Below, piece after piece: positions 1 through 30,263 of a stretch of DNA of 30,263 bases. This DNA comes from a virus, in IMG/VR virus record IMGVR_UViG_3300031566_000251, positions 1-30,263 of that record; one strand, 5' to 3'. How positions within the stretch are numbered: position 1 is the stretch's first letter; each line of letters starts with the position of its first letter. The notes beneath the pieces were generated by a model. The model searched no databases. It was not told the DNA's origin and was given only the letters and a program-made list of their open reading frames with translations. The translations under genes were made by a program, and so were the position numbers.

Positions 1-35
1 GTCAGAGCCTACGGCCCACATCTTGACAACGGTGA

Positions 36-47
36 TACACTCACGTC
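36..47 (+). promoter_or_regulatory. Leaderless-type -10 box for the gene at 48
   Basis: TACACT lies at 36-41, preceded by TGA (an extended -10), and exactly 6 bases separate it from the ATG at 48. There is no Shine-Dalgarno. Transcription would start at or next to the A of ATG. Essentially the same string (GTGATACACT, six bases, ATG) recurs before the gene at 8914. A TTGACA at 23-28 is only 7 bases from the -10 and cannot be its -35. Confidence 0.65.
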
Positions 48-305
48 ATGAGTGCAGCCACAGAGATCCGCGAACGCTACGCCGACATCATCGCTCAAGC
101 CGAACGCCAAGCCCGCGCCGACGCCGGCCGAATCTGTGCGCTCTGCACCGGAGATCACCGCACCAGCGAATGCGAGACCGGCAAGTTCTACGTGTACCAG
201 TGCGAGCACAGCTACGTCTCGCCCCCACCGCACAGGCTTCGACCGGTCCGCCAGGACATGGTCGAGCTGATCGCCTTGATCTACGAAGCTTTGGAGACGC
301 GATGA
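48..305 (+). CDS. Small Cys-containing phage protein, function unknown
   Basis: This is an 85-residue protein that I do not recognise. The first 28 residues look like a charged helix. Cysteines follow at 30, 33, 42 and 52 with His at 37 and 54, spaced so that a small zinc-binding fold is possible but not proven. The C-terminal 20 residues are again helix-like. The ATG at 48 is chosen because a TACACT -10 box ends 6 bases before it and no ribosome binding site is present, which fits a leaderless start. Its stop overlaps the next ATG by 4 bases (ATGA at 302-305), so the two genes are probably translated together. Position just ahead of the portal suggests a small accessory gene of the packaging region. 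Confidence 0.7.
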   Translation: MSAATEIRERYADIIAQAERQARADAGRICALCTGDHRTSECETGKFYVYQCEHSYVSPPPHRLRPVRQDMVELIALIYEALETR

Positions 306-580
306 CGAAGATGCAGTTCGAGCCCTACGAGCCGGAACTCGGCCCACCCAAGCCGCACGAATGTCTTGACGGGTTCCTCAGCCATACCTGGCAGATGGCG
401 ATCGAAGAAGGGCAAGTCTCCCTGTTCACCGACTGCCATCTGTGCAGCGAAGGCATCTGGCACTGGGTGACCTCCGATGAACTGGCACTGGATGCGATCC
501 CCGTCCTTCTCACCCCTCACGTCGAGGGCCAGGGTTCCGATGGCGTCTACACCTGGATCGAACTCACACCGGTCACTTGA
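302..580 (+). CDS. Small phage protein, function unknown
   Basis: This is a 92-residue acidic protein with no family I can name. It has a Cys at 21 and a Cys-His-x-Cys cluster (45, 46, 48), together with aromatic residues (HTW, IWHW) typical of a small compact fold. The ATG at 302 is used because it overlaps the preceding stop by 4 bases; a longer upstream extension in the same frame would run through the previous gene. It is convergent with the minus-strand gene at 573-869, and their 3' ends overlap by 8 bases. Confidence 0.65.
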   Translation: MTKMQFEPYEPELGPPKPHECLDGFLSHTWQMAIEEGQVSLFTDCHLCSEGIWHWVTSDELALDAIPVLLTPHVEGQGSDGVYTWIELTPVT

Positions 581-869
581 CCCAGAGCGCCTGATACGGC
601 TCGACGAAGTTCTCAAGAATCTCCGGTGACAGCTCCCGGTAGCCGAGAAACACTGCCCGCAGCCGTCGTGCTGCCCCGAGATCGAACGGCGTCGAATCTT
701 CCACCCACCGCTCCCAAGCGGTCTTGCCCATCAACGTCTGAGCATGGTCGAGCAGTTCCCCGAGCCGTAGCGCTTCCCGGTTGACGGTCGCGTACACCTC
801 ACCGGAGATCTGCTCCGGGCTCAAGAGCACTGGTGTACCATCCGGCAGGTGAGCGTCCACGAAGTCCAA
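573..869 (-). CDS. Minus-strand small protein, possible helical or DNA-associated factor
   Basis: This is the only convincing minus-strand gene in the window. The 98-residue product is helix-rich, with an AWERWVE stretch followed by TPFDLGAARRLRAVF, a pattern loosely like phage proteins of the DUF3102 type; that resemblance is from memory and is not proof. The longest frame begins at TTG 869; a GTG at 860 is the alternative. Upstream on the minus strand, TAGGAC (876-881) ends 6 bases before the TTG, close to the leaderless spacing used by plus-strand genes but with C instead of the final T. The first 21 bases overlap the start of the plus-strand gene at 849. Without it 581-848 would be empty, unusual in such a compact genome. 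Confidence 0.6.
   Translation of the reverse strand: MDFVDAHLPDGTPVLLSPEQISGEVYATVNREALRLGELLDHAQTLMGKTAWERWVEDSTPFDLGAARRLRAVFLGYRELSPEILENFVEPYQALWVK
836..848 (+). promoter_or_regulatory. Leaderless-type -10 box for the gene at 849
   Basis: TACCAT at 836-841 ends 7 bases before the GTG at 849, and no Shine-Dalgarno is visible. This supports the GTG as the start. The box lies inside the coding region of the minus-strand gene 573-869. Confidence 0.45.
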
Positions 870-1298
870 GGGTACGTCCTATGCGCCCGCTGCCGTGACT
901 CTCTCGTCATCGAGCCGGTCGCCAACCGCACCGGAGGGATCTGCACCACCTGCCTTGCTGAACGCGGCAGCCCGCTCAAAGAGATCGAAGTCGAAGCACG
1001 CGGCGCACGCTTCCAGATCCCGCTCGGTCGCCCCAAGCGCGCACCGCGCAGGAAATCGCCCGAAGCCAAAGCCCGCGAGCGCGTCGTCGACAAATGCAAA
1101 GAGCGGGCGATGAAGCGCCTCCGCGCCATCTTCCCCGACCTCTACGACATCCTCCTCGCCGAAGAACGCGCCGCGGTCGGACTCGACCCCTGGCCGCTCG
1201 GCTCAGCCCTCCGCCACGGCCCGGACCCTGACGGGAGCCAGACTGAAGCGTTCGCCGTGCTCTACCATGCCCTCCAGGACCGAGGAGTAGACGCGTGA
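849..1298 (+). CDS. Zinc-ribbon-like phage protein, function unknown
   Basis: This is a 149-residue basic protein. CxxC pairs at residues 12/15 and 32/35 form a probable zinc ribbon. A Lys/Arg-rich segment (about 56-90) and an acidic, helix-like C-terminal half follow. A zinc ribbon plus a basic patch directly before the portal gene is compatible with a nucleic-acid-binding or packaging accessory role, but this is inference. The GTG at 849 is supported by a TACCAT box 7 bases upstream. The 3' end overlaps the portal start by 4 bases (GTGA). The 5' end overlaps the oppositely oriented gene at 573-869 by 21 bases. Confidence 0.7.
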   Translation: MSVHEVQGYVLCARCRDSLVIEPVANRTGGICTTCLAERGSPLKEIEVEARGARFQIPLGRPKRAPRRKSPEAKARERVVDKCKERAMKRLRAIFPDLYDILLAEERAAVGLDPWPLGSALRHGPDPDGSQTEAFAVLYHALQDRGVDA

Positions 1299-2848
1299 CC
1301 GCACTGAAGACGTACACCCCACCGCTGCCGTCATCGGCCGCATCACATTCCGAACTGTTCGCCCAACGCCCCATCAACATCTCGAACGCCGAAGACCGGG
1401 GATATCTCGCCGGAACCGTCGGCATGGGCAAGGCGGTCAGCGACGATTCATGGAAGAACTACAACCGGATCGGCGAAGTCCGCTACGCCATCTCCCGTTC
1501 GGCGCGCATCGCCGGCTACGGCCAGCTTCGCGGCGAATACATGAGCCGCACCGGAGAAGTGGAGACCGTCGCCGAGAAGGGCATCGTCGCTGACATCGTC
1601 GCCGAGATGTACGGCAAGTTCGGTGGCACTCGCGGCCTCATCGAACGTTTCTACACCCTCATGAAACTCCCCGCCGAGGCATACCCGATCTGGGTGCGCG
1701 AGAACGGCGTCGTGGACGGTATGTGGTTCCTGTCGCCTCACGAGATCGACTCGTCTTCGGTGATCGGCGGCAAAGTCGACGTCTCCAAGCCGGTCAAGTG
1801 GATCACCGGCCGCTACCAAGATCCCAACAGCGGCTCCCAGAACTTCTACCGCACCGTCAACGCCGAAGACTTCATGGGCCGCATCTGGAACCCGTCGAAG
1901 CAGTACACCGACGAAGCCGACACTCCAATGACGGCGATCAACGTATGGTGCGAAATGCTCGACACTCTCACCCAGTCGATCATGGGTCGTCTACGCCAAC
2001 GCTTCGCGCTTGCTGGCCTTCTGCTGGTTCCCAACGAGATCTCCGACGCCGCGATCAACGGCCCTGCCACCCCCGGCCAGTACTCGAACGACAAGGTGAT
2101 GAACTACCTCATCACCATCATGACCCGCAACGTCACCATGCACGACCAGGGGATGTCGCAGATCCCCGCCGTCCTCAAGGGCCCCGCCGACGCGCTTGAC
2201 AAGGTGCGTCACATCATCCTTGACACCCAGATCGCCGAGACGGATATCAAGATTCGCGCCGAGTTGATCAACCGCATCATGGACAGCCTTGACCAGCAGA
2301 AGGCGGCGACCAATGGCGGCGAAGGCACCTCGCACTGGGGGATGTGGGCAGTCTCCGACGAGGAGCGGCGCATCACCGTCCAGCCCGACCTCGAATCCAT
2401 GTGCTTCGGTCTGACGAAGATGATCCTGTGGAAGCGGCTTTCCGAGCGCGGCTGGGATCCCGCCAAGATCCGCCGTTGGCGCGTCGGCTACGACCTGTCA
2501 CAGGCTGCCGTCAAGACCAACGTCGCCGAGGACGCCCGTCAAGCCCATGACCGCGGCCTCGTCAATGGCGACTTTCTGCGCCGCTCGATCGGCGCCACCG
2601 ACAACGACAAGATGTCCAACGAGGAGTACACCCGTTGGGTCGGCGTCAAACTTCAAGATCCGGTCATGGCGTGCTACGGCTTGCAGGGCATTGAGGTAGA
2701 GGCCATGCCTGTGCGAGCATCTACGTCAACACCAGGCCCCAGCGCCGACTCACCCGGCGACCCGACCAAGGTCGCTCCGGGCGTCGGGCAGCCGGGATCC
2801 CCGAGTTCTCGCGACAGCGATGCTCCGAAAGCAGAGGAACCAGGATGA
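1295..2848 (+). CDS. Portal protein
   Basis: This is the probable dodecameric portal: the channel at one capsid vertex through which DNA is packaged and ejected, and the dock for terminase and the head-tail connector. The 517-residue length is normal for siphovirus portals. Typical portal features are an N-terminal region of aromatic and charged segments (SWKNYNRIGEVRYAISRSARI), a middle stretch with FLSPHEID and WNPSKQYTDEADTPM, then LTQSIMGRLRQRFALAGLLLVP before a helical stem region. The tail is Pro/Ser-rich and probably disordered. The GTG start overlaps the previous stop by 4 bases, and the end overlaps the protease by 4 bases (ATGA). Position immediately before a protease and capsid gene supports the call. 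Confidence 0.88.
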   Translation: MTALKTYTPPLPSSAASHSELFAQRPINISNAEDRGYLAGTVGMGKAVSDDSWKNYNRIGEVRYAISRSARIAGYGQLRGEYMSRTGEVETVAEKGIVADIVAEMYGKFGGTRGLIERFYTLMKLPAEAYPIWVRENGVVDGMWFLSPHEIDSSSVIGGKVDVSKPVKWITGRYQDPNSGSQNFYRTVNAEDFMGRIWNPSKQYTDEADTPMTAINVWCEMLDTLTQSIMGRLRQRFALAGLLLVPNEISDAAINGPATPGQYSNDKVMNYLITIMTRNVTMHDQGMSQIPAVLKGPADALDKVRHIILDTQIAETDIKIRAELINRIMDSLDQQKAATNGGEGTSHWGMWAVSDEERRITVQPDLESMCFGLTKMILWKRLSERGWDPAKIRRWRVGYDLSQAAVKTNVAEDARQAHDRGLVNGDFLRRSIGATDNDKMSNEEYTRWVGVKLQDPVMACYGLQGIEVEAMPVRASTSTPGPSADSPGDPTKVAPGVGQPGSPSSRDSDAPKAEEPG

Positions 2849-4305
2849 TGAAGAGAGTGGTCACGTTCGGCCGGCAGCCAGACAAGCCGAAGCACAACTT
2901 CGCGGAGGTCGTCTTCCCCGAGCTGGCGAAACTTGACGCCGGCACCAAGGAAGGGATCGTGTCGCGCATCTTGTCCTCGGACGGCGGCGACACCCGCTCC
3001 CTGCCGCGCACCATCTACTTCCAGAAGCAGCAAGCCGACGGCCACTCCACTGCCGTTGCGGTCGGCGCGATTCACGAGGTCACCATCGACGGCGAAGCCG
3101 GGCTCGCCTCTGGTCGCGGATGGCTGCTCGATTCCGAAGACGGCCGCGACGCCGCCCTCCACATCGCTGGGCAGGCGCTGTTCCACAACTCCGTCGACCT
3201 CGCAGAGGTGAAGGTCGAGATCACCGAGCACGGCGACTTCTGGGAAGACGACTTCAGTGTGGACGTCCTGTTCACCGAATGGAAGATCGGTGCCACCACC
3301 CTCGTTGGCAAACCCGCCTTCGCTGACGCTCACGCGATCACCGAGATCGAGCTGACCGCCGCGATCGAATCCGGCCCACTCACCGTCGACTGCCCTTCAG
3401 TCCAACGCGTCCTCGTCACCGAAACCGACGAAGAGGTTCTCGCGTCCGCAGCCGGCCTCCCGTCATGGGACAGCTTCCATCGCCCCGAGCCGAAGGACCA
3501 CCACAAGATCATCGTCGGCGAACCCGACGAGAACGGCTGGATCCCGGTCTACGGCCATCTGTCGCTGTGGAACACCTGCCATGACGGCATCGAAGGCCGC
3601 TGCACGATCACCCCGCGGCCACGCGACAACTATGCCTCGTTCAACAAGCCATCCGTTCTCACCGACAGGGGACAGGTCGAGGCCGGGCCGATCGCGCTGT
3701 ACGGCGGACACATCCCGCTCCACAAAGCAGCCGACGACCCGGCCAACGCCTGGTGCGACGTCCGTGTCATCGCGGGCGTGCATGGCCCGTGGCTGTCAGG
3801 TGTCGTCCGCCCAGGTGTCGCCGAAGACGACGCCAAGGTGTACGTCGCACGCGCCTCGCGCATTTCCGGCCACTGGAAGGGCGACCGTCTCAAGATGATC
3901 GTGTGCTGCAACGCCGAAGGCTTCGACGTCCCCGGCTCCGGCTTCTCCACGAACGCCGACGGCGAGATCCTCGAACTCATCGCCTCCTACCCGGGATGCG
4001 CCGAGCCCGTCCCTGAGCCCACCGTCGAGTCCGCCGTGGTCTCCACGTCGAACGGGACATTCACCGCGACGAACGTCCCGTCGTATCTGAAGACGATGGA
4101 CCCCCTGACCTCCGAGCAGCAGACCCACCTCTTGGACTGGGTCCGTTCGACGTCAGCGAACAGCTACTCCATCACGACGGCGACGATCACCGAGATCGAA
4201 GTCGACGAGGACGAACTCAGCACCAGCTTCGACGCCGACATCGAGCGCCAGCGCAGAGTCCGGCAGCTCGCCCTACTTGAGCAAGGCAGTTCCGTCCTGC
4301 CATAG
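2845..4305 (+). CDS. Capsid maturation (prohead) protease with actinophage-type C-terminal domain
   Basis: This probably cleaves the scaffold segment of the major capsid protein during head maturation. Residues 1-175 look like an HK97-type prohead protease: a His-Asn-Ser at 114-116 is a candidate catalytic region, and IGATTLVGKPAFADA (148-162) matches the strand at the end of this fold. Residues about 205-365 form a second domain with GHLSLWNTCHDGIEGRC (237-253), GGHIPL, GPWLSGVVRPG and a C-terminal FDVPG, a pattern I know from capsid proteases of many actinobacteriophages. The 486-residue length reflects this fusion; the last 120 residues are low in recognisable features. ATGA overlap couples it to the portal. 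A hairpin terminator follows. Confidence 0.8.
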   Translation: MMKRVVTFGRQPDKPKHNFAEVVFPELAKLDAGTKEGIVSRILSSDGGDTRSLPRTIYFQKQQADGHSTAVAVGAIHEVTIDGEAGLASGRGWLLDSEDGRDAALHIAGQALFHNSVDLAEVKVEITEHGDFWEDDFSVDVLFTEWKIGATTLVGKPAFADAHAITEIELTAAIESGPLTVDCPSVQRVLVTETDEEVLASAAGLPSWDSFHRPEPKDHHKIIVGEPDENGWIPVYGHLSLWNTCHDGIEGRCTITPRPRDNYASFNKPSVLTDRGQVEAGPIALYGGHIPLHKAADDPANAWCDVRVIAGVHGPWLSGVVRPGVAEDDAKVYVARASRISGHWKGDRLKMIVCCNAEGFDVPGSGFSTNADGEILELIASYPGCAEPVPEPTVESAVVSTSNGTFTATNVPSYLKTMDPLTSEQQTHLLDWVRSTSANSYSITTATITEIEVDEDELSTSFDADIERQRRVRQLALLEQGSSVLP

Positions 4306-4338
4306 AGGTCGCGTCCGCCGCCGACCCATAGCTCAAGC

Positions 4339-4371
4339 GAACGCCCCTGAGTCCTCGCCTCGGGGGCGTTC
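4339..4371 (+). terminator. Hairpin terminator after the protease gene
   Basis: GAACGCCCC (4339-4347) pairs with GGGGCGTTC (4363-4371), extended by TGAG/CTCG with one G-T pair, around a 7-base loop. Only a weak T-containing run (ACATTTC) follows, so efficiency is uncertain. It separates portal/protease transcription from the capsid promoter. Confidence 0.7.
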
Positions 4372-4390
4372 ACATTTCACGGGGGAGCCA

Positions 4391-4423
4391 CTTGACTATC
4401 CGCTACCCATCAATGCGAGCATG
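4391..4423 (+). promoter_or_regulatory. Bipartite promoter-like element ahead of the major capsid gene
   Basis: CTTGACTAT (4391-4399), 14 bases, then TGCGAGCATG (4414-4423). The identical bipartite string with the same 14-base gap is found before the major tail gene (17687-17719). The left part contains a consensus-like -35 (TTGACT). The right part could be an extended -10 (TGC-GAGCAT) at a long 19-base spacing, or the site of a different sigma factor. It lies between a terminator and the capsid ribosome binding site, leaving a leader of about 45 bases. Confidence 0.7.
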
Positions 4424-4469
4424 TCGTCGTATTCCCACGTTGATTTGACGCACCACCAGGAGGCGGCGC

Positions 4470-6113
4470 ATGAAGTGGACCAAGATCCCAGAGACCCTCG
4501 CAGGTCTCAATGCCGAGCAGCTTCGCGAACTTGCCGTCGCGCTCCGCGCTGACCTCGATGCCAACTTGGCAGTCGCGGCGACGCCCGAGGACTTCGCCGA
4601 GTACGACTCGTACGCGGCGCGGTTCGCTCGCATCGAAGCGATGGCTCAGACGGCGCTCGCCGGCGAGGCCGCAACAGCCGAAGCAGAGCAGGTAGCCGCT
4701 GAAGCCGCAGCGACGGAAGCCGCCGCAGCCGAAGCCGCCGCAGCCGAGCCCGAGCCCGAGGTCGGCGAGGACGAGGCTGTGGAGCCCGAGGTCGTCGCAT
4801 CGACCCCGGTGGTCACCACGACCGAGGTCGCCACGGTTGCAGAGGTCGCGGTTCCGACCCGCCCGAGCGGCTCGGGATGGTACGCCACCCCCGACGGCGC
4901 CAACGCCATCGCCCAGGAGACCGGCTACCAGTTCGGCTCGATGACCGAACTCGCCGAGGCCGTCAGGCTCCGGGCCGACTCCATCCAGTCCGGCTCGGAC
5001 GTCAAGCACGTCATCGCCCAACAGCGCGGCAACTTCTCCGAGAGCCAAGACCTGTCCAACGACGTGGTCTTCAACCTCCAGAAGTTGCAGGACCAAGAGG
5101 AACTGACGGCCGCCATGTGCGCCCCGCTCACCCCCCTCTACGATCTGTCGTGTGCGAACACGATGCGCCGCCCCGTCGCCAACGGCCTCCCGCAGTTCCG
5201 CCTCCGGGCCGATCGCGGTGGCTTCACCGTCTACCCGTCGCCGTCACTGTCCGACATCACCACCGGCTACGGCCAGTGGACGTCGAGCGATGACTCCGAC
5301 GTCGACGCGCTGAAGACCTGCCAGACGATCACCTGCTCGTCCCCCGTCGAGTACGAGATCTACGGTGTGTACCGCTGCTTGACCGTCAAGCATCTGGTCC
5401 AGATGACGTTCCCCGAGATCGTTGAGGCATACCTCAACCGTCTCGGCGCCGCCTGGGCCCGCTACGCCGAGACCCTCCTGTTGGAGGCGATGGGCAACGG
5501 CTCGACGCAGCTCGCGACCGCCGACCTCGGCTACGGCGGCACGCAAACCGTCCTGTCAACGGTCCTCAACTACCTCGGCCTCTATCAAGAGATCGAGCGT
5601 TGGGACAACGGCATCATGGATGCGTGGATGCCCCGTTGGGTCCTGTACGCCATCAAGACCGACCTGATGCGCCGCCGCCGCACCGATGGCGGCGTCCAGT
5701 TGGTCCCGTCCGATGAGTCGATCAACGCGTTGTTCCGCAACGCCGGCGTCGAGCCTCACTGGTTCATGGACCGTCCGTCGTGGGCCACCCCGGTTCCCGG
5801 CATCGCCGTCAACGGTGTCCTGAACTTCTTCCCACGGTCGGTCGAGATCCTCGTCCACCCGAGGGGCAAGTTCGCTCTGATGGATCGGGGCAACCTGAAC
5901 ATCGGTGTCACCGGCAACAACCAGTACCGGGTCGACGACGACCTGCTTCGGAACCAGTTCCGGTTCTTCTTCGAGTCGTTCGAGGGTGTCATCAACACGA
6001 ACACCTGCCCGGCGCACATCTTGCAGATCGACACGACCTGCTGGAACGGCGTCCAGATCGACGACCAGGTGATGGGCTGCGCCGGCGAAGACGTCATCGG
6101 CGTCGGTTCCTGA
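4470..6113 (+). CDS. Major capsid protein with fused N-terminal scaffold-like domain
   Basis: This is the HK97-type major capsid protein, the building block of the icosahedral shell. The product is 547 residues. Residues 1-62 are helical, 63-130 are Ala/Glu/Val-rich low complexity, and the shell domain appears to begin near 132. No separate scaffold gene is present, so the N-terminal part likely acts as the scaffold and is removed by the upstream protease; the cut is probably somewhere around residue 130, which is inference. The shell part is unusually rich in Cys (MCAPLTPLYDLSC, KTCQTITC, TNTCPAH, TTCW, MGC). A strong AGGAGG (4458-4463) lies 6 bases before the ATG, unlike most genes here. 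It is flanked by its own promoter-like element and terminator. Confidence 0.87.
   Translation: MKWTKIPETLAGLNAEQLRELAVALRADLDANLAVAATPEDFAEYDSYAARFARIEAMAQTALAGEAATAEAEQVAAEAAATEAAAAEAAAAEPEPEVGEDEAVEPEVVASTPVVTTTEVATVAEVAVPTRPSGSGWYATPDGANAIAQETGYQFGSMTELAEAVRLRADSIQSGSDVKHVIAQQRGNFSESQDLSNDVVFNLQKLQDQEELTAAMCAPLTPLYDLSCANTMRRPVANGLPQFRLRADRGGFTVYPSPSLSDITTGYGQWTSSDDSDVDALKTCQTITCSSPVEYEIYGVYRCLTVKHLVQMTFPEIVEAYLNRLGAAWARYAETLLLEAMGNGSTQLATADLGYGGTQTVLSTVLNYLGLYQEIERWDNGIMDAWMPRWVLYAIKTDLMRRRRTDGGVQLVPSDESINALFRNAGVEPHWFMDRPSWATPVPGIAVNGVLNFFPRSVEILVHPRGKFALMDRGNLNIGVTGNNQYRVDDDLLRNQFRFFFESFEGVINTNTCPAHILQIDTTCWNGVQIDDQVMGCAGEDVIGVGS
4716..4745 (+). repeat. Tandem 15-bp repeat in the scaffold-like region of the capsid gene
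   Basis: GAAGCCGCCGCAGCC is repeated twice without a gap (4716-4730, 4731-4745) and followed by a GAGCCC repeat. It encodes an Ala/Glu-rich linker and probably arose by replication slippage. Confidence 0.7.
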
Positions 6114-6135
6114 CCTACTCCAACTCAACTAGCAT

Positions 6136-6173
6136 GAGGCCCGGCTCGGTGAACACCGGGTCGGGCCTCTTTC
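6136..6173 (+). terminator. Terminator after the major capsid gene
   Basis: GAGGCCCG (6136-6143) and CGGGCCTC (6162-6169) form a perfect 8-bp stem. An inner CGGT/ACCG stem (6147-6150, 6155-6158) closes a GAAC tetraloop, and a short T run follows (6170-6173). It ends only 16 bases before the next gene, leaving no room for a promoter downstream, so 6190-8867 probably depends on read-through. Confidence 0.8.
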
Positions 6174-6189
6174 ATTCTCAGGAGCTGAC

Positions 6190-7380
6190 ATGGCCGTAAC
6201 CGGCATCGAGAAGGACATCAATCTTCCCGGCCCGATGGGACGGGAACGCGGGACGCTGCTGTCTGCGATGCAGCCGATCCCACCCGACGAACTCGTCGCC
6301 CGCAACGTGACGCGCGGCTGGTTCGGTGTCGAATGGTTGCCGTGGGGCACCGGGAACATCTCGGTCGATGCGATCGACTGCGATGTCGTCTACGACTTCT
6401 CCGCCCGCGAACTCCCCGACCTCCTGGTGCAACCCGCATTCCTGATGTGGGACGCCCTGAAGTGCTCGACGCTGTCCAGTGAGTCCGAATGGCTTCGCGG
6501 CCGTGTCGTGGACAACCTGAACGTCTACGCCTCCGCTGCGTTCGCTGCCGAGCTGTCAACCGGGACTGCCTCGGGCGGTCTGGCGATCTCCGGTGACGCG
6601 ACGTACACGCCGACGATCATCTCGGCGACTGCGGTCGACGTCGGCCGGGGCATCGCCGAACTCGAAGACCATCTGGCCGATGTGCTCCACGGCGCGATCG
6701 GCATGATCCACCTCACCCCGGGCCTGCTGGCGCTCGCCGTCGGTGACGGCTATGTGGAGTGGCGCGACGGCCAGTACCGCACCCCGTCGGGTCATGTCGT
6801 GGTCGGTGACGCCGGTTTCGATGGCACCGCGACCCCGTTCGGCTCGACCGCCGCCACATCGGCGCAAGCCTGGATCTACGCCACTTCGATGGTGTGGTAC
6901 GCGATCTCCGGGATCAACACGACCGACATCTTGACTGACGACCAGCATGACACCGACATTCTCCACAACCTGAACCGCCCGATCGCCAAGCGCTACGGCC
7001 TGCTCACCTGGGATCCATCGGCGACAGGCGCGATCAAGGTCACGTTCGCTGCGTCGGGGGGCGGCGCGACGACCCCGTTGACGATCTGGGGGTACGCCCC
7101 CGCTGTTGGCGCAATCGCCGCAGCTGAGGCGTTCCAGGGAGTCTCGCTCTACAACTCGCACGCGACCGACGCCGTCCTGATCTACGTCCGATACGGCAAT
7201 GGTGGTGCTTCCACTCCCTACGCTCCCATCGCGATCGCCGCCGGCGAATCCGTGAACTGGTTCCTTGACCCGAGCGCCGGGATTCCGGTCGGCGCTAGCG
7301 GAGTGTACGTCACCGACGAGAGCGTCGGAGCGGCGGCCATCACTGATCTCGTGGGAGTCATCTACACCGGAGCTGCATGA
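6190..7380 (+). CDS. Virion structural protein next to capsid, with C-terminal beta domain
   Basis: This is a 396-residue protein, probably a minor capsid or decoration component. Residues 1-280 resemble a family found directly after capsid genes in actinophages and prophages, with HLTPGLLALAVGDGY, a short RDGQYRTPSGHVVVGDAGF segment and a later AQAWIYATSMVW; this is recalled and not searched. The last 100 residues (VSLYNSHATDAVLIYVRYG, AAGESVNWFL, GIYV-like end) look like a small beta-sandwich of the type appended to surface-exposed phage proteins. AGGAG (6180-6184) sits 5 bases before the ATG. Being just past the capsid terminator, it is probably made in smaller amounts than the capsid protein. 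Confidence 0.65.
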   Translation: MAVTGIEKDINLPGPMGRERGTLLSAMQPIPPDELVARNVTRGWFGVEWLPWGTGNISVDAIDCDVVYDFSARELPDLLVQPAFLMWDALKCSTLSSESEWLRGRVVDNLNVYASAAFAAELSTGTASGGLAISGDATYTPTIISATAVDVGRGIAELEDHLADVLHGAIGMIHLTPGLLALAVGDGYVEWRDGQYRTPSGHVVVGDAGFDGTATPFGSTAATSAQAWIYATSMVWYAISGINTTDILTDDQHDTDILHNLNRPIAKRYGLLTWDPSATGAIKVTFAASGGGATTPLTIWGYAPAVGAIAAAEAFQGVSLYNSHATDAVLIYVRYGNGGASTPYAPIAIAAGESVNWFLDPSAGIPVGASGVYVTDESVGAAAITDLVGVIYTGAA

Positions 7381-7381
7381 C

Positions 7382-7459
7382 ATGGAGGCAACGGTTTCGG
7401 GGCTACTGCAAGGGTCTAGCGGGACCGGTCTGCGTCCCGGCTCGCAAGGTTCTGGGCTA
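7382..7459 (+). repeat. Duplicated N-terminal anchor module, copy 1
   Basis: The first 26 codons match 8151-8228 with about eight base differences by eye. Similarity stops abruptly after the shared GSQGSGL residues. The short segment was duplicated and joined to unrelated domains. Confidence 0.85.
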
Positions 7460-8149
7460 GCTGTGGTGCAGCCGGTGGATTGGCACACACTGTTCTGGGC
7501 CGGTGGCCCGCTGATGCAAGCCGAGGGGTATGCGTCAAGTGATCCGATCACTTCCTGGCCGAACGAAACTGGCGAGTCGAGCTACACGACCGCTGTCGGC
7601 CCGCCAACGTACCAGACCGGGCAGTTCGGAATCTGGGGGAAGCCCTGCATCCAGTTCCTCGGTTCTGCCTATCTGCGGACCCCTGCATTTCTGGTGAACC
7701 CGACGTACCCGATCACCCGGATCATGGTCGTCGATATAGCCGCAACGCCTACCGGCGAGGACTTCCTCACTGACGGAATCACGAACACCGGGCGCAACCG
7801 GATCATGCAGTCCTCCAGTATGGGCGGTTCGTGGTCGATCGGGGCCAGCAGTGGATCGTCGGCGGCCGGGGTCGGGCCGTTCACGGGGTCGTTCGGAGTT
7901 CGCGCGGTATTTGACGGGTCGACTGGGCCGGACACGCTCTACTTGAACGGGGCGTACAAGGTCGGTGCCACCGACAGCGGCTCAGAAACACTCACCGGGC
8001 TCACGCTCGCCGCCGACTACGCGGGAGCGAACAACTTCAGCAACTTCAAGGTCGCCTTCGACGCAATCTACGAGGGGGACATCATCACCGATCCCGGTTG
8101 GCCAGACCTCCAGGCGTGGATTCTCGACCAGTACAATGTGGTGATTTGA
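7382..8149 (+). CDS. Probable head or tail fibre protein with LamG/ConA-like domain
   Basis: This is a 255-residue protein starting at ATG 7382, 1 base after the previous stop and with GGAG upstream. Residues 1-26 form a Gly/Ser-rich peptide nearly identical to the start of the next gene product. The rest reads as a jelly-roll of the concanavalin A/LamG type seen in phage fibres: a QFLGSAYLRTP strand, VVDIAA, FDGSTGPDTLYLNGAYKVG, then a FKVAFDAIYEG strand and a closing helix LQAWILDQYNVV. Such domains usually bind sugars or surfaces. Neighbouring the capsid genes, it is more likely a head fibre or decoration than part of the tail tip, but position alone does not settle this. Confidence 0.65.
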   Translation: MEATVSGLLQGSSGTGLRPGSQGSGLAVVQPVDWHTLFWAGGPLMQAEGYASSDPITSWPNETGESSYTTAVGPPTYQTGQFGIWGKPCIQFLGSAYLRTPAFLVNPTYPITRIMVVDIAATPTGEDFLTDGITNTGRNRIMQSSSMGGSWSIGASSGSSAAGVGPFTGSFGVRAVFDGSTGPDTLYLNGAYKVGATDSGSETLTGLTLAADYAGANNFSNFKVAFDAIYEGDIITDPGWPDLQAWILDQYNVVI

Positions 8150-8150
8150 C

Positions 8151-8228
8151 ATGAAGGCAACGGTTTCGGGGCTACTGCAAGGGTCGCACGGGACCGGGCT
8201 GCGTCCCGGCTCCCAAGGCTCCGGGCTC
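8151..8228 (+). repeat. Duplicated N-terminal anchor module, copy 2
   Basis: This is the second copy of the 78-base module at 7382-7459, again covering the first 26 codons of a gene. Confidence 0.85.
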
Positions 8229-8867
8229 GTTCCGAGTGCGGGAGGCGGCGCGCCCATCTGGGTTGGGGAGGCACTCGGGGCGTCGTCCAGCGCCACGGCA
8301 CTGTCGGTGAATCTTGGTGCGTTCTCTGCGGGCCAGTTCGCTGTTGTCTGGTGCATGTACAAGACGACTGGCACTTGGCCTGCGAAGACTGGGTGGACGC
8401 TTACGACTGGCACCACGGTAGACAACCGTGCGTACGGCATCTACTCTAAGGTGCTTGAGGCTGGGGACATTGGCGTGGTGCCGTTCCCAGGATTCTCGTT
8501 GCAGCGGGTGGCGAACGCTCAGGTGTTCAGTGGTGCGACTGGATGGTCGAACAGGAACGCTGGCACTTCGTCGTACAACGTCACCTGGGCGGCGGGCAAC
8601 CTTGCTGCCGCTGCGTTGGCTGTTCCTGCGGCGGCGATCGTGTTCTCGATCCGTACGGTGCGGTCGAGCCACTCCCTCCACGCCACGTTGCATCAGGGCT
8701 TCACGCCTGGCACTGCGATATCGTCGGGTTCGGACGGCAACGCCGCCTGCATCTCTGTGCTGGGTGCGCACCTGGATGTCGCTGATCCTTCTGGCGGTCA
8801 GACGGGGCCATCCTTCTCTGCGGCGACGCTCGCTCAGTCGTCTGCTGACATGTTCTGGGTGACGTGA
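8151..8867 (+). CDS. Probable fibre/decoration protein sharing its N-terminal anchor with the preceding gene
   Basis: This is a 238-residue protein. Residues 1-26 (MKATVSGLLQGS, then GTGLRPGSQGSGL) repeat the start of the preceding protein. Residues 35-238 are unrelated to it and look like the beta-sandwich found in phage fibre proteins and adhesins, with a WPAKTGWTL turn, AYGIYSKVLEAGDIGVVPF and long Ala/Ser/Thr-rich strands. The start lies 1 base after the previous stop; GGTGAT 5 bases upstream can act as a partial Shine-Dalgarno. A TACAAT at 8132-8137 could add internal transcription. It ends the capsid-proximal group; a 46-base gap and a new promoter follow. Confidence 0.62.
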   Translation: MKATVSGLLQGSHGTGLRPGSQGSGLVPSAGGGAPIWVGEALGASSSATALSVNLGAFSAGQFAVVWCMYKTTGTWPAKTGWTLTTGTTVDNRAYGIYSKVLEAGDIGVVPFPGFSLQRVANAQVFSGATGWSNRNAGTSSYNVTWAAGNLAAAALAVPAAAIVFSIRTVRSSHSLHATLHQGFTPGTAISSGSDGNAACISVLGAHLDVADPSGGQTGPSFSAATLAQSSADMFWVT

Positions 8868-8901
8868 GGGGGCTGGTAACGCTCCAACACCGAGCGTGTG
8901 A

Positions 8902-8913
8902 TACACTTGCGTC
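8902..8913 (+). promoter_or_regulatory. Leaderless-type -10 box heading the glycosyltransferase/methyltransferase cassette
   Basis: TACACT at 8902-8907, preceded by TGA, ends 6 bases before the ATG at 8914. No Shine-Dalgarno is present. It is the only clear promoter candidate for the ten-gene cassette to 16579 and nearly matches the box at 36-47. Confidence 0.7.
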
Positions 8914-9921
8914 ATGCACGTCGTCCAGCTCGGAAACCGGGTCCCGCCTTTCAGCACAGAGAACGACCTCCATCACGCGATGGTCGAAGGCAACGGCTGG
9001 GACGTCCGCTTCATCCAAGAAGGCGACAGCACGGCCTTGCTCCAGTTCATCACCGACCTCCAAGCCGGGTTCGAGCGGCCCGACTTCATCTTGTGGACCT
9101 CGACTCGCGACCTCGCCAACCAGTGGGGTCACGAACTCCAATGGAAGCTGCTCGCCGAAGCCCGCCGCCACAACATCCCCGTCGTCGCTTACCACCTCGA
9201 CAGATGGATGGGGCTGAAACGCCAGAACGCGATGCCCACCGAACCGTACTTCCGGGTCGATCTGCTCGCCACCGCCGACGGCGCCCATCAAGACGAATGG
9301 GCCAAAGCCGACGTCAACCATCACTGGATGCTCCCCGGCGTCTCCGAGCGCTGGTGCCAGCCCGGCACGTACCGCGAAGAACTGGCGACCGACATCGTGT
9401 TCGTCGGCTCCTGGCAGGACTATGGTCATCGTGAATGGCGCCATCGTGGTGAACTCGTCGCCTGGCTCCAGAAGACCTACGGGGATCGGGTCGCGTTCTA
9501 CCCGAAGCAAGGCGAGCACGCTGTCCGCGGCCTGGAGTTAAACGACGTGTACTGGTCAGCGAAGGTTGTCGTCGGCGACTCGTGTCTCGCCCCCAAAGTC
9601 GACGGTTCTCCGATGACCAACTACTGCTCGGACCGCGTCCCCGAGACCCTCGGCCGCGGCGGCTACCTCCTGCACCCGTCAGTGGAAGGCATCAACGACT
9701 TCCACGATCCGTTCTGGGATGCTGATTGCTTGTGTGATTGGTGGGAGATGGGCGACTGGGGCCAGCTCCGAACTCGGATCGACACCGAACTCAGCACAGG
9801 TGATTTCAGTTCCTCCGAGGAGCGCCTGCGTCGGATCGAACTCATCCGCGAGAACCACACCTACACGGTGCGGATGCGACAGCTTGCCGAACTGCTCATC
9901 GACAAAGGGATGCTGCCATGA
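8914..9921 (+). CDS. Glycosyltransferase, CgeB-like (GT-B fold)
   Basis: This is a 335-residue probable sugar transferase. The layout fits the CgeB-like group: an N-terminal Rossmann-like half (HVVQLGNRVPPFS; FILWTSTRDL), a middle strand TDIVFVGSWQDYGHREWRHRG of the type that marks the start of the nucleotide-sugar half, then SDRVPETLGRGGYLLHPSVEGI, matching the conserved donor-site region in which a cell surface or spore-coat transferase holds its nucleotide sugar. Donor and acceptor are unknown. It is the first gene of the cassette; the start is leaderless-type and the stop overlaps the next ATG by 4 bases. Its position within virion genes suggests the acceptor is a virion protein or a glycan on one. 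Confidence 0.72.
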   Translation: MHVVQLGNRVPPFSTENDLHHAMVEGNGWDVRFIQEGDSTALLQFITDLQAGFERPDFILWTSTRDLANQWGHELQWKLLAEARRHNIPVVAYHLDRWMGLKRQNAMPTEPYFRVDLLATADGAHQDEWAKADVNHHWMLPGVSERWCQPGTYREELATDIVFVGSWQDYGHREWRHRGELVAWLQKTYGDRVAFYPKQGEHAVRGLELNDVYWSAKVVVGDSCLAPKVDGSPMTNYCSDRVPETLGRGGYLLHPSVEGINDFHDPFWDADCLCDWWEMGDWGQLRTRIDTELSTGDFSSSEERLRRIELIRENHTYTVRMRQLAELLIDKGMLP

Positions 9922-10301
9922 CTGGCGAGATGTGGGTCATCGAATCCGGGGACTACTCGTACTATCAAGTTCGAGCAATCTGCGCGACAGAGGAGGAGGC
10001 CCGAGCCGCCTGCGAGCGAGCAAACAGAATGCTGGAGGGCTCCCACGAAGATCGCTGGGAGTGCTCTCCCCGTCCGATCATTGAAGCCGAGGATGTGTCC
10101 TTGCTGCATTGGGCGCAAGCGCGAGCCGACGGGACCCACATCTCTGGGTACACCAGAGTCGGTTTCCGCCAAGACGAAGGGGTTGTGGCGTGGGATTCGT
10201 CCGGGGCGTGGGTCACCACTGAGGCTTCGACGCCGGAGCGTGCCGCCAAGATCGCACAGGATCGTCAGGCCCAACTCAAAGCGGAAGCGATGTTGCCATG
10301 A
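9918..10301 (+). CDS. Small hypothetical protein in the glycan cassette
   Basis: This is a 127-residue protein with no family I can assign confidently. The first 35 residues (WVIESGDYSYYQVRAICATEEEARAACERAN) resemble short phage domains that start with a strand, then an ATEEEA helix. The rest is a mixed alpha/beta segment with a WDSSGAWVTT strand and an Ala/Lys-rich C-terminal helix. It overlaps both neighbours by 4 bases (ATGA), so it is translated as part of the cassette, but nothing links it to sugar chemistry except location. Confidence 0.6.
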   Translation: MTGEMWVIESGDYSYYQVRAICATEEEARAACERANRMLEGSHEDRWECSPRPIIEAEDVSLLHWAQARADGTHISGYTRVGFRQDEGVVAWDSSGAWVTTEASTPERAAKIAQDRQAQLKAEAMLP

Positions 10302-11128
10302 CCGGTGGAATGACCGACTGGCCGGAGATCACCTGCCAGCGAGGCCACGACCATCACGAGACGCGAGAGTTCACCATCGTGTTCAGCGGCCCCACCGCGT
10401 ACCGCGACCTCCCATCCATACCGCGGCGCTTCTCCGACACCTTCGAGATGGAGGTGTGGGACACGGAGAAGTACCCGGTCGACGGGGGGCCGTGGTGCCC
10501 GGCCCATGACGCCGTGTCCGAGACGCTCCTCTCCCTCGGCGTCTGGGATCCAGCCGAGACAATCCTGATGCTGGAGGCGTTCCGGTACTGCGACACGTTC
10601 ATCGACATCGGCGCCCAGCTCGGCTGGTACTCGATCCTTGCGCTGCGCTCCCAGATGAACGTAGTCGCGTTCGAGGCCGACCCGATCGTCTGCGACGTGC
10701 TGGAACGAAACATGGCTCGCCACGCTGAGTTTCTCGGGCACTACTCGGTGCAGGCCGAGCGGGTTGGGCCGCACTCCTCGATCCCATTCCCAGAGACGGA
10801 CGACCGGCTCGTGGTGAAGATCGACATCGAAGGAGCGGAAGCCGACGCGGTCAAGATGCTGGAGCCGTTGATGCCACAGATCGACTTCATGCTGATCGAA
10901 ATCTCCCCGTGCTTCAACGACACCTACCCCGACTTGGTCATCGACCTGATCCGGCGTGGCTTCAACGCCTACCTCGTCCCGCAGAAATCCATTCCTCCGG
11001 CACGCCTTGAAATCCTCCCCGACGACCTCGTCGACTGGGACATCGGATCAAACTTCGACGACATCAAGAAACTCGTCGCCTCCTGGGATCAGAGAAATCT
11101 CCTGTTCGTTCGGGATGGCGCGTGGTGA
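10298..11128 (+). CDS. FkbM-family SAM-dependent methyltransferase
   Basis: This is a 276-residue protein predicted to methylate a hydroxyl group, typically on a sugar. After a roughly 95-residue N-terminal extension, motif I FIDIGAQLGWYS is at 101-112, the acidic ribose-binding residue lies in FEADP (125-129), and KIDIEGAEADAVKML (174-188) is the signature of FkbM methyltransferases. These features together make the family secure, though the substrate is not known. It is one of two FkbM-like genes in the cassette (the other at 11718), so more than one hydroxyl or sugar may be capped. It overlaps both neighbours, with ATGA at 10298 and GTGA at 11125. Confidence 0.82.
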   Translation: MTGGMTDWPEITCQRGHDHHETREFTIVFSGPTAYRDLPSIPRRFSDTFEMEVWDTEKYPVDGGPWCPAHDAVSETLLSLGVWDPAETILMLEAFRYCDTFIDIGAQLGWYSILALRSQMNVVAFEADPIVCDVLERNMARHAEFLGHYSVQAERVGPHSSIPFPETDDRLVVKIDIEGAEADAVKMLEPLMPQIDFMLIEISPCFNDTYPDLVIDLIRRGFNAYLVPQKSIPPARLEILPDDLVDWDIGSNFDDIKKLVASWDQRNLLFVRDGAW

Positions 11129-11721
11129 GCGCCTCCGAACGGTTCTGGTGGGACAGCCTGGAAGGCAATGAGATCGACGACAACACGGCGGGATATCCGC
11201 CGTACGACGTTACCCAAACCGCCAGCTTCATCCTTGACGCGATCCGTCCGATCTCTGGATTCGCGCGGCTTCTCGACCTCGGCTGCGGGAAGGGGAGGCT
11301 CACAGCCGAGGTCGCTCAACATGTTCCATCCGAGGTAGAAATCGTCGGCGTCGACATCTCACCCAAGATGATCGACCTGGCGAAACGCTGGCCGGACAGG
11401 AACGTCCTCTACCGCGTCGGCGACGGCCGGAACCTGCCGGAGCGTTGCGGCATGTTCGACGGCGCGTGGTCGGTCGCGATGTTCCAACACATTCCTCATG
11501 AAGCGAAACTGGGCTACCTGTTCGAGGTGTGCGATCATCTTCGGTCCGGTGCCACATTCGTGTTCACCGTCGCCGTCGGCGACGAGGACATGTTCCTGAA
11601 CCACCAACTCACCGAAGACGATCTCACCGAACTGATCTCCTGGATGTCGGTACTCTTCGACCGCATTGTCGAGCATCCGGTCGACGAGAACGGCTGGACG
11701 TGGATCGAGGCAACCAAATGA
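11125..11721 (+). CDS. Class I SAM-dependent methyltransferase
   Basis: This is a 198-residue methyltransferase with motif I LLDLGCGKG (49-57), GVDISPKM (75-82) and a VGDGRNLPE segment (about 95) that normally packs on the adenine, followed by FDGAWSVAMFQHI (motif IV-like). It is of the UbiE/type-11 style rather than FkbM. The GTG at 11125 is chosen because it gives the 4-base GTGA overlap seen throughout; a GTG at 11122 would add one residue. Substrate unknown; sugar or a glycan precursor is the likeliest given the flanking genes. Confidence 0.8.
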   Translation: MSASERFWWDSLEGNEIDDNTAGYPPYDVTQTASFILDAIRPISGFARLLDLGCGKGRLTAEVAQHVPSEVEIVGVDISPKMIDLAKRWPDRNVLYRVGDGRNLPERCGMFDGAWSVAMFQHIPHEAKLGYLFEVCDHLRSGATFVFTVAVGDEDMFLNHQLTEDDLTELISWMSVLFDRIVEHPVDENGWTWIEATK

Positions 11722-12422
11722 CACCCGTCACCATCAACCAACGCTGGACCCTCCTGCTCCCCGAGCACCGCGACCGCGGCGAATGGTGGGACAACTGGGA
11801 GAAGGAGCGCCTCGCCTCCATGAGCGACCAGCTCACCCCACTCCTCGGAGAGGTCGTCTACTACGCCGGCGCAGAGCAGGGCGACATGCCCGCACTGCTC
11901 ACCTCATGGGGATGCGACACCGTCCTCGTCGAACCGGTAGCCAGAGTCTGGCCGAACATGCGCGCCATCTACGAAGCGAACAACCTGAAGGACCCCCTCG
12001 CCTGCTTCGTCGGCTTCGCCGGAGCAGCAGACCGCGGCAACCCTGGCATCGACGAAGGCTGGCCGCCCGAAGCGTCCGGCGACGTCACCGATGTCGAAGG
12101 CTTCGCGAACCTGTGGGAGCGCGACGACCTCCCGATCATCGCGCTCGACTCCCTCCCCGACGCCGGCATCGACCCGCCATCTGCGATCTCCATCGACGTC
12201 GAAGGCTCCGAACTTGAGGTGCTGCGAGGCGCCACCGGCTGCCTGCTACTTCATCGTCCACTCGTGTGGGTGTCGATCCACCCGACCTTCATGGCCGACC
12301 TGTACGACCAGCACCCCGACGAGATCTTCTCGCTCATGGCGCGCCACGGCTACCGCGGCCGGATGCTCGCCGACTTGCACGAATCACATTGGCTCTTCTG
12401 GCCCGAGGAGTACCCGCGGTGA
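11718..12422 (+). CDS. Second FkbM-like methyltransferase, motif I degenerate
   Basis: This is a 234-residue protein. SIDVEGSELEVLRG (158-171) is a good FkbM signature and VEPV (71-74) matches the ribose-binding strand. Motif I is unusual: YYAGAEQGDMPALL (48-61) in place of the usual D-x-G-A-x-x-G, so the first acidic residue is missing. It may still bind SAM through the later Glu, or be impaired. It shares little sequence with the FkbM protein at 10298 beyond the motifs, so the two are distinct enzymes, not a recent duplication. Overlaps on both sides are 4 bases. Confidence 0.72.
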   Translation: MTPVTINQRWTLLLPEHRDRGEWWDNWEKERLASMSDQLTPLLGEVVYYAGAEQGDMPALLTSWGCDTVLVEPVARVWPNMRAIYEANNLKDPLACFVGFAGAADRGNPGIDEGWPPEASGDVTDVEGFANLWERDDLPIIALDSLPDAGIDPPSAISIDVEGSELEVLRGATGCLLLHRPLVWVSIHPTFMADLYDQHPDEIFSLMARHGYRGRMLADLHESHWLFWPEEYPR

Positions 12423-14182
12423 CCGAGGTTCTGGTTTCGTGGTTGTCGTATTGCGAGGACAACCCAGCCCGAGGGAGATGGGATCAAGCCTTCCTGGACC
12501 GGATGCTCGCCGGAGAGGAATGGCGGGTGCCGTCCGGCTTCCGGTTCAAGTCGGTCCCGTGGAACCCGGAGGACGGGCAGGGCCGCGTCATCGTGTTCCC
12601 GTGCGGCCACTACATCGAGCACGGCGAACGTCACACCGTCGCCTGGAAACTCCTGCGCGACCTGGAGAAGCTGCCTTGGGCGGTCTTGATCGCCACTTCC
12701 GACGAAGCCGACACGTTCGAGTGGAACAAGTTCGACCTCCCATCTCACGTCAAGCTGTGGGTGCAGTCGCCGCGGCCCGAGTCCACCTACCCGGAGGGGA
12801 CGTTCTTCCATCCGGTCGGTTCCCCGACCTCTGCGCGCGTCTGGGGTGACCCGGGCGACAAGCCGACCGACGTGTTCTTCTCCGGCCAGGTCAACCACGA
12901 GCGCCGTGAGGACTGCGTCACCGAGCTGTTCAAGCTGAAGATGGAACGCCCCGACCTCCAGATCGAAGTGCTCCCCACTGAAGGCTTCACGCAGGGCCTT
13001 CCACCCGACCAGTATCGGGACCACATGCGCGCAGCGAAGATCGTCCCATGCCCGGCTGGGATCTGCTCACAGGACACGTTCCGCTTCTGGGAAGCCCTGG
13101 AGGCCGGAGCGATGCCGATCGCCGACTCCCTGCGCCCCGACGGGACCGGTGAAGGATTCTGGGACCTCTTCCGACGTGCTGGATTCGGATACGCCCCCGC
13201 GATCGCCGAGATCCACGACTGGTCGAATGTGGGATCCACGGCGGAGTGGATGCTGAATGACCCAACGCTCCCTGCCGACATGTCCGCCCAATGGCAGCAG
13301 TACAAGCGCTCGATCGCCTATCGGCTCGACGATGACCTGTGGGACGTCATGGTGACCCGTCCCGCCAGCGAGTTCGGTCCGGCAGATCAGATCACCGTCG
13401 TCATCGTCACCTCACCAACGCCGTCGCACCCTTCGACTACGATCATCGACGAGACGATCACGTCGATTCAGGAACGCCTCCCCGGCGCCGAGATCCACAT
13501 CTTGGCCGACGGCGTCCGCAAGGAACAGCAAGACCGCGCCGCCGACTACTGGGAGTATGTAGCACGGTTGTGCTACAAGGTGAACGCCGACCCGACGATC
13601 GTCCCCTGGGCCCACGCCGAACACCTCCATCAGGCCGTCATGTTCCGCCACGCCCTGAACCGGATCAAGACCCCGTACGTCATGTTCGTCGAGCACGACA
13701 CCCCGCTCGTCGGCGAGATCGACTTCGATCACGTCCTCGCCGTCATGGAACACGACGAGATCAACTCGATGCGGTTCCTCCACGAAACCCATGTCCCCAT
13801 CGGATCGGAGGGCCTGTTCCTGGAGCGCAAAGGCACCGATGAACAGCCGTACCTGCGCACCATCCAGTGGTCCCAGCGTCCGCACGTCGCCCGAACCGAC
13901 TGGTATCGGGACCTGATCGCTTCCTACTTCGGCTGGGAATCGCGCACGATGATCGAAGACGTGGCTCATGGGCTAGTCCAGAACAACCACACCGGGAACC
14001 GGACGGCGCTACGCAAGGGCTGGAACAAGTGGAAGCTGGCAGTCTGGGCGCCACCCGGCGACAGCATCAAGTTCTCCACCCACCTTGACGGCCGCGCCGG
14101 AGACAGAAAGTACCCGATGAAAATTTCTTACGACGCCGACCGCCCCGAAGGTGCCCCCGAGGAGGGATGGCGGGATGCGTAG
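12419..14182 (+). CDS. Two-domain glycosyltransferase (exostosin-like plus GT2/GT-A-like)
   Basis: This is a 587-residue probable bifunctional enzyme. Residues 1-300 resemble exostosin-type GT-B transferases, with RVIVFPCGHYIEHGE, DVFFSGQVNHERRED (151-165) and CPAGICSQDTFRFWEALEAGAMPIA (211-235), the last being the nucleotide-sugar site. Residues about 322-587 look like a GT-A glycosyltransferase: ITVVIVTSPTPSHPS (324-338), a strand EIHILADG, then YVMFVEHDTPLVGEID (420-435), where E-H-D takes the place of the metal-binding DXD. Two active sites in one chain suggest that two sugars are added in succession. The GTG at 12419 gives a 4-base overlap; earlier in-frame ATGs lie inside the preceding gene. 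It is the largest gene in the cassette. Confidence 0.72.
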   Translation: MTEVLVSWLSYCEDNPARGRWDQAFLDRMLAGEEWRVPSGFRFKSVPWNPEDGQGRVIVFPCGHYIEHGERHTVAWKLLRDLEKLPWAVLIATSDEADTFEWNKFDLPSHVKLWVQSPRPESTYPEGTFFHPVGSPTSARVWGDPGDKPTDVFFSGQVNHERREDCVTELFKLKMERPDLQIEVLPTEGFTQGLPPDQYRDHMRAAKIVPCPAGICSQDTFRFWEALEAGAMPIADSLRPDGTGEGFWDLFRRAGFGYAPAIAEIHDWSNVGSTAEWMLNDPTLPADMSAQWQQYKRSIAYRLDDDLWDVMVTRPASEFGPADQITVVIVTSPTPSHPSTTIIDETITSIQERLPGAEIHILADGVRKEQQDRAADYWEYVARLCYKVNADPTIVPWAHAEHLHQAVMFRHALNRIKTPYVMFVEHDTPLVGEIDFDHVLAVMEHDEINSMRFLHETHVPIGSEGLFLERKGTDEQPYLRTIQWSQRPHVARTDWYRDLIASYFGWESRTMIEDVAHGLVQNNHTGNRTALRKGWNKWKLAVWAPPGDSIKFSTHLDGRAGDRKYPMKISYDADRPEGAPEEGWRDA

Positions 14183-14197
14183 CAGGAGAAGAAACCG

Positions 14198-14407
14198 ATG
14201 ATCGGATTCGCTATGTTCCGCAGATACGGCTCACTCGACGAGGTCTGGATCACCGTCGGCGAGGTGCAAGAAGTCTACGAGGGCGGGGGCGGGACGACGA
14301 TCCGCCATCGCGGCGGGTCCTGCCAGGTCTCCGAAGACGTCGACACTGTTCTCAAACGCCTGTTGGAGACAGGCATCCAAATGGCGAAGTTCGAGGAGTC
14401 CCAATGA
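14198..14407 (+). CDS. Small hypothetical protein
   Basis: This is a 69-residue protein, strand-rich in the first half (MFRRYGSLDEVWITVGEVQEVYE) with a GGGG turn and a C-terminal helix. It resembles short phage proteins that begin F-x-x-x-x-x-DEVWI and contain HRGGSCQV, but I cannot name a function. It is the only cassette gene with a clear Shine-Dalgarno (AGGAG, 14184-14188, 9 bases before ATG), fitting the 15-base gap after the large transferase. An eight-codon reading frame (14175-14201) spans this gap and ends in an ATGA overlap with this start. Confidence 0.6.
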   Translation: MIGFAMFRRYGSLDEVWITVGEVQEVYEGGGGTTIRHRGGSCQVSEDVDTVLKRLLETGIQMAKFEESQ

Positions 14408-14622
14408 AGAAGGAATGCAAGAATCCGACCTGCACCCGATCCGCAACAGCGACGTACTGCTCGCGGCAATGCCAGATCGCGATGCGTAACGTGTCCGCTG
14501 GTCGTCAGATCCCGGACATGTGGGTGAGCATGGATATGTGGTGGGCGCTCACAGGGATGGCCGAGATCCACAACATGTCGGTCTCCGACTACTGCCTCAG
14601 CCAGATCGAGGTCGGGCTGTGA
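14404..14622 (+). CDS. Small zinc-finger-like protein
   Basis: This is a 72-residue protein whose first 23 residues hold Cys at 5, 10, 19 and 23 (CKNPTC, then YCSRQC), a compact four-Cys zinc knuckle like those in small phage and bacterial proteins. The rest is a helix-rich segment. ATGA overlap with the previous gene and GTGA overlap with the next tie it to the cassette. Function unknown; a protein-protein or nucleic-acid contact role is possible. Confidence 0.62.
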   Translation: MKKECKNPTCTRSATATYCSRQCQIAMRNVSAGRQIPDMWVSMDMWWALTGMAEIHNMSVSDYCLSQIEVGL

Positions 14623-15647
14623 GCCTCGGGATCGTGGCGAGGTGTGACTCAAGGGGGATCGCGTACCAGTCCTGGGAGGCCGTCAACGCACTCCAGCCCG
14701 ACAAGATCCTGCTGGTGCTGCTCAACGATCGCAAGTGGCCCGAAGACCCGGCCCGCTTCGGTCGCCACAACGTCACCTACGTCGACTCCAGTCTCGGGCA
14801 TCGGATGCTGGACGAGAAGAAGGTCCGCAAGTTCCTGGACGGTCTTGACACCGTGTTCGCGATCGAAACACTCTACGACTGGGACATGGCCGACTGGGCC
14901 CGCGAAGCCGGCTGCCGCACGATCGTCCAAGGCAACCCCGAGTTCTACAACCACCACCGCCACCCCGAGCGCCCCCAGCCCGACGAATGGGTGTGGCCGA
15001 CCGAATGGATGCGAAGCCACGATGATCTACCCGAAGGCGATCTACTCCCTGTTCCAGCCCCCGCCTGGCTGGACACCGACACTCCGCATCCGGAAGCGGA
15101 AGTCCTCCGGGTCCTCCACGTCGCCGGCCACCGAGCCCTCGGCGACCGCAACGGCACCGACCTGTTCTTCGAGTCCCTCGCCCTGATCGGCACCCGCGTC
15201 CATGTCACCGTCATCGGCCAGGACGGCCAGCTCCCGAACGTCAAGGTCGGACGCAACGTCACGATCGAAACGAACCCGAAGGGCGTCAAGGACCGCTGGG
15301 ATCTCTACAAGAACCAGCATGTCGCCGTGCTTCCCCGTCGCTACGGCGGGCTTTGCCTCCCAGCGACCGAAGCGTGCGCGCGCGGTGTCGTGCCGATGAT
15401 GCCTGATGTCTTGGAGAACAGCTTGTGGCCGATCCTCCCACTGCCCGCCCGTTCCGGTCGTCTCCAGCGGGTCCCGTTCGGTGTCGTGCCGACCTGGGCG
15501 ATCCGGCCGAACGCGATCGCCCACGAGATCGACAAACTGAACCGGCATCGCGAACTCCTCGTCGAAGCCCAACGCAAAGCGCTCGACTGGGCCGACGACA
15601 ACTCGTGGGAGTCATGGGAGCCCGCCTACCGGGGGGTCCTGGGATGA
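14619..15647 (+). CDS. Glycosyltransferase, GT-B fold (GT4-like)
   Basis: This is a 342-residue probable sugar transferase. The N-terminal domain contains LGIVARCDSRGIAYQSWEAV and a Rossmann-like layout. The C-terminal domain starts at VLRVLHVAGHRALGDRNGTD (about 160-180), which is the usual opening of the donor-binding half of family 4 enzymes, followed by VTVIGQDG and VAVLPRRYGGLCLPATEACARGVVP (about 230-255), the E-x7-E-like donor-site region in which Ala/Cys/Gly surround the nucleotide. GTG start by 4-base overlap. Sugar and acceptor are unknown. Confidence 0.75.
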   Translation: MSLGIVARCDSRGIAYQSWEAVNALQPDKILLVLLNDRKWPEDPARFGRHNVTYVDSSLGHRMLDEKKVRKFLDGLDTVFAIETLYDWDMADWAREAGCRTIVQGNPEFYNHHRHPERPQPDEWVWPTEWMRSHDDLPEGDLLPVPAPAWLDTDTPHPEAEVLRVLHVAGHRALGDRNGTDLFFESLALIGTRVHVTVIGQDGQLPNVKVGRNVTIETNPKGVKDRWDLYKNQHVAVLPRRYGGLCLPATEACARGVVPMMPDVLENSLWPILPLPARSGRLQRVPFGVVPTWAIRPNAIAHEIDKLNRHRELLVEAQRKALDWADDNSWESWEPAYRGVLG

Positions 15648-16579
15648 AGATCCATGCAGTCGGATCCTTGCCGCACTACCGCGATCACGTCGAAGCCACC
15701 TGGCAGCATCTCCCGGACGCCCTGAAAGGTGAGCAGTCGTGGGGCCGCGGGGCCTCTGCTCCCAGAAGTGCTGACCCCCGCGACCTTGTGATGGTTGCTG
15801 GGTATTACGACGTCGACCGGGCCCGCGGTCACAGCGTGGTCTATGTCGAGCACGGCGCCGGGCAGTCCTACTACTCGGAGAACGGCAAGCCGCACCCCGC
15901 CTACCACGGCTCGGAGCACCCGGACAACGTTGTCGTCTACCTGTCGCCGAATCAGAAGGTCGCCGACTCATGGGATCGCCCTGCCTACGCCGTCGGCGCG
16001 CCCGTCTGTGACCCGTACCCGTTGATCACCGACAACCAGAGGCCAGTCGTCGCCATCACCTTCCACTGGGACTGCACGCTGTTCCCGGAGACCCGTTCCG
16101 CGCTCGACCACTACCAGAAACATCTCGGCCGCCTCGTCCGGTTCTTGCGCGAGCAAGGGTTCGATGTCCTCGGACACCACCACCCCCGCGACCCGCGCCT
16201 GCCCATCATCTGGCGCAACCTCCAGGTTCGCCCGGCCACCGTCCACGAGGTTCGCCGGTCCGCCGACATCCTGGTCGTCGACAACAGCTCCCTCGCCTAC
16301 GAGATGCTGTACCTCAACCGCTCCGTCGTCACCCTCAACGCCCCCTGGTATCGACGTGAGGTCGAACACGGCCTCCGCTTCTGGGAACACGTCCCCGGCC
16401 AAGCCGTAGATGAACCAGAAGAACTCTTCGATATCGACTGGCAGTCATTTGTCGCCACCCCCGGGATGCCGCCGATGTCAGCAGTCCCAGCGCTCGCCGC
16501 GTACGGCAACGCGATGTCTGACGGCGGCGACGGGATTCGCGCTGCGGCGAGCGTGACCGCGTTCGTTGCAGGGATGTAG
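15644..16579 (+). CDS. Probable CDP-glycerol/polyol-phosphate transferase-like GT-B enzyme
   Basis: This is a 311-residue protein. VVYVEHGAGQSY (65-76) recalls the H-G-x motif of the N-terminal half of teichoic-acid-type polymerases (TagF/TagB family), and SADILVVDNSSLAYEMLYLNRSVVTL (206-231) closely follows their donor-site pattern T-D-x-S-S-x-x-x-E-x-x-x-x-x-x-P-V. It is shorter than full polymerases, so a single-addition enzyme is more likely than a polymerase. If correct, the cassette attaches a glycerol- or ribitol-phosphate, or similar group, to the glycan. A capsular-polysaccharide or other GT-B enzyme is the alternative. The stop codon TAG (16577-16579) forms the first half of the next gene's -10 box. 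Confidence 0.6.
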   Translation: MKIHAVGSLPHYRDHVEATWQHLPDALKGEQSWGRGASAPRSADPRDLVMVAGYYDVDRARGHSVVYVEHGAGQSYYSENGKPHPAYHGSEHPDNVVVYLSPNQKVADSWDRPAYAVGAPVCDPYPLITDNQRPVVAITFHWDCTLFPETRSALDHYQKHLGRLVRFLREQGFDVLGHHHPRDPRLPIIWRNLQVRPATVHEVRRSADILVVDNSSLAYEMLYLNRSVVTLNAPWYRREVEHGLRFWEHVPGQAVDEPEELFDIDWQSFVATPGMPPMSAVPALAAYGNAMSDGGDGIRAAASVTAFVAGM

Positions 16580-16588
16580 TCTCCAAAT
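16577..16588 (+). promoter_or_regulatory. Leaderless-type promoter built on a stop codon, ahead of the connector gene
   Basis: TAGTCT (16577-16582) ends 6 bases before the ATG at 16589. Its TAG is the stop of the preceding gene. GTGACC at 16553-16558, 18 bases upstream, is a fair -35. No Shine-Dalgarno is present. Confidence 0.65.
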
Positions 16589-17347
16589 ATGACACTTCGC
16601 GCCGCCGCCGAACAGTTCGTCACTCTCGCTGACGTGCGGGCCGCACCGAGCTGTAGCTGCATCACAGATGATGACCCGTCAGACGCTGACGTCGGGCTAC
16701 TGATCGACGCTGCCAGCGATGCACTCACGGTCCTGTCCGGTGGCGCCGTGTTCGGCCGCCAGACGGCGACGTTCTTCCCGTGCCGGGTCCTTCCAGACAG
16801 ATGCGGATGCGGATGCGGGTGTGGGCTTGACGCGATCCCACTCGACGGCCACGATCCCGTCGTCACCGAAGTCAAGATCGACGGCGTCGCGCTGGACGCC
16901 GCCGACTACAACCTGCACTCCGGGCGCGACGGCCGCTGGCATCTCGTCCGCGAGGCCACCGACCTCCAACCGAACTCATGGCCGTCGTCTCAGTCGATGT
17001 GGCGCCCCGATACCGAAGACGACACGTTCTCGGTCACCTACACCTATGGTCAGCACCTCGACTGGATCACCGAACAGGCCGCCCTGGAGCTGGTCTGCGA
17101 CTTCGCTGCCGAGAACGTCACCAAGACCAACCAGATCGCCCCGGGAGCCACCTCAGCAAACCTGGGAGGCGTCACGGTCGGGTTCGGCACCGGGTACACC
17201 CTCGCCGAGCGCCTGGAGCGCCTCCAGGCCGGCGACCTCGGCCCCGCGGTCACCAGGTTCATGTCGGTCTACGCACCCCACGGTCGTCGCCATTCCGAGG
17301 TGTGGGCTCCTGAACTTGAGCCGTGGAAGATGACCGTCAAGCAGTGA
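16589..17347 (+). CDS. Head-tail connector (adaptor) protein, Cys-rich
   Basis: This is a 252-residue protein fitting the gp6/gp15-like adaptor that docks on the portal: an N-terminal helical part with ITDDDPSDADVGLLIDAASDAL (a start common in these proteins), a strand VVTEVKIDGVALDAADYNLHSG giving the insertion loop, then LDWITEQAALELVCDFAAENV. The C-terminal WAPELEPWK is tail-like. It contains an extraordinary C-G-C-G-C-G-C-G run at 72-79, plus C22, C24 and C65, not typical of adaptors. The leaderless start is supported by a TAGTCT box. The stop overlaps the HNH gene by 4 bases. Confidence 0.75.
   Translation: MTLRAAAEQFVTLADVRAAPSCSCITDDDPSDADVGLLIDAASDALTVLSGGAVFGRQTATFFPCRVLPDRCGCGCGCGLDAIPLDGHDPVVTEVKIDGVALDAADYNLHSGRDGRWHLVREATDLQPNSWPSSQSMWRPDTEDDTFSVTYTYGQHLDWITEQAALELVCDFAAENVTKTNQIAPGATSANLGGVTVGFGTGYTLAERLERLQAGDLGPAVTRFMSVYAPHGRRHSEVWAPELEPWKMTVKQ
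16800..16823 (+). repeat. Hexanucleotide repeat encoding alternating Cys-Gly
   Basis: GATGCG occurs three times in tandem (16800-16817) and continues as a degenerate GGTGTG unit. It encodes the alternating Cys-Gly run in the connector and could expand or contract in steps of two residues. Confidence 0.7.
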
Positions 17348-17691
17348 AGCGCTCACCGATGAAGCGGGGCAAGCCACTGGCCCGAACTCGGATGAACAAG
17401 AAGCCGCCGCCACAGGGGTTCCCCGAGGAAATCCGGGTGTTTGTTCGCCGTCGGTCAGGCGGCCGATGCGAGGTCGTCAGCTCGGCCTGCACCACCACCG
17501 CCCAGCATTTCCATCATCGCAAGCTGCGCCGGCACAAGGACCACACGTCGGTGAACTGCCTCTACGCCTGCACGGCGTGCCATACCTACATCCACGCCCA
17601 TCCGACGATGTCGTATCTGATGGGCTGGCTGGTGCATTCGTGGGACGAGCCGAGCGAGATCCCGGTGAAACGAGGGGCCGGAGGCCCTTGA
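17344..17691 (+). CDS. HNH endonuclease
   Basis: This is a 115-residue small nuclease. The zinc-binding Cys pairs are C42/C49 and C76/C79, and the catalytic His is in HFHHRK (56-60). N71 and the CHTYIHAHP segment (79-87) complete the HNH signature. The first 25 residues are strongly basic and probably bind DNA. A GTG at 17344 gives a GTGA overlap with the connector and is preferred over ATG 17323. In many phages an HNH protein helps terminase cut DNA, but that gene normally sits beside terminase; here it is between connector and major tail genes, so a homing-type or stand-alone nickase role is equally possible. Confidence 0.8.
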   Translation: MKRSPMKRGKPLARTRMNKKPPPQGFPEEIRVFVRRRSGGRCEVVSSACTTTAQHFHHRKLRRHKDHTSVNCLYACTACHTYIHAHPTMSYLMGWLVHSWDEPSEIPVKRGAGGP

Positions 17692-17719
17692 CTATGGAGG
17701 CCCTCCGGGTGCGAGCATG
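17687..17719 (+). promoter_or_regulatory. Bipartite promoter-like element ahead of the major tail gene
   Basis: CTTGACTAT (17687-17695), 14 bases, TGCGAGCATG (17710-17719): the same two blocks and spacing as at 4391-4423, with an unrelated spacer. An inverted repeat CCGGAGG (17678-17684) / CCTCCGG (17702-17708) surrounds the left block and could be an operator or a weak hairpin. The leader to the ATG at 17757 is about 40 bases. Confidence 0.7.
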
Positions 17720-17756
17720 ACGTCCAAGAAGCGTCCCGACGCGAAAGGACCAACCC

Positions 17757-18479
17757 ATGCCCAGCGCACTCCCAGCAGCCGTCAACATCGGCCAGTTCAA
17801 TGCCTGCGTCGTCCGTGTGGCGAAGCTGGATACAGACTGCACGCCTCTCGGCGGCAACTCGTCTGGTTGGGTCACAGGTGGCCTTGTCACCATGACCGCC
17901 ACCCCCGACATCGAGGAGGGCACCGTCTTCGAGCCGAAGACCGCGTGCGGCTCGATCGCCTACACCTACGAGGATGCCGACAAGATCAAGCGGTACAACC
18001 TCTCGGGTGAGTTCATCTTCTTCGACGTCGAGGGCATGGAGATCATGTTCGGCGGGTCGACAATCGTCGGTGCTGCTGGTGGCGACTACGCCGCCGACAA
18101 CATCGGCTACGCCGCCCCCGACTACAACTCGGCCGCGACGAACGGCGTGTACCTCGAAGTCATCACCAAGGCTGTGGGCGAAGGCGCCGGCGACTGCGTG
18201 TCGTCCACTGGCGGGTTCCCGACCTACCACGGTCACATCTTCGGCAAGGTGAAGATGGTCCCCGGTGAGCGCACCTTCGAGAACGACGTCGCCCGCCTCG
18301 CCTTCACCGGCAAGGCCCGCTCGAACCCGGCCCTCTACAACGGCCCGTGGAACGACTACCCGGGCGCCGGGTACATCCCGACCGCCCCGTACCTCTACGT
18401 CGGCTACTCCGACGCCGAGTACGCTGCGATCCTCGCAGACATCGCCCCGGGTTACGCCGACCTTCCCGCTGGCAGCTAA
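17757..18479 (+). CDS. Major tail (tube) protein
   Basis: This is a 240-residue protein, most likely the tail tube subunit. The size, beta-rich sequence, position downstream of the connector and upstream of the chaperones and tape measure, and its own promoter and terminator as for the capsid gene, all fit. Visible elements are GLVTMTATPDIEEGTVFEP, a strand pattern AYTYEDADKIKRYNLSGEFIFFDVEGMEIMF typical of tube proteins, and FGKVKMVPGERTFENDVARLAFTGKAR near the C-terminus. AAAGGA (17744-17749) lies 7 bases before the ATG. Several Cys (17, 28, 64 and about 142) are unusual. The ending YADLPAGS shows no added Ig-like domain. Confidence 0.8.
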   Translation: MPSALPAAVNIGQFNACVVRVAKLDTDCTPLGGNSSGWVTGGLVTMTATPDIEEGTVFEPKTACGSIAYTYEDADKIKRYNLSGEFIFFDVEGMEIMFGGSTIVGAAGGDYAADNIGYAAPDYNSAATNGVYLEVITKAVGEGAGDCVSSTGGFPTYHGHIFGKVKMVPGERTFENDVARLAFTGKARSNPALYNGPWNDYPGAGYIPTAPYLYVGYSDAEYAAILADIAPGYADLPAGS

Positions 18480-18498
18480 TCGCCCCGCACGGCGCATA

Positions 18499-18534
18499 AC
18501 GAACCCGGCCGGTATCCGTCCCGGCCGGGTTCGT
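18499..18534 (+). terminator. Long perfect hairpin after the major tail gene
   Basis: ACGAACCCGGCCGG (18499-18512) pairs fully with CCGGCCGGGTTCGT (18521-18534) around an 8-base loop. There is no T run, so it may be a terminator of the T-less type common in high-GC actinobacteria, or an mRNA 3'-end stabiliser. Confidence 0.75.
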
Positions 18535-18559
18535 GCTGTCTGGAGGGACGCCCGAGGTC

Positions 18560-18571
18560 TAGGATCAGCTC
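18560..18571 (+). promoter_or_regulatory. Leaderless-type -10 box for the gene at 18572
   Basis: TAGGAT (18560-18565) ends 6 bases before the ATG at 18572, downstream of the tail-gene hairpin. No Shine-Dalgarno and no clear -35 are present. Confidence 0.65.
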
Positions 18572-19153
18572 ATGGCTCTTCCCGCCGCCTCCTGCGCCGC
18601 CGACATTCCCTCCGACTACTGCTGCGACACGTTGGCGAACATCGCCAACCGGATCCGCACCGTCGCAATGGACGGCCTCACCTCGTGTATGGATCCGTCG
18701 TGCGCGGACCGCGAGTTCCGTTCGTTCGTGTCGATCGGCCCGAACATCCAGGACCCGCTCGGCGACTCTCTGATCGTTCACATGACCGACTTCGGTCCGA
18801 CCCAGGGCTCCACCGACGGGCCGGGGAACCTGTTCAAGGTCGCCGTGCATCGCGGCGACTTCGAGGTGCGACTGCTTGACAACGGCTGGCCGATGATCCA
18901 GACGGAAGACATGACCGCGTCGATCATCGCCCCGGACTCCGACTACGTGCACGCGATCGCGATGCATTCGATGGGGCACGGCGAGAAGATGTACCGGGCT
19001 CTGGTCGACGCGATCCAGCGCAGCGAGATGTTCGTCGGCTCGGCGAACGGCCACATCGGCAAGGTCCAGATCTCGTCGCTGCGTCCGATCCAACCCACCT
19101 CGTTCATGGTCGGCTGGAACTGCACGGTCCGCGTGGAGACGCTCCTGCGATGA
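18572..19153 (+). CDS. Tail completion/terminator candidate
   Basis: This is a 193-residue protein with an N-terminal Cys-rich helix region (C8, CC17-18, C39, C44), then a beta-rich core RSFVSIGPNIQDPLGDSLIVHMTDFGPTQG and FEVRLLDNGWPMIQ, as in a family of actinophage structural proteins located near the major tail gene. Their size and place suggest tail terminator or completion, but I cannot show this from motifs. The ATG is supported by a TAGGAT box 6 bases upstream. It overlaps the next gene by 4 bases. Finding it after the major tail gene, not before, is unusual for a terminator. Confidence 0.6.
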   Translation: MALPAASCAADIPSDYCCDTLANIANRIRTVAMDGLTSCMDPSCADREFRSFVSIGPNIQDPLGDSLIVHMTDFGPTQGSTDGPGNLFKVAVHRGDFEVRLLDNGWPMIQTEDMTASIIAPDSDYVHAIAMHSMGHGEKMYRALVDAIQRSEMFVGSANGHIGKVQISSLRPIQPTSFMVGWNCTVRVETLLR

Positions 19154-19665
19154 TCGAAGTCCGCCTTGACGAACGCTCGATCGATCGTTTGGCGAAAGTG
19201 ATCGCAGCGCGAGCTGAGGTCGAGGTGGACAAGGTTGCCCATGAAAGTGCGATCCTCGCAGCCCGCCTGATGGAGGAGACCTACCCACAGGTACTCCAGG
19301 ATGCCGGGCTGGTCGCGAAACCGAAGGTCGGCAGGACCAAGCCGCGCGACATCGTCAAGCTGTCGGAGGCGATGGCGGGCTCGGTCGAGAAGACGCCCAG
19401 GGGGTATCGGGCGGTCCTCAAGATGAAGGACGGCCTCTCCGAAGAATCCAAGGCCAAGGTCAACACCCTGTTCATGAAGGGACGCTCTGTTCCGCACAGC
19501 ATCCCCAAGGAGCCACCGAACTCCAAATGGATGACCGGCTGGGAGTATGAAGGGAAACAGGTGTTCACGAAAGAGGTTTGGCACCCGGGCAGCCGGGGCC
19601 ACTTCTCGACGCTGCGTCTGGTCCGCGACCGGGTGTATCAGCGCATCCGGCGCGGCGCGGTGTAA
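19150..19665 (+). CDS. Neck/head-closure-like protein (HK97 gp10-like candidate)
   Basis: This is a 171-residue basic protein. The N-terminal third is a long helix region (LAKVIAARAEVEVDKVAHESAILAARLMEE), followed by a mixed region (MAGSVEKTPRGYRAVLKMKDG) and WHPGSRGHFSTLRLVRDRVYQRIRRG at the C-terminus. The His-Pro-Gly before a helical end and the leading helix recall HK97 gp10-like proteins that link head and tail. The resemblance is moderate. ATGA overlap links it to the preceding gene, and its TAA stop (19663-19665) forms the start of the next gene's possible -10. Confidence 0.55.
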   Translation: MIEVRLDERSIDRLAKVIAARAEVEVDKVAHESAILAARLMEETYPQVLQDAGLVAKPKVGRTKPRDIVKLSEAMAGSVEKTPRGYRAVLKMKDGLSEESKAKVNTLFMKGRSVPHSIPKEPPNSKWMTGWEYEGKQVFTKEVWHPGSRGHFSTLRLVRDRVYQRIRRGAV

Positions 19666-19676
19666 CATTCCCAGTC
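19663..19676 (+). promoter_or_regulatory. Possible -10 box on a stop codon, ahead of the tail chaperone
   Basis: TAACAT (19663-19668) begins with the stop codon of the preceding gene and ends 8 bases before the ATG at 19677; no Shine-Dalgarno is present. The spacing is 2 bases longer than the main leaderless class, so the support is weaker. Confidence 0.4.
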
Positions 19677-20084
19677 ATGGTAACAACCTCACCTGCACGC
19701 ACCAAGAAGACCGTCGCAAGATCCGATGACGACACCGACATCGAACTGGTCGGCGAGATCGACGACTCCGCCGAATCGTTCACGGCCCGGGTGTTCGACG
19801 AAGAAGAGTTCAGCTTCTCGACTGACATCAACGGCTTCTTGCTGCTCACCGCGACCCGTGGCGGTGACGAGTTCATCCGCCTGATGGACTCCCTGGTCCT
19901 CTACGACACCAAGGGAACGACCAGCAAGAAGATCTTGGAGGAGCGCCGCCTCGCCGAGCAGAAGCGTTTCCACGACGTCCTCGCCCGCCAATCCCACCTC
20001 ACCGTCGAACGGCTCGCCAAGTTTGTCGGCGACCTGATGGAGATCGCGGGAAACGAGGACGGCGACAGCTCGTCCACCGACTGA
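19677..20084 (+). CDS. Tail assembly chaperone, short (unshifted) form
   Basis: This is a 135-residue acidic protein with a position and shape typical of the first tail assembly chaperone (gpG-like): between the major tail and tape measure genes and ending next to a slippery site. It begins with a Thr/Lys-rich tail, continues with an acidic middle (DDDTDIELVGEIDDSAESFTARVF) and a compact domain (FSFSTDINGFLLLTATRGGDEFIRLMDSLVLYD) seen in many actinophage chaperones. The ATG at 19677 is preferred over an in-frame ATG at 19578, which lies well inside the previous gene. Most ribosomes would stop at 20084; a minority shift at 20048-20054 to make the longer protein. Confidence 0.8.
   Translation: MVTTSPARTKKTVARSDDDTDIELVGEIDDSAESFTARVFDEEEFSFSTDINGFLLLTATRGGDEFIRLMDSLVLYDTKGTTSKKILEERRLAEQKRFHDVLARQSHLTVERLAKFVGDLMEIAGNEDGDSSSTD
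20048..20075 (+). other. -1 programmed frameshift site (slippery heptamer and stem)
   Basis: The heptamer G GGA AAC (20048-20054) is in the proper reading phase (X XXY YYZ) for the 19677 gene. Shifting by -1 enters a frame that is open to 20443. GGACG (20057-20061) and CGTCC (20071-20075) can pair two bases downstream, a short stem that could aid slippage. This arrangement is established for tail chaperones of lambda-like and actinobacterial phages. Confidence 0.85.
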
Positions 20085-20443
20085 TCGGCTGGGCTGTCGC
20101 CGAAGGCCGCCTTGAAATCATCCGGGGCCGGCGCATCCGTCAGGGACTCCCCGGACTGAAAGGGTTGAGCCTTTCCGCGTTCTGTGATCTCGTGTGGTTG
20201 GAGCTGTGGGATGACTGCCCGGCGATGGGGGACCAGGCGAAGTATCGTGAGGCGATCAACACGATCTTCGTCGAGGGCCGCGAGGTAGGTTCCGTCGAGG
20301 TCGTCGGCCCAGACGGCAAGAAGCACACCATCCGCGCCCCGGGTTCGGCGCCGAGCATCGACACTCCGATTCCAGCGAACGCCATGAAAGCGCTCCAGGA
20401 CATCAAAGCCCAGATCGCAGCAGCGCGCACCCCATCGGAGTAG
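20054..20443 (+). CDS. Tail assembly chaperone, frameshifted C-terminal extension (gpGT-like)
   Basis: This is the -1 frame continuation made after slippage at 20048-20054: 129 residues added to the first 126 of the short form, giving a product of about 255 residues. The extension (LIGWAVAEGRLEIIRGRRIRQGLPGL, then LSAFCDLVWLELWDDCP) has the Trp-rich helical pattern of the T part of such chaperones, which binds the tape measure protein. A TTG at 20165 could also begin a separate 92-residue product, but the frame is already coding-like from the slippery site. The C-terminal half is linker-like with an Ala-rich helix. The TAG stop forms part of the TAGTGT box before the tape measure gene. Confidence 0.82.
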   Translation, partial: RGRRQLVHRLIGWAVAEGRLEIIRGRRIRQGLPGLKGLSLSAFCDLVWLELWDDCPAMGDQAKYREAINTIFVEGREVGSVEVVGPDGKKHTIRAPGSAPSIDTPIPANAMKALQDIKAQIAAARTPSE

Positions 20444-20455
20444 TGTTCCTGAGCG
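20441..20455 (+). promoter_or_regulatory. Possible -10 box on a stop codon, ahead of the tape measure gene
   Basis: TAGTGT (20441-20446) begins with the chaperone stop and ends 9 bases before ATG 20456. The same hexamer at the same distance precedes the gene at 26149 (26134-26139). No good Shine-Dalgarno is present at either. Confidence 0.4.
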
Positions 20456-23400
20456 ATGGCTGATGATGCAACCGTAGGTATTAGGGCGGAGGCTGATGCC
20501 GCGTCCTTCACTAGCGCCGGACGGCAAGGCGCCAACGCGTACGACAAAGGATTCAGCCCGATCAAAGGGATGATCCAACGCTCTATCGACGCTGCGTCAG
20601 GATCTTTCGGAATCTTCGGCAAGGACATGAAGAACCTGAGCGCTGACGCCGGACAGCTCCGTGACGCAATGGCGGGGGTGGGCAACGCAGCCAAAAAGGC
20701 CGGTGCTGCTTTCGCTGACGTGCGAACCGAGAGTCTTGAGCGAGATCTCATTGCGCTGAAAGACCGCAGCGAAGCGTTCAAGGATGCACTCACTTCGACG
20801 GGAGCCCCGCCGAAGCTGTTCGCCGTGTACGAGGCCGAACTTGACAAACTGCTTCGGCTTCAGACCGAGTTCAACCGCGACTACGAGCGGCTTGTCAGCG
20901 ACGACGCCGCTCTCGCTGGATGGAATGATCGGTTCAAGGCGGTCCGGGTCGCCCTGGAACGCGAGACGCAGGCAGTCAAGTCGGGGACAAAGTCGATCCG
21001 CGACCAACTGCGCGATAGCGCCGCTGGAGAGCGGGCCATCGTGCAAGCGGGAGCGAGAGAAAAGACGGCGATCGTCCGGGCGGAAAGCGTCAAGGAGAAC
21101 GCCGTTCTCCAGCAGGCGACGACGATCCGCAATGCCGAGATCCGTACTCAGGCGCAAGTGGCGATCGAGTCCAGCCAACGCACAGCGCGGACGCGCATCG
21201 AGCTGCTCCGCTTCACGTTCCGCCAGATCCAGGTGATCGAACGCTCCATCGGTGCGATCTTCAAGGGAACGGCGGCCGTAGCGGCGGGAGCATTCGCGCG
21301 CGTCGAGAAGACCGTGTTCCGTCTCGCTGGGGTGTTCCGGCGCGGCAACAGCGACTACACCGCTGGCCTCTCGCCAGCGTTGAACAGGCGCGAGGGGATT
21401 ATCAGGCGGTCGTTTCACCGTCAGGAGTCGGATGTACGATCTTCGGTAGCGCGGCAAAGCGTTACGATCCAGCGCTTCGAGGCGCAAGCGTCCACAGGCA
21501 TCGCAGGAGCCCTGACCGGTCGCAGCAGCCTTGGCGCATTGTTCGGTGGCGGTCTCGCCCTTGGTGGCGGGTTCGCACTGTTCCGCAAGTTGAGCGACTC
21601 GCTCCAGGTCGGCGGAGACTTCGTCCAGGGGCTCGCAGTCCTCCAGGCGCAGCTCCAGCTCACCGCCGAAGAGATGGTCGGGGTTCGGCAACTGTCGATC
21701 GACCTCGGCAACGACATCACGCTGCCGGGTGTGTCCGCCCTCGACGCCGCCCAAGCGATCGCCGCCCTCACCAAGCAGTTCGGTGCGCTCGGCGAACAAG
21801 CCCTGCCTGCCGCTCAGTCCGCAGCCAAGGGCGTGTTGCAGCTCTCCAGGGCAACCGGAGCCTCCGCCGAAGACGCCGCAGCACTCGTCGGTTCCGCTAC
21901 GAACGTGTTCGGCATCGGCGCTGACTCGGCAGTCGCCACCGCCGACAAGATCACCGCAGCGTTGACCCGTGCGGCCGGCGTCGGAGTCACCGAGTTCAAG
22001 GACTCGTTCACGCAGGCAGCGAACGTGTTCGCATTGTTCCAGAAGCCGGTGCTCGGCGCCGAGGGGGCGATTGTCGAGCTGAACACAGCCCTGGCGGTGC
22101 TCGCCAAGGGCGGGCTGACCGGATCGCAGGCCGGCACCGGCCTCAAGCAGTTCTTCATTCAGGCGGTGAAGGCAGACGATTCTGCGGTAGCGCTTCGCAA
22201 GAGCATCACCGAGGCGGCGGGGGAATCCGGGGACATCTTCTTCGATGCGAGTGGAAGCGCTCGGGCGTTCACCGACTCGATCGACATTCTCCGTCGCGGT
22301 CTGTCCGATGTGACCGATGCTGAACGCACGCGATCGCTGATCAAGCTGTTCGGTGCCCGTGCCACCACGGTCGCGAACATCCTGATCAACGAAGAGGCCC
22401 AATCCTTCGACGACCTTCGCGAAGCCCAGTTGCGCGAAGGCGCCGCTGCCGATATTGCCGCAGCACAGAACGTTGGCCTCCGGGGCGCGCTCGACGCGTT
22501 GGGTTCGGTGATCGAAACCCAGCAGATCAAGACGTACGAGAGATGGCAGGGCGTCGCAGCGAAGGTCGTCCTGAAGCTGGCCGATCTGTTCCAGGCGTTC
22601 TTCGATGGTGTGGGGATCATGGCGAAGGTTCGCACAGCGATCACCGGAGTCACCATCGCCCTCGGCGCCCTGCTGCTCCTCAAGGGTTCGTTCGAGGTGT
22701 TCAAGTTCTTGAGCATTGGCCTGTCCGGGCTGATCAGTCCGCTCGGTCTGGTCGTTGCGGGGACGGCAGCGCTCGGTGGAGTGATCGCTCTCCTACTGAA
22801 GTCGTCGCCCGATTTCCGCACGGCCATCGGCGATATCGGCAACTCCCTGAATGACGTTGTCGTCCCGATCATCGGGATCGCTGGGGATCTGTTCGCCAAG
22901 TTCGCGACCCTGCTCAACGAGAAGGTACTTCCAGCAATCGTGGACTTCTCGGTTGCCTTGGCGGGCGATCTCCGCCAGCAGGTCCAACGCTTCACCCAGT
23001 TCCTGCAAGACAAAGCAGTTCCGGCGCTGATCAAGTTCAAGGACGCGTTCGTCGAGATCGCCGGGCCGATCATCCGCGACGTATTCGACTTCATCAAGAG
23101 CATTGTGAACCCGGTTATCAGCCGGCTCGGCCAACTCATCGAAGTCGTCGTCATCCCGGCGTTCACCAGGTTCGCAGGCGTCCTGGGCGACAAGGTCGAC
23201 CCAGCGCTTCAGAAGGTTCGGGATTTCGCCAGCACACTTCGCTCAGAGATCGGCCCGCTGATCCAACCGGCAACCGACGCGTTCCGCCAGCTCGGCGACG
23301 CGATCGGCGCGATTGCCGGCCAGGCCGCTTCGGGTGGCGTGAAGGGCAGCAACGCTCCGATCGTCGACTTCTCTGGCCTGATCCCAGCGTTCCAGGCGGT

Positions 23401-26146
23401 CATTGTCGGGATCGCTAAGTCGTTCGCGAACATCGCCGAACGGATCATCGAAGTGCTCGGCCCACAGCTTCTCCGCGTGGTCGGGTTCATCACCGGGTTC
23501 TTCACCGAAGACCGCCTGATCGGGATCGTCTCCGCGTTCGGTCGGATCGCGAAAGCGATCGGCAAGGCGCTCGGCACGATCGTGTCCAGCCCCGAGTTCC
23601 TTGGCGTCATCGCGGCCGTTGTCGCTGCTGCTGGCTACCTGGCGATCTCGTTCCTGGAAGGCTTCGGTCGCGGTCTGGCGGTCGGCCTGCCCCGTACGTT
23701 CGAGGCGCTCAAAGGCGAGATCGGGCCGCTGTTCGGCAAGCTGCTGAAAGGGGTGTTCGATCCGAAGCTGATCGCCAAAGCAATCATCGGCGGTTTCCTC
23801 ATTGTTGGGCTGGCATCATCGCTCGTGAAGACGATGCAGCGTCCGGTGGACACAGCCGGGAAGAAGATTGGCGACGGTTTCGTCAAATCGTTCGCGAAGC
23901 AAATCAAGTACGGCGTCGGGGCGGGGACATCGCGCAACCCGTTCGCGTCGGGCTTCAGGGCGGGGGATCTGCAAACTCTGGAGCGGCAGGCAGCGCAGGG
24001 TGCAGAAGCGCAACTGCGGGGCATTGAGAAAGCGAACGGAAGGGCGGCGGCCCGACTCAAGAATCTTGGCGTAGCTCCCAGGCTCAGCCAGGACGCAAAT
24101 CTTCCTCCGGGGTTCTTCCGCAGCACCACCAAGCAACTTGATGACCTCACTGCTCACGTAGGTGGTGCCTCGAAGCTGCTGGGTGTCGAACTTCGCTCGG
24201 CCATCAGGAACATTCGCGGCGGGTTCGGAGAGATCAGTAGAGGTATCGGAACGACATTTAAGTCGACGACTCAAGAGATGACCAACTACGGCGGTCGCGT
24301 GATCCAGGGTGGGCTGAAGCAGATCGGCGACGGTTTCAAGGCTGGTTTCATCGCCATGAGGGCGAACCTCAAAGGAACTGCGGTGGGGGTCGGGCAGGCC
24401 CTTGGTGGGGCGCTTCTCGGCGGCTTGGGCGCAGTCATGTCCGGTCAGCAGCTCGCCGAAGGAAACAAGCTGCTCGGCATTTCAGGCATCGTCGCGTCGG
24501 GACTCCTGACCCTCCAGGCGACCCAGAGCCCGGCAGCCGCCGCAGCGGTTGTGGGGCTCGGACTCGTGGCGGGTGCGTGGACGAAAGTCAAGAACGAGAC
24601 GAAGGCAGCGAAGGAGGAGGCGCAACGACTGATCGACGTCTACAAGGGTGCGCTCGGAGGGAGCACCGGCCTTGAAGGGCAGGTAAGAGATCTCGGCACA
24701 GCCTTCATCACTGAGATCGGCCGGCTCCCAGCCGGGTCGCAAAACCTTCTCAGCAACATCAACGTCGATGATTTCGCGCGCGGCGTTCTGGACGGCTCAT
24801 ATGACATCCAGCAGGGTTTCGCGAGCATCCTGCGAGATGCCGGCTTCACAGAGAAGGCGATAAGCAACGTATTCGACGAGGACCTCATCAGGATCGACGC
24901 CGACACCGCGCTGGAGAGGTGGCTGGGCCGCCTGCGCGTAGCTGACAACAAGGACGTGATCAGGAAGAGACTTGGGATCGACGGCGAGGTGGATCTGGGC
25001 CAGCTTGACATTGCTGCCACCCTATTCGTCAACACGATCAACGGAATCCCGGAGGTCAAGACCGCCGTTGCCAACAGCCTCAAACTTCAGGCCAGCCAGG
25101 CGGGAACGTTCTTTGACTTCCCGATCCCGGCCGATGTTCTGGCGAATGCTTCCGGTCCCGGCAGCTTCGGGCCTCAGTTGGATGAGGTCGACGAGAAGCT
25201 CCTTAATGCCCAGTACGGCGCAGAAGATCTTCGGCAGGCGATCGACGACTTGAACCTCGCTCGCACCGAGGGGATCCAGTCGAAGATCACTGACCTGACA
25301 ACCGAACTGGACGTCGCCAAATCCATTGCCGAGGACGCCCGGGGAGCACTCGACAACTTGCTGGGCGGCAACTACCGCGACTCGGTCCAGAGCGCCATCG
25401 ACCAGGCGGTGACATCCATCCCGTCGATCGGTTCATCGCTGGCCGATGCGTTCAAGGTCGGCGGAGAATCTGGCGGCTCGTACGTCCGGCAAGCGTTGGA
25501 GCAGTTCAACCTTGGCGAGATCATCAAGAAGCAACTGCTGATTGATCCCGGGACCGATCTTGCCGCTTTCGTCGAGCCGATCCGCGTCGCCATCCGCGAA
25601 GCGAAACTTCCCAAGAACGTCAAGGCGCGCCTCCAGCAGGAGGTCACAGATCAGATCGGAACTGATGGGCTGGCGGCGACCGCCCAGATGATCCTTGATG
25701 CTGAGGCGGAAGTGTCCCGGCTCCAAGAGGAGATCGACAAGTACACGGTGGACCTTCACGCCAACGTGATCATCGACAGCAATCAGATCCGGCTCGCCTT
25801 GGCGGAAGCGGGCTTCGATGTTCGCAACTTCAACCCGGTCGAGGCCAGGAACGCCCAGTTCGACCCCGCACAGATCGCCGAAGGTCAGCGCCTCGCGAAA
25901 CTCAACGCCGGACCCGAAGCCTCACCCACCACGCCTGCTGCTCCGCAGGGCAGCATCAACGAATACGTGTTCAACGTGGAGCAGACCATCATCGGGACGA
26001 CCAACCCACTGGCAACTGCGGCCGAGACGGTCCGCAGTCTCGCCGCCGCCGCCTCGGGCAGCCTCCTGCGGTTGACTCCGGGCACTGGCGGGTCGGCCAT
26101 AGCTGGTGGCAGATTCAACCCGAACGCCGGAAGTAGTGTGAACTGA
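20456..26146 (+). CDS. Tail tape measure protein
   Basis: This is the longest gene (1896 residues). The protein sets tail length and passes into the cell during DNA ejection. Residues 1-340 are charged, coiled-coil-prone (TAAQ/RE-rich helices). Residues about 370-640 match the TP901-type core, including a KGGLTGSQAGTGLKQFF segment near 551. Long hydrophobic stretches follow near 725-785 (ITGVTIALGALLLL; LGLVVAGTAALGGVIALLL), 1045-1068 and 1430-1450, suitable for membrane insertion. The C-terminal 600 residues are helical and acidic. By the usual rule of about 0.15 nm per residue the tail would be near 280 nm, an upper estimate if the protein is processed. No lysozyme or peptidase motif is visible. 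Confidence 0.92.
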   Translation: MADDATVGIRAEADAASFTSAGRQGANAYDKGFSPIKGMIQRSIDAASGSFGIFGKDMKNLSADAGQLRDAMAGVGNAAKKAGAAFADVRTESLERDLIALKDRSEAFKDALTSTGAPPKLFAVYEAELDKLLRLQTEFNRDYERLVSDDAALAGWNDRFKAVRVALERETQAVKSGTKSIRDQLRDSAAGERAIVQAGAREKTAIVRAESVKENAVLQQATTIRNAEIRTQAQVAIESSQRTARTRIELLRFTFRQIQVIERSIGAIFKGTAAVAAGAFARVEKTVFRLAGVFRRGNSDYTAGLSPALNRREGIIRRSFHRQESDVRSSVARQSVTIQRFEAQASTGIAGALTGRSSLGALFGGGLALGGGFALFRKLSDSLQVGGDFVQGLAVLQAQLQLTAEEMVGVRQLSIDLGNDITLPGVSALDAAQAIAALTKQFGALGEQALPAAQSAAKGVLQLSRATGASAEDAAALVGSATNVFGIGADSAVATADKITAALTRAAGVGVTEFKDSFTQAANVFALFQKPVLGAEGAIVELNTALAVLAKGGLTGSQAGTGLKQFFIQAVKADDSAVALRKSITEAAGESGDIFFDASGSARAFTDSIDILRRGLSDVTDAERTRSLIKLFGARATTVANILINEEAQSFDDLREAQLREGAAADIAAAQNVGLRGALDALGSVIETQQIKTYERWQGVAAKVVLKLADLFQAFFDGVGIMAKVRTAITGVTIALGALLLLKGSFEVFKFLSIGLSGLISPLGLVVAGTAALGGVIALLLKSSPDFRTAIGDIGNSLNDVVVPIIGIAGDLFAKFATLLNEKVLPAIVDFSVALAGDLRQQVQRFTQFLQDKAVPALIKFKDAFVEIAGPIIRDVFDFIKSIVNPVISRLGQLIEVVVIPAFTRFAGVLGDKVDPALQKVRDFASTLRSEIGPLIQPATDAFRQLGDAIGAIAGQAASGGVKGSNAPIVDFSGLIPAFQAVIVGIAKSFANIAERIIEVLGPQLLRVVGFITGFFTEDRLIGIVSAFGRIAKAIGKALGTIVSSPEFLGVIAAVVAAAGYLAISFLEGFGRGLAVGLPRTFEALKGEIGPLFGKLLKGVFDPKLIAKAIIGGFLIVGLASSLVKTMQRPVDTAGKKIGDGFVKSFAKQIKYGVGAGTSRNPFASGFRAGDLQTLERQAAQGAEAQLRGIEKANGRAAARLKNLGVAPRLSQDANLPPGFFRSTTKQLDDLTAHVGGASKLLGVELRSAIRNIRGGFGEISRGIGTTFKSTTQEMTNYGGRVIQGGLKQIGDGFKAGFIAMRANLKGTAVGVGQALGGALLGGLGAVMSGQQLAEGNKLLGISGIVASGLLTLQATQSPAAAAAVVGLGLVAGAWTKVKNETKAAKEEAQRLIDVYKGALGGSTGLEGQVRDLGTAFITEIGRLPAGSQNLLSNINVDDFARGVLDGSYDIQQGFASILRDAGFTEKAISNVFDEDLIRIDADTALERWLGRLRVADNKDVIRKRLGIDGEVDLGQLDIAATLFVNTINGIPEVKTAVANSLKLQASQAGTFFDFPIPADVLANASGPGSFGPQLDEVDEKLLNAQYGAEDLRQAIDDLNLARTEGIQSKITDLTTELDVAKSIAEDARGALDNLLGGNYRDSVQSAIDQAVTSIPSIGSSLADAFKVGGESGGSYVRQALEQFNLGEIIKKQLLIDPGTDLAAFVEPIRVAIREAKLPKNVKARLQQEVTDQIGTDGLAATAQMILDAEAEVSRLQEEIDKYTVDLHANVIIDSNQIRLALAEAGFDVRNFNPVEARNAQFDPAQIAEGQRLAKLNAGPEASPTTPAAPQGSINEYVFNVEQTIIGTTNPLATAAETVRSLAAAASGSLLRLTPGTGGSAIAGGRFNPNAGSSVN

Positions 26147-26148
26147 CG
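26134..26148 (+). promoter_or_regulatory. Possible -10 box ahead of the tail protein at 26149
   Basis: TAGTGT (26134-26139) ends 9 bases before ATG 26149, repeating the arrangement before the tape measure gene. It lies inside the last codons of the tape measure gene. Confidence 0.35.
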
Positions 26149-26649
26149 ATGGGCGCCATCAACAACTTCGACTGCGAAGGCACCCTGACCATCGGGGGCA
26201 TCTCGATGAACCGGGCCGCATGGGCGGTCCTCGGCGACAACACCGGCCAGGGCGGGCTCCTGCCGTTGTGGATCTACACCGAGCAGCGCGGCGAAGACAG
26301 GATCCTCCCGAACGCTGCCGGCGTGATCCCGTACCGTCGCCGCGAAGCACCCACCCGACACGACCTTCGACTCCTCATCACCGGAGACGTGGACCAGAAC
26401 GGTGCAGCGGTCACCGATTCGCGCGCCGGGCTCGCGACGAACCTCACCTACCTCGAAACGAACGTCATCCAGCCAACCGCCGCGACCGACGGCACACGCG
26501 CCGCAACCCTCACCGTGTTCGGCGCAGCTTCCAGGTCAGCGAACATACATGTGCTCGGGCTGGTCCCGCAGGAGTATCATCTCAGCGAGACGTCGACCAT
26601 CATGGTCGCCACCTTGCAGATCTCCATCCCAGCCGGACGCTTCGTATGA
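26149..26649 (+). CDS. Small minor tail protein (distal-tail candidate)
   Basis: This is a 166-residue beta-rich protein directly after the tape measure gene, where distal tail or tail-tip hub adaptor proteins are usually encoded. It contains FDCEGTLTIGGISMNRAAWAVLGD, a RILPNAAGVIPYRRREAPTRHDLRLLITGDVD segment and a C-terminal ISIPAGRFV strand, a layout I associate with small actinophage minor tail proteins (a fold related to the tube protein). It starts 2 bases after the preceding stop and overlaps the next gene (ATGA at 26646-26649). Confidence 0.72.
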   Translation: MGAINNFDCEGTLTIGGISMNRAAWAVLGDNTGQGGLLPLWIYTEQRGEDRILPNAAGVIPYRRREAPTRHDLRLLITGDVDQNGAAVTDSRAGLATNLTYLETNVIQPTAATDGTRAATLTVFGAASRSANIHVLGLVPQEYHLSETSTIMVATLQISIPAGRFV

Positions 26650-28463
26650 CATACGCCAGAACAGTCACCGCCAACCTCTACGAAGAGGACGGGACCACGA
26701 TCGTCGCCAACGCTCTCGACGAGGCGTTCGACATCAACTTCATGGACGAGCTGTCCGGCGTCGGCTTCGGCTCGGTCTCACTCGCGCTTGAAGACCCGGA
26801 CGTCGGCGAGCTGACCGACGGCCGGTTCGTTCGGATCCTGATCGAGGGGACCGCTCGGTTCACGTTCAAGATCGAAGGGAACCCCGAATACCGCCAGATC
26901 CAGCAGGGCGAAGAGATCGCGCAGACGATCACCGCATCGGGGCGCGGGTGGGGTTGCGTGTTCGATGACATCCTCGTCTACCCCGAATACGACATGACGC
27001 TCCCGATCGACTCGTCGTGGCGGCTGTTCTCGTTCGCTTCACCGAACTTCCCGAACGCCTCTGGCTGGGCGGCAGCCACCCAGCAATACGAATACCAGGA
27101 TGCGGTCACGGGTGGCGAAGACCGGGTCCAAGGCGTGTACGACACCGCCGCCCCTCCAGTGCTCACCGTGTACCCGGCGCCGATCGGGTTCCCGTGGCCG
27201 AACTCGCAGAACAACGGGAACGGCTCATCGCCAACCCCGACTTACGTGGGGACCTACTGGATCTGGCCGTCGGCTGCCGCCGAGACCGACATCGGCTACG
27301 CGTTCTTTCGGGACACGTTCACCCTCGCAACGGCGAGCGCGTTCCCGGTTACGTTCTCGGTCACCGCCGACAACCTATTCACCCTGTTCTTGGAGGGCGT
27401 CCCGATCCTCGGGGAAGACGCCGACACGTGGATGTGGCAGGGCTACAAAGAGGTCACCATCCTGCTGCCGGCTGGTACCTACCAGGTTGCTGCGGTCGTC
27501 GAGAACACCGGCATCACTGATGGGCTCGCCAATCCAGGCGGCTTCATCTACGCTGCCTACGTCAACGACACCAACGCGATCCCAACAGCGATCGCCCACG
27601 TCACCGACTCGAACTGGGAAACCGAGTTCGATGCAAGCGTCTGGCCTGGGTGGACCCCCGGTCAGATCATCACCCAGTTCACCGACGAAGCCATTGCCCG
27701 GGGTGGACTCGCCGGATACACCTACCTGGACACCTACGGCGCTGCGATCGACACCGACGGCAACGACTGGGATTCACTTGACACCGCAACATCTTCGATC
27801 TACATCCCGTCCTTCGCGATCCGCGTCGGCGCGACCGGTATCGACCTCCTCAACCAGTTGAACCAGGAGGGTTGGATCGACTGGCATTTCAAGCCGGGCG
27901 CCCTCACCTTGGACGTGTGGGCGGGCGGCCAGGTCGGCTCCACTCCCGGCGTGTCGTTCGTCGAGGGGACGAACATCGGCAGTCTGGAGCGCGGCAGTAC
28001 GAAGCCGTACGCGAACGTGCTGCTGGTCCAGTGGGCCGACTCGATGATCGAGGTGGTCGACTCGTCTGCCGTCACGGCATACGGGACGCGAGTCGAAGAC
28101 GTGTACTCGACAGATGCCGACACCGAAGACGACGCGACGCGACTCGGCCGGATCGAACTCGCCCGCCGTGTGGTCGACGCGAAGGCTGCGGTTGTGATGG
28201 TCGTCGAGCCGGTCTCCACAGCGGACTGCCCATACGAGGCGTTCGGCATCGGCGACTACGTGACGATCCCAAACACGACAGGCGGGACCGAGTCGGTGCA
28301 GGTGCTGTCGATCTCGGTCCGCCAGGATGACCAAGGGTTCGCCGAGTGGACGTTGGAGCTGAACAAGCGCTGGCGCGTCCCCGAGCGCGAACAGTCGGAC
28401 CTGTTGCGTTCGATCGGCGGCAAGACGCAAGGATCGGTCGCCGACAGAGGCGTGGTCGAGTGA
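26646..28463 (+). CDS. Minor tail protein (tail-hub/ReqiPepy6 gp37-like candidate)
   Basis: This is a 605-residue beta-rich protein. The first 130 residues (VTANLYEEDGTTIVANALDEAFDINFMDELSGVGFGSVSLAL, then FVRILIEG, FTFKIEG) and residues 440-600 (VGATGIDLLNQLNQEGWIDWHFKPGALTLDVW; YGTRVEDVYSTDADTEDD; FGIGDYVTIPN) follow the tail-hub pattern in actinophages, similar to the siphovirus ReqiPepy6 gp37-like family that closes the tail tip. A central insert of roughly 110-330 resembles a PA14-like carbohydrate-binding lobe (GYAFFRDTFTL, NLFTLFLEGVPILGED, YKEVTILLPAGTYQVAAVVEN). An in-frame ATG further upstream lies inside the preceding gene, so ATG 26646 is used. Confidence 0.75.
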   Translation: MTYARTVTANLYEEDGTTIVANALDEAFDINFMDELSGVGFGSVSLALEDPDVGELTDGRFVRILIEGTARFTFKIEGNPEYRQIQQGEEIAQTITASGRGWGCVFDDILVYPEYDMTLPIDSSWRLFSFASPNFPNASGWAAATQQYEYQDAVTGGEDRVQGVYDTAAPPVLTVYPAPIGFPWPNSQNNGNGSSPTPTYVGTYWIWPSAAAETDIGYAFFRDTFTLATASAFPVTFSVTADNLFTLFLEGVPILGEDADTWMWQGYKEVTILLPAGTYQVAAVVENTGITDGLANPGGFIYAAYVNDTNAIPTAIAHVTDSNWETEFDASVWPGWTPGQIITQFTDEAIARGGLAGYTYLDTYGAAIDTDGNDWDSLDTATSSIYIPSFAIRVGATGIDLLNQLNQEGWIDWHFKPGALTLDVWAGGQVGSTPGVSFVEGTNIGSLERGSTKPYANVLLVQWADSMIEVVDSSAVTAYGTRVEDVYSTDADTEDDATRLGRIELARRVVDAKAAVVMVVEPVSTADCPYEAFGIGDYVTIPNTTGGTESVQVLSISVRQDDQGFAEWTLELNKRWRVPEREQSDLLRSIGGKTQGSVADRGVVE

Positions 28464-29539
28464 TGGCCCGCGCCCGTCCGAGCTACCTCCGTCCGCATCA
28501 GCCGATCTTTCGCCAGCGGATCATTCACGGCGCGGTCGAAGTCGGCCGCACCCCTGGGCTCATCCCGGGGCCAAACCCGTTCATTCTTGGGATCGCTTCG
28601 TCTGCGGACCTGAATGGCGCCTTGTCGGTCGACGCGTATGGGACCAGCTATGTGGCTGTGGCCGCCTCCAGCGCGGATCGGCTGGTCATGATGGATGTGA
28701 GCGACCCCTCCACCCCCACCGTTGCGGGCAGCGTCACCGACACCGTCCTGAACGGGGCGACCGGCGTGGCTGTAACTGGCGATTATGCGATTGTCGGATC
28801 ACAATCCGCCAGCGGATACGTCGCCGTGGTGGACATCTCGACTCCGGCGTCGCCGTCGGTTGTCGGGTCGGTTACCGGTGGTCTCGTTTCGGGTGCTCAG
28901 TTTGTCACCGTGTCAGGCAACCACGCGTACGTGTCCTGTTACGACTTTGACCGGATTGCCGTGGTTGACATTTCGACGCCAGCGTCGCCGGCGATCGTCG
29001 GGTCGGTCACCGACGGCACGAACCTCAATGGCCCGTATCGTTCCGTCGTGTCGGGCAGCTATCTCTATGTGGCCTGCGATCTGAGTAACGCTCTAACCGT
29101 GGTTGACATTTCGACTCCGGCGTCGCCGTCGGTTGTCGGGTCGGTGTCGGACGCGACGTATCTTGCTGGCGCCCTGTCTGTGGCCGTGAGTGGCAGCTAC
29201 GCGTATGTCGGCGGCTATGCCGACTACTTCGTCGTGGTGGACATCTCGACTCCGGCGTCGCCAGCGATCGTCACGCAAATCCTTGATAGTTCGCTTCTTG
29301 GGAACCTGGCCGATATCAAGATCGTCGGGTCGTATGCCCATGCGGTCACCTACGGCACGTTTGCGTTGTCGACCTATGTGGTGGTGGACATCTCGACTCC
29401 GGCGTCGCCGGCGATCTACGATTACGTGACCGACACGACCGACTTCACGGATCCGCACGGGCTTGTGATTATCGACAACCACGCCTACGTCGCCCGGGAC
29501 AACAACACGACCCAGAATTTCGCCGTTGTTGAGTTCTAG
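28463..29539 (+). CDS. LVIVD-type beta-propeller tail protein, probable receptor binding
   Basis: This is a 358-residue protein. After a roughly 40-residue basic leader (MARARPSYLRPHQPIF) that may dock on the tail, it consists of seven repeats of about 45 residues, each with a hydrophobic strand, a YxYVA-like strand and a VVDISTPASP turn; the last repeat ends at FAVVEF without the turn, as expected if the first and last strands close a ring. This matches the LVIVD repeat family, which forms seven-bladed propellers found on bacterial and archaeal surface proteins. As the last gene of the tail block it likely contacts the host surface. The ATG shares one base with the previous stop. Confidence 0.8.
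   Translation: MARARPSYLRPHQPIFRQRIIHGAVEVGRTPGLIPGPNPFILGIASSADLNGALSVDAYGTSYVAVAASSADRLVMMDVSDPSTPTVAGSVTDTVLNGATGVAVTGDYAIVGSQSASGYVAVVDISTPASPSVVGSVTGGLVSGAQFVTVSGNHAYVSCYDFDRIAVVDISTPASPAIVGSVTDGTNLNGPYRSVVSGSYLYVACDLSNALTVVDISTPASPSVVGSVSDATYLAGALSVAVSGSYAYVGGYADYFVVVDISTPASPAIVTQILDSSLLGNLADIKIVGSYAHAVTYGTFALSTYVVVDISTPASPAIYDYVTDTTDFTDPHGLVIIDNHAYVARDNNTTQNFAVVEF
28688..29409 (+). repeat. DNA-level repeats of the propeller motif
   Basis: A 29-base unit encoding V-V-D-I-S-T-P-A-S-P recurs starting at 28826, 28961, 29099, 29234 and 29381, with a degenerate copy near 28688. Spacing is 135-147 bases. Copies differ at only a few bases, while the sequence between them differs much more. 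Confidence 0.85.
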
Positions 29540-29632
29540 GCGTCAGCTCTGTTGACGTGGCGTGCCTCGCCTGAGCCGACCAGGGGTAGCACCCCGTAGA
29601 TGGCGACGGCGATGATCTCGTAACATGCTGAT
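29540..29632 (+). promoter_or_regulatory. Intergenic region with leaderless-type -10 box
   Basis: TAACAT (29621-29626) ends 6 bases before ATG 29633; no Shine-Dalgarno is present. The rest holds two weak inverted repeats (CGTCA/TGACG around 29551-29567, GGGGT/ACCCC around 29583-29595) that might end the tail transcript, but neither has a T run. Confidence 0.6.
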
Positions 29633-30181
29633 ATGAGGGAAGAGAGAAGGGCGCGCCTGAGCGGACTTGTTGACAGGTTCTTCACACCGCTCCTCGTACT
29701 CGCCGTCGGCATCTTCTCAACACTGGCGATCTCCAGTGCGATCCGTGACGGGCAGCCAGACGGCGCCCTAGTCTCATACTCGATTCAGGAAGTCGAACGA
29801 GTCACCCCTGAGTCCGGGGAAATCTACGTGCCGCTCCTTGACGGCTACCAGCAGCCAGCGATCTGCATCGGCGACACCGTGCCGACGCGCGGCACGGTCA
29901 CCAACTCGACGGACCACCCACTGGAAATAGCCGGATCTCTCGTGTGGGAGCACATCCCTCCCGGCCCGCGGGTTCAGGTGATAGCGGATGTCCCTGCGGT
30001 CCAGCCGCCTGGAACGAGATCAGTGTTCTACGAGAACACTATTCCACCCTCGGTGGTGGAGATGACGCTGGCAGAAGGCGAAGCGTCGCTGTGGCGAATC
30101 ACAGGGCTGGTCGAGGTATTCGAGCCTCGCGCCCTGCCAGCCGCCTGGACCACCGCTCAGTTCTGGGTGGTCGACTGTTGA
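29633..30181 (+). CDS. Single-pass membrane-anchored protein, function unknown
   Basis: This is a 182-residue protein. A basic N-terminus (MREERRAR) precedes one hydrophobic segment at about 18-36 (PLLVLAVGIFSTLAISSA), so the body should lie outside the cell membrane. It is Pro- and Val-rich and beta-like, with TVPTRGTVTNSTDHPLEIAGSLVW resembling an immunoglobulin-like strand set. Cys at 77 and 182 could form a disulfide. It begins a new transcript after the tail genes, with a TAACAT box 6 bases upstream of the ATG. Candidates are a lysis accessory or an envelope protein that blocks superinfection; no motif decides between them. Confidence 0.7.
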   Translation: MREERRARLSGLVDRFFTPLLVLAVGIFSTLAISSAIRDGQPDGALVSYSIQEVERVTPESGEIYVPLLDGYQQPAICIGDTVPTRGTVTNSTDHPLEIAGSLVWEHIPPGPRVQVIADVPAVQPPGTRSVFYENTIPPSVVEMTLAEGEASLWRITGLVEVFEPRALPAAWTTAQFWVVDC

Positions 30182-30263
30182 GCATCAGGAAAGCCGTGGA
30201 CGACACGCTGAACGGCGACATCAGACCCGAGGCCGGGACTGAGCCCGCCGTGAGAGCCCTGGT
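30178..30263 (+). CDS. Start of a further gene, cut by the window edge
   Basis: An open frame begins at TTG 30178, overlapping the preceding stop as TTGA, and stays open for 28 codons to the window end. The visible part is charged and helix-like (SIRKAVDDTLNGDIRPEAG). The overlap style matches the genome's 4-base couplings, but a TTG start and short length leave doubt. Confidence 0.4.
   Translation, partial: MSIRKAVDDTLNGDIRPEAGTEPAVRAL

Follow-up and report, generated by a model that had tools for sequence, protein, structure and literature searches.

The 30,263-base stretch of viral DNA analysed here (the window), which is the entire record IMGVR_UViG_3300031566_000251 (G000; 63.6% GC), carries TANNNT hexamers placed exactly 6 bases before the start codons of a subset of its genes, and these are very probably host-type sigma-A promoters for leaderless transcripts. 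The sites are marked by their fixed position, their enrichment in related phages, their conservation at the same genes, their reciprocity with Shine-Dalgarno sites and a C at -1. An earlier note had proposed such a promoter family from the window alone, and enrichment, ortholog conservation, Shine-Dalgarno loss and the C at -1 all speak for that proposal. Its further suggestion that much of the late region is expressed in this way was overstated, as about 6-9 of roughly 27 genes carry the signal.

Genes and candidate sites of the window

The window genes lie nearly all on the + strand. Its capsid and portal proteins match actinobacteriophages at 23-29% identity, the relatives of these two proteins are actinobacteriophages in nearly all cases, and a near relative of the window was not found in the phage collection. 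Minor tail genes are present besides the tape measure gene (20456). The genes, the putative -10 hexamers and the Shine-Dalgarno sites used as contrast are as follows.

36..41, + strand: putative -10 TACACT with TGA before it (extended -10), 6 bases before ATG 48
48..305, + strand: predicted leaderless gene 1, 85 aa (motif-blind start)
836..841, + strand: putative -10 TACCAT, 7 bases before GTG 849
849..1298, + strand: small pre-portal gene, predicted leaderless (motif-blind start, orthologs); no Pfam match
1295, + strand: portal gene
2845, + strand: maturation protease gene
4458..4463, + strand: contrast site, Shine-Dalgarno AGGAGG of the major capsid gene (from sequence)
ATG 4470, + strand: major capsid gene (PHROG 777)
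8902..8907, + strand: putative -10 TACACT with TGA (extended -10), 6 bases before ATG 8914
8914..9921, + strand: glycosyltransferase 1, predicted leaderless (PHROG 28745)
8914-16579, + strand: glycosyltransferase/methyltransferase block
16577..16582, + strand: putative -10 TAGTCT, its TAG being the stop of gene 15644-16579, 6 bases before ATG 16589
16589..17347, + strand: head-to-tail adaptor gene, predicted leaderless (PHROG 783/442)
17744..17749, + strand: contrast site, Shine-Dalgarno-like AAAGGA of the major tail protein gene
ATG 17757, + strand: major tail protein gene (PHROG 792)
18560..18565, + strand: putative -10 TAGGAT, 6 bases before ATG 18572
18572..19153, + strand: gene after the major tail protein (tail-terminator position), predicted leaderless (motif-blind start, orthologs); no PHROG or Pfam family match
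19663..19668, + strand: putative -10 TAACAT that shares bases with the TAA stop of the gene before it, 8 bases before ATG 19677
20441..20446, + strand: putative -10 TAGTGT that shares bases with the TAG stop of the gene before it, 9 bases before the tape measure ATG 20456
20456..26146, + strand: tape measure gene, 1896 aa, predicted leaderless or near-leaderless
26134..26139, + strand: weaker candidate TAGTGT inside the tape measure gene, 9 bases before ATG 26149
29621..29626, + strand: putative -10 TAACAT, 6 bases before ATG 29633

Other features of this gene map were observed. About seven sugar- and methyl-transfer genes stand at 8914-16579 between the capsid-region and head-tail adaptor genes; they include glycosyltransferases, Methyltransf_25, FkbM and a weak CDP-glycerol transferase match, and parts of the block are retained by several relatives. 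Two adjacent genes at 7385-8867 share a near-identical N-terminal peptide, M[EK]ATVSGLLQGS[SH]GTGLRPGSQGSGL. At a minor-tail position (28463-29539) lies a protein built of LVIVD repeats in five stretches (Pfam PF08309, E 2.5e-37), an unusual-looking composition for a phage tail protein.

All five exact TANNNT-6-ATG sites listed in the earlier note (starts 48, 8914, 16589, 18572 and 29633) were present, and over the whole record these five on the + strand were accompanied by none on the - strand. Scanning spacings of 0-24 before ATG on the + strand gave five matches at spacing 6 and 0-2 at each other spacing. A motif-blind codon-usage caller placed gene starts at all five ATGs. First-order Markov resamples contained a mean of 0.78 matches (P(>=5)=0.002 for any ATG), and the binomial probability of five sites at the 28 motif-blind window gene starts was about 4e-10, in agreement with the view that five matches are improbable by chance. 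The Shine-Dalgarno core was missing from all five exact-site starts, as had been noted, in comparison to its presence at 46% of window starts. When spacing was relaxed to 5-9 bases before any ATG, GTG or TTG, TANNNT occurred at 17 places in the window, 9 of which were gene starts.

The looser sites TACCAT-7-GTG (849), TAACAT-8-ATG (19677) and TAGTGT-9-ATG (20456 and 26149) are also real. Those at 849, 19677 and 20456 are backed by relatives, the one at 19677 by gene order only, as genes at the equivalent position have TANNNT-6/7 in records G003, G004, G008 and G013. An ortholog of the gene at 26149 was not detected, and the genes at 48, 8914, 19677 and 29633 had no match when scanned for relatives. 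Of the five exact sites, those at 48 and 29633 stand before genes without detectable relatives, the gene at 29633 being the weakest gene call. A minus-strand candidate at 869 was dropped, as its hexamer TAGGAC is not TANNNT, its start is TTG and its open reading frame is weak.

Conservation at the same genes in orthologs

Ortholog comparison showed that the motif is a property of particular genes. With starts aligned, redundant records removed and a TANNNT start preferred where several were possible, TANNNT was found at the five carrier genes in 29 of 34 non-redundant orthologs, in comparison to 0 of 39 for the capsid, the protease, the major tail protein and the gene after the capsid (7380) (Fisher p about 1e-15, for sequences that are not independent). 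Among the carriers, the gene after the major tail protein had TANNNT in 6/6 non-redundant orthologs, all at exactly 6 bases; the others were the tape measure (5/6, at 6-8 bases), the head-tail adaptor (6/8), glycosyltransferase 1 (6/7, contig L116 included) and the pre-portal gene (TANNNT-6/7 in 6/7, the seventh, from G008, having a doubtful start and being uncounted). The adaptor and the gene after the major tail protein usually have one possible start only. A motif-blind recount gave 6/8 for the adaptor, 5/6 for the tape measure, 4/7 for glycosyltransferase 1, 3/5 for the gene after the major tail protein and 0/3 for the pre-portal gene, and still 0 for the capsid, the protease, the major tail protein and the gene after the capsid. 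Orthologs of these last four genes mostly have Shine-Dalgarno sites, which precede 10/10 called starts of the major capsid gene and 6/7 of the major tail protein gene, the latter with no TANNNT.

These results can be interpreted as a fixed subset of late genes each keeping its own promoter. A sigma-70-class (actinobacterial SigA-type) -10 of the form TANNNT would put the RNA start on the A or G that opens the start codon, or no more than a couple of bases away from it; because RNA synthesis would begin at the start codon, the mRNA would have no 5' leader, and ribosomes would recognise the 5'-terminal AUG or GUG. The subset would comprise the adaptor, the gene after the major tail protein, the tape measure, glycosyltransferase 1, the small pre-portal gene and probably the tail-chaperone gene. 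Genes of high copy number (capsid and major tail) would be translated from Shine-Dalgarno sites, and in the window these two genes, which encode the most abundant virion proteins, do have such sites; many other window genes have overlapping starts typical of coupled translation. That the sites act as promoters, where precisely the transcripts begin, which sigma factor reads them, that translation is leaderless and what the arrangement is for are all predicted here from sequence.

A variant of this reading, which does not exclude it, is that the promoters are real and provide short-leader or secondary transcripts, most virion mRNA coming from one strong upstream late promoter and the internal leaderless promoters being of little importance. 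Tailed phages commonly make a single long late transcript, and the many late genes of the window that abut or overlap one another would fit a single long operon. The tape measure site, at 9 bases, would itself have a short leader (3 nt if the transcript starts 6 bases downstream of the hexamer). This variant is rather unlikely, though it carries appreciable weight. Against it, the -10 is kept and the Shine-Dalgarno site is absent at the same genes across diverged phages, an argument for these starts relying on promoters of their own.

Enrichment in relatives and reciprocity with Shine-Dalgarno sites

IMG/VR scans with a single capsid or portal protein gave no match; a profile of six phage capsids retrieved 16 closer IMG/VR relatives with 37-58% capsid identity. 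From 11 non-redundant IMG/VR relatives, 429 motif-blind gene starts were collected, gene starts in metagenomic records being those of a simple home-made codon-usage caller. The regions upstream of these starts, an alignment that the earlier note had suggested, showed a sharp TANNNT peak at 6-8 bases, with 26 occurrences at spacing 6, 17 at spacing 7 and 6 at spacing 8, in comparison to about one per other spacing. In these relatives the Shine-Dalgarno core accompanied 12-13% of TANNNT carriers and 54% of other starts.

The peak was absent from distant capsid relatives (L027-L090; 2/213 starts at spacing 6) and from a high-GC Pseudomonas phage (65% GC; 0/61 starts with the signal), so that neither base composition nor the gene caller accounts for the pattern. 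It was also absent from a sampled Arthrobacter phage, Microbacterium phages, the lake phage DSL-LC01 and several Gordonia phages; together with the distant relatives, these indicate that it is not general to actinobacteriophages.

Genome-specific elements were additionally observed. Several starts of G008 (L095-L098) are preceded by a repeated GATGTGATATCTT (extended -10 TGATATCTT), a promoter version specific to that genome, and G003 and G011 repeat TAGTATGTC in its place.

Cultured phages

Our survey of 15 cultured phages, with starts as annotated by their depositors, found TANNNT at 28 of 47 portal, adaptor, tape measure and membrane genes in comparison to 0 of 54 capsid, pentamer, major tail and minor tail genes. 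The annotated tape measure start stood at TANNNT-6 in 10/10 phages from Cluster B mycobacteriophages (JakeO, ItsyBitsy1, Heathcliff, RawrgerThat, Phelemich and CRB2), two allied phages (GodPhather and prophi_GD43-6) and Gordonia sourviruses (NHagos and BiggityBass). In these ten, the adaptor, portal and small membrane-protein genes often have TANNNT-6/7 too, and the capsid, pentamer, major tail and minor tail genes have Shine-Dalgarno sites. The annotated starts of Kroos, Nordenberg, Arri and Metamorphoo lacked the signal.

The element of Cluster B and the sourviruses is longer, consisting of GATARCCTGASC directly before the start and, 11-18 bases upstream of it, a TAGCAC-like block, with about 10 bases between the two. 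It lies upstream of the tape measure, adaptor and portal genes in L139, L140, L143, L144, L113, L117 and L010. As this element is longer than a -10, a phage-specific factor is possibly involved in these phages, where it may represent a phage-specific promoter class.

Promoter-like features of the sites

The carriers numbered 76, of which 56 start with ATG, 20 with GTG and none with TTG, although this restriction is a weak test, since TTG was used at just 5/470 other starts. A C at -1 was found in 43/57 carriers in comparison to 102/225 other starts with a gap of at least 9 (p=5e-5). TGN, as in an extended -10, preceded 12/76 sites, both window TACACT sites included. A TTGACA-like -35 at 16-18 spacing was not conserved among 56 or 76 aligned sites, and a missing -35 is normal for mycobacterial SigA promoters (PMC3898074). 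Transcription starts mapped in M. tuberculosis have TANNNT 7-12 bases upstream, no -35 and C as the commonest base at -1 (PMC3898074), ATG and GTG are the codons that initiate leaderless translation in mycobacteria (PMC4633059), and TANNNT about 12 bp before the start marks leaderless genes, which make up about 19% of actinobacterial genes (PMC3160421).

A reading in which the motif is not itself a -10 and accompanies start codons for a different reason, as a DNA or RNA element such as an operator, a binding site of a phage protein or a translation element, is very unlikely. The long Cluster B/sourvirus element, with GATARCCTGASC and its TAGCAC-like block, exceeds a -10 and would suit such a role, and 13-bp start-associated repeats are known from Cluster K phages, their function being unassigned in the source (PMC3203893). 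In the window's own family, however, strong conservation within TANNNT is limited to its T, A and T while the rest of the hexamer varies, and the spacing, the C at -1 and the use of ATG and GTG agree with published leaderless transcription starts. The Cluster K Start-Associated Sequences resemble the sites described here as a conserved element a few bases before a subset of starts; unlike the window sites, they contain AGGAG, are restricted to non-structural genes and are proposed to act in translation (PMC3203893), whereas the carriers here lack Shine-Dalgarno sites. The AGGAG core of their 13-mer, GGGATAGGAGCCC, occurs in no window site.

Stop codons as part of the putative -10

Under the promoter reading, an upstream TAG or TAA stop would sometimes also serve as the TA of the -10, and among carriers with an upstream neighbour the stop does supply these two bases in 16 of 46. 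In 417 same-strand gene pairs a gap of 9 was over-represented (n=17, in comparison to 6, 5 and 6 at gaps 8, 10 and 11), and the upstream stop was TAG or TAA in 15/17 gap-9 pairs versus 25% overall (TGA 75%). The sixth-position T that completes TANNNT was present in 15/20 cases at gaps 9-10 and in 5/33 at other gaps (p=2e-5), and several of the exceptions are Shine-Dalgarno sites that also start in the stop (TAGGAGG, TAAGGAG). The window adaptor is a clear case, its TAGTCT opening with the very TAG that ends the upstream gene, and the same fusion or a near variant of it was found in 6/8 orthologs. An earlier description of a stop codon as part of a -10 was not found in a literature search.

That stops falling near the next start in short gaps produce TANNNT by accident has a negligible likelihood, even with a third or so of neighboured carriers drawing TA from a stop, given the bias in the sixth T, the excess of gap 9 with TAG/TAA stops, the two thirds of carriers that use no stop, and an enrichment and ortholog conservation far above chance.

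Host of the window phage

The nearest relative is L116 (JABDMN010000180.1), a 5.4-kb contig in an Acidimicrobiia metagenome-assembled genome (MAG) with 77% nucleotide identity over 4.4 kb, found with a profile of close relatives that matched one contig. L116 retains TACACT-6-ATG at glycosyltransferase 1, although it lacks the two genes that precede glycosyltransferase 1 in the window. These are the paired genes at 7385-8867, both missing from this 77%-identical contig, where glycosyltransferase 1 comes directly.

The MAG's own genes have TANNNT at spacings 6-8 in 8/65 sampled starts, with the same peak. The 81-kb MAG sample has 54% GC versus about 64% for the phage, which makes mis-binning of L116 possible. 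A count of the pattern across complete Acidimicrobiia genomes gave mixed results, as the reversed-pattern control used for comparison was not matched in composition; for that reason the gene starts of the single MAG were used instead. Overall, an actinobacterial host is likely and its class is uncertain.

Comparison with known systems

Leaderless genes of Actinobacteria (M. tuberculosis, M. smegmatis and Streptomyces) have the same TANNNT about 12 bases upstream of ATG or GTG, no Shine-Dalgarno site, no -35 and C at -1 (PMC3160421, PMC3898074, PMC4633059). The present sites differ in belonging to phage virion genes, in recurring at the same genes across diverged phages and in having some -10 hexamers built from stops. 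Closest among phages are the Cluster O promoters PL1, PL2 and PR2, predicted to be SigA-like and leaderless, their +1 coinciding with the start codon's first base; one of them, PL2, drives a leftward gene inside the structural operon (PMC4351075). These three lie near the ends or on reverse genes, in contrast to the set described here, which stands inside the forward virion operon at the adaptor and tape measure. Late leaderless mRNA, as predicted here, is described for Thermus phage phiYS40, where it concerns most middle and late genes and is accompanied by IF2/IF3 changes (cited in PMC3594737), whereas the present case is a fixed subset beside Shine-Dalgarno-led capsid and tail genes in actinobacteriophages. 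We did not find in the literature a description of the same virion genes keeping a leaderless promoter across diverged actinobacteriophages while the capsid and major tail keep Shine-Dalgarno sites, and a literature search for mapped late transcription starts in mycobacteriophages found none.

Implications for virion gene expression

A stop codon that doubles as half of a promoter would be a compact design. For the hundreds of deposited phages, TANNNT 6-8 bases upstream may aid start-codon annotation by marking the likely true start. The promoter reading also makes a testable prediction, namely that 5' ends should fall at the start codons of the tape measure, adaptor and portal genes in easily grown Cluster B mycobacteriophages.

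Tentatively, and with the balance of probability somewhat against it, the arrangement may amount to a conserved per-gene initiation code in the virion operon of a broad group of actinobacteriophages, in which low-copy proteins (portal, head-tail adaptor and tape measure) would be leaderless, many with stop-fused sites, and high-copy proteins (capsid, pentamer and major tail) would be Shine-Dalgarno-led. This raises the question of why low-copy virion proteins would be leaderless and high-copy ones not. If such a code is true, expression would be set per protein and not by one late operon promoter.

Follow-up and report, generated by a model that had tools for sequence, protein, structure and literature searches.

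The window analysed here, a virus record of 30,263 bases taken as a whole, contains two adjacent genes that begin with nearly the same 26 codons and then encode unrelated proteins. Comparison with related genomes shows that both genes, A (7382-8149) and B (8151-8867), belong to an insert with defined edges, and that they sit in a slot between a second capsid gene and a glycosyltransferase-like gene where the gene content turns over among relatives. It appears slightly more probable than the converse that A and B code for accessory virion proteins which dock to the particle by a common N-terminal tag. The label of surface proteins, used for both in the first-pass annotation, would follow from gene position.

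The capsid genes, tag copies, gene bodies, joints, insert and glycosyltransferase-like gene described below are on the plus strand. Matches to PHROG profiles place the portal gene at 1295, the head-tail adaptor at 16589 and the major tail protein at 17757. The major capsid protein (4470-6113; phrog_777, 2.4e-40) has relatives in Rosebush-type phages and was our bait in the search for related loci. It is followed by the capsid-2 gene (6190-7380), which consists of a gp16-type core (6190-7050) and a C-terminal extension of 109 residues (7051-7377). The core has no direct PHROG match and is assigned to phrog_779 only through its relatives in loci L014 and L016. An identical stop/start joint, TGACATG, connects capsid-2 to gene A (7378-7384) and gene A to gene B (8147-8153). 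The right border of the slot is the glycosyltransferase-like gene (8914-9921), whose match to PF13524 (0.0004) is below Pfam's cut-off and which has homologs in relatives.

The two gene starts had been correctly recognized at 7382 and 8151, and the estimate, made by eye, of about 90% identity over the first 78 bases proved accurate. The tag copies, A (7382-7459) and B (8151-8228), agree at 69 of 78 positions (88.5%) without gaps from the ATG (BLASTN: 89.6% over 77 nt, E 3.6e-23), and at the protein level at 24 of 26, differing in residue 2 (E/K) and residue 13 (S/H). For comparison, when the 31 listed gene starts of the window are paired in all 465 ways, the next-best 78-nt match is 38/78. The similarity does stop after codon 26, as claimed: the best other pair of 26-mers between the bodies (37,370 pairs) has 10 of 26 residues in common. 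It also begins abruptly, since the 40 bases upstream of the two ATGs match at only 14 positions, besides the common TGAC right before each ATG. The tag itself can be written as M(E/K)ATVS, two copies of GLxxGSxG(T/S) and a terminal GL. This internal repeat with its 9-residue unit (7 of 11 residues identical at shift 9) is unexpected in shuffled sequences (p 0.0004 and 0.001, for peptide boundaries of our own choice).

The closest relative found is L120, a genome contig from an Acidimicrobiia MAG, with an 81% identical capsid protein. Its alignment with the window, at 77%, covers 2708-7049 and resumes at 8898. What L120 lacks is thus about 1.85 kb (7050-8897), and there the end of capsid-2 is followed by the glycosyltransferase. 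The insert comprises the 109-residue extension of capsid-2 together with the tagged genes A and B. A and B were probably acquired as a single insert together with the extension, in the slot that separates capsid-2 from the glycosylation cassette. Where the window protein has its extension, the capsid-2 homolog from SM23 (L009:5959-7008) ends in a collagen-like tail.

To see how this position varies, we considered relatives collected in two scans with the capsid protein (80 and 35 loci, 7 in common) and L120. The 35 loci of the second scan and L120 make up the close family of 36. Genes lying between the gp16-type gene and the glycosyltransferase or adaptor, and absent or different in relatives, were regarded as occupants of an accessory slot; A and B are such genes. 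The slot is readable in 26 loci, where both the stop codon of gp16 and sufficient DNA beyond it are visible; L017, L092, L102, L103, L110, L112, L115, L117, L118 and L119, where gp16 or the downstream DNA is cut off or unseen, were left out of the count. The slot is empty in 16 of the 26 and holds other accessory genes in 10. Where it is empty, the next gene is either the glycosyltransferase (L011, L012, L013, L016, L095, L096, L101, L104, L105, L106 and L120, the profile matches being weak in L095 and L101, and L096 being assigned by near-identity to L095) or the adaptor (L107, L108, L109, L114 and L116). The filled slots are those of L014, L015, L093, L094, L097, L098, L099, L100, L111 and L113. 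When near-duplicates are counted once, 13 lineages with an empty and 8 with a filled slot remain; L111 is kept separate because its slot content differs. The slot directly after the gp16-type gene is thus filled differently or empty in relatives.

The occupants of filled slots are heterogeneous. The L014 protein matches Mtd_N (PF18454, 3.2e-12), and the L097 slot has a GDSL-lipase protein with PHROG matches to tail (1.5e-32), virion structural (3.3e-22) and head decoration (3.2e-6) proteins. L094 encodes a collagen repeat, below Pfam's cut-off, the L113 protein is collagen-like by eye, and the remaining filled slots have weak or no family matches. In an exploratory comparison with a hand-picked gene list and some starts chosen by us, slot genes are richer in Gly at their starts (mean fraction 0.125 in 27 genes versus 0.061 in 391 others, p 4.5e-4). 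As a separate observation, the L097 slot (5638-8614) combines the GDSL/SGNH lipase protein, which has a structural C-terminal part, with a GH5 cellulase-like protein.

The bodies of A (7460-8149) and B (8229-8867) are unrelated to each other and could not be assigned to families. The descriptions "LamG-like" for A and "beta-sandwich" for B, both made by eye, were not confirmed by any search. The whole A protein has no LamG/concanavalin-like or other match in Pfam or PHROGs up to E 1, and neither body matches anything there up to E 10. For both proteins, searches of NCBIfam (one row at E 0.23, far under its cut-off) and of PDB sequences gave nothing significant, and Pfam models of Ig-like domains and of Mtd_N did not match. 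Comparison of the window bodies with 17 slot or relative proteins by hhalign produced no match, and the BLASTP similarity of A to the C-terminal region of the L097 slot protein (E 0.34) is not significant. AlphaFold models, computed from the single sequence without an alignment, have a mean pLDDT of 31 and are unusable for fold assignment.

The shared start was originally interpreted as a plug-in module, a peptide attaching different display domains to one site on the particle. The slot, its turnover and, as described below, a swap that retains the gene start agree with this; the searches for the peptide elsewhere do not. In the collections searched, the peptide was never found outside this pair, an outcome originally named as one that would refute the module. 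A DNA-pattern search of viral_contigs returned three stretches, none with the tag at a plausible gene start, and a looser pattern, which recovers both window copies as a control, returned no matches. An alignment of the two tags found no relative in viral_contigs or genome_contigs. No further tag motif is present at any gene start of loci L006-L090 and L092-L120; the scan of the newer loci gave a single minus-strand chance match, in L097. Relatives of either whole protein were found in none of the 86 records related through the capsid protein, although, as the search tool itself warns, an empty answer without a known positive is little proof. Likewise, tblastn detected no relatives in phages, nor of the B body in plasmids, with a low-complexity filter that may mask the peptide. 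Judged by these sequence searches, the absence of the tag elsewhere argues against a widely used module, but leaves room for a tag confined to this phage.

The codon-based gene caller trims the tag off gene A and places the start of gene B too late. Because of this, searches for pairs of proteins with a common N-terminus were also run on plain ORFs, where repeat-rich and antisense pairs were disregarded. In favour of the docking reading, two non-adjacent genes of the distant relative L047 (6509-7054 and 13159-13740) have a common N-terminus of 44 residues (64%) and unrelated bodies. Against it, no second pair of this kind was found within a locus among the 29 loci L092-L120.

A natural exchange in the slot is directly visible in two relatives, L100 and L111. 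Both flanks are about 98% identical, while capsid-2 (gp16) is only 59% identical at the amino acid level and the slot genes have unrelated bodies of 152 and 257 residues. Directly ahead of the slot gene, 60 nt agree at 95%, and the gene itself opens with 21 exactly matching nt (MATGALP); only the first 7-11 or so codons and the DNA just upstream are common to the two slot genes. Identity of about 98% returns some 100 bp ahead of the glycosyltransferase. In these relatives, therefore, bodies were exchanged with the gp16/slot-gene joint and a short start retained, which is what had been proposed for recombination at a common start, and the differences in capsid-2 and in the slot gene form a single block. 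However, since the common start in L111 is only about 11 residues long, the exchange is silent on the need for 26 residues and reveals neither the length nor the role of the peptide in the window.

The same exchange also bears on the main rival of a docking tag, a recombination scar without a docking role. One 5' end would have been copied when the second gene joined the slot, and any translatable start would do. The L100/L111 pair, in which the exchanged DNA ends at a comparable short patch around the gene start, is consistent with this, as is the confinement of the tag to this phage. So is codon usage. Relative to windows of the training genes, synonymous codon choice falls in the lowest 0.2% for tag A, 3% for tag B and 0.03% for body B, compared with 6.6% for body A and 20% for the capsid-2 extension; these percentiles reflect synonymous choice only, whereas an earlier score mixed in amino acid composition. 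Tag A and body B are thus atypical of this genome in synonymous codon usage. On the other hand, a scar does not readily explain why the two genes become similar precisely from the ATG onward, and the internal repeat of 9 residues points to a structured role of the peptide. Moreover, the changes between the copies are mostly synonymous: 6 of 23.5 synonymous sites differ (dS 0.255, dN 0.055, dN/dS about 0.2; Fisher p 0.02 for synonymous versus amino acid changes). The pattern, which rests on nine changes in all, favours selection on the peptide. We therefore regard a scar as unlikely, although it is the strongest of the competing explanations. As to the age of the copy, duplication or gene conversion had been proposed as recent, and this is only partly right: a copying event fits, but because dS (about 0.26) exceeds dN (about 0.055), the tag looks like an older copy under peptide selection.

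The distribution of synonymous differences, none in codons 1-11 and 6 in codons 12-26 (Fisher p 0.05), raises another interpretation. The first dozen codons might set initiation at the coupled TGACATG start, and the protein sequence would then be incidental; the identical joints also speak for this. Yet codons 12-26 retain the peptide, with one amino acid change, despite the drift of the DNA, and RNA structure at either start is unremarkable (z 1.15 for both). Such an expression leader is accordingly quite improbable.

If the peptide docks, the particle site has to be considered. Attachment to the tail or neck would preserve the same architecture, and it is favoured by matches of several slot genes in relatives to PHROGs of tail fibres or tails. 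Because slot genes carry PHROG names of both head and tail proteins, we keep this placement in consideration, at a low probability close to that of a scar. Against it, A and B directly follow capsid-2, an extra capsid-2 domain is fused in the same insert, and capsid-2 changes together with the slot gene in L100/L111. In addition, gp17 of Rosebush (cluster B mycobacteriophages), found by mass spectrometry, has been proposed as a decoration protein above hexamers, according to the accessible text of the report (PMC7150772). Its gene immediately follows the gp16-type gene and is the second one downstream of the related major capsid protein gene, the position of A and B in the window. The Godines gene order agrees with that of Rosebush, and Godines gp17 belongs to phrog_970 (1.3e-68). 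Rosebush gp17 differs in being one protein with no common tag, and neither A nor B matches the gp17 family/phrog_970 in sequence.

Anchor-plus-display proteins are known from T5 pb10, T4 Hoc and Sf14 gp20, which, like the proposed docking proteins, have the anchor at one end and displayed beta domain(s) at the other. Their anchors are folded domains of about 60 to 118 residues, as far as the available text of the sources goes (PMC5292684, PMC7602432, PMC11821841). In pb10, the anchor is reported as more conserved than the display domain, and construct 1-77 as a folded capsid-binding domain of five helices (PMC5292684, accessible portion); in Sf14 gp20, this domain comprises the first 118 residues (PMC11821841, accessible portion). 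In contrast, the only part common to the window proteins that could serve as such an end-located domain is the Gly/Ser-rich peptide of 26 residues, and an anchor shared by two adjacent genes is not described for pb10, Hoc or Sf14 gp20 in those portions. A precedent for short N-terminal arms as capsid contacts is P74-26 gp87/P23-45 gp88; a flexible N-terminal segment becomes ordered upon capsid binding (PMC7602432, accessible portion). Those proteins are trimers of the beta-tulip group, and the same portion of the source does not describe a common arm on unrelated bodies. Mtd_N is similar in being a short N-terminal module before a differing body, with one such protein in the L014 slot. A narrow check of open-access literature revealed no description of adjacent genes with so short a common anchor.

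Taken together with docking as the preferred reading, the tag would be a flexible Gly/Ser-rich N-terminal arm with an ATVS lead and two GLxxGSxG[ST] units. By docking to a single type of particle site, most probably located on the capsid, the arm would present two different C-terminal domains at equivalent positions. The conserved start may double as a joint for homologous recombination, and bodies could therefore be exchanged with the anchor and translation start kept. A more ambitious proposal, which we put forward tentatively and consider rather doubtful as a whole, is that phages of this lineage bring several unrelated domains from a single hot-swap slot into one capsid site by means of an N-terminal docking tag that is very short and transferable, being made of two 9-residue GLxxGSxG[ST] units. 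The tag coding sequence would be the recombination joint, and a third domain, encoded in the same insert, would be displayed by fusion to capsid-2. If the tag docks, a peptide of 26 residues would suffice to attach unrelated domains to a phage particle, whereas pb10 and Sf14 gp20 use folded capsid-binding domains of much greater length. Whether or not it docks, the survey points to one slot by the gp16-type gene as a place of gain, loss and swap of accessory genes in uncultured phages of this capsid family. The exchange between the otherwise near-identical genomes of L100 and L111 makes the idea of an anchor and joint testable.

The region downstream of the slot (8914-16579) is a cassette of glycosyltransferase-, FkbM- and methyltransferase-like genes located between capsid-2 and the head-tail adaptor; resembling cassettes are present in L011, L014, L016, L099 and L111. 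A glycosyltransferase/FkbM-like cassette immediately downstream, and the abundance of Ser, Thr and Gly in the tag, could mean that the tag is a glycosylation acceptor, marking both proteins for the neighbouring enzymes. We consider this the least probable of the explanations discussed: the cassette occurs without the tag in L011, L012, L013, L016 and L120. As five relatives carry it in this way, the cassette does not need the tag, and a cassette dependent on the tag was set aside.

Beside the slot of L014 (IMGVR_UViG_3300044994_000109), positions 13134-16901 encode a sulfotransferase (Pfam 9.5e-20), an APS kinase (9.9e-54), a PAPS-reductase-domain protein (2.7e-42; CysD-like by eye) and an EF-Tu-type GTPase (1.3e-43; CysN-like by eye). 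Apparently a set for sulfate activation, these genes adjoin the display gene as well as a fusion of glycosyltransferase and FkbM, a hint that glycans of the virion may be sulfated. Elsewhere in the window, a small gene in the gap between the adaptor and the major tail protein (17323-17691) is HNH-endonuclease-like by eye, with no Pfam match. Downstream of the tail genes, 28463-29539 encodes an LVIVD-repeat protein (Pfam 2.5e-37) that also matches the choice-of-anchor B model, under that model's cut-off, and has a low synonymous codon score.

What the first reader, a model, noticed from the sequence alone, without database searches (positions are those of the whole stretch)
8914..16579. Ten-gene glycan synthesis and methylation cassette inserted in the middle of the virion genes
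Between capsid/fibre genes and the head-tail connector lie a CgeB-like transferase, an FkbM methyltransferase, a class I methyltransferase, a second FkbM-like methyltransferase, a double-headed exostosin/GT2-like enzyme, a GT4-like enzyme, a teichoic-acid-type phosphotransferase-like enzyme and three small proteins. Nearly all overlap by 4 bases and one promoter heads them. Known: some actinobacteriophage virions are glycosylated and encode transferases next to structural genes. Inference: this cassette builds a branched, multiply methylated, possibly polyol-phosphate-bearing glycan on virion proteins. Such a coat could mimic the host surface, shield from antibodies or aid adsorption.
Basis: partly seen in the sequence, partly recalled or inferred. 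Interest (0 to 1): 0.85.

Follow-up and report, generated by a model that had tools for sequence, protein, structure and literature searches.

The report
Phage cassette for sugar-coating its particles
This uncultured phage carries ten overlapping genes among its particle-building genes that most likely assemble a methylated sugar chain on a serine at the very end of its shell and tail-tube proteins, a known kind of coat in an unusually large form and with a tag that helps predict which particles wear it.

Summary
The cassette is real: ten + strand genes at 8914-16579, eight of nine junctions overlapping by 4 bp, between capsid-accessory genes and the head-tail adaptor. HMMs and two AlphaFold models support five glycosyltransferase-type domains (CgeB-like, exostosin-like GT47 plus GT-A, GT4, TagF-like GT-B) and three methyltransferases; none has a membrane segment. 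In four relatives the capsid-accessory gene and adaptor abut, with no cassette. In close relatives with a cassette the first and last two genes are constant and the middle varies: methyltransferases, epimerase, or, in one, a PAPS pathway plus sulfotransferase. The best clue to the acceptor lay outside: the major capsid and major tail proteins both end in -Gly-Ser, the only two of 32 window genes that do. Of 18 cassette-bearing capsid clusters 17 end in Ser, against 5 of 21 without (Fisher 1e-5; relatedness not removed), and the pattern recurs in unrelated phages and in Che8, reported to be glycosylated. Best reading: virion O-glycosylation at C-terminal serines. Virion glycosylation is known, and Omega-type phages carry a cassette at the same place, so this is a new variant. 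Polyol-phosphate, branching and immune roles remain unproven; the 'one promoter' was not found.

The parts
8914..9921 (+). g1, CgeB-like glycosyltransferase (335 aa), first gene of the cassette; core gene
   Evidence: PHROG 28745 E 9e-34; relatives 38-52% in L007/8, L087, L092, L096, L106, L109 and 28-32% in Streptomyces phage Dryad gp34
9918..10301 (+). g2, small protein of unknown function (127 aa)
   Evidence: no convincing family
10298..11128 (+). g3, FkbM-family methyltransferase (276 aa)
   Evidence: TIGR01444 41.8 bits over cut-off 37.7; DIGAQLG and IDIEGAE motifs
11125..11721 (+). g4, class I SAM methyltransferase (198 aa)
   Evidence: Methyltransf_25 E 5e-18; LDLGCGKG motif
11718..12422 (+). 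g5, second FkbM-family methyltransferase (234 aa)
   Evidence: Methyltransf_21 31.0 bits over cut-off; TIGR01444 over cut-off
12419..14182 (+). g6, two-headed transferase: exostosin-like GT47 half (1-313) and GT-A half (318-587)
   Evidence: halves are separate genes in about ten loci and are fused to g9 in L109
14198..14407 (+). g7, small protein of unknown function (69 aa)
   Evidence: gene call; no family
14404..14622 (+). g8, small Cys-rich (zinc-ribbon-like) protein (72 aa)
   Evidence: four Cys near the N-terminus; weak MYND match E 0.03 only
14619..15647 (+). g9, GT4-like glycosyltransferase (342 aa); core gene
   Evidence: Glyco_trans_1_4 E 6e-4, below cut-off; relatives 37-46% in the cassettes of sister phages
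15644..16579 (+). g10, TagF-like GT-B enzyme (311 aa), always last before the adaptor in the close relatives; core gene
   Evidence: Glyphos_transf 22.0/22.1 bits; AlphaFold pLDDT 88, TagF Z 18.0 rmsd 3.5 over 282 residues; invariant EHG, HP, D..S
16589..17347 (+). head-tail adaptor, right border of the insertion
   Evidence: PHROG 783 E 5e-18; directly follows cap2 in cassette-less L009-L012
6190..7380 (+). cap2, capsid-accessory protein next to the major capsid protein, left border of the site in relatives
   Evidence: conserved next to MCP in all close relatives
6099..6110 (+). C-terminal Gly-Val-Gly-Ser of the major capsid protein: proposed glycan acceptor
18465..18476 (+). C-terminal Pro-Ala-Gly-Ser of the major tail protein: proposed glycan acceptor

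Best explanation
The cassette is a late-expressed, cytosolic pathway that builds an O-linked, multiply methylated oligosaccharide on the phage's own virion proteins. [quoted passage not shown] One enzyme puts the first sugar on the Ser, g1, g6 (two active sites) and g9 extend the chain from host nucleotide sugars, and g3, g4 and g5 methylate it. g10 is a TagF-like GT-B transferase that either starts the chain or adds the last unit. Shown here: gene content, predicted folds of g6 and g10, variable presence at a fixed site, constant core with variable middle, and the association of the C-terminal Ser with the cassette. Inferred: that the Ser is the acceptor, the order of steps, the donor sugars and the biological benefit.
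For: Position: between cap2 and adaptor in the window, L007/8, L087, L088, L092, L106; site empty in L009-L012; after the adaptor in L093, L096, L109. Relatives of g10 or g1 lie among head genes in unrelated phages: beside the SU10-type adaptor in Rctr41k, beside a PHROG 10 MCP in L089/L090/L095, beside a PHROG 1328 MCP in L094, after portal and head-morphogenesis genes in L101-L105. Acceptor: MCP ..GVGS and MTP ..PAGS are the only -GS ends among 32 window genes. PHROG 777 family: MCP ends in Ser in 17 of 18 cassette clusters against 5 of 21 without (p 1e-5), MTP 15 of 16 against 8 of 20 (p 1e-3); portal 2 of 14 and protease 1 of 15 in the same loci. Later tests on data fetched after the idea: PHROG 10 MCPs, 8 of 8 next to enzymes end [Ala/Gly/Ser]-Ser; Rctr41k EGS/PGS, Dryad ALS/AGS; L105 AGS/PGS; Che8 TGS/DGS, reported to carry glycans on its capsid protein (PMC11256854); Corndog-type YungJamal VGS/GDS, whose cluster's enzymes are reported to modify capsid and tail tube (PMC11600133). 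L016 was singled out by its tails before enzymes were sought; its record then showed CgeB and GT4 matches. No cassette protein has a membrane segment.
Against: No chemical evidence. The Ser association is not perfect: L088 MCP ends GSGA, L138 MTP ATT, L009 MCP LLST, Omega-type NihilNomen MCP APSF; Xeno ends SGS/PAS with no transferase found; L011 has transferases on the other strand but ends DLV/AAP. On the MCP tree there are only about four independent contrasts (Ser goes the same way in 2.5 on average, never the other way), too few for significance. C-terminal Ser is common in these phages (17% of all proteins; 8 of 20 MTP clusters without cassette).
Confidence: 0.75

Rival explanations
1. 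Virion glycosylation, but on fibre or capsid-accessory proteins (fib1, fib2, cap2) instead of the C-termini of the major capsid and major tail proteins.
For: The cassette follows fib1/fib2 directly; cap2 ends in Ser in 8 of 19 cassette clusters against 4 of 37 (p 0.014); in L088 an Mtd_N-type protein stands beside the enzymes.
Against: fib1/fib2 have no counterparts in the other cassette phages; window cap2 ends in TGAA; the association is strongest for MCP and MTP.
Confidence: 0.12
2. The enzymes modify the host envelope (superinfection exclusion or receptor change), as Gtr-type prophage genes do.
For: g10 resembles teichoic-acid and capsule polymerases; phage transferases that change host serotype are known (PMC12619734).
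Against: No cassette protein has a membrane segment or signal, and no flippase is present; location among late head genes in unrelated phages; coupling to MCP/MTP ends.
Confidence: 0.07
3. The enzymes glycosylate modified bases of phage DNA.
For: Phage glycosyltransferases that hypermodify DNA are known (cited in PMC12619734); L093 has a cytosine methylase inside its cassette.
Against: No base-modification gene recognised in the window; methyltransferases are of FkbM/small-molecule type; the multi-step GT47+GT-A+GT4 set, with epimerase or sulfotransferase in relatives, suits an oligosaccharide.
Confidence: 0.04
4. A sub-hypothesis rather than an alternative: the virion glycan carries polyol phosphate, added by g10 as a true CDP-polyol phosphotransferase.
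For: TagF and TarL are the top folds (Z 18.0, 17.6); the D-x-SS region aligns with TarL.
Against: The next fold class is within 1.5 Z units; Pfam just under cut-off; no CDP-glycerol or CDP-ribitol synthesis gene seen in the window.
Confidence: 0.25

Closest known systems
Virion O-glycosylation of mycobacteriophages (Freeman et al. 2023; Che8, Rita, cluster O)
   Same: Phage-encoded transferases, in cluster O with an O-methyltransferase, modify capsid and tail tube (PMC11600133, PMC11256854, PMC12619734). Che8 and YungJamal MCP/MTP end TGS/DGS and VGS/GDS, as here.
   Different: Two or three transferases there; ten genes here. Che8 has no g1-family gene. The original paper was not held, so I could not check whether it named the Ser.
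Omegavirus (NihilNomen) cassette
   Same: Transferases, a kinase-like protein, a methyltransferase and UDP-glucose dehydrogenase lie between MCP and adaptor, the same position.
   Different: Another MCP family by annotation and different enzymes; MCP ends APSF and MTP GLS.
Streptomyces phage Dryad gp34-gp36
   Same: g1-family transferase, a second transferase-like protein and an FkbM methyltransferase in one operon; MCP ..GSALS, MTP ..TAGS.
   Different: Three genes, beside a large protein after the lysis genes, not between head genes.
Chlorovirus (PBCV-1) capsid glycan machinery
   Same: Virus-encoded transferases and methylation of a capsid glycan (my knowledge); the g6 profile matches chlorovirus A075L (listed as AO75L).
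   Different: Eukaryotic virus; N-linked glycan on internal Asn (my knowledge).
EXT1/EXT2 exostosins
   Same: g6 has GT47-like then GT-A domains in one chain; best whole-length fold match.
   Different: About 12-13% identity; domain arrangement differs (TM 0.3 over the whole chain); soluble.
TagF/TarL teichoic acid polymerases
   Same: g10 fold and D-x-SS region.
   Different: Single 311-residue domain; score just under the Pfam cut-off; donor unknown.

Membership tests
Phage virion O-glycosylation systems (Che8/cluster O kind) | Phage-encoded glycosyltransferases | tested here: met
Phage virion O-glycosylation systems (Che8/cluster O kind) | Ser or Thr at the C-terminus of both capsid and tail-tube protein | tested here: met
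   MCP ..GVGS, MTP ..PAGS; same in Che8 and YungJamal. That this is a defining feature is my inference from the reported C-terminal location (PMC12619734)
Phage virion O-glycosylation systems (Che8/cluster O kind) | Glycan covalently bound to the virion protein | not testable with these tools
   needs mass spectrometry
CDP-glycerol glycerophosphotransferase (PF04464), g10 | Score above the curated cut-off | tested here: inconclusive
   22.0 against 22.1 bits
CDP-glycerol glycerophosphotransferase (PF04464), g10 | TagF-type GT-B fold | tested here: met
   TagF Z 18.0, rmsd 3.5, 282 residues
CDP-glycerol glycerophosphotransferase (PF04464), g10 | Transfers polyol phosphate from a CDP donor | not testable with these tools
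   needs enzyme assay
Exostosin-like (GT47 plus GT-A) enzyme, g6 | GT47 domain | tested here: met
   profile match to exostosin structures E 0.001; fused relative L109 matches Exostosin_GT47 E 9e-8, just under cut-off
Exostosin-like (GT47 plus GT-A) enzyme, g6 | second, GT-A domain in the same chain | tested here: met
   separate gene in about ten relatives
Gtr-type host serotype conversion | Membrane flippase and membrane-bound transferase | tested here: not met
   highest 19-residue Kyte-Doolittle mean in the ten proteins 1.38
FkbM methyltransferases, g3 and g5 | TIGR01444 above cut-off | tested here: met
   41.8 and 37.8 against 37.7 bits

The most novel reading that the evidence does not exclude
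A C-terminal small-residue-Ser tag on both the capsid and the tail-tube protein is a general acceptor signal, evolved repeatedly in unrelated tailed phages together with swappable glycan cassettes (methylation, deacetylation, and in one sister phage self-made PAPS and sulfation), so that coated virions can be predicted from sequence alone, including uncultured ones.
Probability: 0.55. Interest if true: 0.78.

Novelty: new variant of a known kind. Interest (0 to 1): 0.62.

Why it matters
In the papers I could reach, virion glycosylation is reported for a few mycobacteriophages. If this reading holds, it is far more widespread, including uncultured phages and one from a DAMO enrichment culture (Rctr41k), the coat is modular and exchangeable, and a short C-terminal tag gives a simple first test for who wears it. 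That makes acceptor site, initiating enzyme and purpose of the coat directly testable in existing laboratory phages.

Tried and rejected
DNA search of the cassette against phages: no match. Single-sequence searches for g6, g10 and MCP in viral contigs, and for g6 in genome contigs, found nothing; alignments were needed. 'Any transferase in the record predicts the Ser tag' was rejected: jumbo relatives (L006, L029, L056) have transferases far from head genes and MCP ending in VAG. 'The tag is a clade marker only' could not be excluded within PHROG 777 and was weakened by unrelated MCP families. Fibres as common substrate: no fib1/fib2 homologues in sister phages. Freeman et al. 2023 and several control phage records were not held. 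Patience was fetched as a possible positive but has no GT2 match and ends LV/SG, so it stands as a negative. No paper found that names a C-terminal Ser tag or a phage PAPS-sulfotransferase capsid module; the open library is incomplete.
Full report
What is there. The window is a 30,263-base virus record holding the late genes of a tailed phage whose major capsid protein (MCP) is distantly related (about 23-29%) to that of Arthrobacter, Gordonia, Microbacterium and Mycobacterium phages. Ten + strand genes fill 8914-16579. Eight of nine junctions overlap by 4 bases; g6 and g7 are 15 bases apart. Left are portal, protease, MCP, cap2 and two fibre-like genes; right are adaptor, HNH, major tail protein (MTP) and tape measure. 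No sigma-70-type promoter was found in 6000-17800, so the claimed single promoter is not supported.

Enzymes. g1 belongs to a phage glycosyltransferase family (PHROG 28745), g3 and g5 to the FkbM methyltransferases, g4 to class I methyltransferases. g6 has two heads: its profile matches exostosin GT47 structures including the chlorovirus enzyme A075L, its model (pLDDT 86.6) is matched over its whole length by EXT2/EXT1 (E 3e-11), and its C half is GT-A (B4GALNT1 Z 17.3). The halves are separate genes in about ten other loci, and GT47, GT2-like and GT4 domains are fused into one 967-residue protein in L109, which ties g6 to g9. g10 (pLDDT 88) is GT-B and most like TagF (Z 18.0), TarL and capsule polymerases, with UDP-GlcNAc 2-epimerases at 16.6. 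None of the ten proteins has a membrane segment.

A natural experiment. Close relatives found through the MCP and g10 show the site full or empty. In L009-L012 cap2 abuts the adaptor; in the window, L007/L008, L087, L088, L092 and L106 a cassette lies between them. More distant phages (L093, L096, L109) have it just after the adaptor. In the close group the outer genes are constant (g1 first of the core, g9 and g10 last) and the middle is swapped: FkbM only (L106); FkbM and g6 (L092); FkbM, GT-A, NAD epimerase, methyltransferase and g6 (L087). L096, with the later insertion point, has a PIG-L-type deacetylase and two methyltransferases. L088 has sulfotransferase, CysD, CysN and APS kinase, the last three above curated cut-offs, with a g1-FkbM fusion. 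This is what a changeable glycan coat would look like.

The acceptor. Mycobacteriophage virions are reported to carry glycans at the C-termini of capsid and tail-tube proteins (Freeman et al. 2023, as cited in PMC12619734). I compared C-termini. In the window only MCP (..GVGS) and MTP (..PAGS) end in Gly-Ser among 32 called genes. The idea came from the first few cassette phages and was then tested on loci fetched later. In the PHROG 777 family, 17 of 18 cassette-bearing MCP clusters end in Ser against 5 of 21 others; of those five, L004 has transferases beside its head genes, L016 has CgeB and GT4 matches in its record, and L012, L061 and L081 are fragments. MTP: 15 of 16 against 8 of 20. Portal (2 of 14) and protease (1 of 15) in the same cassette loci do not share it. 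In a second, unrelated MCP family (PHROG 10) all eight distinct MCPs next to glycan enzymes end [Ala/Gly/Ser]-Ser, while relatives without them mostly end otherwise. Rctr41k (EGS/PGS), Dryad (ALS/AGS), L094 (PGS/FAS) and L105 (AGS/PGS) agree. Che8 ends TGS/DGS and YungJamal of the Corndog group VGS/GDS; Brujita and Saroj, with GT2 matches (weak in Saroj), end TAS/AGS and DGS/DAS; prophiCCUG48898T-1, Patience and lambda, with no GT2 match, do not have the pair.

Limits. The pattern was first seen in part of the data. Sequences are related: the MCP tree gives only about four independent contrasts, all same-direction or neutral, so the Fisher values overstate the case; the unrelated families carry the argument. 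Exceptions are listed: L088 MCP (GSGA), L138 MTP (ATT), L009 MCP (LLST), NihilNomen MCP (APSF), Xeno (tag without a transferase found), L011 (transferases without tag). Many viral records are fragments, so absence is weak. The Freeman paper itself was not readable here, so I cannot say whether the terminal Ser was already noted.

Mechanism. Most likely the ten genes are expressed late with the head genes, and soluble enzymes act in the host cytoplasm on capsid and tail-tube subunits whose C-terminal -Gly-Ser is exposed (exposure is assumed, not shown). One transferase adds the first sugar to the Ser; g1, g6 and g9 extend; g3-g5 methylate. g10 is a candidate for the protein-touching step because in Rctr41k it is the only enzyme of the families searched that was found near the head genes, yet both tags are present; but Dryad has tags without a g10 neighbour, so this is a guess (about one in three). 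The benefit (adsorption, protection, escape from antibodies or grazers) is untested.

Novelty. Virion glycosylation by phage enzymes is known, cluster O phages already pair an O-methyltransferase with transferases (PMC11600133; seen in YungJamal), and Omega-type phages carry a similarly long cassette at the same place. The window is therefore a new variant of a known kind. What is new, as far as the open literature searched shows, is the size and the two-headed exostosin-like enzyme, the full/empty-site comparison, the sulfation module in a sister phage, and the C-terminal Ser tag across unrelated phages.

Noticed in passing
L088:3475-7245: Sister phage carries sulfotransferase (NoeE-like), CysD, CysN and APS kinase beside the glycan genes: a phage apparently making its own PAPS to sulfate its coat.
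   Followed up: partly
window 7382-7471 and 8151-8240: Two consecutive fibre-like genes share a near-identical N-terminus (M[EK]ATVSGLLQGS.GTGLRPGSQGSGL; 73 of 90 bases equal) before unrelated bodies; not found in any fetched relative.
   Followed up: partly
window 6136-6169: Terminator-like 15-pair hairpin between MCP and cap2; could set the capsid/downstream expression ratio.
   Followed up: no
window 17344-17691: HNH endonuclease gene between adaptor and major tail protein, also in L007/L008, L088 and L092, not matched in L009-L012.
   Followed up: no
window 28460-29539: Repeat protein with VVDISTPASP-type repeats, weak match to the choice-of-anchor B family, at the tail-tip position.
   Followed up: no
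L004 (Gordonia phage Phendrix): Four structural proteins end in -GS: MCP, gp75, gp76 and the adaptor; two transferases lie between adaptor and tail genes.
   Followed up: partly
L093:8802-9986: A C-5 cytosine DNA methylase gene sits inside the glycan cassette, between g9 and g10.
   Followed up: no
L144, L165, L192: Distant relatives carry the cassette between MCP and cap2, a third insertion point in the same head-gene block.
   Followed up: no
L267 (NihilNomen) 2562-3071: APH/Kdo-kinase-like protein annotated as Ser/Thr kinase within the glycan cassette: possible glycan phosphorylation.
   Followed up: no
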